Part shown: positions 1 to 64,000 of the stretch, piece by piece
How positions within the stretch are numbered: position 1 is the first letter of the stretch
Layout: every line of letters begins with the position of its first letter
Assembly: GCF_032854445.1 (NCBI RefSeq)
Contig: NC_088306.1
Location: forward strand, 4,088,373-4,152,372
Source: Liolophura sinensis
Lineage: Eukaryota; Mollusca; Polyplacophora; Chitonida; Chitonidae
Length of the DNA: 64,000 nucleotides
Reading direction: 5' to 3'
Program-made: the position numbers and the translations under genes
The notes under the pieces: model-generated
What the model was told of the DNA's origin: nothing
The model's input: the letters and a program-made list of their open reading frames with translations, nothing else
The model's database searches: none

Positions 1-752
1 GTATGTGGAACTTGTTCACCCCCTTTCATGCGCCACACAAGCATTTTTCCATATGTGGTTCACATAAATTGCACTTTTGCCAGTGTACATATGTGATGTC
101 ACATATCCAGTCATCTGTGCTTTTATTTACTTTTTTTCCTTCAGATAATGACAGCATTCACACCAGTAAGCTACATGTAGGTAATAAATATGCGCAATAC
201 TACTGTCCTTTGTAGGGATCACACTTTCCGGATAAAACATTGATTCTAGTGCTGAATATTCACTAAGACCACTCTGCGTTTTGAACCAGCGACCTCAGAG
301 TCAGGCACCAAATCTTCAGCAATACATGTCAAACGTCTAGATCACTCGACCAACAGGCCTTCCACAAAAACAGAATTTAGGTCTCCACAAAAACAGAATT
401 TAGCTGACCAGCATGACCGGTAGATTTCACGACAAACATGCATTACCTCTCTGGTGATCAGAAATGACAGAGCTTCCATTGCCAAATATACCATCCACTA
501 ATTGCACCTGAACTTAGCAAAACATCGTACAAAGTCAACATGCATTTTAAAAGAGTAGCAAAGTTTAACGAAAGCCCAACTTTAATGTAAGCAATTATTT
601 TTCTATGAATTACGTGTATTATATATTAAATGGAGTATTTCCACCAAGGTTTAACTCTATTCACTTCTTGTTGATTCAATGAATGTGACTGACAGCAATC
701 ACAACAATTGCTGTTGAGCTCTGCGAAAAGACTCAGTGTACATACACAATAC
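1..752. other. Likely intron 3 of UBAC2, no further exon seen
   Basis: This lies downstream, in the minus-strand sense, of the third UBAC2 exon. I found no exon matching the next part of the family (the transmembrane segment that follows GSRKF), so the remaining exons probably lie left of the window. The stretch contains a tRNA-like SINE fragment (268-363) and a short direct repeat of ACAAAAACAGAATTTAG near 365-405. Confidence 0.5.
268..363 (-). repeat. tRNA-derived SINE head fragment
   Basis: Read on the minus strand it begins GGCCTGTTGGTCGAGTGATC, which resembles a Pol III A box, and it carries GGTCGCTGGTTCAAAAC, a good B box, about 45 bases later. It does not fold as an intact tRNA by eye, so I call it the head of a tRNA-derived SINE rather than a functional tRNA gene. 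Confidence 0.45.
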
Positions 753-865
753 TTCCTGGAGCCGAATCTACGCTCAAATATCCGCAGATAATAAAAGATG
801 AGGGCACCAATGAGCACGTCCTTCATATCCAGGAATACCAGCTTGGCCGTGAGGAGACGCCATAG
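753..865 (-). CDS. UBAC2: UBAC2 exon 3 (partial gene, continues left)
   Basis: Third coding exon of UBAC2, an ER membrane protein with a rhomboid-like inactive protease fold and a C-terminal UBA domain that takes part in ER-associated degradation. Minus-strand translation starts LWRLLTAKLVFLDMKDV and continues through FYYLRIFERRFGSRK, matching the family segment of the form IWRL...CLDLKD...YNFRIFERRYGSRKF. The acceptor is a clean CCCCACAG at 868-866. It is entered in phase 0, which agrees with the end of exon 2. The 3' end is less certain: the best donor is AGGAA/GTATTG at 752-751, a weak GT site, and the open frame runs on to a stop beyond it. The ERR-GSRK motif at the end of a transmembrane segment is the clearest hallmark. 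Confidence 0.85.
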
Positions 866-1351
866 CTGTGGGGAATAAAAACACACAGAAGTCAAGTAAT
901 AATTCCACCTGTTAAATACATTTAACTGATTGTTGTTTAAATCATCTCGAAGAATTTTCACTTATACAACAGCCATCAGCTGCACAGGTGAAGGGAATCA
1001 AAGTGCAAAAAACAAACCACCGATGTTATGGACAAATTTTGCCACGTGTGATGTACAGCCATGCACACCAAATTTTTAATCAAAGTCGAAAGACCTTCAC
1101 AGCACGATATCTCTAGCCTAATATTTTCACCAAACCGCTTTTGGTTTTACCATTTACAGACATACATGTTCAAGTCAACACTTGACAAATTGAAACAGAG
1201 CTCCAAGGCCAAACCATCACTGGTTCCCAAGTCTAAAGTTCTTCTGCGTCACCGTTATGTTTACCAACATTTGCTTGTTTTCGTGTGATTTATCACCAAC
1301 TCAAGAATCGTTGAAAACAGCTTTGATGGAGGAAGTAAAACAACCACTTAC
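866..1351 (-). other. UBAC2: UBAC2 intron 2
   Basis: It is bounded by a GTAAGTGG donor (1351 downward) and a CCCCACAG acceptor. Nothing else recognisable lies in it. Confidence 0.75.
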
Positions 1352-1479
1352 CTGTCCTTCATCCACCACTAACGAGGGATTGTACACAAACAGATGTTTG
1401 TAATGTTGCAAGGGAAAGCTCACTAGGAAGTAATTGAGAATGGACGACCCAACCAACACCTTACTCACTGGAGTCTTGA
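1352..1479 (-). CDS. UBAC2: UBAC2 exon 2
   Basis: Minus-strand translation reads KTPVSKVLVGSSILNYFLV, then FPLQHYKHLFVYNPSLV and ends at EGQ. It corresponds to the family's first hydrophobic segment followed by the conserved KLFVY motif. The exon is 128 nt, starts with two bases that complete a codon from exon 1 (phase 1 junction) and ends in phase 0 at a strong CAG/GTAAGT donor. The acceptor is TTTGCTGTTGCAG at 1481-1480. Both junctions agree in phase with the neighbouring exons, which makes the gene model firm here. Confidence 0.87.
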
Positions 1480-1543
1480 CTGCAACAGCAAAGGGAAAAC
1501 TCAAACACTTTTATAGTATACACTTTTATACTACAGGGTCCAA

Positions 1544-1564
1544 CCCCCCCCCCCCCCCCCCCCC
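1544..1564. repeat. Poly-C run, 21 bases
   Basis: An uninterrupted C homopolymer sits directly against the 5' end of a tRNA-head SINE (1565), in UBAC2 intron 1. Its length is prone to assembly error. Confidence 0.9.
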
Positions 1565-1925
1565 GGCCCGGATAGCACAGTTGGCAGAGCGTCCGCTTCG
1601 GGACCGGTAGATCCAGGATCAATCCTTGATCGAGTCACACCTAAGACTTTAAAAGAGGAAGTTGTAACTTCCTCGCTTGGCGTTCAGCATGAAGGGGATA
1701 GTGCAACGACTGGTTGACCCGTATCAGTATACGGGCGGGACGGCTTGCTTGCCTTCGGTAAGTCGTCTCAGTGAGGCAGCACTAAATAAAAGAGCGGTGG
1801 AAATCCGTCCCTGCATCAAGGAGGCACATTACACGCACATGCACCCTAATGATTCCTTCGTCGTCATATGACTGAAAAATTGTTGAGAACGACGTTAAAC
1901 CCCAAGCACTCACTCACTCACTCAC
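1565..1925 (+). repeat. Full-length tRNA-derived SINE, (CACT)n tail type
   Basis: The head GGCCCGGATAGCACAGTTGG followed by CAGAGCG looks like a tRNA A box, with a GGATCAATCC B-box-like segment about 45 bases on. A roughly 230-bp body follows, and the element ends with GACGTTAAACCCCAAG and five CACT units. A tail-only copy lies at 35384-35456. It is inserted in UBAC2 intron 1. The (CACT)n tail with GACGTTAAAC is common in molluscan sequence; I cannot assign a library name without a search. Confidence 0.75.
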
Positions 1926-2126
1926 CCCAAAAAAAAAACAAAAAAAAACAAAACAAAAACAGAAACAGAACCAAAATACAAGCAAACATTTCCATAAATG
2001 GCTAATGCAAAGCTTATTTCTAACATGTGAATGTACTTCTACTCGAACTGGACAGCGAGTTGTTAAGTTAAGCGAGTTGTTAAGTGGATATGACGTTCAA
2101 TCACAAAAATCTGCCTTCCACAATAT

Positions 2127-2262
2127 ATTTATTTATTTATTTATTTGGTGTTTTACGCCATACTCAAGAATATTTCACTTAGACGACGGCAGCCAGCATT
2201 ATGGTACGAGGACACCCACGACCATCCGCAGGTTGCTGGAAGACCTTCCCACTTACGCCAAA
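2127..2262 (-). repeat. Molluscan (AAAT)n-tailed SINE, 5' truncated
   Basis: A reverse copy of the abundant SINE: ATTTATTT tail, GGTGTTTTACGCCATACTC, then the CAAGAATATTTCACTT block and the core around CCACGACCATCCGCAGG. The tRNA head is missing. It lies in UBAC2 intron 1. The core and head-to-tail plan resemble the V-SINE type described in molluscs (RUDI); the name is unverified. Confidence 0.75.
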
Positions 2263-2556
2263 ACAATAGGTAGCAACACAAACTCCATAACTCCTGGTAA
2301 TTATTGCGACTGAGTCTCTAATTACATTTTAGTGACTTGGTTAGTCGCAAATCGCACCAGGAAACGCCGTCTTTGAAAAAAAGCATGTGTGTTGTTGTTG
2401 TAACGGGACTTTCAAACAAATTATTATCGCACACGAAACGCACTAATCACTTAACAAAACAAATTTTATTTTCCGTAATCTGCATACCATATCGAACAGA
2501 TCGCTGTTTCGTCATTTACACCGACAGAATGACACGAATTATTTCATTCTACTTAC

Positions 2557-2587
2557 AAAATCCACCGGCAGTATACGGCGACAACAT
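2557..2587 (-). CDS. UBAC2: UBAC2 exon 1 (start codon)
   Basis: Short first coding exon: ATG at 2587-2585, encoding MLSPYTAGGF plus one base, then a TTTT/GTAAGT donor. Spliced to exon 2 it gives GGFFKTPVSK, aligned with the family N terminus of the form M...TGSSGLYKAPLSK. The start has A at -3 (AAGATGT). The preceding 60 bases on the minus strand (a CTTCAGCCTCTTTGG segment and a GGCGGAC block) would be 5' UTR. No TATA box is evident. The exon is too short to be seen as an ORF; it was found from the phase of exon 2 and the donor. Confidence 0.8.
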
Positions 2588-2828
2588 CTTGTCCGCCAAG
2601 TTTTTGACAATCCAAAGAGGCTGAAGAGCGAAAATCGAAGGGAGACAACCAGGTTGTGGAGTCTGGAAATTCTGGCGCGACATAAACACGGTGGCATTTA
2701 ATATACGTTAATAAATCTTATATACAAGTTGTCACTGAAGAAAGAACCTTTATAGTCAGTACGATCAGTGCAGTTCAAGAGTTACTTTTGTATTAATCTG
2801 GTAGAATATAAACGTTATCATTATGCTT

Positions 2829-2925
2829 TTCGATCTATTTATTTATTTATACGACGGCGGCCAGCATTATGGTGGGAGGAAATCGGACAGAGCCCGGAGG
2901 GAATCCACGGCCATCCGTAAAAAGT
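2829..2925 (-). repeat. (AAAT)n-tailed SINE fragment
   Basis: The TTTATTTATTTAT tail is followed directly by ACGACGGCGGCCAGCATTAT and GGTGGGAGGAAA of the SINE core. The conserved tail-proximal block (GTTTTACGCC...) is deleted. Confidence 0.65.
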
Positions 2926-3332
2926 GGTTAAACACTGTAAAGATCGATCTTATTCTATTTGAAGTTTTCCAAGCTAGAAATATACTTTTGAAAATGAAAC
3001 ACCGGATTCTTGAAAAAGACGGGAATTGAGAGACGGAGAGTAGGCCTATAGCTATCCATGCCGTCACAACGGTACTTCTTGCTTGAAATACTTCGTTTCA
3101 AGTTAAATTTGGCGAATGCTTTTCATAGGTTGAATACAAAAGTCTAACTCTCCATCGCAAGTGTTATAAATGGTAAAAACATGATGTACGTTACTAGTTA
3201 CCACTCATGGTTAGAAAAGGCCACCCGGAAATCAAACGTTTCAAATATGCAATTCACTCGGTTGCTGTGATAAATTTATAAAATATATGTAAATCGTAAA
3301 ATTTAACTCGATTTTTATTTTGCACGGCATGG

Positions 3333-3457
3333 ATAGATTGACCAATAGGTCTTATTCACCTATTGGCCCGGTGACCAATGGGATTAATTCATTCATAGAT
3401 TGACCAATAGGTCTAATTCACCTATTGGCCCGGTGACCAATGGGATTAATTCATTGA
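3333..3457 (+). repeat. 62-bp direct duplication containing a palindrome
   Basis: Two near-identical 62-bp units start at 3333 and 3395 (ATAGATTGACCAATAGGTCT...). Each contains CCAATAGGT and, after a short loop, ACCTATTGG, so each can form a hairpin. Confidence 0.85.
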
Positions 3458-4667
3458 CCAGTAGATCAATCTATTTGCGATCCAATTGAAACCCATGCTA
3501 CACAGTACATATATTTCCGTGAACAATTTTTATTGGTCTTTCATTTGACATATACTCCATGATAGTGTTTTATTTATGTTTAGACAGTAATAGATTCTGC
3601 AAATGTTCAGTAAATGTATGTGCTATAGAACCTGTATACGACCGATCGAGACGCTGGTTCAATACCAAGTTCGGACATGGAATGCAAGAAATGTGCCCGC
3701 CTCTATTTTTCTCGGGTCCACGGTGGCAATACATGATTGATTGCACTCGAAAGAACCGTTAACTACTCCTCGTGCTCTTCCTCGTGGACCTCTGAAATTT
3801 TCCAACGTAAAGCCAAAGTATTTGGTTCAGTTACCAAATAAACATGATGCTTATAAATTACATTCAAAATTGATCTCGTTTATATGCAAAACTCTGGACG
3901 TCATTTTCATTACCGGAAATTAAACGACTGTGTGGAACATGGAGATAACTAGAGCTGCATGCAAGCTAATTTTAGCTTGGTTTATAAGACGATTGGTGTA
4001 TAAATAAATAATATGTAACTAAGCCAGAAACTAAAGAACACAAAATAAATGACTAGAGCAAAATGGTAAGAACTAGAAGGACGACTGAAAGCAAATGGGT
4101 ACAAAAAATATACAAAATTTGTAAATTTTAAGAGATAAAAGGGGTAATGTCCAAAAACAATGGGTATAAAAATACACAAAATTTGAGAAAAAAAGCAAAA
4201 TGCTAAAAACTAAAAGAACTACTCTGTTAAAGCAATTAAGTAAAGAAAATACACAAAATTTGTACCACAGAAAAAAAAAGTTGTAATAAATATGCAAACG
4301 TACATTAATGAGTACCTTATATACAGCATCCTTACCTACGTGTTTAATGTGTACTAAATTGAGTACCTGTGATACACATCTCGTTTATTTGCTTTTTGAG
4401 CGCGGTTGGTGTATGGGGAATAAATTTAAATCAGTCAGTCACAGTCCGTGATTGAAACAGTTTGTGCCCTATATATACACGGATATGTACAAAAAGGCTA
4501 GTTCATGTATAGACCTACACAGCCACGTGTTTACTATAATAGCACGCCTTTATAACTGCCCATCATAGTGTTCATAAATAAACACTATCTGTATCAACTA
4601 TTACAGAAACGTGTTTTAATGCGTAATGTGACCAGTATACATGTATGCTGTGAATATATCAGTATAT

Positions 4668-4745
4668 TACAAGTGGGTAATTTGCCGAAGTGGTTTACTC
4701 TGGACACTCCGGAGTGTTTGAAAACTGACCGCCATGATGAGAAAA
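4668..4745 (+). repeat. SINE-core-like fragment
   Basis: The block AAGTGGTTTACTCTGG ACACTCCGG followed by CTGACCGCCATGATG recurs as AGTGGTTTACCCCGAG...CTGGCCGCCATG at 54017 and, reversed, near 58690-58745. These are remnants of a dispersed element, which explains the local ORF. Confidence 0.45.
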
Positions 4746-5330
4746 GGAAAGTTCCTAGACTTTCGAGTTTAACAAATGAATCAAGTAAATAAATCAGTTA
4801 GCGTAGATAAATATGGAGCAGCTAGTACACGAACTGCGCTTTTCTGGTTTTTTCCGCTCTAAACCAACTCGGTAAACGTTCATGTTCGAACACTCAAAAG
4901 CATGTATCGACATCAATCAATTACAATCAATAGCATTTTCATTCGGGCCCTTTCTATCCAACATAGAGTCCTTGCATAGTTTTCTTACAAATCCCACGCC
5001 TGACTCTCACTTGTGCCATGATTCTTTTGTCTCAGTCACGTGAGGATACGTAAAAGTACTTACATGGCTCGAAAATGACCTCTTTTATTGCCAAATAAAT
5101 ACGTAGGCCAACTCACATGGATAGCTGCCAGAACTTAAACATAGCACGCTGCTTAGTAGAAGTCATTAGCACTTTGACAAATTTTTTTATGCCTATAAGA
5201 TGATATATGTGTACCAGTGAATCAACGAAGCAAAATCCTCAGCAGCACGAGCGAATCAACAACAACGGTACCACAGACCAACTGAATCAAGCTAGAGCGA
5301 ATCACCAGTACTATATATAGTTTTTCAACA

Positions 5331-5401
5331 ATGTCGATTCTACTTATGGCTCGTCGGCGAAAAAACAAAGCAGCGGAGAAATGTAAAAACAGAGATGAGG
5401 G
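5331..5401 (+). CDS. FAIM-like gene 1, candidate first exon
   Basis: ATG at 5331 opens a 23-codon exon, MSILLMARRRKNKAAEKCKN followed by RDE, that ends GG/GTAAGT (donor at 5402), phase 2. The next FAIM exon at 26183 begins with one base completing this codon, so the join is in frame, giving RDEGRRLKEAE. The assignment is strengthened by a homologous exon on the opposite strand at 59761-59834 (MSVILMAGRK..., also phase 2) at the 5' end of the second FAIM-like gene. The product begins with a short basic leader that mammalian FAIM lacks. The intron would be 20.8 kb and would contain the intronless ORF at 7114-7830. A second in-frame ATG (5346) is an alternative start. Confidence 0.5.
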
Positions 5402-5884
5402 GTAAGTTCAAATTCAGATTGTCAAATCTTGACAAAAACGATATGTGGATAAACCATAAAATGTAAAAGCCCGTCATATTTCCAGAAAATTTACTGTATA
5501 ACAGGAGTAGAATTTAAAAAAGTTCTTGTACGACACATTTTTAACTTTTATCCGACATTACGGTTTTATAGGTAATGTTCTTAGATGCGGGCTAAAAGCA
5601 ACTCTTATATACCGCCAAGCCGGGTTTTGAGATTTTGAGAGCAGTCCACATTAAAATAAATATATTAGTCCTTTAATTTAACTTTGACTTTTGTAAGATG
5701 ACAATGTATATGCTGAATGATTGGTTGTAGTTGAGCGGCATAGTTTTAATTATAACTGTAACTGACGTACTTTTCTCATGCAATCGTCTGAAGCCATCCG
5801 TCAGTTGGCTTTGCCGAAACATAATCTAGCATGACCAGTGGAAACGACCGTACCACGTTTCCACTGCCACTGTTTTTTTTTCAT

Positions 5885-6092
5885 AATAATTATGACGTCA
5901 CCCGTGGCAATGCGTTCTTGTCGCCAAAACCGAGCTTATGCAGTTTAACATTATAAATTAGATAAAATGTTCTAAATTCATTTTCTGTGCAAGGATATGA
6001 ACTTCAATATACCTGTGTGTAGAGCTTGTGTTGTTGCGTGTCACTGACTGAAGGCTATTTCGGTAGCGATGATGGCTAATTTTACAGACAAT
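5885..6092 (+). repeat. Diverged dispersed repeat, pairs with 21084-21290
   Basis: TGACGTCACCCGTGGCAATG, then GTTCTTG, GAGCTTATG and TTTAACATT recur in the same order at 21084-21290, together with CGTGTCACTG and AAAGACAGC/AAGGCTATTTCGGTAG-type ends. Function unknown. Confidence 0.55.
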
Positions 6093-6623
6093 TTAAAGGA
6101 GAAGAAAATTTAAATATCAGTCATATACCATTGAAAAGATTATGCATTTCCTCATAGGTGCATGTCATAAAAAATTTTTAGTATGTACCTCAAGTTGATA
6201 AATTATAAATAAAGGCAGCGCCAAAATCCTCTGCGGGCGACTCCATTTTGCCTAAGAACTAGTCCTGAAGTCTTCTGTGTTAGGAGGAGAATGGCCGCCC
6301 GAAACCGCCGAAGTGCAGTTCGTACATTTCCGGTAGAAGGTAGCGAACAGTTCAGTTCGTTTTCCGCTTGGCGATCGGGACACCAGAATGTTGGACGTAG
6401 GTTGGGCGCACCCGAGGCTCCCCACCCCCCCACGCCCCCAGCATAAATTACAGTGTGTTAAAGATGGAGGACGCGATGGACTCAGCGATTTATACCAAGT
6501 TTTCAGGCTTAACGATTATGGCGAGCAAAAATCGCAAAATTATGCAGCAGGCACCACCAGATAGAAAAAATGTGCTCTTTTCAGCCTATAGTGTAATTTT
6601 TTAAAAGTTTTCATCTCCTTTAA
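6093..6623 (+). mobile_element. TTAA-flanked MITE, copy 1
   Basis: The left end TTAA-AGGAGAAGAAAATTT and right end AAAGTTTTCATCTCCT-TTAA form short terminal inverted repeats (AGGAGAWGAAAA). TTAA on both sides is the target preference of piggyBac-type transposases, so this is a non-autonomous DNA element, about 520 bp. Shared internal landmarks with the copies at 51144 and 52576 are TGGAGTCGCCC (reverse), CCGCCGAAGTGC, GATGGACTCAGCG and GCAGGCACCACCAGATAG. No coding capacity; the open frame inside is incidental. Confidence 0.75.
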
Positions 6624-6986
6624 TATAGGCGACTGGCTAAAAGGAATAAACTACAATATATAAGCTGTAGCTAACACACAGACTCCAACGGCGAAGAGTT
6701 TTTTTATATATGATTTAGTCCTAGATGTAAAAATTAATAACTTAATACTGTCTGGTAAAAGCACTTATACGTTTAATTATGGTTATCAAATGATTGTAAT
6801 TTCGAAAAAAAATTTGTACATTAACTTAGTGAAAATGAGGGATTGAAAAGGAATTATTTGTTACAGAGGCATCAGTTACATTTACATGTGTTAAGGTGTC
6901 CATGGCCCAGGCCTGCACATCCAGTGATAAATCTGAGAGGTTTCCCGTATTCCTACGAAAAGTACCGAGTGAATGTTGTCATTATT

Positions 6987-6996
6987 ATGACGTCAT
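6987..6996. promoter_or_regulatory. CRE-like palindrome ATGACGTCAT
   Basis: A perfect ATGACGTCAT palindrome is followed by TGAGTTA, 24 bases before the first well-placed ATG (7020) and about 120 bases before the ORF start at 7114. It fits a CREB/ATF or AP-1 family site in a TATA-less proximal promoter. Activity is inferred only. Confidence 0.45.
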
Positions 6997-7019
6997 GAGT
7001 TAAGTGCGTCATTGAAAAG

Positions 7020-7220
7020 ATGGCGTCACAGACGCGTTGTCAAAGATCGTCAAACGCCCTCAGGTTTTTGCCGGGTGTACTCCGGTTTTTATGCTTCGTC
7101 TGGACGTCGAAATATGGACGTCAAAACGCCCACAATAGGAAAGGAAACGTTTGTGGAGCTCAACAAAAAGTTAGCGTATCTAAGCAAACGAGTAACCTTG
7201 TTGGAGAGGCATTACGATGA
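7020..7220 (+). other. Upstream ORF overlapping the start of the 7114 ORF
   Basis: A 66-codon frame starts at AAGATGG (strong initiation context) and ends at 7220, overlapping the first 107 nt of the main ORF in another frame. It has no recognisable domain. It may repress main-ORF translation, or the true mRNA start may lie between 7022 and 7114. Confidence 0.35.
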
Positions 7221-7830
7221 TATGATAGTTCGCGCAGAGCAGTTGGAAACTTTGGCCGAAGCGGTGAAGAAAAAGGCGGACCAAGAAAAAGAGATGTCTA
7301 GTGTACTCGAGCTGTTGCTAGGCCACGGAGAAACTTCACTTCGTATCGTCAAATACATCTTCCAATTTCTTCACGTCCTTCGTCGGAAATGCCAGGATAG
7401 CTTCACCTACAAGCTGAAAACCGTTAAAGACATGCATGCGGCGTCCAAGCTTTTACCGTTCAAGGAGCTCATTTTAAGCATTCTTCCCGAACTTGGACTG
7501 GCGCTCAGCGACCTTGTGGCAGTTCTCACCATTTTAGATTTCTTTACCCAAGATCGTATCTTGGCCTCGGGAATAGGCGTCTACATAAGAAAACAAGCGG
7601 GTACGGCTGGTTCACCTCCCTTGCCACCGTTGAAGAGCGACTCGGAGACTCGTCAGTCCGGAGAAGAAGTCAGGCAACTTCTGCAATTTATCACCACCAA
7701 GAAACTGGATAAGAAAACGCGAAGTAGTTTGAGGCGATTTATCGCTGTGGGACAGTGCACGAGAACGAATCGACCAATTAAAGACTTTCCTGATTTATTC
7801 CTCGTCAAAGAAATTCTTGGTTTGCGATGA
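7114..7830 (+). CDS. Intronless ORF, 238 aa, unknown helical protein
   Basis: The longest non-repetitive frame in the window. The first in-frame ATG is at 7114 (AATATGG: A at -3, G at +4); the frame is open upstream to a stop at 6988 without another ATG. The stop is TGA at 7828. The product starts MDVKTPTIGKETFVELNKK. Residues about 10-65 are charged with heptad-like Leu spacing (probable coiled coil), 65-150 are predicted helical and hydrophobic (for example ILSILPELGLALSDLVAVL), then a Pro/Ser linker near residue 175 (SPPLPPLK) and a basic C-terminal helix (RSSLRRFIAVGQ). No signal peptide, no certain transmembrane span and no enzyme motif. I do not recognise the family. Base composition is more GC-rich than its surroundings, as for genuine coding DNA. 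It lies on the same strand as, and within, the inferred FAIM-like intron 1, so it could be a nested gene or a retrocopy. Confidence 0.65.
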   Translation: MDVKTPTIGKETFVELNKKLAYLSKRVTLLERHYDDMIVRAEQLETLAEAVKKKADQEKEMSSVLELLLGHGETSLRIVKYIFQFLHVLRRKCQDSFTYKLKTVKDMHAASKLLPFKELILSILPELGLALSDLVAVLTILDFFTQDRILASGIGVYIRKQAGTAGSPPLPPLKSDSETRQSGEEVRQLLQFITTKKLDKKTRSSLRRFIAVGQCTRTNRPIKDFPDLFLVKEILGLR

Positions 7831-8619
7831 ATTTGCGATTTGGAAATCATCACTTTACTATTCTGTTTTACCCTTTTAAAGTGAATCGGACTAAAACTGT
7901 GAATAGTATGTTGTTCGTTTCTGCCTTGGCGATGGCGTTCAATGTGCAAATCCGGGAACATAGTACTCATTCATTGGCAGAGAACGATGGTCAGTTCAGC
8001 TTGAACCCGAGTCGCCATTGCGCGGGATAAGATACCCCATTGAAATCACGAAATGGTTAATACTTGTTCAGGTCGACCTAAAGTCCGGGAGAAAGGATTT
8101 ACACGCTCCATGGAAAGAAAAAGAAACACAAAACATACTGGCTTCATTGTTTTCAGAACGGAATGTGGTGACTAATATGTCAGTAAAATGTCCTCTTTTT
8201 GAAGTTTTTTTTTTTTTTTGCAGTAAATAGTGAGAGGGATTTACGCCATACTCAAGAACATTTCGCTTACTTATTTCCGACCAGCATGCAAACAGGTTAG
8301 CCTGCCCGTTTCTGCATGTGGGTCTTGTGTCAGATAAGTGAGCATATGATATAAACCGCATGATTATCAAGTTGTGTGATTTCTTCTTAGTTGCGGGTTA
8401 GACACGGTGCTCAATACAGAATTCCGACAGCCTAAATATGGTGGTCGTTAGGAGGTAAACCCAAGCTTACTCCTTTTATGGTTTTATCCGGCCTATGTTG
8501 TTCATTAAATGCTGTGAGTGAAACCCTCTAAGTGTTTCCTGTTTGGTGAGGTCTTGAAACTGATTCAGTAAATGACATACATGTATGTTCATGTCTCGCT
8601 GCCACATCTGCCTCTCTCC
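7831..8619. other. No gene seen; probable 3' flank of the 7114 ORF
   Basis: No canonical AATAAA close to the stop was seen. A short SINE tail fragment occurs near 8233-8270 (GATTTACGCCATACTCAAG). Otherwise nothing recognised. Confidence 0.4.
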
Positions 8620-8762
8620 AGTGTGATCCAGCTGATGCTGGCTTCCTCTCCGGTAGTACGTGAGAAGGTCTTTCAGCAACCTGTGGATGACCATGGGTTT
8701 CCCACGTGCTCTGCAGGGCTTTCCTCCCGACATAATGCTGCTCGCCGTCGTCTATAAGTGTA
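8620..8762 (+). repeat. (AAAT)n-type SINE, body only
   Basis: Forward-oriented core: GATGCTGGCTTCCTCTCCGG, GAAGGTC, CAACCTGTGGATGACCATGG and CGCCGTCG; it lacks head and tail. Confidence 0.7.
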
Positions 8763-9990
8763 GAATATATGTACACAGAATTGCGTAGAAATCTTATCAA
8801 TCAATCAGATTAAATCATCAGTGACATAATTTGTTGGCGCTTATGATACATAAATGTAGGGGATGACTGTTTAGTTTGATTAATATATAAACTGTTTATC
8901 GCGTTATCACATATTTTAAGAGAGTGTGGTAAATTTCTTTGCATTTTATATTAAAGGTGGGATAACGAAGTATTTTAATCTTAATGGCTACCTGTAGATG
9001 ACTGAAACAGACCAGTGTATAGAGTTAGGGTTATGGCAAACAGGTGTTGAACACAATCGCCGCGTTTGACAGATAAATAGTTGGAATCAAAGCACAATGA
9101 GATACCTAGGTGAGTGGAATTCGAGTTCGAAATCTTACAAGTAAAGGTAAAATGATTACCTTTGGTTTATTTGTTTATTTATGTATTTTTTTGATTGGTG
9201 TTTTACGTCCATTCACTATGACATGGGCGTCCCAAAAGTTTCACTAAAAGTAATTTATAGCAGATGATTGATAGAAAAAACTATCAAAGACATCCATCCT
9301 GGTTGACGGCTGGTATACGAACTTATTTTTTAAGCCCTATACTCTCAGCGAAAGGTGGAGATGGGTCTAAAATGGATACAGATATGTTTATCTTTTTTTA
9401 ACCAAGAATTCCTTCTGGTGTATTTTGACGGTTACCATAGCAACATAGTAATGCACAGAACAAATGGCTCATAGACTATATGAGTCGGGAAATGTCACTC
9501 TACCATCTTCACGATAATAAGGATAGTTTCAGTTTTGACAATGTTAGTTATTCTTAATTGGAGAGCAATATATGCCGAAGAGTCCTGCATGTGGTGTGTA
9601 GATATCTCGCCTTGTACCCTGACTAGATAGATCTTGCGTACATGTAGTGTTACCATTTATATAAACGTCAGAAGTTAGGCGCATATGACTGCAGAAAGCT
9701 TTGTGTTAAAAATATTCCATCAAATGCTTTCACTCCAAGTTTCATAAATTTGAAAATGATAATTCTCTTGAGAGTAAATGCGGAAAAAGTGTTCATAATC
9801 TCTGGTGTTCTACTTGTGTTCAATTCCTCTTAATTGGTTCCTCCTAAACTATGAACATTCGCAATCAAAGCTTACCTGAGACAAGCCTACGTGTACGTGA
9901 CATGGTAAACTATTTGGAGCTTGTGGCACAATTAAAAAATGTTGACTCCTTCATGTTGCATGGTGCTTCCCCGTACATAATTTCTTGTAC
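8763..9990. other. No gene seen
   Basis: AT-rich intronic DNA. The only recognisable item is a truncated SINE tail near 9165-9215 (TTTATTTATGTATTTTTTTG then GGTGTTTTACG). Confidence 0.45.
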
Positions 9991-9991
9991 T

Positions 9992-10172
9992 TCTTTGGTG
10001 GTTTGTGCTAAACGTTGTTTTGAGGTCTGTCATTTTGTGTTAATCGTTGTTTTGAGGTCGGTGTTTTGTACTAATCGTTCTTTTGAGGTTGGTGGTTTGT
10101 GCCAATCGTTGTTTTGAGGCTGGTAGTTTGTGCTAAACGTTGCTTTGAAGTTGGTGGTTTGTGATAATCAGT
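9992..10172 (+). repeat. Short degenerate minisatellite, about 40-bp unit
   Basis: Four to five imperfect copies of GGTTTGTGCTAAACGTTG followed by TTTTGAGG. The units differ at many positions. Confidence 0.7.
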
Positions 10173-10316
10173 TTGAAACATTCATTATTGTTGAATCCGT
10201 TTATCTGAATATCTTATACATCAATCATGGCGGGTACTTAACCGAACAATCCCGCCACGGGTATATGCACTTTACCAGGAAACCAAGCCCTGGAAATCTT
10301 ATTTTATTCATGCATG

Positions 10317-10641
10317 TACTCCTTACTCTTTCCTTTCGCTTTACATAACTGCCGCCATAAGCAATTTTTTGTACAGAAATCTAAAAAAAAACGTCGAGAT
10401 CACTAAGATCACGGTCATGAGACAGGAAGTTCTTTGTTTGTAATACACATGCATGCTCTATATCTAAAGTATGAACACCTGAAACAATCTTATTTCTGAA
10501 TGCTGATTAAATAGTCCCGCACTAGAACACCAGTGGGGAGGCTAAGCCTAAATAAGCCTACGTGCGTCGCACAGACTCCAAAGGTAATGCTTGCCTAGTG
10601 GTGGCGGTGATGTAAAGCGAGCGTAGAGCACAAAGGAGTAA
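10317..10641 (+). mobile_element. Fold-back MITE, copy 1
   Basis: The left end ACTCCTTACTC...CTTTCGCTTTACATAACTGCC and right end GGTGGCGGTGATGTAAAGCG...GGAGTA are inverted repeats of about 50-60 bp. The interior (GCTGATTAAATAGTCCCGC, AAGCCTACGTGCGTC) matches copies at 19911-20309 (opposite orientation) and 42851-43255. Non-coding, non-autonomous DNA element. Confidence 0.7.
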
Positions 10642-11929
10642 AGGCTAGACTCGAACTAAAAGAGTTAAATTATTTATTTATTTATTTAATCGGCGTTTTA
10701 AGCCGTGGAGCAATTAAATGAAACCTGTGTTGCATGCATGCTTACGACGAGATGGCAAGGAGAATGACCAATACGTCAACACGTGACTCTGCCAGACAAC
10801 TATGTGTGTATCTATGAACACTATTCGTCCGCTCCATTGGTTTAACCATCGCTACTGTCCGCTTTAGTTTAGTGTAGGGTCGGAATTGTCCATATCGAAA
10901 AAGGCCGTGGCAGATCCTTATCACTGTGATATGTTTATGAGATAATAGTGCAGCCCACATGCTAGGATAAGTGACAGTTTGTGAGCGCTATAAAAACCGA
11001 TGAAATGAATAACTTCTGGAGATACACAAGGGAACATGCATAAAAATTGATAGGCTATAAAAATGTTCTTATTTATTTATAGCCGCTTTGCTGTAGATGC
11101 TGACTAGGTTCTATACATTTATGTGTCCACTAGCGAAGACACACTCGTTAGTAATCGCCTTTCGTGACTCCATGAAAAGCAAATGATTCATATACCGGTA
11201 CGGGGTGTTTCGTGACGTCAACACGGACCGCCGCACGTGGGCATCACGAGGGCATTTGTGTTTAAATTCGACCTTGACAGTCGATTGAAAGAGTTACCAA
11301 TGTAACCAAGTGAACTCATTGTCGGACATGCCTCCACTGGAAGTCTAAAGACCTTTGATCCTCGGGATAAAACGAGCAGTGCATTCATTTCTCACATTAA
11401 TCCAAGAGCTGCTACCAACATATCGGCGACCTTATCAAGGACAAATAAGTGGACTATACAATATGGGAGACAAACGCCAAGAAATAAGTCAATAGTCCGT
11501 GCTAGCCTATTCTATGTGGACAACTGAAGTCCTGGTGACTACAGCGATAACATGCATCGATGGCAAAGTAAACAATTGGTATAGTTCGATAACTAAATAA
11601 TACATTCATTCCAGATTACAAATTCAGGTTTATGGGATACGGGAATTACTTAAGCCTTGAACCACTTAGATGTTACAAGAAATGGGTTACTCCTTCTACA
11701 CGAAATATTCAGTTGGTGAATTTTATTAGAGATGTGAAGATATGATGGGAGGGCAGAGCTATTTTGACGGCGTTGGTACCATCACCAGAAATCAACTGAA
11801 ATGACGCCATATAGACACGAAGAAACAAAACTCAACACGGGAGTTTTGTCCTCGAAAATCAGTCCGTATTGTTTATCAGTGAAACGCAATTAAAACTGGT
11901 TGCTATACATTTTGAATATAAAACATGGT
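10642..11929. other. No gene seen
   Basis: It begins with a SINE tail fragment (10671-10705, TTTATTTATTTAATCGGCG). The rest is unremarkable intronic DNA. Confidence 0.45.
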
Positions 11930-12202
11930 ATTTATTTATTTATTTGATTTGATTTGGTGTTTTACGCCGTACTCAAGAATATTTCATTTATACGACGGCT
12001 GCCAGCCTTATAATGGGAGGAAACCGGGCAGAGCCCGGGTAAAACCCACGACCATCCACAGGTTGCTGGTAGACCTTACTACGTACGGCCAGAGAGGAAG
12101 CCAGCATGAGCTGGACTTGAACTCACAGCGACCGCATTGTTGAGGGGCTCCTGGGTCATTACGTTGCGCTAGGGTGATAACCAACTGAGCCACGGAGGCC
12201 CA
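11930..12202 (-). repeat. Full-length (AAAT)n-tailed SINE with tRNA head
   Basis: Read on the minus strand: GGCCTCCGTGGCTCAGTTGG head with A box, B-box segment TGTGAGTTCAAGTCC, core CCTGTGGATGGTCGTGGG, the conserved tail block CTTGAGTACGGCGTAAAAC, and the (AAAT)n tail at 11930. One of the two most complete copies in the window, with 36445-36708. Confidence 0.85.
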
Positions 12203-13040
12203 ACGTGGTATATAAATCTACGTTTTATTTTTTTTATTCCATATCACATACGGCAGCTAAAGTTTGAAACTTAATATGGATTTTGATCCTGGAATATCAA
12301 CGACCGCCTTTCCGTACGATGTCATCGTATTGATGACTTTTTTTGTAAACCACTCGACACCTATCGGTTGTGTACGCCTTGATGTTGGCGGTTGCTATGG
12401 AAATGGAATCATCGATTCGGGTTTACATCAGTAAAACGTTCACGGTATATACATAAACAAAGCTAAATGGCATATTTACTTTTGTATTTGGTTGATGAGT
12501 CTGAGTCTGTGTATATACTGTGTCTTCTTATGAAAGGGCGAGTCCATGATGCCAAAGTGCAGACACCGATGACAAACTAGTCTTGTTAGCTTGCTCTAAT
12601 CTTGCAGTACATAGCGCCAGGCGAGGCATCAACAAGTAGGCCTATACCAATTTTAAAGTCTGTGGTATGAGCAGACACAAGCAAACAAAAAAATAAATAA
12701 ATAAAAACCGATGGAGGCCGACTCAGTTCTCCTGCTTCCGCTGTTTCGGCTTTAAACTGCCCCATTTCCCCCACGTACGTGTCAAACCACCTGGGGATTC
12801 TAGAATGTTTATCTCTTGCAAATATAGGCTCACTGGGGACATTGTTTTGTTTAATATGGCCTACATTGCTACATAGTCTCACTGGTATGTTTACATTCTG
12901 AAATGTCGGTGTCTTGCAACTGTAGGCCGTATTCCGATCGTTTTAATCTACTCTTTTGCTCTACAGATTCTTTAATTTAAATATAAGTCTTGCAGTCTGT
13001 ACACTTGGGTAATTTTGAATTAACTATGTCGTGCAGTTCA
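12203..13040. other. No gene seen
   Basis: Short open frames only. Nothing recognised before the 72-bp array begins. Confidence 0.45.
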
Positions 13041-13960
13041 AAAACCATGTATGAAGTTTAGCACTGAGTAATCGTTATATGAAAACAGGAGCTAACTGAC
13101 TCAAGCGGGAAAAAAACAATGTGTGAAGTTTGACACTGAGTAATCTTTATATGAAAACAGGAGCTAACTGACTCATGGGGAACAAAAGCAACGTATGAAG
13201 TTTAGCACTGAGTAATCTTTATATGAAAACAGGAGCTAACTGACTCAAGCGGGAAAAAAACAATGTGTGAAGTTTGGCACTGAGTAATCTTTATATGAAA
13301 ACAGGAGCTAACTGACTCATGGGGAACAAAAGCAACGTATGAAGTTTAGCACTGAGTAATCTTTATATGAAAACAGGAGCTAACTGACTCAAGCGGGAAA
13401 AAAACAATGTGTGAAGTTTGACACTGAGTAATCTTTATATGAAAACAGGAGCTAACTGACTCATGGGGAACAAAAGCAACGTATGAAGTTTAGCACTGAG
13501 TAATCTTTATATGAAAACAGGAGCTAACTGACTCAAGCGGTGAAAAAACAATGTATGAAGTTTGGCACTGAGTAATCTTTATATGAAAACAGGAGCTAAC
13601 TGACTCATGGGGAACAAAAGCAACGTATGAAGTTTAGCACTGAGTAATCTTTATATGAAAACAGGAGCTAACTGACTCATGGGGAACAAAGGCAACGTAT
13701 GAAGTTTGGCACTGAGTAATCTTTATATGAAAACAAGAGCTAACTGACTCAAGCGGGGAAAAAACAATGTATGAAGTTTGGCACTGAGTAATCTTTATAT
13801 GAAAACAGGAGCTAACTGACTCATGGGGAACAAAAGCAACGTATGAAGTTTAGCACTGAGTAATCTTTATATGAAAACAGGAGCTAACTGACTCATGGGG
13901 AACAAAAGCAACGTATGAAGTTTGGCACTGAGTGATCTTTATATGAAATCAGGGCTTACC
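13041..13960 (+). repeat. 72-bp minisatellite with 144-bp alternation
   Basis: About 12-13 units spaced exactly 72 bp (for example GAAG anchors at 13053, 13125, 13197, 13269). Two unit types alternate for most of the array: one ends TCAAGCGGGAAAAAAACAAT, the other TCATGGGGAACAAAAGCAAC. The shared part is CACTGAGTAATCTTTATATG then AAAACAGGAGCTAACTGACTC. The alternation breaks near 13620-13960. Confidence 0.92.
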
Positions 13961-16384
13961 TACCCGGTACAAAAAATTTGTAGATGCATAAAGATAAGAA
14001 AGTGCCTTGGTATGCAATGATTGGTGTACGAGCACGTATATGCCTATAGACAGGCAAATTGTGATCGGTGGGGAAAATCACTTTTATTTATTGTTCAAAT
14101 TGCATAGCTACATATCCGGCGCCATAGCATACAAAATGCAATCAGCGATAACAGTAGATTTAACTTTGGCTGTTGATGACAAATTCGACTTCAAGCCATT
14201 GATTTTAACAACAATAACAGCAACAAAAAGATAGATAAGAAGAAAGGAGATTGTTATGTTTACATGTATATTCAAAGTGCGCGCATGGCATTATGGCTGC
14301 CGGAAGTAGCTTGTCCTTTTGAAAAGCAAATTAAAGTCGTTACTCAATGAGCAGCGCGCTTTCAGTTACGCATTTGTTTATTCCAACTTGAGCCGTCAAT
14401 AGTTAGGAGCAGCACACAGATGCGAGAATGTACTAGTCCGAGATGGAAATCATCGTACGGGTAGGAACGGGTCGAACATGGCAGCTATAGCAAGAATAGC
14501 TGATCAATAAGCTTTCTATTTCCACGATGGTAGCTTAGTTACCACCTGTCCCTCGACAGATCGGGCAAGCTCCAAGTTTTTACAATCAATATAGACACTG
14601 TCAGCGCCAGCAATAGAGAATCCCAAACTGCGCGCAGCCTCACGGTTACTGTTAAACCATCTCGGCTTCAGAGTTTAACGAGCCGCATAACGTATGTTTG
14701 AAAATTCCTACTCTTATTGGGAAAGTAACAGGTCGATAAGAAGCCTTTATGTATATATCTCCTTCTATTTCGGTTTGCAGCCAATCTTATTATGTTTAGT
14801 TGACAAAGTAGATCGGCACGCTAACAAATTAAACGGGTGAAAGTAGTGCCGTGCGGCAGAGGTTTTGATCGTAACGGCGCAGTCTCAGAGGTTGCCGCAT
14901 GCGATCCCAGCACAGGTATCGCCCTCCCCAACGGCTAGGCCAGAAGCGGTTGAGATCCTTTACCTGTACACTGCGTCTGGGTCGGGACATAGTGAGCTTT
15001 CAGTAGATTTTCAGGTTTTATACGATTGTTGACAATCAAGAAGGCTGAGAATGTCAGTAATTCTGACGGCGTGTAGGAATTCCTCCAGGAAAGCCTTAGA
15101 GCGAGCCAGAAAGAGGAAGGCGGAAAAACGGTAGGCACACATCACGCTCAGCAGCCATTTGCCTCCATTATATATATAATACTATTTATACGATACTATT
15201 GCAGTTCTCTGAACGGAACTGTATATGGCAACGAAAAGAGCCTGTATTCTCTTTTATACATTTCATACATACAGAATTCTTGCGGATTATGGTTTCATAT
15301 TTTGAACTGGTGTCGTATGTTATTATAAAGGAAAATGTAAGATACAAAATTTTGCTCTTTTTTTCAAGAAGGAATTCGGTTGATTTCTGGATTGCATTTA
15401 AAACAGTTAGATACATATGATGGATGTTCTTCGACGAGCAGTAATTTGTGTGAGGTATACAAGAAACCACCACACAATAGATATAATCACCCTCTCTTCA
15501 ACCACAAATGATGTACTTTTGGTTTTTATTTTCTTATTTACATGTAATTATTTTTTTGTTTAACGTCATGTTCATAGGATTTACAGTTTTGGCTTCATAT
15601 AACCACTGGAATAAGAATACTGATGAAAAAAAATCAACACTACAATGCGATACAAACGTTTTGCTATATATACTTACTTGCTGCCTGGAATGGTTGATTC
15701 AAGTACATGCATGTGGTGTTATCAAACATCAGACGTTTGAAGAGAATGTTATTAGAATATTGTTAAATTCGTTAACAATACTTTTCGAGTTCATAAAACA
15801 ACACTACCCAGACAGAGGTGCATTGTATCATAGATTTCGGACAATGCGTAATATATTTCGAATTTAAAGGATCTGTTTCAGTTCAGATGAAATGCCCGAC
15901 TTTTTCGATTTGGAAGAGTAAGTTTTCTAACTAATTGTCAAACTGTTTTTTTTACAACACTTTCATAATAGTTAATTACATAAAATGAATTTAAGTTTGG
16001 AATTTAAATTTGATCATCGATCACCTGGAGATCAGGATTCATCTGTAAATTACTATTTAATAAGGTTATCTGAAATGAGATATTTATGGCGTTAGAACGT
16101 CAGTCGAGATCAGAGGAATTTATCAACAGCTAATTCGCTAATAGAAAAAGGCGTGGGTATACAACCTTAAATGATGCTGGGGTAATATTATCCTTCCATC
16201 ATAAACATTCTGTCCTAGTTTTAGCTGACATTATGTGTCCGTAAAATGTGTCATTATGCATAAATTCCCTTTTCATGAATAACGGTGAAAATTCGAAAGT
16301 GTAATGGAAAATAATGCTGTATGTCCTAATGTTTATATGCAGTATATGTACTATAGTGTACAGCCTAAAGTTTTTGCTATTGTA
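13961..16384. other. No supported gene
   Basis: Contains a moderately GC-rich patch (14270-15150) with no convincing exon and an AT-rich patch (15180-16200) with a 119-codon frame (15508-15867) that I do not support as a gene. Confidence 0.4.
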
Positions 16385-16560
16385 CGTGCTATGGTCTGTC
16401 AACAAACCTACGGATGGTCGTGGGTTTCCCCAGGGTTCTGCCATGTCCCCCTCCCTCCACCATAATGGTGGCCTTCGTCGTATAAGTGAAATATAAGTGA
16501 AATATAAAAGTACGGCGTAAAACACCTATCAAATAAATAAATAAATAAATGAATAAAAAA
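16385..16560 (+). repeat. (AAAT)n-tailed SINE, 5' truncated
   Basis: Forward copy: GGATGGTCGTGGGTTTCCCC, CACCATAATGGTGGCC, ATATAAAAGTACGGCGTAAA and an AAATAAATAAAT tail. Confidence 0.8.
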
Positions 16561-16619
16561 ATAAATAAATACATCAGTAGAACTGAGAATATCTGAATTA
16601 AAGCACAGGAAAATATTTT

Positions 16620-16708
16620 TATTTATATATTTAATGTTTTACACCGTACTCAAGAATATTTCACCTATACGACAGCGGCCAGCATTGTGGTGGTAGGAAA
16701 CCGGGCAA
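16620..16708 (-). repeat. (AAAT)n-tailed SINE, reverse fragment
   Basis: Tail TTTATTTATATATTTAATG, then TTTTACACCGTACTCAAG and the GCGGCCAGCATTG core; ends near the ACCGGGCA box. It faces the copy at 16385-16560 tail to tail. Confidence 0.75.
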
Positions 16709-18035
16709 CAGAATACATAAACAACATTATTCACTGTAAATTATATTAAAATGACTTGTCTCTCTTGCCTAGCTGATGTCATGTTCAAATATTTTAATGA
16801 TATCGCCAGTCGAGATATACCTATTACTATGTATGAAAATGGTAAGGTGACTAGGCAGAAAAACTCGAGAATCAGAGAATAAGGAAACCCAAGGACTAAT
16901 GACTGTTGCAGTCGAGGCAAGAAGGTGTCTACTCTGGGAAGCACAGATTGGACAATGGCCTGAAATCTGATGGTTTATGGACAGAGGATGGATAGAAAAT
17001 GCAAATTTATTAAATTGTGAAGTCTAGGGCCACCTTCAATGAACTGACAATGATCTATAGGGTTTGGGCACATTTGTAAGTACTGAAAGTATCTCTAGAT
17101 TTATGCTAATTTGGTGACCATTTTGAGGGAAACTCACACACGTTGTTTTACGAAGTAACACTCAAGACCTTAATTCTAAACGGGTATATCTCTTAGGCAA
17201 ATTTGTAGGCCACAAATCCATAAAAGACTTCTTGTAGCACAAGAGAAATCTACGATAATAGAATTAATATATATAACGTCCAGTTTCATTGGATAATTTG
17301 CGCTGTGCGGTCTGGATCTGACTAGTCACAACTGGGATAGTGCAATTCAAATGTAAAATCATTGCCGAGCATGTGACGGGACTCTTGACTCATATTTTTT
17401 TGTAACGGGAAATAAGCTGTAAGGGCACATATGAACAAAGGCAATAGGGTAGATTTTACTTTAGAATTGGTTTGGGCACTGCGTCTATACATGTACACAA
17501 TAACAGCTGGACATTTTGAGTGTAATTTAGCCTTTAAAATTCGTATCCTTGTGAAAAACAGTTCAATTCAGTTATGCAGATTAATTACTTTTCATTTCTG
17601 ATAATTTTGATTTCCAAACAATGTATTCGTACAATCAGTTTGTATATATAAGATTTCATCCAGGTTGCTTTGTGAACCCGCAATAATGACATTTGTTCAA
17701 ATAGCTCTGTTTTTTGTTCAGGATTTGGTAGTTAACTAACTGGCTCTTGCAAACCAATCGCATTAGAGCTACGTGACAAGCTAAACTTTGTTGAAAGCGT
17801 CCTTTGAGCAGTAACATACATTCGTTTCACGTCAACTTACTTAGCAACACCTCCCGATTGAATGTTATTGTGTGTTTACCCGAAGTGGACCTGGTTTTAT
17901 ATTTGTTTTTCAAATGTTGGTTAGAATGACTGTGGTACTTTCTAGTACTGAACAACTTGTCGCCAGTTTTCATAGATTAATAATGCACTACTTAGACTTT
18001 GCCTGACGCGGGAATATCTTTTGCAAAGTGCTGTT
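16709..18035. other. No gene seen
   Basis: Intronic DNA without recognisable exon, repeat or RNA. Confidence 0.4.
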
Positions 18036-18039
18036 TATC

Positions 18040-18375
18040 ACCTTTGAGTGATACCACATGACACAGGTCATCTGCAGGAATCGCGCTTCCGGTTCTTGTG
18101 AATGCATTTGACAGTTTCCTGTCTACGGCAGTTTTACCTGAAAGTTCGTTCAACATCGATTATATTCCTTGGTGTTTCGCTTCAGGAAGCTTGTCGGCGG
18201 AAAAAGTAGTGTAAAGAGCGGTGCGATCGTCAACAATTGATCGAGGGATATTGTAAAACAAACTTGTTGTTAAGTAATTTCAGAGCTTCCAAAACATGCC
18301 GTCCTGTTTGTCCGTGGAAGGCTTCCAATATAACCGTGTCATACACAATACATATTTGAATTTCAGTTTTGTTTT
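18040..18375 (+). repeat. Duplicated segment, copy A
   Basis: Shares a collinear set of blocks with 18660-18985: ACCACATGAC, CTTCCGGTT, GTGAATGCA, GGCAGTTTTACCTG, TTCAGGAAGCTT, GGAAAAAGTAGTG, AAAGAGCG and GTCCGTGGA. Diverged but unmistakable. Confidence 0.75.
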
Positions 18376-18659
18376 GAACCTACAAAAGCTCCATCGGCAC
18401 CAGTGTGGTCACTGTGCATCACCAGCAATCGATGACTTCATAACCAACAAAATACAGAATTTATATTCGGGCAAAAGCTAAAGTGATAATATGGTCCTTA
18501 TTTCGTTTACGTTCCCCGGAAGAGTCATAGGTTTGTATTTGTTTTGATTTTTGGGTTGGAATGGATGTGTTTGTTTGTCAACAACAGATTTCAATGATTA
18601 ATAAGTCATCATTTGGCCGTCGTCTGACTTTGGTGAAGTTGTGTTCATCCCCCTTTTCT

Positions 18660-18985
18660 TCTGTAACACCACATGACGCTTGTCACCTTCAGTGCTCGCC
18701 CTACCACTTCCGGTTTTTCTGAATGCAACATCAAGCGGGGCGTTTCCGGTTGTAGGCAGTTTTACCTGGTGGTTCGTCCGCCATTGATTTTATTCTGCAG
18801 TGCTCTACCTCAGGAAGCTTCCAAGCGGGGAAAAAGTAGTGCAAAGAGCATGGCGATTGTTGACAAATGGTCCAGGGATACAGGAAACAGAATTTCTAGT
18901 AGAATGATTTTAGGCCTTCCAATACTATTCGTCCGTGGATGGTTTCCGATATAAAGCTCCCATGTATAACACAAAGACGAATTTT
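18660..18985 (+). repeat. Duplicated segment, copy B
   Basis: Second copy of the segment at 18040-18375, about 620 bp downstream in the same orientation. The short open frames in each copy differ, which argues against a coding origin. Confidence 0.75.
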
Positions 18986-19064
18986 TGTTGTTTTACAAGC
19001 AAGCTGCAGTGACGTCTCTAAAATCGAAATTCTGTACTTCGTATCTATATATGGCCACGCCACA

Positions 19065-19555
19065 ACCCGTGTAACCATACACGGACACCTGTCCTGGTGA
19101 TAGCTTGGTGACTGTACACAAGTGCCTGTACTGGTGATAGCTTGGTAACCATACACAAACGCCTGTACTGGTGATAGCTGGGTAACCATACACAGACGCC
19201 TGTATTGGTGATAGCTTGGTAACCATACACAGACACCTGTCTTGGTGATAGCCTGGTAAGCATACAAAGACAAACACCGGTACAAGTGATAGCCTGCTAA
19301 CCATACTCAGACACCTGTACAGGTAATAGCTTGGTAACCATACACAAGCACCTCTACTGGTGATAGCTTGGTAACCATACACAGACACCTGTACTGGTGA
19401 TAGATTGGTAACTATACAAAGGCACCTGTCTTGGTGATAGCCTGGTAAGCATACAAAGACAAACACCGGTACAGGTAATAGCTTGGTAACGATACACAAA
19501 AACTTGTCCCGGTGATAGCCTGCTAACCATACACAGACTCCTGTATCGCTTGGCA
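19065..19555 (+). repeat. 37-bp minisatellite
   Basis: About 13 copies of GGTAACCATACACAGACACC followed by TGTACTGGTGATAGCTT. Because 37 is not a multiple of 3 and the unit lacks minus-strand stops, all three minus frames stay open for long runs; those ORFs are by-products. Confidence 0.9.
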
Positions 19556-19910
19556 TCGTGCATTGCTTTTGGCTTTTTGTATGGAAAAAATTTTAGGGCA
19601 AGGATTTTAAATTTCAGATTAAGGCAGAAACTAATGAAGTATTTTGACTGGTTGAGATAAAAAATATGCCCTGGACAGCTACTCTGTATTGTATTTTTAA
19701 AAGAGATTGTGCTAGAGATTATCTGTTTAGCAAATTTAGGTCACAGAAATGAAATCATAATGTTTATCATGTCCTGTAATGCTTACCAGGCCATCTCATA
19801 CACTCTAACAGTATAAGATATTCGCCTTAGGCGGCTCACTCATTAAATAGCGTGCCACGACAACAACATTTTGGGAAATTCCCCTCTGTGTTTCTTGGAA
19901 CTGTAACCCA

Positions 19911-20309
19911 TACTCCTTACGTCGCCTTCGGCCTTTCGCTTCACATCGCTGCACGCTGCCACCAACAGACAAGCTTGACCTTTGGGGCCAGTGAGACGCA
20001 CGCAGGCTTAGCCTCATCACGTGTGTCCTCCCGCGGACTATTTATTAAGCACTCGTCAATAAAATTGTTATCGGATTTTATAAGAATCAGGTGGCACATA
20101 CTCTAGAAAAAGAGAATGCCTGTGTATAAAGTATTATAGCAGGCAAATGTTGAGACGGATTGTTTGTTTTCTGACACCACTTCCTGCCTCATCACCGTGA
20201 CCCCAGTGACCTCGATTGGCGTTGTTCGCGATTTCTGTACAAAATTTGCTAATGGTGGCAGTGATGTAAAGCGGAAGGTACAGAGCGACGCATACGCTGT
20301 GAGGAGTAT
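19911..20309 (-). mobile_element. Fold-back MITE, copy 2
   Basis: Inverted ends ACTCCTTACGTCGCC...TTCACATCGCTG and GTGGCAGTGATGTAAAGCGG...GAGGAGTAT. The interior is the reverse complement of the copy at 10317-10641 (AGGCTTAGCCTCATCACG, CTGACACCACTTCCTGCC). Confidence 0.7.
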
Positions 20310-21083
20310 AACTGTAAGAACGGGTCGAGTGAATGGTAGCAGGCATGTAAAGCAGTGCTCAATACTTTTTGGGTGACTTAAGAAATCGCAAGTCGCGTCG
20401 CATTGTAACTTTTTATACACCTCATTACCATTTTAATAGGGTTAATTGGCTACTAACGATGGTGGTATCTGTGACTATAATATTCCAGGACAAAAGAGAA
20501 AGCAAGATTGTAAAAGCATTATGAAAGCATTCATCTCCGTGTGAAGTCAGTTAAAGGCGTTAGCAAAATTGTCTTTTAGTGACGCGTAGCACGACAGGCT
20601 CTACACATCGATGTGTTGGACGTCCATATTCTTGGAAATAAAATGCAGGTAGAATACTTTTTCTGATTTCGAGGATAAGACTCATTGCTTCGGGTGATGC
20701 CATGATTATTCAAAAACAAGTGAGCATGGAGTGTAATTCGCTTTACAAAAGCTGCACCAAAAAGCGGTTAGAACAAACTCCTCGCAGCAGCACAACCTAC
20801 AAAGAGTAGACGACACTGTATTTTTATAAAATAATTTCCTAACACCGAACTCTGAACGCTGTCGTTAGATCATATACTATAAGAGATAAAACTAATTAAC
20901 TTATTAATTAAATTAAACATTTATTAAGGTTGTATTATGCTAAAACTTAAAAACAATTTCACATGTGGCAGTATAAAAAAGGGTTTCATGTAAAGTCGAT
21001 TACATTTAAGGTAACTGGTATCGCTCTCCGCCAAAACATACTGGACTCTCGAAGTTTCCATCATGCCTTCGTTTTTGCAGAAA
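20310..21083. other. No gene seen
   Basis: Intronic DNA; nothing recognised. Confidence 0.4.
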
Positions 21084-21290
21084 TGATGACGTCACCGGAA
21101 GCAATGAGTTCTTGGTGTCCCAAGCAAGCTTATGGAATTTTAACATTGTGAATCACAAAAAGTATTCTAATTGCATTTTCCTTGAAATAATATAAACGTC
21201 CAACATATCAAGGTGTAAAGCTCGTGGTTTTTCGTGTCACTGGTTAAAGACAGCTTTGGTAGTAAGTGAGTGATTTTATAGACAGCATAA
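21084..21290 (+). repeat. Diverged dispersed repeat, pairs with 5885-6092
   Basis: Second copy of the TGACGTCACC...GCAATGAGTTCTTG...AAGCTTATGGAATTTTAAC segment, ending next to the 14-bp array. Confidence 0.55.
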
Positions 21291-21334
21291 TGCTGGCAGC
21301 AAGACAATATCGTCGCAGTCGCTTTTGGCCGAAA

Positions 21335-21785
21335 ATCTCCTGTATAAAATCCCGTGTATAGAATCCTGTGTACAGAATCCCGTGTATAGAATCTCCTGTA
21401 TAGAATCCCCTGTATAGAATCTCCTGTATGGAATCTCCTGTATAGAATCCCGTGTATAGAATCCCGTGTATAGAATCTCCTGTATAGAATTCCCTGTATA
21501 GAATCTCCTGTATAGAATCCCCTGCATAAAATCCCCTGTACAGAATCTTCTGTATAGAATCCCCTGTATAAAACCCCCTGTATAGAATCTCCTGTATAGA
21601 ATCCCCTGTACAGAATCTCCTGTGCAGAATCCCCTGCATAAAATTTCCTGTACAGAATCCCCTGTACAGAATCTCCTGTGCAGAATCCCCTGCATAAAAT
21701 TTCCTGTACAGAATCCCCTGCATAGAATCTCCTGTACAGAATCCCCTGTATATAATCTCCTGTATAGAATCCCTTGTCTAGACTC
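21335..21785 (+). repeat. 14-bp minisatellite
   Basis: About 32 copies of CTGTATAGAATCYC with C/T and T/C exchanges. Three unit lengths equal 14 codons, and all three minus frames are open, giving a repeating peptide with ILYRRFYTGDSIQG. The overlapping minus ORFs (21167-21970 and two others) are array artefacts. Confidence 0.92.
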
Positions 21786-23300
21786 ACCATTGTACCTTGC
21801 ACAAGTCTTTTCGCTTTTGTGTTCTTGACGGCTGTATTACTGTGGGTGAAAAGTCGATTTCTCACAACAGTTTTAATGACTACCCTAAAGCCCAGAATTA
21901 CTGGGAAAATCTCAGACAATGAGCAACCACTCCCCATTTCAAGTTGAATCTGGGATCCTTTTGAAAACATATGGACATCGTCAGGGGAGACTGATTTGCC
22001 CCTTTGTTCTGTGCTGTAGGTTGTTGGGTAGCTGTCGATATAAACTTATACTGTACAGCAAATGTCTGAATCTAAAAGTCAGCTTGCTGGTGCCTGTCGG
22101 TAAGGCCATAAGGAGTGGAAAACACATAGCTGACAAAGAGCGAGTTTTTTTAGGTGATGTACCGCAATTCACGATCAATTCAGGTAAAGCAACCCAACTG
22201 AGTGGCATCTTTCTTGTACACTGTTCAAAAAACTCTCCGTCATAATCAACATGATCCTCATAATTCGGTATTTATGCATTCTTTTACATTAAAATGGGTA
22301 TATTACGAATTTCAATTTTAATCTGAAAAAACAAAGTATTCAGGATTCCAAAAATATACATATAATGGTCATTTTTTTTCACGATAAATATACTTTTTTA
22401 AAATAAGTGAATGAGTTAATACACTCTCATTTTCAACCAAAAGGTACTGGTTGAATCTTGATCTCGGTTACAGAATACGAAGTTCACGGTCGCATATTGG
22501 ATAATTGGGTATTATTCACTGCTTGGTGACGGAAGACGTAAAATGGGTTTCCATTGGCCTATAACGTACACGTGTTACGTGGATCATATCGGCCTAAGAC
22601 ATGTGAAATTTTACTGTAGATATTGGGCCTACTTTATCGTTGTGCGGCCTTATCTGTGATTTAGACACTTCCACTAATATTAAAATGTATTTTCTGTGTA
22701 TAAAACTGCGTTTAGTAAGAAAGATTTATCAGAAAGTTTTTGACTGGTTTGGGTGTAATGGATGTTATGATTATTGACTTTGAGGTTTAGTGACTGTAAA
22801 GCGAATGGACAACAAGCACCAGAGTTCAAATAATTCTCACGAAATTAATGTACAATAATATGTATTGTATGTCGATCTGCAAACAGGCATTACGTTTCTT
22901 GTAATGTATCCCAGCCTATACAATCGATACATAATGTGTATTATTGATATCGCAAATTAATGGACGATTGTTGGGCCTGTTGGGAGAACTTTTGCCACCG
23001 TGGTCAGACATTATCTCTGTCGTCAGTTGTAGGCCTACGTGACAACACCGGAGCTGGGTTCATCGGAAGCACGCGTTAGTCATGTTTTATGCAGAACTCG
23101 GTTATATGGTTAGCGTTTCCCCACAATAACGTGATCTGAGCAAATCGATACCAATCACTTGATAATTCCGTCTGTCTAGTAACTGTAAATACATGGTTCT
23201 ATGCTGACCGTGTACATCTATCACACCTGATCTTAAATGCTTAGGTGCTGGGTTATCTGTATACTGAACCTCTCAACAGTTAGAAAGTAAGGAAGCCATC
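21786..23300. other. No gene seen
   Basis: Intronic DNA with a few short open frames and no recognisable exon. Confidence 0.4.
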
Positions 23301-23304
23301 ACAG

Positions 23305-23560
23305 ATTTATTTATTTATTCGTTCATTTATTTATTCATAACTGATTGGTGTACTAAACGGGTTGCTGACAGACCTTCCCACATATGGCTGGAGAGGTAGC
23401 AAGCCAGCCAGCCAGCACAGAATGCTGCTGTGATATATTTATTTATCTGATTGACGTTTCACGCCGTGCGCAAGAATATTTCACTTACACGCCGCCGGTC
23501 ACCATTATGGTGGGAAGAAACGTGCAGAGCCCTGGGGAAACCCGCGACCATCAGCACGTT
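23305..23560 (-). repeat. Two nested (AAAT)n-tailed SINE fragments
   Basis: The first tail (23305-23337) leads into GGGTTGCTGACAGACCTTCC. A second tail (TATTTATTTATCTG, 23438) leads into TTTCACGCCGTGCGCAAG and GCGACCATCAGCACG. Both are reverse, consistent with one SINE inserted beside another. Confidence 0.7.
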
Positions 23561-23899
23561 GCTTTGATATATGCGTAAATACTGGATATTGTAACATGAG
23601 CGGGTGCTTAACAACAACTGGTTAACATTCTTGTTTTTCTATCGCTAGATCAAACCAGTTGGTAGTTCAAACCAGGTTTAGTTCAGTTCCACAAGCGTGA
23701 TGCGCATATCTGTCCATCTTTGCCCTTCACCCACGAAACTGAACGCCAAGGAATCAGTCAAAAATTCCTTAGTTAAACCAAAATGAAATCAAAGTAAAAA
23801 AATGAACAAATAAGTAAATAAATTAATATATTAATTTATTGTTAAAGCAGTCAACCCTATTTAAGGATATCTGCTTAATCGTAATGCTGATTTTTGGAT

Positions 23900-26010
23900 A
23901 CATCCTATTTCAAGTCATCTTTAACTCTATTGCAGATTATCTGTTAAACCCTATTTCAGGTTATCTCTAACCCTATTGCGCATTATCTGTTAAACCCTAT
24001 TGCCGATTATGTGTTCAACACTATTGCCGATTATCTGTTAACCCATCTTGTAATCTTTATATTTAAGCCCATTCTACGTTAACATTAAAACAGGATTTCA
24101 CATTTTCCGTTTATCTGTTTACCTTTGTGCACCGCTTAAATCCTATCACAGGCTATATGTATATGCTAAAACATATTCCACGTTATTTGTAACTCCAGTC
24201 AGATTATCTCTTTAACGCTGTCAGCAGATCGTCTGTTTAACTCTTTCAGCACGTTCTCTCATTAACCCTATTAGCAGGTTATGTGTTTAACCCATCAGCA
24301 GGTTATGTGGTTAACTCTATTGGCAGGTTATCTGTTTAACTCTATTGGCAGGTTATCTGTTTAACTCTATTGGCAGGTTATCTGTTTAACTTTATTGGCA
24401 GGTTATCTGTTTAACTCTATTGGCAGGTTATCTGTTTAACTTTATTGGCAGGTTATCTGTTTAACTCTATTGGCAGGTTATATCTGTTTAACTCTATTGG
24501 CAGGTTATCTGTTTAACTCTATTGGCAGGTTATCTGTTTAACTCTATTGGCAGGTTATCTGTTTAACTCTATTGGCAGGTTATCTGTTTAACTCTATTGG
24601 CAGGTTATCTGTTTAACTTTATTGGCAGGTTATCTGTTTAAATTTATTGGCAGGTTATCTGTTTAACTTTATTGGCAGGTTATCTGTTTAACTTTATTGG
24701 CAGGTTATATCTGTTTAACTCTATTGGCAGGTTATCTGTTTAACTCTATTGGCAGGTTATCTGTTTAACTCTATTGGCAGGTTATCTGTTTAACTCTATT
24801 GGCAGGTTATCTGTTTAACTCTATTGGCAGGTTATCTGTTTAACTCTATTGGCAGGTTATCTGTTTAACTCTATTGGCAGGTTATATCTGTTTAACTCTA
24901 TTGGCAGGTTATCTGTTTAACTCTATTGGCAGGTTATATCTGTTTAACTCTATTGGCAGGTTATCTGTTTAACTCTATCAACAGGTTATCTGTTTAACTT
25001 TATTGGCAGGTTATCTGTTTAACTCTATTGGCAGGTTATCTGTTTAACTTTATTGGCAGGTTATCTGTTTAACTATATTGGCAGGTTATCTGTTTAACTC
25101 TATTGGCAGGTTATCTGTTTAACTCTATCAACAGGTTATCTGTTTAACTTTATTGGCAGGTTATCTGTTTAACTCTATTGGCAGGTTATCTGTTTAACTC
25201 TATTGGCAGGTTATCTGTTTAACTCTATTGGCAGGTTATCTGTTTAACTTTATTGGCAGGTTATCTGTTTAACTCTATTGGCAGATTATTTGTTTAACAC
25301 CACTTTGGTTTATCTGTTTAACCGTATCAGCAGGTTATGTGTTTAACTCCACGAACAGGTTCTGTGCTTAACCCTATTTCAGGTTATCTGTTTAACTCTA
25401 TCAACAGGTTATCTGTTTAACACTATCAGCAGATTATCTGTTTCACCTTATCAGCTGGCTATGTGTTTAACCCTATCAACAGATTATCTGTTTAACCTAA
25501 ACGCAGATTATTTGTTTAACCCCTTCTAGTTTTGTCTGTTTAACCCTATCAGCAGACTATATGTTTAACCCCATCAACAGATTATATGTTTAACCCTATT
25601 AGCAAGCTATCTGTTTAACCCTATCAGCAGATTATTGTTTAACCCCATTTCGGTTTATGTGTTTAACCCTATCAGTAGGTTATCTGTTTAACCCCATCAG
25701 CAGATTATTTATTTAACCCCATTATTGTTTATCTGTTTCACTCTATCAGCAGATTATCTGTTTAATCCCTTATTGTTTTATCTGTTTAACCTTTTCAGCA
25801 GGTTATATGTTCAACCCTATTTCGGGTTATCTGTTTAACCCTACCAGCAGATTATCCGTTTAACCTATCAGCAGATTATCTGTTTAACCCTATCAGCAGA
25901 TTACCTGTTTAACGCTGTCAGCAGATTATCTGTTTAACTCTATCAGCACGTTCCCTCATTAACCCTATTAACAGGTTATCTGTTTAACATTGTCAGCAGG
26001 CTATCTGTCT
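23900..26010 (+). repeat. 25-bp minisatellite, about 2.1 kb
   Basis: Around 80 copies of GGTTATCTGTTTAACTCTAT plus TGGCA. Copies from about 24300 to 25290 are nearly identical (variants only CTCTATTGG/CTTTATTGG/CTATCAACA and an occasional extra TA); those on both sides are increasingly diverged (CCTATCAGCAGATTATC types). It sits about 170 bp upstream of the FAIM exon at 26183. Confidence 0.95.
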
Positions 26011-26182
26011 AACCCTTTCGAAACCATATGGTTTGATAACGATGTAAGAACCTACATCGAAACGTCACCAACACAATAAATGCAGGAGTTGTTATCCATA
26101 AGTAATGCCTCTGTCAATCTATACCATCCCAATTCCTAAATGCCTCTGGAAGAAGCTATTTAATGTTTTGACAATATTGCAG

Positions 26183-26307
26183 GCGCCGTTTGAAGGAGGC
26201 AGAAGTGGCGGCTTTAGCGGACAGTATCGGGCCCCTTCCCCCTCAGACGGCCACTACACGGGTCTGGACATTCATGCTGGAAGATCAGCCCTACGGGGTC
26301 GTCTTTA
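26183..26307 (+). CDS. FAIM: FAIM-like gene 1, exon 2
   Basis: 125-nt exon between a GACAATATTGCAG acceptor (26181-26182) and an A/GTAAGT donor (26308). Its start phase accepts two bases from the 5331 exon; translation RRLKEAEVAALADSIGPLPP, then TRVWTFMLEDQPYGVVF. The W-x-F-x-L-x(6)-VVF pattern corresponds to the first two strands of the C-terminal beta-sandwich of FAIM (family W-VLHMDG...RIVLEK). It ends in phase 1. Another frame across the exon is also open but does not continue across the splice. The conserved Leu-Lys-rich lead-in (LKEAE) parallels SLKKYME in vertebrate FAIM. Confidence 0.72.
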
Positions 26308-27548
26308 GTAAGTACATCGTGGTCTTCAGGGTTTTTATGTAGAAAATACTCAGCGGTCATTCATGCAGGGTTGTTTCGTGAGGAAGCCGTTCTTTCCATG
26401 TGGATTCGGGTATGACATATCCAGTTCACGTGTTTGTCATCAGCTTTTCACGATCGATATCTGAGAATGGGGTGAGATATTAAGTACATGAATGCGGGGA
26501 ATAAACCTGCTGTACCACGTGACCTGTCAGAAATGTTAGGCAGCCATATTATTATTTACACACATGTATAAAATAACACTGGCGTCTGAGAAAAAAATTG
26601 TCAAAAAGTTTTTTGCTGAAAAGTTTGAGCTGAATGTTTGTGTACATGGGAAGTTCCTGGACAAAAAAGATGTCATTTACGCCCCTGGAACACGATGTGA
26701 CAGGTGATCGGTACATTAATGTCAATGAAAGTTGTTTAACATTTTTGACAAGTGATACAGCAGTACTTTTGATACCTTTAGCGATAAGAGTTCGATCTCA
26801 AAACTACCCTAAGGGTGACGTCATGAGTGAATCCATTGAAAAGTAACGGTCCACGTTCCGGTATGTACAAGGGAAACTGCTGGGTTGTCTTCAGTGGGCA
26901 CAGGAGAATTGAGTCGAGTTCAGTTTGCGCGCGGGAAACCTACGATGACATCTTGAAAATGCCGTAGACACGCGTACCCCAAATATCCAGTCACGTGTAC
27001 CCCAAATATCCAGTCTGGTGCACCCCAAAAATCCAGTCTTGTGTACCCCAAAGATCTAGTCTGGTGTAGCCCAAAGATCCAGTCACCTGTACCCCAAAGA
27101 TCCAGTCACTTGTACCCCAAAGATCCAGTCACATGTTTCTCAAAGATTCAGTCTCGTGCACCCCAAAGATCCAGTCACATGTTTTTCAAAGATCCAGTAA
27201 CTTCCACCCCCAAAAAATCTATCCACGTACTCCAAAGATGCAGTTTTGTGTACCCAAAAAATCTAGTCTGGTGTACCCCAAAGATCCAGTGTGGTGTACC
27301 CCAAAGATCCAGTCACATTTATCCCAAGAATCTAATCACGTACCCCAAAGATCCAGTGTGGTGTACCCCAAAGATCCAGTTTGGTGTACCCGCAGGGTCC
27401 AGTCTTGTGCACCCCAAAGATCCACTGTAGTTTACCCCAAACATCCAGTCACATATGTGTCAAAGATCCAGTCTTGTGTACCCAATAGATCTAGACTGCT
27501 GTACCACAAATATCTAACCTTTGTAAATATATATTCATCTCTTTTCAG
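26308..27548 (+). other. FAIM-like gene 1, intron 2
   Basis: Bounded by GTAAGT and CTCTTTTCAG. Contains the 23-bp minisatellite at 26975-27520, which ends about 30 bp before the acceptor. Confidence 0.7.
26975..27520 (+). repeat. 22-24-bp minisatellite
   Basis: About 23 copies of GTACCCCAAAGATCCAGTC with variable ACATG, TGGT or TTGT joints. The plus strand lacks stops in several frames, giving spurious repetitive ORFs (PKDPVWCTPKIQ type). Confidence 0.92.
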
Positions 27549-27598
27549 ATATAGATTCTATGAATGTAACGTTGAATGGGATTCGGATCGAATGCAGG
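27549..27598 (+). CDS. FAIM: FAIM-like gene 1, exon 3 (50 nt)
   Basis: A 50-nt exon between TCTTTTCAG and AGG/GTAAGA. With the single base from exon 2 it reads NIDSMNVTLNGIRIECR, matching the family pattern (DAMDVWCNGKKLETA), with the conserved V-x-x-NG turn. Phase 1 in, phase 0 out. The opposite-strand paralogue has a 50-nt exon with the same phases (40247-40296). Confidence 0.8.
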
Positions 27599-27939
27599 GT
27601 AAGAATCCATCTTCTCACATTATAGTCGTTGTTTGATGTGTTTTTTTCTGCATTATAAGAAAACCTTTTTTAATGTTGTTTTCAGTGAGTGTGCATGTCA
27701 GTGAACGCATATCCACAGACCTTTTAGTCTGAATTACTCGCTGTGAGCCTTTGCTGATTGAGTGCTCTAACGATTCTCTTCGCCGAGACTGCTGCTTTAC
27801 GTCGGGAGGGTTATGCGGAACCCAGCGAAGTTCGGGGGTTTCTTCTGAACTTCAGGTTCAGACGGGTTAAAGCGTTGGCATTATACGACCATCAATCCCT
27901 TCACCAAAGAGATCGTGTGCTCGAAACCTGGTGCGAGAG

Positions 27940-28030
27940 AAAACCAACGACTATTTGCAGGTTGCTGTCAGACTTTCACTTGTACGACCGGAGAGGATGC
28001 CAGCGTGAGCTGGACTTGAGCTCTCAGCTC
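27940..28030 (-). repeat. (AAAT)n-type SINE, body fragment
   Basis: ACCAACGACTATTTGCAGG, GACCGGAGAGGATGCCAGCG and GAGCTGGACTTGAGC: reverse core and B-box region without tail. Confidence 0.65.
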
Positions 28031-28294
28031 CTGGATGGTTTTAACCACAAGGTCACCTTGATGGCTAGAGGACGTTTCATCATCATTCCACTTTAAAATA
28101 CGACAACATGTGAACAATTTCCCATAATAATTTGCTGCGCTTTATTTCGCCTGCGGTCAGGATGGTAAACTTGACATCGGATTTAAACAGCTATTTCACT
28201 TCCTAGGGAGAAAAGACTGATTTTAGAGCTATTTTGAGGAAAGCCTTAACGAACAGAATTGACAACAGAGCTCATGTTATGGCTATAAATTGTC

Positions 28295-29020
28295 GTAAGA
28301 AGTCGTTTAAAGACTATCACACAAAATACGTTTGAAGACCATAACACAGAAGACGTTTAAAGGCTATAACACAGAAGACGTTTAAAGGCTATAACACAGA
28401 AGTCGTTTAAAGGCTATAACACAGAAGTCGTTTAAAGACTATAACACAAAAGACGTTTAAAGACTATAACACAGAAGACGTTTATAGGCTATAACACAGA
28501 AGACGTTTAAAGACTATAACACAAAAGACGTCTAAAGATTACAGCACAGAAGACGTTTAAAGACTATAACACAGAAGACGCTTAGAGGCTGTAACAGAGA
28601 AGACGTTTAAAGACTATAACACAGACGACACTTAAAGACTATAACACAGACGACGTTTAAAGACTATAACACAAAAGAGGTTTAAAGGCTATAACATAGA
28701 AGACGTTTAAAGGCTATAACACAGAAGTCGTTTAAAGACTATAACACAAAAGACGTTTAAAGGCTATAACACAGAAGACGCTTAGAGGCTGTAACACAAA
28801 AGACGTCTAAAGACTACAGCACAGAAGACGTTTAAAGGCTATAACACAGACGACGCTTAAAGACTATAACACAGACGACGTTTAAAGACTAAAACACAAA
28901 AGACGTTTAAAGACTATAACACAGACGACGTTTAAAGACTATAACACAGACGACGTTAAAAGGCTATAACACAGAAGTCGTTTAAAGACTATAACACAAA
29001 AGACGTTTAAAGACTTAAAA
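28295..29020 (+). repeat. 25-bp minisatellite
   Basis: About 29 copies of GACGTTTAAAGACTATAACA plus CAGAA. The main variants are AGTCG/AGACG/CGACG and GGCT/GACT. Confidence 0.93.
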
Positions 29021-29257
29021 GAAGTTTAAACACAATTCAACTCAGAGTCATTTACATTGAAAACATATTTCTCCTTTTCAAAGAAAATATAGGCCTACAT
29101 GTTCAAGAACCAAAATATCCAACATAAAGCTACACCTATGCAGGTATTGCCTGGTCCTCACCGGGAATGTAAATTCTCTTCCGAACTAAAAACGTGAAAA
29201 ATTAAATGTTCAGAAATTAAAACTATTTTAATTGTCGATTTTTCTTGTCTTCAACAG

Positions 29258-29398
29258 GCGGATTTCACCGACGACGGAAGCGTCACCGACTTTGTGGTTG
29301 GCGATCACAAGGCAAGGATTACGACAACCTCAAGTGGGTCTCGTCGCGACGGGATGATACATTGCCTGTCTGTGGACGGATATCCCATACCCGAGTGA
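29258..29398 (+). CDS. FAIM: FAIM-like gene 1, terminal exon
   Basis: The acceptor is TCTTGTCTTCAACAG (29256-29257). The exon enters in phase 0 and ends at TGA (29396-29398). Translation begins ADFTDDGSVTDFVVGDHKAR, then TTSSGSRRDGMIHCLSVDG and ends YPIPE. It matches the most conserved part of FAIM: EF-DDG-ETHF-GNH, then SSG-RK-GIIH-L-VD---IPE, including the terminal IPE. This is the strongest evidence for family identity. FAIM is a cytosolic all-beta protein linked in vertebrates to death-receptor resistance and to suppression of protein aggregation. The inferred product of all four exons is 128 aa, shorter than the 179-aa human short form because the N-terminal FAIM half was not found. Confidence 0.87.
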   Translation, partial: ADFTDDGSVTDFVVGDHKARITTTSSGSRRDGMIHCLSVDGYPIPE

Positions 29399-29819
29399 CC
29401 ACCGTTGAACTCTCATTGGCTGGTGTGAAAAATAGGATCAAAAAGTGATGTGGTTAAAGACTTTAGCAGAACGTTATAATTGAACTTAGGTGTTTTGGTA
29501 TAGACAAATGGTGACAAAATCAAGCATGATTGACAAAAGTTTGTTGTTGTTATTATTATTATTATTATTAATATTATTGTTATAAAACATTATTGCTCAC
29601 TATGAACGATTTTATGGCGCCCTCTTATTTAAACGTAAACTGGAGTATCATAAGCTTTTGAAACTATCGGTTGCTTTAACATTTTCTAAAAACTGGCCAA
29701 CAGTTACATGACTTTTTCCAAAGCCTTGATGGACAATGATATACCGGTACTACACAACTGATTGGTAGTCTACAGCACACAGTTATACACGCAGATTTTC
29801 CAGGATGTACCACGATGTA

Positions 29820-30290
29820 TCACTTCTTTAATCAAGCAGTACACAACATTGACATGCTTTCGGATGTACCGGTTCTTCAATTTTAAGCAGCAAATCACAT
29901 AAATAATGTTTTCAGATGTACCGTTTCTTCAAAATCAAACATTAAATCACATAAATATGCTTTCAGATGTACCGGTATTTCAAAATCAAGCAATACACCG
30001 CATAGATATGCTTCCTGATGTACTGCGTACCGGTTCTAAGTCAACCAGTACAACACATAGACATGCTTTCAGATGTACAGGTTCTCAAGATAAAGTTGTA
30101 CACCGCGTTGATATGCTTTCAGATATACCGGTATTTCAAAATCAAGCAATACGCCTCATAAATATACACATACAGATATACCGGTTCTTCAAAACCAAGC
30201 AATACGCCTCATAAATATACAGATATACCGGTTCTTCATAACCAAGCAATACGCCGCATAAATATACACTTACAGATGTACGGGTATATA
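29820..30290 (+). repeat. About 54-bp minisatellite downstream of FAIM
   Basis: About eight degenerate units of GCTTTCAGATGTACCGGTTC, TTCAAAATCAAGCAATACAC and CGCATAAATAT. It may lie in the 3' UTR or just beyond. Confidence 0.85.
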
Positions 30291-31756
30291 CAGTTTAAAT
30301 GATATAAAGCTTTGCATAAAAAAACTGTACCTTTAGGCACATCTATTTTTGAAAGCGAAAGACAATATTTCCATCATGGTGGCCTGGGTTTGAAGTCAAT
30401 ACGGGGCAATCATTTCTGAATTCAGAAGGTCTTGATAGTGTTGACGTTGACCGGCTCCTTTGACTGTTATACCACAATCGAATTTATGGCCATGGAGAAA
30501 AATCTGAGCATTAACAGCATTTTCCCATCATGGTGATTATGGTTCGAAACCAGTATCAGTCTTTGTTATTGGCAGCTATTTTGGAATTCTAGGCCGATGT
30601 AAATGTGTATTTTTTGGGCTGGTTTTTGTCTAAATCCTTAAATATCCAGTTCAAAAATTTCAACAAATCGCTGTCAAGAAAAATCAGACGGTGAATAGTA
30701 TTTTGCATCTTGGCGTACCTATTCCTCACGTCTTACTTTTATACAAAATTATATTAAAAATCTTTGATTGTATATTTATATACAAAGGTTCAGAAAAAGC
30801 ATACCTTGTCGCACCTGGCTATGCTATCTGGCGCCAAAGATGAATGGCTTTGATTTATTCATTAAAAGTAAACATATAACATATATATAAAATTATACAT
30901 AATATTATATATAATATTTTTGTCGTCTGTTGCATTAAAGAAACATTTGCTAAACAACAATGGCATCTACGCAATAACAAGAGTATGCTTTTAAAAACAG
31001 ATCTAATTTTACCAGCTCATTATTAAATCAATTAATTATTAAATCATGAAATCATGTAACAAAACATTGTATTAGAACTGAATAGTTAAAGTATGCTTAG
31101 GCGCAGTTTAGTTTGTCTTGAGAAAGCGCCATTTCAATACGAGATTGTGCTGAATTTCGTTGCTTAATTTGAAATTCAGATACATGAATTGTCGGGTGAT
31201 TTTGTTTCTTCTAAGCCTTGTGAGCTTTTCTTTACCAATAAACTTACACTCTCTTATAAGTGAAGTATTTTTGGAACAGCATTAAATACCAACCCAGTAA
31301 CTAAATGAATACATTGTTACTAATATAAGACACGGCGCCTTCGGCTGCAGCCAGTCATACAGAAATACGGTTTTTGTATGATTCACCCGGAATGATCATT
31401 GTGTAAATGTAAAAAGAGAGATAATTACAACTACGCGGTTGTACAGGAAATCGGTCGTAGATAGGGTAACACGCAAGCCGATTTTTATACAGACTTGTAT
31501 ACGAACGAGTGTCTGCAGTGTAACGCCCAGGCCGTCCCATACAACCAACCATATGTCTGTATTCGAATGGCTCTCTGCAGTGTAACCATACGGTACCGTA
31601 TAAACGCTAAAAACAGGGCATGCTGGTTCATTCTTTTGAACTGAAATGATAAAGCAATTATACATTATTATACAGACATTATAGAACTTGTTATTTATGT
31701 CATGTAGTGAACTATTGTTTTTGCTGTATACTATCATCTCCATGGAACTTTTCATA
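30291..31756. other. Intergenic, no gene seen
   Basis: Start of the roughly 9 kb interval between the two convergent FAIM-like genes. Contains a strongly AT-rich palindromic run near 30875-30925. The 148-codon minus frame at 31396-31842 looks incidental. Confidence 0.45.
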
Positions 31757-31918
31757 TTTAAAGGTGGCGAAAACTTTAAAAAGTTTTCAAAGAGGAAACG
31801 ATACTTGGAAAAAAATTTGGCATGGTGGGTATTTGGGACCACCTCTTGGTATATATTATCTTTGTCTAATAATGTTATAACTGAATATGTAACACATGTT
31901 TAATATATATATTTGCAC
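31757..31918 (+). mobile_element. Dispersed element, forward copy of an inverted pair
   Basis: TTTAAAGGTGGCGAAAAC start, then GGCATGGTGGGTATTTGGGA, CCACCTCTTGGTATATAT and TAATAATGTTATAA. The same order recurs reversed at 32048-32232. The TTAA-AGG end resembles that of the MITE at 6093, so the two may be related DNA elements. Confidence 0.5.
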
Positions 31919-32047
31919 TAGACTTTGGTCTTTTAATTAAAGAATGTGTTTCAGCTGGATTTTGATCCTAGTCATATTTTTAATGTTTTAATAAATATTT
32001 TCATCATGAGTTCATGTTTTTGGATATGTACAGGAAATCACAGTCAA

Positions 32048-32232
32048 ACAAATTTATTATACATGCGGCTCATTCGTATTTAGAACATTATTATACCAAG
32101 GCGATATATACCAAATTGTGGTCCCAAATATCCACCATGCAATTTTTTTTTCAAACAGTCTATTTTTGCGAATAAGATTACACGCTCTTGCATCTGATTT
32201 TGGCATCATTTTTATGTTTTGCTCTCCTTTAA
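32048..32232 (-). mobile_element. Dispersed element, reverse copy of an inverted pair
   Basis: Minus strand: TTAAAGGAGAGCAAAAC, then TTGCATGGTGGATATTTGGG, ACCACAATTTGGTATATAT and TAATAATGTTCTAA, roughly three-quarters identical by eye to 31757-31918 in the shared blocks. Confidence 0.5.
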
Positions 32233-33545
32233 TGACACACTGGTCATGTGTACAATGTATATGTGCATGTGATATAGCGGCGTACCTTTTATTTTGAACT
32301 CTGCATAGATTTTGTAAATAGAGCTTTTTTATGCAGTGGCACACTTCGTCTTACTGCAATGAAATGCTTAAGTGGCACCGTTACGGCAGTTGGATACAAA
32401 GTCAACGATTCCTCTTTATGTCAAGATTAAATGACGTAATGATTCTCTGCTTTTTTGACAAACGATGTTAGAATACAACGTCTTGATTTCTTTATGAACC
32501 TATTACTTAGTTAGCCATCAATGTTTACAAAGTAATGGAGTACCCGTGCAATAAAACCTTCTTCTCTATGATTTCAGCATAAACAATTTTGGTTCTGTAA
32601 GGCATAAACCTAATTCATTGCAAGCAGATCTGGAATGCATAACTGGGATGTACATAGAGGGCAAAAAAACTGACCTATAACAAGTTATAGGCCTACACGT
32701 TTGATGAACACACGCACAAACAGGGATTCATCTTTGCGGTACACGTTTGATGAACACACGCACAAACAGGGATTCATCTTTGATAAATATTATGAATAAA
32801 TATTTTTTATGAATTTATTAAGGACAAAAAGTATAGAAGTAAGTCTGAAAAATTGTCATTACCAAGGTGTTTTGGAAAAGGAGCAATTTTCGATACATCC
32901 CTACTCCTAGCCCCCCCCTTCTCCCCCCCCCCCCCCCCCAAAAAAGTCCCAGGTGTTACATCGGTCCTTTATCCCTTGATGCATATTGCTCGGTACTTTT
33001 CTAACACCAAGTTTTAAGAATCCTTATCAGGGTCCACTAGAACCTGAATACTGAATATGCCAGTACATCGAGCACAACGAGAAATGTAAAATGCCATTAT
33101 TACCGTCTCATTTACTGAAACGACAGAATTAAAAGAATTAACACGAGACGAGAAGGTGACAAACCTTTGTTATTCTCAGCAGTGTTGTGTTTTTAAACCG
33201 CGCACTTTTACGGTATCAGCTGAAGTAGAGGCTGCAGTTATGGTTCGCATTTAACCCCGCGTGATCACGTGACGTCACCCTAATGACGTCATACGGATAG
33301 TGCATATGAGAAAAAGGCCTGTGATAGAAGTAGTGTTCCTAATTTGCTTTACTTGTCACGATCTGCAGTGTTTCACTATCACCAGAGGATTCTTTGTTAC
33401 AGAACTGTAACAAATATGCACCTAGAAAATTACCGTGTCTATAGGTCTTTTTCAGACGTGTTTGTGTCCTTTAATGTGTAAAACACAAAAACGTACTGTC
33501 GCTACACGCACACCTGTTGTCGGTGACAATGTGTACATGTATGTA
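32233..33545. other. Intergenic, no gene seen
   Basis: Holds a 46-bp direct duplication (32696-32787, CACGTTTGATGAACACACGC), a C-rich run (32910-32938) and two CRE-like sites near 33268-33293 (GTGACGTCACC, ATGACGTCAT) that might mark a regulatory region. Confidence 0.45.
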
Positions 33546-33549
33546 GCTA

Positions 33550-34395
33550 GGAAATCTACAGATCTATGTTACAGATGTGTTATCAGCTGCAATGTCTACC
33601 TAGCGAGCTAACGTTTTTGTGTTATTGATGCGTTATCAGCAGTAATGTGTATCTAGCGAGCTAACGTTTTTGTGTTACTGATTTGTTATCAGCAGTAATG
33701 TGTATCTAGCGAGCTAACGTTTTTGTGTTACTCATGTGTTATCAGCAGTAATGTGTACCTAGCGAGCTAACGTATTTGTGTTACTGATGTGTTATCAGCA
33801 GTAATGTGTACCTATCGAGCAAGCGTATTTGTGTTACTGATTTGTTATCAACTGCAATGTGTACCTAGCGAGCTAACGTTTTTGTGTTACTGATGTGTTA
33901 TCAGCAGTAATGTGTACCTAGCGAGCTAACCTATTTGTGTTACTGATTTGTTATCAGCTGCAATGTGTACCTAGCGAGCTAACGTATTTGTGTTACTGAT
34001 GTGTTATCAGCAGTAATGTGTACCTATCGAGCAAGCGTATTTGTGTTACTGATGTGTTATCAGCAGTAATGTGTATCTAGCGAGCAAGCGTATTTGTGTT
34101 AATGCTGCGCCATGGGCTGCAATGTGTAGGTAGTGAGCAGACGTATTTGAATTACTGATGTGTCATCAACTGTAATGTGTAATCTAGCGAGCAAGCGTAT
34201 TTGTGTTACGGATCTGTTATCAGCTCTACTGTGTGCCTAAAAGTGAACAAATCTTACCTGTGATACAGGTGTGATCTGGACTGCAATGTGTATCTGGCGA
34301 GCAAAGGCATCAGCGTTTCCGATGTGTTACCACATGTAATGTGTATTCGCACGAAGCAAATAAACGTATCTTCGTTACAGATGTGTTATACCGTC
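33550..34395 (+). repeat. 53-bp minisatellite
   Basis: About 14 units of TGTTATCAGCAGTAATGTGT, AYCTAGCGAGCTAACGTTTT, TGTGTTACTGA; degenerating towards the right end. Confidence 0.92.
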
Positions 34396-34689
34396 TACCT
34401 ATACTTAAATATATTTTGTATATCAAGCAATCAATTGATCACATACCGTATGGCTAAAACGTGCATTTTAGCAGGAGAGGATTTTATCCACCTCTATCGT
34501 GTTTTTTTTTTAAACTAATTTTGGGCATAAACTATTTAAATATTTCCTGACTTTTACCTCTTCATGTATAGCTTTGTGTATAACTTGAATCATGCACTTA
34601 TATTTACCGCCTTCCGCATTGCTTGTGCTGTGTTTATGTTCGTTACACTACCCTTACTCTCTTTATTTGATGACGTTATTGCTGTCCCT

Positions 34690-34855
34690 GTGAGACCATG
34701 CTGGCTGCCTCTCACGATGTACGTGGGAAGGTCTGTTAGAAACCTGCAATTCGGCGTGGGTTTCATCCAACCGTAATGTTGTCCGCCGGCGTATAGGTGA
34801 AATATTCTTGAGTGCGGCGTAAAAAAAACAACAACACACACACACGAATCAAATC
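34690..34855 (+). repeat. (AAAT)n-type SINE, body and tail block
   Basis: CATGCTGGCTGCCTCTCACG, GTGGGAAGGTCTGTTAG, then AATATTCTTGAGTGCGGCGT followed by an A-rich tail. Confidence 0.75.
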
Positions 34856-35009
34856 AATAAGTAAGTTGTGGGTGATGTGTTTAGGTTCGTTACACTAACT
34901 TGCTATCTTTGTTGTGTTCTGTTTTGGTTTATATCGCTTACCATTTATATTTTGTCTCTGAATTATGTTTAATTTGATTACGGTGCCGCATTTGTAATAT
35001 TATTGGTTT

Positions 35010-35104
35010 AATTCAATTACCATCTTTGCAGTGGTATTGCTTTAGATTTAATTCACTTACCATCTTTGCAGTGGTATTGCTTTAGATTTAATTCACTTAC
35101 CGAT
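35010..35104 (+). repeat. 47-bp direct duplication
   Basis: Two adjacent copies of TTCACTTACCATCTTTGCAG then TGGTATTGCTTTAGATTTAA, with a third partial copy. Confidence 0.85.
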
Positions 35105-35383
35105 TGCTTTGAATCTCATTCACTCAACATCTGTATATTGTGACTGGTTTTGTTTCAATTCACTTGTGTATAGACCTAAACTACATGTAGTTGTATATAA
35201 TAAAACTCTTTCACTATGTCCAAAATAATAAAACATGGAGGAAACATTATCTTCAAATTGTTTCAGTTTCTTCATAGTTGTCCACATTGCAAGAAATACA
35301 GTGTAAACCTGCGTGAAACACTTTCTGACAACTGATATGTTATATATAACTCCCATAGTGTTAAATCCCAGTGCGGCGCAATG

Positions 35384-35456
35384 ACTCAGGGATTTCTCAG
35401 AAAAAAATGTAGAGACGTTAAACCCCAGCACTCACTCACTCATTCACTCACTCAAA
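35384..35456 (+). repeat. (CACT)n-tailed SINE, tail fragment
   Basis: AATGACTCAGGGATTTCTC, GAGACGTTAAACCCCAGC and (CACT)n, as at the end of the element at 1565-1925. Confidence 0.6.
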
Positions 35457-35464
35457 AATGTAGT

Positions 35465-35620
35465 AGCTGTGAGTTCAAGTCCAGCTCATGTTGGCTTCCT
35501 CTTTGATCGTAATTGGGAAGGTCTGGCGGCAACATAGGGATGGTCGTGGGTTTCCCACCCACTATAATGCCATCGTATAACTGGAATATTCTCGAGTACG
35601 GCGTAAACACCAATCAAATA
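35465..35620 (+). repeat. (AAAT)n-type SINE, forward
   Basis: GTGAGTTCAAGTCCAGCTC (B-box region), GGGATGGTCGTGGGTTTCCC, ATTCTCGAGTACGGCGTAA, CACCAATCAAAT. Confidence 0.8.
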
Positions 35621-35689
35621 CAGAAATTAATACTGACATTTTAACCTTTACCTATTCAGAAGGTATCTGCTCGCTGAAAGACTTGTGGC

Positions 35690-36165
35690 TTATACTAGAT
35701 GTAAAATAACACCAATCTCACCGCTGTCACATTCAGGGGCCGTTCCATACAATGACCCAACTGTCATAGTTTGTGGTGCCTTGGAGGCGATGAGTGATCG
35801 ACGACGCTCAAATAAATAAATAAATCCATACACTGACTTACTACATTTGACGCATCGCCAATCTCGCTACAGTCTGATCTAGTAGCTGGTCTCCTATTCT
35901 GACTTGTGGCTGTCTAGATCGGAGGTAACATCAATTTCACTGTAGTCAAATATAGAAGCCGTCCCCTGTACAGACTTGTAGCCAACTAGGATCTGAGGTA
36001 ATACCAGTCTCACTACGCTCAGATCTAGCAGCTGTTCCCTAAACTGACTTGTGGGAAGCCAGATGTGACACCAATCTCAGTACAGTGGTATCTAGAGGCC
36101 AGTCCCTGTACAGACTTGTAGCTCTCTAGATTTGAGATAAAACCAATATCGCCCTAGAATCAGAT
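35690..36165 (+). repeat. Degenerate tandem repeat, about 75-80 bp
   Basis: Four or five loosely similar units with ACTTGTGGC/ACTTGTAGC, TCTAGATSTGAGGTAA, ACCAATCTC and GCCGTTCCCT/AGTCCCTGTACAG blocks. Confidence 0.65.
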
Positions 36166-36444
36166 CTGAATCATTTACTCTACACGACGACGGTCAGGTT
36201 TTTCAAGAGAGTAAAGCTTAGAGCCCGGAACAAACCACCGCATCTTCGCCAATTACCCGGAAAAGCAACCCGTCTTAAAGCACCACTGGCTGCTTGATTT
36301 AAGCCGCAGAGCAAATTGGTCAGTGAGCAGTACGCGACAGCGTACATTGTCGAGGACATAGGTTTAATCGAATTAGCCATGAAAGCTAATATTTATGTGT
36401 TGAAAGTAGTCAGTAGGAGAGACTGGGGCGAGCTAAAATTTGAT

Positions 36445-36708
36445 TGATTTATTTATTTGATTGGTGTTTTACGCCGTACTCAAGAATATTTCACTTATAT
36501 GAAGACGGTCAGCATTATGGTGGCAGGAAACCGGGCAGAGTCCGGGGGAAACCCACGACCATTCGCAGGTCGCTGGCAGACCTTCCCACTTAGGGCCGGA
36601 CAGGAAGCCAACATGAGCTGGACTTGAACTCACAGCGACCACATTGGTGAGAGGCTCCTGGGTCGTTACGCTGCGCTAGCGCGCTAACCAACTGAGCCAG
36701 GGCGGCCC
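36445..36708 (-). repeat. Full-length (AAAT)n-tailed SINE with tRNA head
   Basis: Complete copy: minus strand GGGGGCCGCCCTGGCTCAG head and A box, TGTGAGTTCAAGTCC B box, core, TACGGCGTAAAACACCAATC and AAATAAATAAAT tail. Confidence 0.88.
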
Positions 36709-39344
36709 CCGGCAAGCTACGACAGGGGTAAGCTGCAACACTGATTATATTTCTGCCACCAAAGAGGAAATCACTTCCTGATTCTATCGTATGAGTGTTT
36801 TCAAGAGGCAACTTTTCACCAGATTCTTGTTTAGTTATAACGGCTCGAGCAAAGAACAAATAATCACCGTCCCCCGCCCAAAAATAAACAAAAAAAAAAA
36901 AAATCATCCCTCCACCACCCTCAAACGCAAACACAAAATTATGAACAGGCTGGGTTTCACCAGTTATACGTGTGGCCATCTGCCACCTATCCCACTTTAT
37001 TTTTTGACGTAACAGAGAAGACACCATAAGGGAATTATTAGGCTGTATCAAATTTTAATTGCCCGTTAAACCTTTCTTTCCGTGTTACCTGCACGGGTTA
37101 TTATATACCTATACATGATTTCTATGTTAAGAACATTCTAAAAATGAAATGAATGAAGAAGAAAACATTTAGTACAAAATTCCAACAGCTACATATATAG
37201 ATGGCATCTCATTTGTTTTACAACAAATGTACATGTTCATGGCCTAATATTGCAATGCATGTTTTACTCTAAGTACTCAGTAATTATCATACAACGAAGG
37301 AATATGAACGTCTACACAGCATTTGGCATTCCTCACCTAACTGTAACAATACGTGGAATGAATATTTTCAACTACAGTTAAAAACGTAACTCTTCGTAAC
37401 AACATCAACAAATCTCCAAAATTTTGGTACATGCAACAATAAAGTAAAACCAATGTCTGGTAAAATGGAGAAGATATTAAATGACGAGGTACAGTCAAAA
37501 CTATTCACGCTTTTTCCCCCAGAAAGAATGGTAAAAAGTGGTTTCCTATAACGTGCATCGGGAATAGCTTGAATAAAATTAAAACGTGTGATTCCAACAC
37601 ACACTTTCACAAAGCTTGTAAATCAATTTTTCATGAACACCCAGTAGAATCACCTTTGTCGTTCAACCCATTTACGCAAAATAGAAACTGCTAGAAGACA
37701 GATATAAGAACATTATGAAAGCCATGAAACATACAGTAGCTATGTGGATCTACAAATTTAAGGCTAAGTACGCAAATTACAACCGCCTTAAAGCCTTTTT
37801 TTTTGAAGAGTCGGTCAGTTACACTGCGCATTAATGGTTTTGCCTGCTATGGGTCATTGGAAATACCAAACCAGCCTCAAAATGATTGGCTGCCAATTTT
37901 CATACTTGTGAGCCGCAGAATACGATGTGTGGAGCGCAATGTGAAATCTGAAAATCTCAGACTGGCTTCAGAAAGAAATTGATGATCAAATACTGGAAAT
38001 TTGGGTAGTTTAGCGAGCACTGCATATAAACAGATTGTCCTCAGGCCATCGTTACGTAATTACGTCATTTGTCATCAAGACTCAAGACTCTTTCCTGAAA
38101 AATCTAGGAAAGTGGCACTTCTGTCTAACCAGAGTTTTTAGGTTGGTTTTGTGACCCGAAATGCTAAGTCGCATTCTATAAGACAAACCCACATCATAGG
38201 ACAAAACCCTTTGCTGACCTTATCATTAACTAACGCAGTTATCTTTGATATTGTGATCTTTAGAAAAGCAATATTTATTTGATACATTGAAAAGCCAGCT
38301 CGGATAAGGTGATAACCTGGCCTCGCATAGTACACACGAAAGATGTGAAGATCTCAAAATGGAAAGAAAGCGACCTTTGCGATTTCTGTAGCTTTTCAGA
38401 TCAAAGATATTCATAATTAAGAAATATAACCACCCTAAATATATCCGCCAGATCAATTTTCACAAGTCACGTTTGCTGAACAGGTCATTGTTTACAGTCG
38501 TAAAAAGAGAGATCTGTTTATACCTGCTTGTATGTAGTTTACCCCAGAATTGATAACAGACTTCCATTGCAATTATTTTCCAGCTGAGAGGTGTACTGAT
38601 ATCGTTTTACAGTATCAGCAGAATGCAGGTTCGCAAGCTTAACTTTTTTTTTTTTTGAAGAGTTTGAAGTTTGACGCATGCTGTATCACATACCGGTAGA
38701 TGGAGATCCCGACATTGTAGGAGAAACAGGGACGGCAAGCATCCATACAACAACGACAGCCAACAGCACTTCCCCTTACTTATACATAGTCTGAGGCAAA
38801 CATGAAGACAATATTTGTTGCATGTTATATTTTCAACATATACATATAGCTTAAACGTTTATTCACCTGACCTTCTCCTTTAAAAATTACCGTAATCTGG
38901 AATATTGTATTTCAGAGCAGGTATATTAAACAAATGACTTCCATGTGGTAAGACATTTTTGTCAGTATTTGACTGCATACATATGTGTTAAAAATCTTGT
39001 TTTCAGCTTGTCAAATTTAACTCAGATCAGTGTCTTTAAGAACACTCAGCACAATTTATGATGATATCGACGAATACAGGTAAAAATGTTAGGTAAACAA
39101 CCTTCTACACATGACACATCAATCTTAACGCCTGTAACATTCTATGTAAAGAACGCCCCCCCCCCCCCCTTTCGGGACTAGGATCTTTTTGATTAACAAA
39201 TCTCCAATCAAATTGTTTGTATGGTTTACTCAGCAGTAGAATCAACAAACCAGCAGTGAGTTGAGATGCAGTCAAAATATGAAATGACTTGACTGACAGA
39301 AATATATAATGTCGCCATTTTTTTAAATCCCAAGACTTGATTGG
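36709..39344. other. Downstream region of FAIM-like gene 2, no gene seen
   Basis: Lies 3' of the minus-strand gene. A TTTATT at about 38859-38864 reads AATAAA on the minus strand, about 480 nt beyond the stop, and is a possible polyadenylation signal. A C run (39156-39168) is also present. No exon is supported. Confidence 0.4.
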
Positions 39345-39503
39345 CTAGTTTTTCTCAGAGAACTGGTGTTGTGCCACTATGTCGTCATCCATATACAGTG
39401 TATTCGTCATTTCACTTCCTTCTACATCACTGAAAATGTGGCCTTTGTGAGTTGTGACGTCAAAGTACAAGTCGACGTCCATTCCTTGGTCGGAAATGTA
39501 AGC
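39345..39503 (-). CDS. FAIM-like gene 2, terminal exon
   Basis: The acceptor is TTCTTTCCCGACAG (39505-39504). Entered in phase 0, stop TAG at 39347-39345. Translation starts AYISDQGMDVDLYFDVTTHK, then GHIFSDVEGSEMTNTLYMDD and ends AQHQFSEKN, 52 aa. It lines up without gaps with gene 1: D-G...F...S...LYMDDD in place of LSVDGYPIPE. The exon boundary lies at the same place in both genes. The conserved TSSG and IPE residues are replaced, so this is a divergent paralogue and its function may differ from FAIM. Confidence 0.7.
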   Translation of the reverse strand, partial: AYISDQGMDVDLYFDVTTHKGHIFSDVEGSEMTNTLYMDDDIVAQHQFSEKN

Positions 39504-40246
39504 CTGTCGGGAAAGAAGTTATCGGAGTTATTTCCCTTAGCTGACTGAAAGTTGAGATGGGTTCTGGTAACTAACACGCACCGAAAATCCGAAAAAAATA
39601 TATATGTAAATGCGAAGGATGAAAAACAAAAAAAAAATGAAATAAACGACCCATCCATTTGAAAATGATTTCATAACAACTTTCAACGGAACCAGGCCTA
39701 AAGAAACTATGCCCACTTTCATTTTGCTATTTTTAAAAAAAATTATTTTTTTAAAATTTGAATTTCAAATTTGTGCCACCAAGGGCTATATTCCAAAAGA
39801 TACAATAATAATGACCGTTTTTCTTAAGCGCTTGATCTCCCCTACAAAGTTGACTACCATGACTTCAGCTTTGGTCAATTCTAACATAAAATTAAAGTTG
39901 AATGTTACAACTTACAACAACTATAAACATTTTCAAAACTGACACTCATAACCAGCAACTTGTTCATTCGTTATCCAAATCCCAAAAGCAAATCATATTT
40001 CAAACGGACACTGACTCATATACACTCATGTTAACGCTTAAGACAACCCTGGCCTTTACAGTCATTTTTTTTCAAAATGGCACTGTGCTTTTGGCTACTG
40101 TCAACAATTGCAAACGTCAGATATAACGACTTGTTACGAACTTCAGCCATTACTCAGAGTTACAAACTTTAATAATTACCCAAATTATATTTTTCAATCT
40201 TAATTATTAATGATAATTATTATTATTTCAATTATTTCAAACTTAC
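39504..40246 (-). other. FAIM-like gene 2, last intron
   Basis: Bounded by ACC/GTAAGT (40246 downward) and CCCGACAG. AT-rich; contains long A/T runs and no other feature. Confidence 0.65.
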
Positions 40247-40296
40247 GGTGACTTCTACTGGTTCTCCGTTTATCCATACATGCAGATTGTCACGAG
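40247..40296 (-). CDS. FAIM-like gene 2, penultimate exon (50 nt)
   Basis: Acceptor ACACTGTTTTTCAG (40298-40297), donor ACC/GTAAGT. The last 16 codons read RDNLHVWINGEPVEVT, aligned with gene 1 IDSMNVTLNGIRIECR and with human FAIM DAMDVWCNGKKLETA, and keeping V-W-x-NG. Same length (50 nt) and same phases (1 in, 0 out) as the gene 1 exon. The acceptor and the first 12 exon bases form the last unit of the tandem array that starts immediately upstream. Confidence 0.72.
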
Positions 40297-41090
40297 CTGA
40301 AAAACAGTGTAATGGGAAAATAATTGAGACATCATGATTGTCACGAGCTGAAAACAGTGTAATGGGAAAATAATTGAGACACCATGATTGTCACGAGTGG
40401 AAAAACAGTGTAATGAGAAAATAATGCGGACATCATGATCGTCACGAGCTGAAAACAGTGTAATGGGAAAATAACTGGGACATCATGATTCTCACGAGAT
40501 GAACACAGTTTAATGGGAAAATAATGCGGACATCATGATTCTCTCGAGTGGAAAAACAGTGTGATGGGAAAATAATGCGGACATCATGATTGTCACGAGC
40601 TGAAAACAGTGTAATGGGAAAATAATGCGGATATCATGATTGTCACGAGCTGAAAACAGTGTAATGGGAAAATAATTGAGACACCATGATTGTCACGAGT
40701 GGAAAAACAGTGTAATGGGAAAATAATGCGAACATCATGATTGTCTCAAGCTGAAAACAGTGTAATGGGAAAATAATTGGGGACATCATGATTCTCTCGA
40801 GCTGAACACAGTTTAATGGGAAAATAATGCGGACATCATGATTGTCTCGAGTGGAAAAACAGTGTGATGGGAAAATAATGCGGACATCATGATTGTCACG
40901 AGCTGAAAACAGTGTGATGGGAAAATAATGCGGATATCATGATTGTCACGAGCTGAAAACATTGTAATAGGAAAATAATGCAGACATCATGATTGTCACG
41001 AGCTGAAAACAGTGTAATGGGAAAATAGTGCGGACATCAGGACTGTCACGGGCTGAAAACAGTGTAATGGGAAGACATTGAGAACCATCA
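40285..41090 (-). repeat. 50-51-bp array that repeats a 3' splice site
   Basis: About 16 units. On the minus strand each reads TTTTCCCATTACACTGTTTT, CAG, CTCGTGACAATC, ATGATGTCCGCATTA. The last unit is the real acceptor and start of the 50-nt exon; the array copies diverge from the exon after CTCGTGACAATC. Roughly ten copies keep CAG before CTC; others (CCACTC or CATCTC types) have lost it. Confidence 0.9.
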
Positions 41091-41096
41091 GGATTG

Positions 41097-41250
41097 TTTT
41101 ATTCACTTATTTGATTTCAGTTTTACGTTGTGGTCAAGAATGTTTCACCTATACGACGGCGATCAGCATTATAGTGGGAGGAAACCTGGCAGAGCCCGGG
41201 AAAACCTGCGATCATCCGAACATCTTTCCACGGAGAGGACCTCACAGCGA
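41097..41250 (-). repeat. (AAAT)n-type SINE, reverse, truncated
   Basis: TTATTTGATTTCAGTTTTACG, AAGAATGTTTCACCTATACG, GGGAGGAAACCTGGCAGAGC, CTGCGATCATCCG. It adjoins the splice-site array. Confidence 0.75.
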
Positions 41251-42032
41251 CTCACAGAGTTTGAATAATTTCTAGATCTGTGAAGTCTAATAAATTGCAA
41301 TTCACATCACTGTTTGAGTTATTTGAGTTTTGCGATGGCACAAAGGGAAATTTATTTTATTTTGTGTAAATGGTAACTCATTTATTTTCGTGTAATTCAT
41401 TGACTTGGCTAAGCACGTTCCTTAAATAGATGGCTTAATGTAGCGATTTGAGTGATACATAGCTGTTCTGTCATAATGTTGAGTAGCGTGCTTTGATTAT
41501 ATCAAATAAGAGTTGTTCCCCCTGAATTGATATTTTATGGGATAAATCGAATTTGATTAAGTCTATATGTATGTTGTTACTTTGATTTGTATAAAAAATA
41601 TGATGTTTTAGTGGATAAATTCAATTTTAAATCAAATTCTGGACGATCTTCGTGTTTCATACCTTCATAAGATTTACGAGGTAATGGCAGTATTTGTTTT
41701 GGTCTGTTATTTAAGGTAATATGATGGAGAAATTTCGTTGTTTATTTTACTGCTAATAATTGCTGCAGACAGAATGTCACGTAATCAGCACTTTGCTCTT
41801 TCTCGGTTCTATCGTGACAGTCACCAGGGCGTGATGATTGGAACGCATGATTGGGACGACTTGTTGAATGGCTTGTCGTGAGATTGACTGAAAAGATTAA
41901 TTATTATGATCTTTTGAAGGCTGATAAGACCAAAAACCTTGATCAGATGAGAGATACATAAAAACCAAAGGTGTCTAGAAGCAAATATTGTTCCCTATCA
42001 ATTAGGAAATCTATAGTACTTACCTGTACTAA
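41251..42032. other. Intronic, no exon supported
   Basis: A block at 41771-41893 (minus) has a good TTAATCTTTTCAG acceptor but no donor in the phase required by the 40296 exon, so it is not called. Confidence 0.4.
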
Positions 42033-42293
42033 ATGTCACCCCCTTGTGGACAAGAAAATGTTTACGTGTACTGCCTTGTATCAGCTCTCATGGGCTCTGA
42101 CATTACTGTACACAAAAACCCATTCTGTGGAACATGGAGGACGTGTTATGTCAGGACGTTACGGGACGGCTGGCTATGTCAACCAGGAGCCGAATGCTCC
42201 ATCCACGAGTTTCTAAGCCATCCGGGATCTAACTGTGGAGTCAGGGCAGCATGTGTGACACTCGACCAGTACCACGATGCATGTGTAACATAG
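42033..42293 (+). CDS. Cys-rich ORF, possible exon or pseudo-exon
   Basis: Plus-strand frame with NPFCGTWRTCYVRTLRDGW, then LCQPGAECSIHEF and NCGVRAACVTLD, ten Cys in about 86 residues, in DNA visibly richer in GC than its flanks. The Cys spacing suggests a small secreted disulphide-rich domain, but no family is recognised. No signal peptide is evident and there is no clear acceptor on its left. It lies opposite to the FAIM-like gene 2 intron. It may be a decayed exon. Confidence 0.25.
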   Translation: MSPPCGQENVYVYCLVSALMGSDITVHKNPFCGTWRTCYVRTLRDGWLCQPGAECSIHEFLSHPGSNCGVRAACVTLDQYHDACVT

Positions 42294-42850
42294 CAATAGG
42301 CCATATAGCCATGACGCCAATGACTGCCTCAGTACACTGAACATCAGCCAACCTGATTTGTCTGTCAAGGTCATCTGGACTGGAGACAACTTATTGAGGA
42401 AACAATTTGTTCTCTTGTTTCCCAGCCATCGCTGTGACTTGAATTTTCGAACATACCTTATAAATCCATGTAAATGACTAAGGCTTTGTGTGTCCAAATA
42501 ACCTACATGTAGAACAGCCATCGTAAAATCCACCCTTTTAGCTGCCTTTAAATGTGGCACTCCAATATTTTCCATAACCACCATTTCTTCCCAAACAAGC
42601 AGAGCAAATAAACTACTTACTCTCGTTATTTATGACATCAAATTTGAGTTTGCACGACCTTGAATTTCATTGATCAGGTCCAGACATATAAAGACAGCTC
42701 ATCCAATGAAATGAACACTATATTTGTTTTATCGTTGTGGGTGTCTCTAGTTGCATAGCATGCTTAAACAAAGCTGCCTTTCACCAAGTCAGAATTCAGG
42801 GCTCGAGTATTAACACAGCATAAACTACGTGTATTCTGTACCTTTGTGTC
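42294..42850. other. Intronic, no gene seen
   Basis: The 123-codon minus frame at 42213-42584 has no recognisable features. Confidence 0.4.
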
Positions 42851-43255
42851 ATACTCCTTACAGCGCATGCGTCGTTCTCTACCTGTCGCTTTACATCACT
42901 GCCACCAAAAGTAAATTTTGTACAGAAATCGTGAACAACGACGAGATAGCTGGGGTCACGGTGATGAGGAGGGGAGTGATGGAAGAAAACAACCTGTCTC
43001 AATCTTTGTCTCTAACAATACTTTACACATATACATTCTCTTTATCTATAGTATGTACAGCATGATTCTAACCAAAATCTAAAACAATTTTATTGATGAA
43101 TGCTGATTAAATAATTCCGCTGAGAGGACACATGTGATGACGTTAAGCCTTAACAAGCCTGCATGCGTCTCACAGGCTCCAAAGGTCAAGCTTGTCTGGT
43201 GGTGGCAGTGATGTAAAGCGAAAGGCAGAGGGCGACGCATGCGCAGTAAGGACTA
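42851..43255 (+). mobile_element. Fold-back MITE, copy 3
   Basis: Best-preserved ends of the three: ACTCCTTACAGCGCATGCGT...CGCTTTACATCACTGCCACC and, inverted, GGTGGCAGTGATGTAAAGCG...GACGCATGCGCAGTAAGGA. Interior GCTGATTAAATAATTCCGC shared with copy 1. Confidence 0.78.
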
Positions 43256-43693
43256 TGCCTTTATGTTTGTGTTTGCATTGCATCTGAAACGAAATGCATT
43301 TTACAACAGTTCTTCCAACTTCTGTGTTGACAACCAAGATGAATATTATTGTTTTAGCTTTTTATATGGCATATCTCATCGAATCGGATCACAATAATTA
43401 TTTATTATTTTTTTTAAAAATTTGATTACCTCTTCAGCGTCGTGATAAAATTTAGCGCAGTAAAACGAAAGTGGTTGTTTATGCGTGGTCGAAATTAGTC
43501 AGAGCTCAGGGAACACACCCTGGATTATGTTTGCGTTTTGACAGCAATCTAAGGGGAGTTACTAATTTGCTATTGATCTCCTTGTGATTCGCCAGGGAAT
43601 AACTGGAAAACACAAAGACAATGGTTTACCGGACTCGTCACAATTTTCACAGACCGCAACAATAACGCACCGACGCATCAGATGAATCTATTT

Positions 43694-43905
43694 TCTTTTG
43701 ATTTGGTCTTTCATGCCATGGTCTAGAATAATGCCTTATACGACGGCGGCCAGCATTATGGTGGGAGGAGACCGGGCAGAGACCGCGGGAAACCCACGAC
43801 CCTCCGCTTACAGACATTCCCACGTACTGCCGGAGAGAAAGCCAGCATGAGCTGGTCTTGAACGCGAGTGCACTGGTGAGAAGCTCCTGTGTCATTGCGC
43901 CGCTC
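43694..43905 (-). repeat. (AAAT)n-type SINE, reverse, no tail
   Basis: ACGACGGCGGCCAGCATTAT, GGAGACCGGGCAGAG, AACCCACGACCCTCCGC, CCAGCATGAGCTGGTCTTG, ending near the head. Confidence 0.75.
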
Positions 43906-43914
43906 AGACATCAG

Positions 43915-44905
43915 ATGAAGGTTATAGGTGAGTTATTTTGGATTAGATGCCACCATATCCACAGACCACAGAAGCAGCCCTCAACAGATGAATGCCAGAT
44001 GATTTGGTAGTGGAATGCTGGCAGCTCGCTACATGAACAAGTGGGCTGGTGGTGAGTTAGCGACATTAGGCGTCATATCCACAGAAACAGCAATCTCTCT
44101 GCGCAATCAGAAGCATGATGAAGGCTATGGGTGAATGGTACTGGCATGTTAGAAGTGTGCTACAAGTCGACTAGTGGTGAGTTAGCGGCATTAGGCGTCA
44201 TATCCACAGAAAACAGCAATCTCTCTGCGCAGTCAACAACGTGATGAAGGCTATGGGTGAATGGTACTGGCATGTTAGAAGTGTGCTACAAGTCGACTAG
44301 TGGTGAGTTAGCGGCATAAGGCGTCATATCCACAGAAAACAGCAATATCTCTGCGCAGTCAACAACGTGATGAACTCTATGGGTGAATGGTACTGGTATG
44401 TTGGAAGTGTGCTATAAGTCGACTAGTGGTGAGTTAGCGGCATAAGGCGTCATATCCACAGAAAACAGCAATCCCTCTGCGCAATCAACAACGTGATAGA
44501 GGCTATAGGTGAATGGTACTGGCATTTAAGAAGTGTGCTACAAGTCGACTAGTGGTGAGTTAGCGGCATTAGGCGCCATATCCACAGAAACAGCAATCTC
44601 TCTACTCAGTCAGCAACATGATAAAGGCAATAAGTGAATGGTACTGGCATGTTAGGACCAGTGGTGAACTAGCAGTTTTAGGCACCATATCCACAGAAAC
44701 AGTAATCTCTCTACTCAGTCTGCAAGATGATAAAGGCAATAGGTGAATGGTACTGGCATGTTAGAAGTGTGCTACGAGTGGACCAGTGGTGAGTTAGCAC
44801 TTTTAGGCACCATATCCACAGAAACAGCAATCTCTCAGCGCAGGCAGCAACATCATAAAGGCAATAGGTGAATGGTACTGGCATGTTAGAAGAGTGTGTT
44901 AGTGG
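43915..44905 (+). repeat. 126-bp minisatellite
   Basis: About eight units, spaced 125-126 bp at 44051, 44176, 44302 and 44428. Each carries GGTGAGTTAGCGGCATTAGG, CGTCATATCCACAGAAAACA, GCAATCTCTCTGCGCAGTC and GGTGAATGGTACTGGCATG. The later units are deleted. Confidence 0.9.
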
Positions 44906-45224
44906 CATTAGCACCATATTGTCAGAAAACAGCAGTCATTCTGTACCAACATCAGAAACGGAATGTACGAAATCCTCTTCAAGTATGCCAGTACATGATG
45001 AGCTACTGACGTCAAACACTGTATTCACTGAGTACAGCAATATCTGTACAACCTTAGCAGATGAGGGCAACGCCAATGAGAGTGGAATAATACTATAATG
45101 TATAGCATGCTAGGCTAATGACTAAACATGTAGCAAACATATACAGAGGTGTAGCAGGATTGCAGTACACACTGCGGGCTTTGAGTAAGCTCACTTACTC
45201 ACTTAGCTGGAGTTTCCTTAAATG

Positions 45225-45390
45225 TCGGTGGTGTTCTTCGAGCTCTCCTGTTTTCTTCACCCATAAAACTCTCTGCTGGTTTCCACCACCCATAAAGCTC
45301 TCTGCTGGTTTCCTTCACCCATAAAACTCTGATGGTTTCCTTCCCCCATAAATCCCAATGCTTGTTTCCTCCATCCATACAACTCATTCC
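45225..45390 (+). repeat. About 33-bp minisatellite, five degenerate units
   Basis: CACCCATAAAACTCTCTGCT then GGTTTCCTT, with CCTTCCCCCATAAATC-type variants. Confidence 0.75.
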
Positions 45391-46419
45391 TTTCAAGCAG
45401 GTGAAAGATTCTTGGTTACAGTATTAAACACCAATCATGGAAAGCTCAGCAAATATGTCTTAGCAAAGAGTAAGATGACGAGGCATTGTTAAAAAGGCGA
45501 TTAACAGTTTAAACAGAGAACGAATAACAAACATTATACGTACAAAATGAGACACGGCAATTCGATCCGTCAATGCTGACCTCCCAGGCTTTAGTTAACA
45601 GGGGCTTCGCCTTGGAATCATACAAACAAAAACCAGCTTTCCTGAAAACGAAATGAAGAGCAGATATTACCAATGCGATCTGAAGTTCGTTAGCAACATA
45701 TTCAATTTCCTCTTATGTCAATTACACGTCATTGAGATTGGTAGAAAGCAGTGACGTCACATATCAGGCTTTTTCTCGAGGACCAGTAGAGGACTAGTGA
45801 CGACATGTTTTGGCCACGTGCAGAAACCCCCTGAGATGTCACATTTCAGCCTTTTTTTCCTGTTTAAAACAATAAAACACGTAAAACATACATCATTCTA
45901 AATTCAAACTTCGCATGCATATGGAAAATGAAATAGAGTTCCAAGCTTTACAAGCTCCTCTTGTATGGAACACTTTCGCCTTGCTTTGTGCATCTTTTTG
46001 CGCCTGCGTGGACAATGTTCATTTCAGGTTCTGTTTGAAATGCAAACTGGAAAACACAGTGTTTGTCATCTTTGTAAAACATTTTCTTGAGTGTTTTCAG
46101 ATTTGCGAAACATGTCAGGAGAATGGGGTTTAGAAAATTGCCTACATGTCGACCGATAACAAAAAGACAACACGTTAGCTGCTGCATCGATCTGTTCGCT
46201 TTTACGCAGACCAAACACATTCATAAAAGAAAAAATAGTTACCCAAGGAATTCATGACGGCGTAATAATTGATAATTGATTCGCCTGGAATGATTTTTTT
46301 TGTAAACAATGTTTCAGTTGCGGGGAGCTATTAGGGAATACATGGAATAGATGTGATTTATTGACTATAATTTACAGTCGCTGATTTCAATCATCGATGT
46401 GACATGTGATGGTTCTTAC
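45391..46419. other. Intronic, no gene seen
   Basis: Nothing recognised apart from a CRE-like GTGACGTCAC near 45750. Confidence 0.4.
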
Positions 46420-46498
46420 GTGGACTTATTGTTGCGGACACTGTTTGTGTCCAGAGAACAATTAGAAATCTTTCACTCTTTGCTTGTTCGTCATTTAA
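46420..46498 (-). CDS. FAIM-like gene 2, possible exon 3
   Basis: 79-nt segment between TTTGGCTGCAG (46500-46499) and CCAC/GTAAGA (46419). Only one frame is open: LNDEQAKSERFLIVLWTQTV then SATISP. It leaves in phase 1, as the 40296 exon needs. Placed before PRDNLHVWING it supplies a strand-turn-strand (FLIVL-WTQT-SATIS) where gene 1 has WTFML-EDQPY-GVVFN and human FAIM WVLHM-DGEN-FRIVL. Sequence identity is low, so this is a plausible rather than firm exon. Confidence 0.35.
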
Positions 46499-46738
46499 CT
46501 GCAGCCAAATTGCATCGGGAATCAGAAGCGAACATACCACGCTCAGAGGGAAGATTGACTTTTAAAGGTTATCAACACTGCAACATTTGACCTAAATATA
46601 AAATCATTCAGCACCCGTACAAACAACAACGATTGTGAATGGCGGGTCGTCCACTCAGATATTGGTCAGCACCCTGGGGTGAGATAAAGCAGTCGCCTTG
46701 GTGACACACCAGGACAAAACGGGAGGTAACCTACGCAC

Positions 46739-46898
46739 TGTCACGCTTGCTTTCTCATTTCCGAGGCTTCCCTTAGAGGGTCCATAACTTCCGTTAGACG
46801 AGCTATCCCACTGTTGTGCTGTGCTATTGACGTTTTGGTAGTAGTTGATTTTCTTGTTAACAAAAACACGTCCTTTTCTCCGGTACGATAACTGGTAT
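46739..46898 (-). CDS. FAIM-like gene 2, possible exon 2
   Basis: 160-nt segment: acceptor GTCGTGTGTACAG (46900-46899), start phase 2 as required by the 59761 exon, reading YQLSYRRKGRVFVNKKINYY, QNVNSTAQQW and a Ser/Gly-rich stretch ending EKASVT, then a weak ACA/GTGCGT donor in phase 0. All phases of the five-exon model then agree, and the predicted product would be 173 aa, close to the usual FAIM length. The acceptor has little polypyrimidine and the donor is weak, so confidence is low. Confidence 0.3.
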
Positions 46899-48769
46899 CT
46901 GTACACACGACCTAGCTGATCATCGATTTCAAGGTGTTCATGTCATGCCCCGCGGGTTGGCTCTGTGGATGTTTTAACACAGTGGAAGTGCAGGTATAGC
47001 GGAGTTAAATGCCTAAGCAGTTGTCATATAGAGCAATAGTATGACTTCATATTTCACTGTAGTTAATTAAACTCCATACTCAAATTTTCTTCCGCTTACG
47101 TGACCGCTGAAGTGAAATGCTTTTCTACATTAAAATATATTAATCTTACTCTTAAAATCCCGTGGCTCTCGCGAGATTTCGGCGAAAAGCTGAATACAGC
47201 ATATTAGTTTATTTTGTGCATTATTCACGTTTCGATCAGGGATATGTACAGATCGAACTGGGATTGTATTCAGACGAGGTTTATAATACATGCTGTATAT
47301 ATAGGCCTGACTACCGGATTCATATCCGAGAAGATTAAATCTTTATCGACGAAACTCTAGTGCGGATATGAGACAAAGATATGCATGGTCCGCCATTTCG
47401 ATAGTAATAAATACAAAGTCAAAAATAACGAAAACAAGGAGAAGAACAGTTACTAAAATGAAGTAACAAATAGCGGATGCGATGGCAGCAGTAAAAATAC
47501 ACTTAGCACGTGATAAAATAACGGAATGAATAAGAGGAAATGCATAAAAAAATATGAGTGTAGCACCTGATATACCGACTGCGGCATTTCCCTATATAAT
47601 GATGAAGTAAACGAAATGTACCTTTATACTCCGTAACTTATTTTATAAAAATACATTGATCTATAGTTAGGGTTAGGGTTTTCGACTACAGTCAGGGTCC
47701 AAGATGGACGTTCCATTGATTGAAAACTTTTGGCGCTGGCATGGGAAATTTGATGGCGGCCTGTTTGCTCTGGCCACTTGATCACAAGAGCTATTAGTTC
47801 CGTTGAAGACCAATGCCGCTGAAACTAGTTAGGTAGATCTTTTTGCTGTCCCTCCCCATCGTTATCTTTGTCTCCTTTAGCTCGGTATTCTAGCCAGTGT
47901 TGGCTGAGCAAACATGCGCATGTAGACAGAGAGGGCAGGGTAAGTCTACGCGTAAGTCTAAGACACATAAATATTTCAAACTATATCGACTTGATGGAAA
48001 AACAACATAATCTTTCTGGATTCTAACAAATGTATTTTTTTGGTCATTTGCTTCGTTTTTTTAACCTATAGCCGAAACCTGTATGTATGCTTATGGTTTT
48101 TAACATGGCCGTGTTGTTCTCGAATGACTGGAGATATAGAACAAATATTGACTCGCTAGTGCTGCAGTGAACAAAGATGCCAGCTGACAAAAAGCCCAGG
48201 GACACGCTGCTGTAGAAGTCTTCTTGTTGACTGGGCAAGCAATTGACAAAAGGGACGTCGGTATACAGAGAAACGATCGGATTATTTACCAAAGTCTGGT
48301 AAAGGCTGTGTTCTGTGTAAACATTCCGCTTGTTTCATAATAAAGCAGGACATTAAACACTAAAAACCCTGATAAATGAGATCCCACTCTCCGGAGCATG
48401 CGCAATTGACTTGCACCACGCCTAAAGAAGCCCTAGAATATGGAACGATGTGGACATCTGCATATCAATCATTTTAAGTTCAGTGCGAGTTTTAGAAAAT
48501 TCTCGTGGTAGAACTGCATACGTGTAGGGGACATGGCCCAGGGCTCAGTTGTTAAAAACTGTTTTAAGACTAAATACTAGATTTAACTTTGAGCCAATTC
48601 TTCGATTTTGAACCTAGCCTGGAAGTAATTCTGTATTAGTAGGCCTATATTATATCTGAATTTAATATTCTGCTGTTATACTTGGGCTTTGGAAAACTCT
48701 AATGTATCTTCTGGGTTTTCCTAAAATATCAGATATATAATTTGACTTAATAACACTATTAATGCTCAC
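46899..48769. other. Intronic, no exon supported
   Basis: A minus-strand frame at 48044-48292 starts just after CAGCCTTTACCAG and looks somewhat codon-like, but no partner exon was found. Confidence 0.35.
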
Positions 48770-48930
48770 CAATGCGGTCGCTGTGAGTCCAAGTCCAGCT
48801 CATGCTGGACTCCTCCCCGGCCGTACGTGGAGAGGTCTGCCCAGTTTCCGCCCAACATAATGCTGGCTACCATAGTATAAGTGAAATGTTCTTGAGTACG
48901 GCGTAAAACACCAATCAAATAAATAAATAA
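48770..48930 (+). repeat. (AAAT)n-tailed SINE, forward
   Basis: AATGCGGTCGCTGTGAGTCC, CAGCTCATGCTGGACTCC, CTTGAGTACGGCGTAAAACA, CCAATCAAATAAATAAATAA. Confidence 0.82.
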
Positions 48931-50039
48931 GCAAATAATACCGGTAAAAGATAATACACTGTTGAACAACCGGGCCCATTTATTTAAAAGTTTTGTCTGA
49001 ACTGATGTAGCATTAATTTTATATTACAATGTAGGCCAGAAGTGGTAATAAGATTTAATCCTGCCTTAACTTTTAATACACCTTTGAACCACTGTGCCTT
49101 GGCAAACAAATTCCCAACAGCAAGAATCTGACGCAACTATATAGATCTTTCCGAACTGTCCATCACACGTATTTGATCAGTCAATCAGTCCATATTGTTC
49201 CAAATAGTTCAATCGAATGTCCCACACATTGGTTGCAAATGTTCGTTCTTTCTGTGACGTCATGACGTCACAACTGCTTTTCGCCAAGAATGTAATGAAA
49301 AGTATCGTTATCAGAAGAATGGGTGGTGGAGCACTGTATCTATCCGTTGATGCTTTTCATTCACAGTTCTTCAAAATGAACACGGTACAATGTTACAGTG
49401 GTAAAATTGTAAACGTTGTACTACCATAAATTTTTAGCATAACAATGGCTCGAGGTTTCATTCTACACTTGAGCCACCTCACGGGATTAACAAATCTGTC
49501 ACCTCCCTGTTACTTGCAGACCATAACTCCGTTCCTAACATTCGTAAATCAGCCAAAAAAATGGACAAAGTACGCCAACGGGGTACAGAAAAAGACATTA
49601 TCGTCCACCTTTTGTAGAAGTTGTTATGAGCATTATTTTTCAAGGATTTAAAGACACACAAAATCGATTCTGACTGACTGGTGTGAGAGATAGGCAAGTT
49701 CAAGCTATGCCGTGCTTATCCTAAGCTGAACTTATTCAAACGTGACACAGTCTGCACGGTTTGACCCAGGAAACATCATGTCCACTGTCGATTTTGTATC
49801 CGTTTCAGTCCAAACTGTCCATATTAAAATAAAACGCAATCTTCCGTGAACGTCTTACCGAGTTTATGGTCTCAATTTGCTTTCATAAAACAGGACACTA
49901 CTTAGTATCTTTGTTGGGTTCTTTGTCCTATTAACCTTTTCCATTTGTTTTGATTTATGCAGGTATAAAACTGTAACGTGCTAAGAAACTGTATCGCGTG
50001 AAAGATCTTCATCGTCCTAAGTAATAATATACACGCCTA
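48931..50039. other. Intronic, no gene seen
   Basis: Contains overlapping CRE-like sites TGACGTCATGACGTCAC at 49255-49271. No supported exon. Confidence 0.4.
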
Positions 50040-51020
50040 CATCATAGAGAGTAAAACCAAAACCGTGACGACAGTGTGATAGACGTACAGCATAGAGAGT
50101 AAACTCAGAGCAGCGCGGACAGTGTGATAGAGGTACATCATAGACAGTAGAACCAAAACAGTGACGACAGTGTGAGAATAAAACCAGAGAAGCGACGACA
50201 GTGTGATAGAGGTATAGCATAGAGAGTAAACCCAGAGCAGCGTGGACAGTGTGATAGAGGTACATCATAGAGAGTAAAACCAAAACAGTGACGACAGTGT
50301 GAGAATTAAAACCAGAGAAGCGACGACAGTGTGATAGAGGTATAGCATAGAGAGTAAAACCAGAGCAGCGACGACAGTGTGATAGAGGTACATCATAGAG
50401 AGTAAAACCAAAGCAGGGATGGCAGTGTGATAGAGGTACAGCGTAGAGAGTAAAACCAAAACAACGACGACAGTGTGAGAATAAAACCAGAGCATCAACG
50501 ACACTGTGATAGACGTACAGCATAGGGAGTAAACCCAGAGCAACGCGGACAGTGTGATAGAGGTATAGCATAGAAAGTAAAACCAGAGCAGCGACAGCAG
50601 TGTGATAGACGTACAGCATAGAAAATAAAACCAAAGCAGTGATGACAGTGTGAAAGTAAAACCAGAGCAGCGACGACAGTGTGATAGACGTACAGCATAG
50701 AGAGTAAAACCATAGCAGCGCGGACAGTGTGATAGACGTACAGCACAGAGAGTAAAACCAAACCATCGACGGCAGTGTGATAGACGTACAGCATAGAAAA
50801 TAAAACCAAAGCAGTGATGACAGTGTGAAAGTAAAACCAGAGCAGCGACGACAGTTTGATAGACGTACAGAATAGAGAGTAAAACCAGAGCAGCGACAAC
50901 AGTGTGATAGACGTACAGCATAGAGAGTAAAACCAGAGCAGCGCGGACATTGTGATAGACGCACAGCATAGACAATAAAACCAGAGCAGCGAAGACAGTG
51001 TGATAGACATACATCACAGT
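50040..51020 (-). repeat. 48-bp minisatellite (about 20 units)
   Basis: Plus-strand unit TGTGATAGACGTACAGCATA, GAGAGTAAAACCAGAGCAGC, GACGACAG; some units lack the central part. 48 bp equals 16 codons and the minus strand has no stop in any frame, giving three overlapping ORFs (the longest 50017-51087). The same unit occurs in the other orientation at 63175-63345. Confidence 0.95.
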
Positions 51021-51120
51021 TACTTAAACCACAGCAGTGAGGACGGTGGTATGGTTGACACATGGTCACACGTAACCGATAATACACAACCTCTTGTCAG
51101 TTTACCTCAGTCTGGGTTTT
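51021..51120 (-). repeat. Dispersed 130-bp element, copy next to the 48-bp array
   Basis: Minus strand AGACTGAGGTAAACTGACAAGAGG followed by GTTACGTGTGACCATGTG and TCCTCACTGCTG. It is the flank from which the 48-bp unit continues, indicating that the array grew out of this element. Confidence 0.6.
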
Positions 51121-51143
51121 ATTCTGACTGATCACGAATGTTA

Positions 51144-51720
51144 TTAAAGGAGAAGAAAATTTAAATATCAATCAAATACCATTGAGTATGCATTTCCTCG
51201 CAGGTGCATGCCATAAAAAATTTCTAATATGTATCTCAAGTTGATAAATTATAAATAAAGTCCGCGCCAACATACGCTGTGGGCGACTCCATTTTGCGTA
51301 AAAACTAGTCCTGAAGTCTTTTGTGTTAGGAGGAGAATTGTTGTCGGAAACCGCCGAAGTGCGGTTCGTACATTTCCGGTAGAACTCTTCTTCCCAGAAG
51401 GTAGCAAATAGTACAGTTCGTTTTCCGCTTGACGATCGGGAAACCGGAATGTTGGACGTAGGTTCGGAGTTTACACGAACAAGCCGACAGTTTTAACGAC
51501 TCTTACTGGCTAAGAGGCAACACACCCCCAGCATAAATTACAGGGTGTGAAAGATGGAGGACACGATGGACTCAGCGATTTATGCCAGCTTTGCCGTATT
51601 CAGGCTTTACGTGTATGGTGAGGAAAAATCGCAAAATTGTGCAGCAGGCACCACCAGATAGAAAAAAATGTGCTCTTTTCAGCCTATAGTGTCATCTTTT
51701 TAAGTGTTCTTCTCAATTAA
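51144..51720 (+). mobile_element. TTAA-flanked MITE, copy 2
   Basis: Left end TTAA-AGGAGAAGAAAATTT, right end GTTCTTCTCAA-TTAA (terminal bases mutated). Carries CGGAGTTTACACGAACAAGC and GGCTAAGAGGCAACAC, shared with copy 3 and absent from copy 1. Confidence 0.75.
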
Positions 51721-51889
51721 GATTACAGGAGCGCAATGATTTGCCTTACTATTTGTGTGGTAAATTTGTCAGCTTCAACCTCAAAAATATATATCCATTA
51801 ACTTTCGTACTATGCCGCACTAGCATATGTAGCTTGCATTTGTCAAAAAATCTACCGTGGGCAACTACATCTTATAATGGATGCACTAC

Positions 51890-52330
51890 GCATTATCCAT
51901 CGTGTTAAGGAACGGCATCGTATCAAGGAATTACAAAAGTTTATGCATCGTGTTAAAGCAGTTCATCGTGGAAAGGCACTTTATCGTGTTAAGGCAGTTC
52001 ATCGTGTTCAGGAACTTCATCCTATTAAGGCACTTCATTGTGTTAAGGAACTTCATCGTATTAAGGCACCTCATCGTGTTAAGGCAGTTCATCGTGTTAA
52101 GGAACTTCATTGTGGTAAGGAGCTTCATCGTGTTAAGGCACTTCATCGTGTTAAGGCAGTTCATCGTGGAAAGGCACTTCATCGTGTTAAGGCAGCTCAT
52201 CGTGTTCAGGAACTTTATCCTATTAAGGCACTTCATTGTGTTAAGGAACTTCATCGTGTTAAGGCACTTCATCGTGTTAAGGAAATGCATTGTGTTAAGG
52301 ACCTGTATCGTTTTAAGGAACTGCGCCGCT
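51890..52330 (+). repeat. 18-bp minisatellite, hexapeptide-encoding
   Basis: About 24 copies of CATCGTGTTAAGGCACTT. The unit is six codons, so frames persist: plus frames give HRVKAL/HRVKEL (51877-52395) and IVLRHF (51881-52438), the minus frame gives LNTMKC. Two higher-order blocks are near-repeats (51955-52060 and 52135-52240). It lies between two inward-facing MITE copies. Confidence 0.93.
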
Positions 52331-52575
52331 TTAATATTACTCCATGGTATTATGAAGCCACATTGCGTTATACAACTACACAGCGTTTACTATAAGCTTG
52401 AATCTTTTTGTTTTAAGCACCCTTTTATTAACGGCTAAATTACAGGTATATATCATTGGTCACAGTGTCAGGCTTTCATGTTACTTTCCATTAAATGTGA
52501 TGACAACACAGCGTTTGGAGTGGTCGTTGACCACGTCTAATAAACATAGCTGCATTTGTTTTTACCTAACATTGT

Positions 52576-53100
52576 TTAAAGGAGAAGAACACTTTAAAAA
52601 AATGACACTATAGGCTGAAAAGAGCACATTTTTTTCTATCTGGTGGTGCCTGCTGCATGATTTTGCGCCTTTTCCTCGCCATACACGTAAAGCCTGAAAA
52701 CGGCAAAGCTGGCATAAATCGCTGAGTCCATCGTGTCCTCCATCTTTAACACCCTGTAATTTATGCTGAGGTTGTGTTACCTCTTAGCCAATGAGAGTTG
52801 TTAAAACTGTCGGCTTGTTCGTGTAAACTCGGAACCTACGTCCAACATTCCGGTTTCCCGATCGTCAAGCGGAAAACGAGCTGTACTGTTCACTACCTTC
52901 TGGGAAGAAGAGTTCTACCGGAAATGTACGAACCGCACTTCGGCGGTTTCCGATGGCCATTCTCCTCCTAACATTGACTTCAGGACTAATTCTTAGGCAA
53001 AATGGAGTCGCCCACAGGGGATTTTGTCGCGGACTTTATTTATAATTTATCAACTTGAGGTATATATTAGTTTTTTTTATGGTATGCACCTGAGAGAAAA
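52576..53100 (-). mobile_element. TTAA-flanked MITE, copy 3, truncated at its outer end
   Basis: Begins TTAA-AGGAGAAGAACACTTTAA and runs through ATCTGGTGGTGCCTGCTGC, TCGCTGAGTCCATCGTG and CCGCACTTCGGCGG. Homology stops near 53100, about 50 bp before the expected terminus. Confidence 0.75.
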
Positions 53101-53215
53101 TGTTGGAATAAAGCCCAAACTGAGGAAATTAACAATAGGCCGTAATTCACCAGTTGTGTGCGACCATTTACCATCTCTGCTCTGAGTTTATTTTCTGTGA
53201 TGTTTTCTTTCATAG
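53101..53215 (+). repeat. Dispersed 130-bp element, forward copy
   Basis: CCCAAACTGAGGAAATTAACA, GGCCGTAATTCACC, CATTTACCATCTCTGCTCTG, TTTATTTTCTGTGATG. It abuts the broken end of the MITE. Confidence 0.55.
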
Positions 53216-54014
53216 TTCAGTCTTGTTACACACGAGCTTTGACAGATTTACACCAGACCAGCCAGTGTTCAGTTCCACTTTAACACCTCCAATATAATTA
53301 TTCTCTTTGATCTTGCACCTGTGACTAACTGAACTCGCGTACTCTGCACTATTCAACCATGAGACGAACAGTGAGGCAATCACCATGCGGTGCACGGAAT
53401 ACTGGTACATGAATAAACAATTACTGTTTTACCAATGCATAGAGACATATATTATATATAAGGGAGGTGTCGAACTTGGAAATACTCAATAATGAATGGT
53501 TTTCATTGATTTGCTGCAATGGTCCACCGAGAGAATGAAAACTGTGCATGCTCGTGAGTATTAAGCATACAGTGATCATAGATGTAGGTATATACTGTAT
53601 ATGCATAAAACCTCGGGTCATTTAAAATAGTTCGGGTGGAAATCTGCATTCATCAGTTAACTGCGGTGGTAAGTCTGTGGGTGGGATATTAGATTAAACA
53701 ACATAAATATATATTATGCCCAATGGAAACCGAAAGCGTTGATCAATAGAATCTGCCCTATCCAGTAGAACATCGTAATTAGAGATACTGAGATTAAATC
53801 CGTGTTAAATATTGTGCGGTATTCTCTGTGTATAGTATATTGTGATAATAGGCAAACCAAACTGCAAGCTAACAGGTTTTCTATGATAATCTTTCCTTGG
53901 GCCAAGATGACAATAAGATGTCGACAACACTCGTTTACCCTTCACCAATTATGGTACGCTATTTGTAGCTACGTGATATCTCAGATGTGGGTAAGTCCGT
54001 CAGTAACTTGACAA

Positions 54015-54105
54015 AGGTCAGTGGTTTACCCCGAGCACTCTGGTTTCCTGGGCCCATAAAACTGGCCGCCATGTTGTATTTATTATTTATTTATTTATTG
54101 AAATA
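54015..54105 (+). repeat. SINE-like fragment with (ATTT)n end
   Basis: GTCAGTGGTTTACCCCGAGC, TGGGCCCATAAAACTGGCCG, then TATTTATTTATTTATTG. Confidence 0.5.
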
Positions 54106-54284
54106 GCTGGTGGTAAAACATATAGATTTGTCTTTCCTGCGTTATCTGGAATTCAGCGGGCAGTCCAATATATTGAAATTTGCATCGCCATTTTTTTTTT
54201 TACAAATTCAGTTCAAGCCATGTTAGTGGGAAGGGAGGCGAGTTAGTGAGTACTTTTCATTCGTATACAAGAACAATTGAAATC

Positions 54285-54440
54285 AAACTCTGACTGAGGT
54301 AAACTAACATGAGGTCGTATTCCACCGTTAATACGTATGACCATTAGCCAACTACATGTATCACATCGCTGTCACTGATCTGATTTTACCCTCTACGCGG
54401 TAGTCTTTTATATGCGTCGTCCTTATATACTGTAGTCTTT
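54285..54440 (+). repeat. Dispersed 130-bp element, forward copy
   Basis: CTGACTGAGGTAAACTAACATG, CACATCGCTGTCACTGATC, ATTTTACCCTCTACGCGGTA, GTCTTTTATATGCG. Its right end runs into the next array. Confidence 0.6.
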
Positions 54441-54725
54441 TATATGCTGTAGTCTTTTATATGCATGGTCCTTTATATCCTATAGTCTTTTATATGCTGT
54501 TTTATATGCTGTAGTGTTATATGCTGTGGTCCTTTATATGCCGCACTATTATATGCTGTAATCTTACATGTTGTAGTCTTTTTATATGCCGTAGTCTTAT
54601 ATGCCGTGGCCCTTTATATGTTATGTTTCTTTATATGCCAGTCTCATATACTGTAATCTTTAATATGCTGTAGTTTTCTTATATGCTGTGGTCTTTTATA
54701 TGCCATAGCTGTAACCTTTCATATA
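54405..54725 (+). repeat. Degenerate 18-20-bp minisatellite
   Basis: About 16 units of GTAGTCTTTTATATGCTGT with many indels. The unit is the terminal segment (TACGCTGTAGTCTTTTATAT) of the dispersed element that precedes it. Confidence 0.8.
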
Positions 54726-56400
54726 GTATCATATCGAAAGTTTCAATCACGCCATGTCGACACCCAGCTGTTCCAAATGTTGATTAAAGTCAGTTCTGAT
54801 TTTAAAAATGGCTCGCTCACCACCTTATGTTGTTTACATACTCAGAACAGGAATTCGTCTGGGTACATGGCATGCCACAGAGAACCAATCAGGGTTCTCT
54901 GCGGTCTGTGTGTGTGTTTTATTGGGAATCTCTCCATTACACCAAGTTACGAGAGTGTGCATTAGGTTTTTCAGGCATACACATCATGGGTCGCGTGCAC
55001 CGAGGGATCGTAAGCCTAAGTTGGGTGTAAATCGGTAGGATCACGACCGTGGCCTTCACTAACAGCTGACACCCAATTGCACGAAGGGATTGTAAACGAT
55101 GATAAGTGTAATTTACAATCACAAATTACACTCGGGTCGACCCAAAATTAACGTTAAGTACAAATACTTGCCTCAAGTAGACTGCTAGTTAATACATTTC
55201 GACTGGATTTCCAAAGACATGCCATGTATTGTCTCAAACAGATATTACGAGCATGTTTTCACATGTTGTTGTTATTAGCTGCTGAATCAGTAAAATGTAT
55301 AATTCTTTTGAAAACGAAGGCAAGATAAGTTATTGAACGGTACACTGCTCATTTACACAGGCCAACTTTATATACGAGTAAAATATGACCTATGATCGAG
55401 ATTGTAACTTCAAAAATTTACAATCGCCGTACATTTCCTTTGTGCAAGCGGCGCAGCTTATTTTCACAATCAAGTGTAAACTCAATTGTCGGGTCTACAA
55501 TCGATTGAAGCATAAACGAAGCTGGACACCATAAGCAGATAAACGCTGCTTGTCAAACAAAGGCGTCATTTTGATAACCTTGGTATCTTCGTGACTCAGG
55601 AGTGAAAAGAACACGAATATAGCAACTTGATTTTACACAGTGCTGGTTGCATATCAACAAGGCTATGTGACCTGTGTGTTATGCTAAATAACTGATTATG
55701 TTTATTGTCATCATGTTCCTGAATAATGTAAATAAACAGAAGAAAGTAAAATAAATAATGGTGTAAAGAAAGGGTTTAATTAAAATGTTTTACTTCAGAA
55801 ATTCCTCAGGTATACTGACAGCATGGAGAAACGCATAATTGTAGGATCGTACATACTTAAATAAGGACAACAGTTAAAAGCTTTGAATGTGATTGTGCTG
55901 AAAATTTCTTGTAGCGATTTTGGTAAGGCTCTGTAACATGCAGACATTTGGTTATATCTTTTGTTTTGTAAATAATTTTGTAGATTTGCTCCACCAAATG
56001 TAAAAAGATAAAAAAATAATTTGCCAGTGCCCTTTACAGCTTAGCGTTTACACCATTTTCAAAATGGCGTAGCAAATACGATGCCGTGAAAGCTCAATGA
56101 CAAGGTTTAATGTTTGACAGACAAAAAAACCCCACCGAATTGATAGCGGCCATATCGGAAATCATTAGTGTCTCAACCCGTAATGCCCCACAAACAATCA
56201 ATAGCGACAATAAGAAAGAAGATTGTTGGGGATCTAGGTGCTAGTATAATGGTATCACACACAATGCCGTTAAGATTGAACCGCACAGCAGGTGCCAGGT
56301 TAAATGCTCTTTGCAGGAAACAAGAGAGAACGACTAAAATGCTAACCTAGTAGCTAGGTGCGAGATCGTGAAAGACTAGCCTGGCCTTCAACTCTAGGGT
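54726..56400. other. Intronic, no gene seen
   Basis: Short overlapping frames at 54777-55038 and 56168-56350 lack any hallmark. Confidence 0.4.
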
Positions 56401-56520
56401 GATAGTGGCATAAAAGGGTTACCGCGTGGAGAGTAAAACTAGAGCATTGGCGACAGCTTGACGCAGCCAGCATGAAATCCTACCTGTTCACACTTTACCT
56501 CACTTAGGGTGGGACTCTGG
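56401..56520 (-). repeat. Dispersed 130-bp element, reverse copy
   Basis: ACCGCGTGGAGAGTAAAACTAG, GCATTGGCGACAGCTTGAC, CACTTTACCTCACTTAG. Confidence 0.5.
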
Positions 56521-58084
56521 GAAAATGACCCGGTTAAACACTGATATATTTGTTTAGTCTGTTTTCATATGATTGTGACGTCACTGGTCTAGAAATATTA
56601 AAAATGCTGTATTGTCATCACATTTAGTACACAGTAACTAATATCTGTCTTGCATGAAAGCGAGACTGGTCAACAGCGACTTTTCTGCCGGACATGTATT
56701 TGCGGCCGATGGGATTTAAAGAGTACTACACAAACCGATGCATTTCGTTCAATCTTATTTACTAAACATGCCAAAAGAGAACTGCGAAAGCTGCTCAAGC
56801 ATGCAGACAAATTGGCGAGTGGAAATACAAGTTTCGATTTCCTACAAAGCCTTCCCTCTGCAATCAAAATGGAAGGCCTTTAGCGGGGGTGTGTGTGCTG
56901 TTATTTACGCATTTTAATGAAACTTCAAGAGGCCATATTTCAACAGTTACATGGAACGATATGCCAACTTTTACAGTGCCGTTGGTGCCCTTGTTTTACT
57001 CTCTACGCTGTAAGTCTTATATTATATTGTCACAATGCTTAGATTTAGGAACTGGAAATTTGAAAACATTTGTCTTAATTATATTAACATACATGTAACA
57101 GTGTGGTGTAACATGAAGTAGAGAAAAATTCTATTTTAAGCCTCCCGCTGTCCCCTTGTTTAAAACAAATATTTCACATTATCACGAGTCGGGATCCAAA
57201 ATGGTAATGTGGAATCAGCTATGGCTCAGCGAGGGCGGGTGGTATCGACCTGACGATGCTTACTTCATGTCTCCCCCACTCCCCGTCCCACCTCCAACTA
57301 CCCTGACCGCCGTGCTATCACTGAAATAATCTTGAGTGCGACGTAAAGCCGCAATAAATAAATACATAAATAAACATAAAACACAAATGAATTAAAAAAT
57401 GGAAGCAGCAAGACAGGGATCTCTTTTGGGTAGAATTTCGGTCCATACCAGAATGCACTTTGGCATGGTCATGAATAAGCGAAACAAAAGCTGTATTAAC
57501 TGATATCTATAATAACCTATCAGCAAAATGGTACCAAAACAGAACTGGTTACAGGGTTTAGACAGCTTTGACCAGAGCGACCGGGAGACTGTGAATCGTT
57601 TTGCCTTAATGGGGTGGATTCCCTTTGGAGTTTTTCCAAACAATAGCGATTAGTAATGAAGGGCGATTTCCCCGCTGGTACTTCACTTGCGTGACCCAGT
57701 GTGATGGCTGACCTTTAGAAGAGGATGCGCAGATTCAGTCATCGCCAGGCCTGTTATGAACTAACATACTTTGAGTATAAAGTAGTCTCGTAAAATCTCG
57801 TCTCTCTCTCGTTACTTGAGATCCAGCCGATAGCCTTTTAGTCCATATTGGACTCTTTTTATACTGAATGATTAAAACGACTTGAATTCTGCAGGTGGAG
57901 AAACAATTCCCGAAGCCTGGTCCATTTGCACTGTTTTCATGTTGTATGTCAAATGTGACAACATCCCAGCGTTTTGAGTAATAAATTACAATTAACATCG
58001 CCGCATTTTTCATCCAATTCTGCTTCAGACATGGTGCCAGAGTACAAGTAATCTGCTACTTCTGAAGTATTTACATGAACAGAC
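56521..58084. other. Intronic; scattered repeat fragments, one weak ORF
   Basis: A 77-codon plus frame (56650-56883) has a helical Lys/Leu-rich stretch but no recognisable family. A short dispersed-element copy lies at 56950-57015 (GTTTTACTCTCTACGCTGTAAG) and SINE remnants at 57215-57375 (TTGAGTGCGACGTAAAG, AATAAATAAATAC). Confidence 0.4.
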
Positions 58085-58215
58085 AAAATAAAACCTTAAC
58101 TGAGGTAAATTGACAAGAGGCGGTATTTCATGTTACATGTCATCATTTGCTAACTGTCACACCGTCGTGTCTGCTCTGGATTTAGTTTCTGTGCTGTATT
58201 TTACGTTGTGTGCTG
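58085..58215 (+). repeat. Dispersed 130-bp element, forward copy
   Basis: Best copy: AACTGAGGTAAATTGACAAG, GGCGGTATTTCATGTTAC, TTGCTAACTGTCACACCG, TCGTGTCTGCTCTGG, CTGTGCTGTATTTTACG. Confidence 0.65.
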
Positions 58216-58258
58216 ACATAATCCAGGGTTCTACAGGTGGAAAAAGCATCTCCAACGC

Positions 58259-58392
58259 CTGGGGCCGGTTTCACGAAGGTTACTTGGTGTCAAATTGCCC
58301 TTAGCTAAGTGAACTTTATATCTCTACAACATACGTTGCCATGGTAGTTAAGGACTTACTTTAATCAAGTGAGCTTCATGAAACCGGCCCCA
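58259..58392. mobile_element. 133-bp hairpin MITE
   Basis: Near-perfect terminal inverted repeats TGGGGCCGGTTTCACGAAG and CTTCATGAAACCGGCCCCA, with a further internal pairing (TTAGCTAAGTGAACTT against CTTACTTTAATCAAGTGAGC is loose). Sequences with these ends are familiar in marine invertebrate genomes. Confidence 0.75.
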
Positions 58393-59760
58393 GCTTATTT
58401 AACATTGCTTTTTATGCTGGTGTGTGTTAAATATCATTACAACACTTCAATTAACATTCTTATCATTTTGTAAAACCAGTTTCTGTTTATGCCATGGCGC
58501 AAATTGTAGCGGGCGTGTAAATTGCTACTCTGTAAGCATTTACATGAACAGCTATTATAAAATCCTAACTGAGGTAAACAATCAAGCCAATAAACACCCA
58601 TGCCAAGAGCTATGTATTTAAGGTCGCTCTCACTATCATTAAAAACCATGGCATCTAGGATTGATATTTCTCTCATACCAGAGACACAGTCAGCTTTAGA
58701 GGAAAATGGCGTGCCCAGAGTAAACCACTTGTCTTTGTCAAGTATGTGACGAATTTTATTACATGTGACGCCTATGTTTTCACCCACGCAGCGATCTCAA
58801 GGTGATGTCCTTAACGAACGTCATGTAAAACTACTTAAACAGCCATACCTGAACTGTCGACCACTAATTTCCTTGAAGGTTTCAAGAAATGAGTCGGGCT
58901 CAAAAAATATCTGAAATTCCCTACCCCAGTTTGATTGAATTCTATACGTATGCATGATGCATGGCGACGTTGTAGTTAAAGAAACGCATTACGTAGCTGA
59001 CAGCAGCTGCCAAAACAAAGCGAAAATTCGAAACAGATCCATGTCAAGTTTTACAAAAAAAGTCAATATCGTCTTATACCAAGACCCATTGTTTAGTGAG
59101 CGAATTAGTAAACGTTAAAGACAACATGTCGAATATTAGCGAGGTCGACAGCCCGTCGTACAGATAAAATTGAGCAATTTCTAGACCTGGTCGCAGTTAA
59201 AAATATGTAAGCCGCTTCTGTATTTTGGCTGTATATAAGATTAGTATGAATGTAGACTGATGTTTAACTTCGGGTTTATGATCACAGTGTACGAAACAGA
59301 TATTCGTACACGAAACAATATGAGAATTCAGGGTGATTATTGGCATGGACAATTTCAAAAACAACGTTCAACACAGACCACCAAAGGACTAAAAAAGGAA
59401 AAACAAAGTATAAAATTAGAGCGGATCCATACAAAGTAGTTTTTGTTTGGAAGTTTTAATCAGATAACCAAAAAAATCTGAGGCATAACCATGTTCATAA
59501 CCAGTTTCCTACATCTGAAAAGCGAAATAAAATGAGGTTTTGGGGTAAAAAAATATGACACGAATCGGTTCACATGAATGCATCAAAAATGGCGGGATTT
59601 GAATTCCATTCATTTCAAACTGACTGAGCACAAGAAAATTGGCCATCGCACAAAAAGCTGAAGGCATGGCTTCCCGGCACTGCGACCTTGAGCTGGTTGA
59701 CTGATGCCTATACATGTCTCGTGATATTTATGGTGGAGGAGTAATATCAGTAGTTCTTAC
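58393..59760. other. Intronic, no gene seen
   Basis: The minus frame at 58437-58787 overlaps a SINE-core-like block (minus AAGTGGTTTACTCTGGGCAC) and is not supported as coding. Confidence 0.4.
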
Positions 59761-59834
59761 CTGATGACTTTCCGTTTGTTTTTGTGGTCCTGCGAAGTGT
59801 TCCGCTTTCTACCGGCCATGAGTATCACCGACAT
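59761..59834 (-). CDS. FAIM-like gene 2, candidate first exon
   Basis: ATG at 59834-59832 opens MSVILMAGRKRNTSQDHKN followed by KRKVI, 24 codons plus AG, then a strong AG/GTAAGA donor (59760). It matches the plus-strand exon at 5331-5401 in opening residues (MS-x-LLMA-RRK), basic composition and phase (2). The two exons sit at the outer ends of the two FAIM-like genes, each pointing inwards, as expected of an inverted duplication. Only exon 1 to exon 2 splicing is unproven. Confidence 0.5.
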
Positions 59835-60870
59835 TTTGATTTATTGCGAGCTTAGCTTAAGCGAAACGAATCTGCGTAGCAACGGGAGCTGAATCTGAGA
59901 GAGTAAAACAACAGCGATGGGCGTTAGCGACGTATACTGTTTCGCTGTACAAATTCAGGTATTGAACGGTTGGCTGGCCTTCGCTCCGTAGTCACACGGA
60001 TTGACTATTGGTTAGAAACACGACTAGGCTCGGCAAGGGCGGTGAACCGGTCGACAAAGCCTCATTGACGACGGGACGGGCCGGGTACAGTGGCTGGCTC
60101 TCTGGACAGGCGGCAGGTACCAGCACGGCCCGTGCAAGTCATCTGCAAGTTCCGATGGCACTCAACGATTTCTGGTGTTCTGTCAACGGGCCACAATCGA
60201 TTGCTTCGAAGCCAGATACATGTGCATCGTGACTGAGGCTTTAATGCTGATCCTATGCGCACGCCGATCGAAGCTTTCACTATACACTGAATATTTATTA
60301 AAAAACGTGTTGTCAATATCTAACACTGCATTTTTTAATTAGCGTCTTTGCGTTCCGAACAAAAGCGCAAATATGATCGTGGTACGAAGGCGATTAAGGC
60401 TAAAGAGATTTTTATCCGAGATTGCCCAGATCTCCCATCCCTGGGGGAAAATATGGGTTCATGGTACCGACCCTACCGATCTCCCCTTTCGGGTAGCCCT
60501 TGGAGACAGCATTTGAAGTGCCTTCCTAGAAGTACATGTGCCACAGTCAATCGTACAGTATATACGGCCATGCTTAATGCAAGAGACCGAACTTAAAGTA
60601 TTTACTGAGTTGATTCTAACGTGATCCATATGACAATGATACAGGGATTGTGTCAGCATGTGCACAACATATACACGTGTGAGGATTCTATAACCAACTA
60701 TACTCCATTGATACGAGCGCACATCTATACAATATAAAAGACAACAGCATTCTAGGGCAAGGACAACAGTGTGACAGTTGGCAAAGATGGTTACTCGTAA
60801 CTTATGAAATACGAGACTGAATTCTGGGGACATATGCATCAATATGGCACTGACATGAGTGCTATGTATT
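59835..60870. other. Upstream of FAIM-like gene 2; GC-rich block, no gene seen
   Basis: The interval 59940-60240 is unusually GC-rich (GGACGGGCCGGGTACAGTGG and similar) with short frames on both strands and might be promoter-proximal DNA or a TE fragment. A reverse copy of the dispersed 130-bp element lies at about 60700-60815. Confidence 0.4.
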
Positions 60871-61654
60871 TAAACAGTGCATCAAAAGTAAGTTCCTCAC
60901 AAAACTGTGTTTGACATTTACCAAGATATTTGCATAATTGTTGTGAAATTTTGCACACAGCATCTCAGTAACCAAGTCAACACACTGCAGCAAGGATTAC
61001 TCTGTAGATACAGATGTGCTCCAAAGGGTAGGCGCAAATGTATTACCGGTCGGATTTTGAAAATTTTACAGATTCAAGATGGCAATGGACTTATTTTTAT
61101 AAACGATAATGCTCGTGCACATTTTGCCAGAGTGATAAATGTCTTCTTTGATCATGAAGGCATTGAGCATATGCGATGGCCTGCCAATTCCTCTAATAGA
61201 ACATGTGTGGGACCAATTGAAACAAGCGGTGTATCACCGTGTTACGATGCTATCCGATCTTGATGACGTTAGACATCTGCTTCAGGAGTGGATCGTCATC
61301 CGTCAAAATCGCATCACACCCCTTTTTAACATGATGCGAGTTCGCTGCCTCAGTGTAATACAAAGGCGTGGTGGTTACAACAGATATTAACATTATCTAG
61401 TCGTACAGGTAGTCAAAATTATGCTCAACCTGTTCGTAAAATTGTCAAAATAATGCGTTTGCGTTGGTTACTGAGATGCTGTGTGCAAAAATTTCACAAC
61501 AATTAGGCAAATATCTTGGTAAATGTCAAACGCAGTTTTGTGAGGAAATTTTGATGCACTGTTCCCCACATGCAAAATTTTCCAACGAATGGGCAAATAT
61601 CTTTGTAAATGTCAAAAATTGCTATTGGGGGAACTTGCTTTTGATGCACAGTTT
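60871..61654 (+). mobile_element. Deleted Tc1/mariner-type transposon
   Basis: Terminal inverted repeats of about 100 bp: left 60871-60985 (TAAACAGTGCATCAAAAG..., ...TTTACCAAGATATTTGC...) and its reverse at 61463-61562 (...ATATCTTGGTAAATGTCAAA..., TTTTGATGCACTG). A second, more diverged copy of the right repeat follows at 61567-61654, ending TTTTGATGCACAGTTTA. Only the C-terminal half of the transposase lies between them. Confidence 0.8.
61010..61390 (+). pseudogene. Tc1-type transposase, C-terminal remnant with frameshift
   Basis: Contains FINDNARAHFARVINVFF (second catalytic Asp motif, usually QDNARxH), the MRWPA segment, then after a frame change near 61185 IEHVWDQLKQAVYHRV (third catalytic acidic residue region, usually NPIEhlWd) and the C-terminal VIQRRGGYNRY, all diagnostic of Tc1-family DDE transposases. 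The N-terminal DNA-binding half and the first Asp are missing. Inactive. Confidence 0.85.
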
Positions 61655-62435
61655 ATAAAAGAATGATAAGCATCCATACGGCACTAAAACGACTGTTGTT
61701 TTTATCTATACTCATTCTTATACCAGCCGTCAATCAATGTGGAAGTCCCAGGTCAAAGATCACAAGGTCAGTTTCCAAAACGAAGTTTAACACAAACCAC
61801 AAAATAACATAGAAAGTATATGAAGTACGAAATTTTGCACAAAATCATGCACAGAGAAAAGTCAACAATTTCAACTGATGATGGAAAGACGCGGGAAAAG
61901 TTCTAGGCGAACGAAATCAGTATCCTAATCGTTAATTAGCTTTAAGAAAAATATTTGACTTCTTATACACACTTTGCTGGTACATAAACGCACAATATTG
62001 ACCCATTTAAAGCATTTCCTTTAGGAAATTGCTTGGTTTGGGTTCAGTGAGTTAAGTCAGTGTGGGACACGGTGAGTCATGGTCCATTGTGCCTCCAAAA
62101 CCCCAGTGTTACAAAGTTTCTCACCACACATAAGAAAACTTCAAAACATCTTCAAGCTCAAATTGTTTTGTTTTCCAAGATAGTATTCCATTACATTATT
62201 TAGCATTTCAAGATAAGAATGTAAAATAGTTTTGGCTTACATTGATTTGCATTCCAAGATAAGAATGTAAAATAGTATCGACGCAACTGTTAATGTTTTC
62301 TTCAGTCGGAAAGCATATTGAACGTTCCTTGTCTCTGGTATGGAGGCTTTTCCAGCATCTATACAACACACAGGTGGGTGAGTTCAAGCATCTATTGTCT
62401 GGCATCAGAGGCTGGAAAATTGTCTATACAGCACT
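61655..62435. other. No gene seen
   Basis: A direct repeat of GCATTTCAAGATAAGAATGT AAAATAG occurs at about 62202 and 62250 (48 bp apart); nothing else recognised. Confidence 0.4.
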
Positions 62436-62439
62436 AATA

Positions 62440-63175
62440 TAGGGACCGCTCCAGCATCTATACAACACTGGGGTGGGGGAATTCAAGCATCTATGATCTG
62501 GTATCAGGGGCTGGAAAACTGTATATACAACACTAATATAGGAAGTCTTCCAGTATCTCTAGCGTATGGACACTACCAGATATTAGGGCACATCAAGTAT
62601 CTATACATAGATATAGTGGCTGTTCAAGTATCTATACATTACGGATATAGGGTCTGTTCAAGTATCTATACAACACGGATATTTGGGCTGTTCAAGCATA
62701 TATACAACACGGATATAGGGGCTGTTCAAGCATCTATACAACACTGATATGGTGGATGTTCAAGCATCTATACAACACTGATATACTGGATGTTCAAGCA
62801 TCTATACAACACGGATATAGAAGCTGTTCAAGCATCTATACAAGACTGATATAGTGAATGTTCAAGCATCTATACAACACTGATATAGTGGCTGTTCAAG
62901 CATCTATACAACAAGGATATAGTGGATGTTCAAGTATCTATACAACATGGATATAGAGGCTGTTCAAGAATCTATACAACATGGATATAGAGGCTGTTCA
63001 AGAATCTATACAAGACTGATATAGCAGATGTTCAAGCATCTATACAACACGGATATTACGGCTGTTCAAGTATCTATACAACACGGATATAGTGGATGTT
63101 CAAGCATCTATACAACACGGATATAGAGGCTGTTCAAGTATCTATACAAGAATGATATGTTGGATGTTCAAGCAT
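62440..63175 (+). repeat. 34-bp minisatellite
   Basis: About 19 units of TTCAAGCATCTATACAACAC then GGATATAGAGGCTG; the left end is degenerate with long variants (62340-62560). Confidence 0.92.
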
Positions 63176-63345
63176 CTGTGCTGTACGTCTATCACACTGT
63201 CGTCGCTGTCCTGGTTTTACACTCTGTGCTGTACGTCCATCACACTGTCGTTGCTGTTCCGGTTTTACACTCTGTGCTGTATGTCTGTCACACTGTCGTC
63301 GCTGCACTGGTTTTACTCTCTATGCTGTACGTCTTTAATTATACC
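63175..63345 (+). repeat. 48-bp array, about 3.5 units, inverted relative to 50 kb
   Basis: GTGCTGTACGTCTATCACAC, TGTCGTCGCTGTCCTGG, TTTTACACTCT: the reverse complement of the unit at 50040-51020. It is directly joined to the 34-bp array on the left; to the right, the CTCCTCGACGTAGTCTTTTA segment (63397) is the end of the dispersed element. Confidence 0.9.
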
Positions 63346-63429
63346 TTATGTATGGCAATTTCCCAGCAATCACGCTGACGCCTGTATTATGGCTTTACTC
63401 TCCTCGACGTAGTCTTTTATATTGTATAA

Positions 63430-64000
63430 ATAATAACATAGAAACAAGAATGGATTAGAGCCACGAAAATCAATGACCGTGATGTACAGGTAGTCATTCC
63501 AAAGTACACACTGAACCGGTTGCCGGCAAATTACTGTGCATCAACGCCTTTTTTTCATTTCATTTTTTTTTTCATATTCTACAAAATGTATTCGCAAAAA
63601 TGGCAGGAATCTGCTACTTCACTCTGAAGTAGAAACAGAAAAAATATAAATTAATACTCTGTAAATAACGTTTTTTTTACCATTTTGCTGAGTCACTAGA
63701 AGAATATTTCAAGGAACTGATGACCGATCAGTGTTTTATAATGTGAAACCATGATATTTATCCCATAATTAGCCCGTGTCAGTGATATAACAACCATGAT
63801 TTTCAATATTCCCCTCGTTATATAAATAAACCAAAATTTTGTTGGGCCAATGGAACTTTTATTGATAAGCTTATCCAGTGAAAAAGTACAATTGTTTCTA
63901 TTGTTTGTTGCCATTATAGAAAAGCCAGGCTAGCGATCACTTACTTCACCGTCACAGCGGTTTCTCTTGGTACAGTTAAGATTTTTGACATTGGATAGGT
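63430..64000. other. No gene seen
   Basis: AT-rich; nothing recognised. Confidence 0.4.

Follow-up and report, generated by a model that had tools for sequence, protein, structure and literature searches.

A tail-to-tail pair of FAIM-like genes in the chiton Liolophura sinensis, apparently reduced to the C-terminal domain

FAIM in other lineages and in the chiton genome

In the portions available of two reports (PMC6628066, PMC7056718), FAIM is described as a conserved protein without sequence relatives and of obscure mechanism. The initial annotation of the locus analysed here set an inverted gene pair against a FAIM that is single copy in vertebrates. That argument does not apply, the host being a chiton, and strict single copy is not general either: the accessible text of PMC7056718 records faim-Gm6432, a testis-limited duplicate of faim found among muroid rodents, as well as two copies of faim for the choanoflagellate S. 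rosetta, and that of PMC9334734 lists two FAIM genes in Aplysia (LOC101863121 and LOC106012994). Genes encoding only the C-terminal domain (CTD) of FAIM were not found in the open-licence literature that we searched, which we do not take as a claim that they are unpublished. A supposed link between FAIM and radial spokes proved to be a false lead, as the matched word was 'FAIMS'.

The window, a stretch of 64,000 nucleotides, corresponds to positions 4,088,373-4,152,372 of scaffold C12 of Liolophura sinensis, a chiton and thus a mollusc. The assembly was first published as that of Liolophura japonica, with 632 scaffolds (PMC11068029, available in part), and its species was later corrected from L. 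japonica to L. sinensis (PMC12441733). We searched all 632 contigs (609,464,459 bases) for members of the family. A canonical two-domain FAIM of 178 aa, the product of the normal cell-protection gene, is present on scaffold C1 near 77.30 Mb, in exons of 114, 223, 50 and 150 nt; it scores 260.6 bits over profile positions 1-170 and matches solved structures of both the N-terminal domain (NTD) and the CTD. Since the genome has this two-domain FAIM on C1, neither of the two genes in the window is the ordinary FAIM of the animal, and the pair comes in addition to it. The genome-wide Pfam search recovered the canonical FAIM and the plus-strand gene of the pair and missed the minus-strand gene, so that search was not exhaustive; among the best-scoring candidates of protein searches across the genome there were no further FAIM copies.

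The canonical gene also changes how the shared exon structure of the pair should be read. The initial annotation had noted a 50-nt exon with identical phases and a terminal exon beginning at the same alignment position in both genes of the pair. The features themselves are there. The CTD exon frame (the 50-nt exon with phases 1 and 0 around it) is identical in the canonical, plus and minus genes, and exon 4 begins at the same alignment column in all three. As the 50-nt exon and the boundary of the last exon belong to the canonical FAIM too, they mark descent from FAIM and do not tie the two genes of the pair to each other in particular.

Elsewhere in the assembly, cox1 is matched seven times on scaffold C99, at intervals of about 15.5 kb, and one more copy lies on C632. 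C99 resembles a concatemer in which mitochondrial genomes are joined head to tail, and is probably an assembly artefact. We take the mitochondrial ORFs of this genome to follow the ancestral molluscan gene order.

Gene models and family assignment

Both genes could be modelled in full, each with a start, a stop, four exons and intron phases 2-1-0, and with GT-AG signals in all six introns. They are inverted and lie tail to tail, with about 9.9 kb between the facing stop codons. The plus gene, whose product has 128 aa, begins with exon 1 at 5331-5401 (+), which encodes a basic leader, MSILLMARRRKNKAAEKCKNRDEG, with its last residue split with exon 2, and ends in a phase-2 donor. Exon 2 (26183-26307, +) opens the FAIM CTD, exon 3 (27549-27598, +) has 50 nt like its canonical counterpart, and exon 4 (29258-29398, +) supplies the remaining CTD and the stop TGA. 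The minus gene, with a product of 126 aa, likewise starts with a basic leader, MSVILMAGRKRNTSQDHKNKRKVIR, its last residue split in the same manner, encoded by exon 1 at 59834-59761 (-) and followed by a phase-2 donor. The CTD starts in exon 2 (45641-45544, -), continues in the 50 nt of exon 3 (40296-40247, -) and finishes in exon 4 (39503-39345, -), which encodes a diverged CTD end and the stop TAG. The first introns span 20.8 kb in the plus gene and 14.1 kb in the minus gene. Exons 1, 3 and 4 of the minus gene stand as initially annotated; its exon 2 (45544-45641) had been overlooked. At the stop-triplet rate of the window, a random run of 126 or 128 codons would be free of stops with a probability of about 7e-4 for each gene.

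Both proteins score above the curated cut-off of 22 bits for the Pfam family FAIM1 (PF06905), which bears out the earlier view of an inverted FAIM-like pair whose plus exons encode the C-terminal domain. The plus protein reaches 71.3 bits (E=1e-19) over positions 88-171 of the 172-position profile, and the minus protein 35.3 bits (E=1.2e-8) over positions 92-170. It is the inclusion of exon 2 that brings the minus gene past the cut-off: exons 3 and 4 without it score 16.6 bits, and exon 2 adds 18.7 bits. Taken singly, neither exon 2 nor exon 4 of the minus gene has a Pfam match, and the whole minus protein is unmatched in NCBIfam. The top PDB matches of both proteins are solved FAIM CTDs, 2kd2 and 2kw1, with E-values of 2.2e-16 and 3.6e-16 for the plus protein and 3.8e-6 and 1.1e-5 for the minus protein. 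We take 2kd2 to be the mouse CTD, and 2kw1 (CTD) and 3mx7 (NTD) to be human. From these profile and PDB sequence matches, a C-terminal beta-sandwich domain is predicted for both proteins.

Since minus exon 2 was discovered by scanning for stretches with phase-compatible ends that resemble the plus exon and the canonical FAIM, the exons were also put in competition: phase-compatible candidates were joined to the remaining exons of the gene and scored on a profile of four FAIM CTDs, the plus CTD included. Minus exon 2 ranked first among 390 candidates of the intron, with 38.9 bits for the joined protein against 27.2 for the next distinct exon and 21.3 for exons 3 and 4 alone, and it still ranked first when the plus sequence was left out of the profile (35.3 versus 24.1). 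In an earlier and looser single-exon test its score was reached by one of 100 dinucleotide shuffles. Minus exon 4 came first among 162 candidates taken from the downstream 10 kb (38.9 versus 32.8, with 28.1 for exons 2 and 3 alone), and likewise with the plus sequence left out (35.3 versus 30.9); its basis is its phase, its position and a lead of about 6 bits, smaller than that of minus exon 2. On the other strand, plus exon 4 was first of 149 candidates by a wide distance (68.2 versus 21.3), and plus exon 2 was first of 512, the top-scoring start there being the in-frame alternative acceptor at 26225. Both starts are possible, and we prefer 26183 because its acceptor looks better.

We consider it highly probable that both loci are protein-coding genes descended from FAIM that kept the CTD exon frame, apparently lost the NTD and carry a new basic first exon in its place. 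Both would presumably be expressed.

Leader exons and the N-terminal domain

The outer first exons had been paired earlier by their similar N termini and common phase-2 donors, and this pairing held up. Over 12 residues, MSILLMARRRKN and MSVILMAGRKRN score 40, while the best of 60 shuffles reached 35; in the first 12 codons of the leaders, 4 are identical, 3 synonymous and 5 non-synonymous. One real pair in the window outscores the leaders (44, at 6291 and 52960), which we judged to be an interspersed repeat, and the ORF-against-ORF comparison of the window halves returned mainly repeats. An upstream exon of this phase is in any case required in the plus gene, as its exon 2 has no in-frame ATG ahead of the CTD part.

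The match between the leaders is short, and an intronless ORF of 237 codons lies on the strand of the plus leader at 7114-7827, so one could suppose that the exons at 5331 and 59834 are parts of other genes, that their likeness is due to chance and that the FAIM-like genes start elsewhere. We regard this as improbable: the pair score exceeds everything obtained in the shuffles, both leaders finish in phase 2 as exon 2 requires in both genes, and the pyrimidine tracts of the three phase-compatible acceptors that could link 5331 to the ORF are weak (6-9 of 17).

The ORF at 7114-7827 (+) is an observation in its own right. It lies within the first intron of the plus gene, has a TGACGTCA motif upstream and was matched once in the genome. 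It matches no Pfam or NCBIfam family, its best PDB match is weak (E=0.58), and its structural model is mostly helical and of low confidence (mean pLDDT 46.8). Among the 58 ORFs of at least 90 aa in the window, the 10 that were run against Pfam gave a single weak match below the cut-off, to the transposase family DDE_3 at 60892-61260 (+; E=0.015).

It appears that the plus and minus genes encode the CTD only. A scan of both genes for the NTD gave a best score of 30.0 in each, within the 28-37 obtained in reversed and opposite-strand controls, although a diverged NTD could escape it. Indeed, the CTD yardstick of the same scan returned 33 for plus exon 2, 32 for plus exon 3 and 30 for minus exon 2 against controls of 29-34, and placed minus exon 4 outside the top 8; being weak on known single exons, the scan could pass over a strongly diverged NTD exon. 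When the canonical FAIM was used as the query against the ORFs of the window, the best matches in the NTD region had E=2.9 (phmmer) and 0.85 (blastp), neither of them falling within either gene on its own strand.

Both genes might then still encode two-domain FAIMs, with diverged NTD exons hidden in intron 1 and the leader as the front of the NTD. First introns of such length offer the space, and the scan is insensitive to single short diverged exons. We nevertheless find this quite improbable. Exons 1 and 2 meet in phase 2 in both genes with no filler between them, which argues against hidden NTD exons; no NTD-like stretch rises above the controls in either gene; the best ORF matches are off-gene or off-strand; and the Pfam matches begin only at profile positions 88 (plus) and 92 (minus). 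According to the accessible part of PMC5628826, isoforms of human FAIM that include an additional 5' exon (2a) reach the nucleus; they could be seen as a loose parallel, and only that, to the basic leader of the chiton pair.

Divergence of the copies and the acceptor array

The description of the minus gene as a diverged partner agrees with its lower Pfam score and with a CTD identity of 28% between plus and minus. The plus CTD is 37% identical to the canonical chiton FAIM and 42% to 2kd2, which does not point to a recent split specific to chitons; the minus CTD is 24-27% identical to the three other CTDs, and the canonical chiton FAIM and 2kd2 share 57%. Blastn gives 48 HSPs between the two loci, and all of them lie clear of the exons. 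A local duplication, as proposed at the outset, is likely to lie behind the pair, and exons outside all HSPs together with so low an identity point to copies that are either old or fast-evolving. Support values in a tree of five CTDs (60 and 76) are too weak to date the duplication or to tell old from fast. A new function is possible.

Such divergence may also be viewed as decay, with the minus copy a pseudogene and the plus copy alone at work. The identities of the minus CTD are low throughout (28% to plus, 24-27% to the others), its Pfam score is half that of the plus protein and the region of its exon-3 acceptor has grown to 16 copies. On the other hand, the four minus exons carry no stop through 126 codons (a probability of about 7e-4), the start, stop and splice signals are intact, and divergence of this extent without selection should have broken the frame. 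We hold decay to be unlikely.

The repeated acceptor forms a tandem array at 40285-41073 (-) with units of 50-51 bp, each of which includes the acceptor of exon 3 together with the opening 12 nt of that exon. If up to three mismatches are tolerated in the 12 nt, there are 16 copies, 11 of them with an intact AG, and the last copy is the true start of minus exon 3. Four upstream AG copies are in frame with this exon, at 756, 606, 303 and 51 nt upstream. A genome search with the array unit gave nine matches, all at C12:4,128,673-4,129,422, that is, at this locus only. Minisatellites are very numerous in the window (57 TRF rows with a score of at least 100, some overlapping), as exemplified by the 25-bp units at 24200-26013.

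One may ask whether the array is a splicing switch, its length setting the output of minus protein. The 51-nt copy would then add 17 in-frame residues, while the use of other copies would lead to frameshifts or stops. Retention of the AG in most copies is in line with this, as is the fact that the 51-nt copy is the only one of the four in-frame copies to read into exon 3 without a stop. Given how common minisatellites are around it, the array may equally be neutral, and a switch seems to us very unlikely; our model of the minus gene uses the last copy.

Contact residues and comparison with known FAIM genes

Three residues reported for FAIM allow a comparison of the surfaces of the two proteins. 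Phe133 is predicted, and only predicted, to bury into BBS1 (PMC12642653, available in part), and Glu38, Arg110 and Asn123 are reported in the accessible part of PMC6628066 as important for the contact between the FAIM domains. We numbered residues by adding 90 to the 2kw1 chain, a shift picked so that the published R110, N123 and F133 fall on R, N and F. Read from the PDB alignments, the positions of Arg110, Asn123 and Phe133 are occupied by G62, N75 and F85 in the plus protein and by R54, N67 and I77 in the minus protein. The Phe133 equivalent, encoded in exon 4, is thus kept in plus and lost in minus, the Arg110 equivalent shows the reverse, and Asn123 has an equivalent in both; the position of Glu38 falls in the NTD. 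The BBS1 N-terminal domain (PF14779) has five matches in the chiton genome, on C6.

The most likely order of events, as we reconstruct it, is that one FAIM copy would have lost its NTD exons and gained the basic leader exon, that this NTD-less copy would then have been duplicated in inverted orientation, and that the two daughters would have diverged alongside the intact two-domain FAIM. Tentatively, and with more doubt than conviction, we suggest that each protein might act as a soluble CTD module of small size which, lacking the NTD, takes up a partner surface of FAIM. Through its Phe133 equivalent, plus could dock onto the propeller of BBS1, as proposed for human FAIM, and minus, in which the counterparts of Arg110 and Asn123 are kept, could associate with the NTD of a full-length FAIM; a division of labour between the copies would have no more than three residues as its basis. 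The most elaborate version of this idea, which we put forward as pure speculation with little chance of being right in full, is an NTD-less subfamily that splits the surfaces of the CTD. Plus would be a ligand of the BBSome (via BBS1) lacking the membrane-side NTD and a natural competitor of full FAIM, and minus, devoid of the BBS1 contact, would partner the NTD of full FAIM, with the 16-copy acceptor array tuning its output.

CTD-only relatives that keep or lose single contact residues amount to natural separation-of-function variants. With the pair, the role of the CTD in the absence of the NTD could be addressed, including the question whether binding to BBS1 needs Phe133.

Compared with known systems, the pair is closest to the canonical two-domain FAIM, with which it shares CTD sequence, exon boundaries and the 50-nt exon flanked by phases 1 and 0, and from which it differs in that the NTD was not found and a basic leader stands instead. 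Against the FAIM CTD, the plus protein is missing the Arg110 equivalent, and the minus protein is missing the Phe133 equivalent as well as the SSGKRK and IP(E) end. With faim-Gm6432 of muroid rodents the likeness lies in being a lineage-specific extra FAIM gene, and with the Aplysia genes in copy number, Aplysia being another mollusc in which FAIM is not single copy. FAIM2 and the TMBIM family are multi-pass membrane proteins that have only the name in common with the pair, and no such family appears among its Pfam matches. Extra FAIM genes are already on record in other lineages, and the chiton pair is a variant of this known family; it suggests a pared-down branch in a family that is mostly portrayed as lacking relatives.
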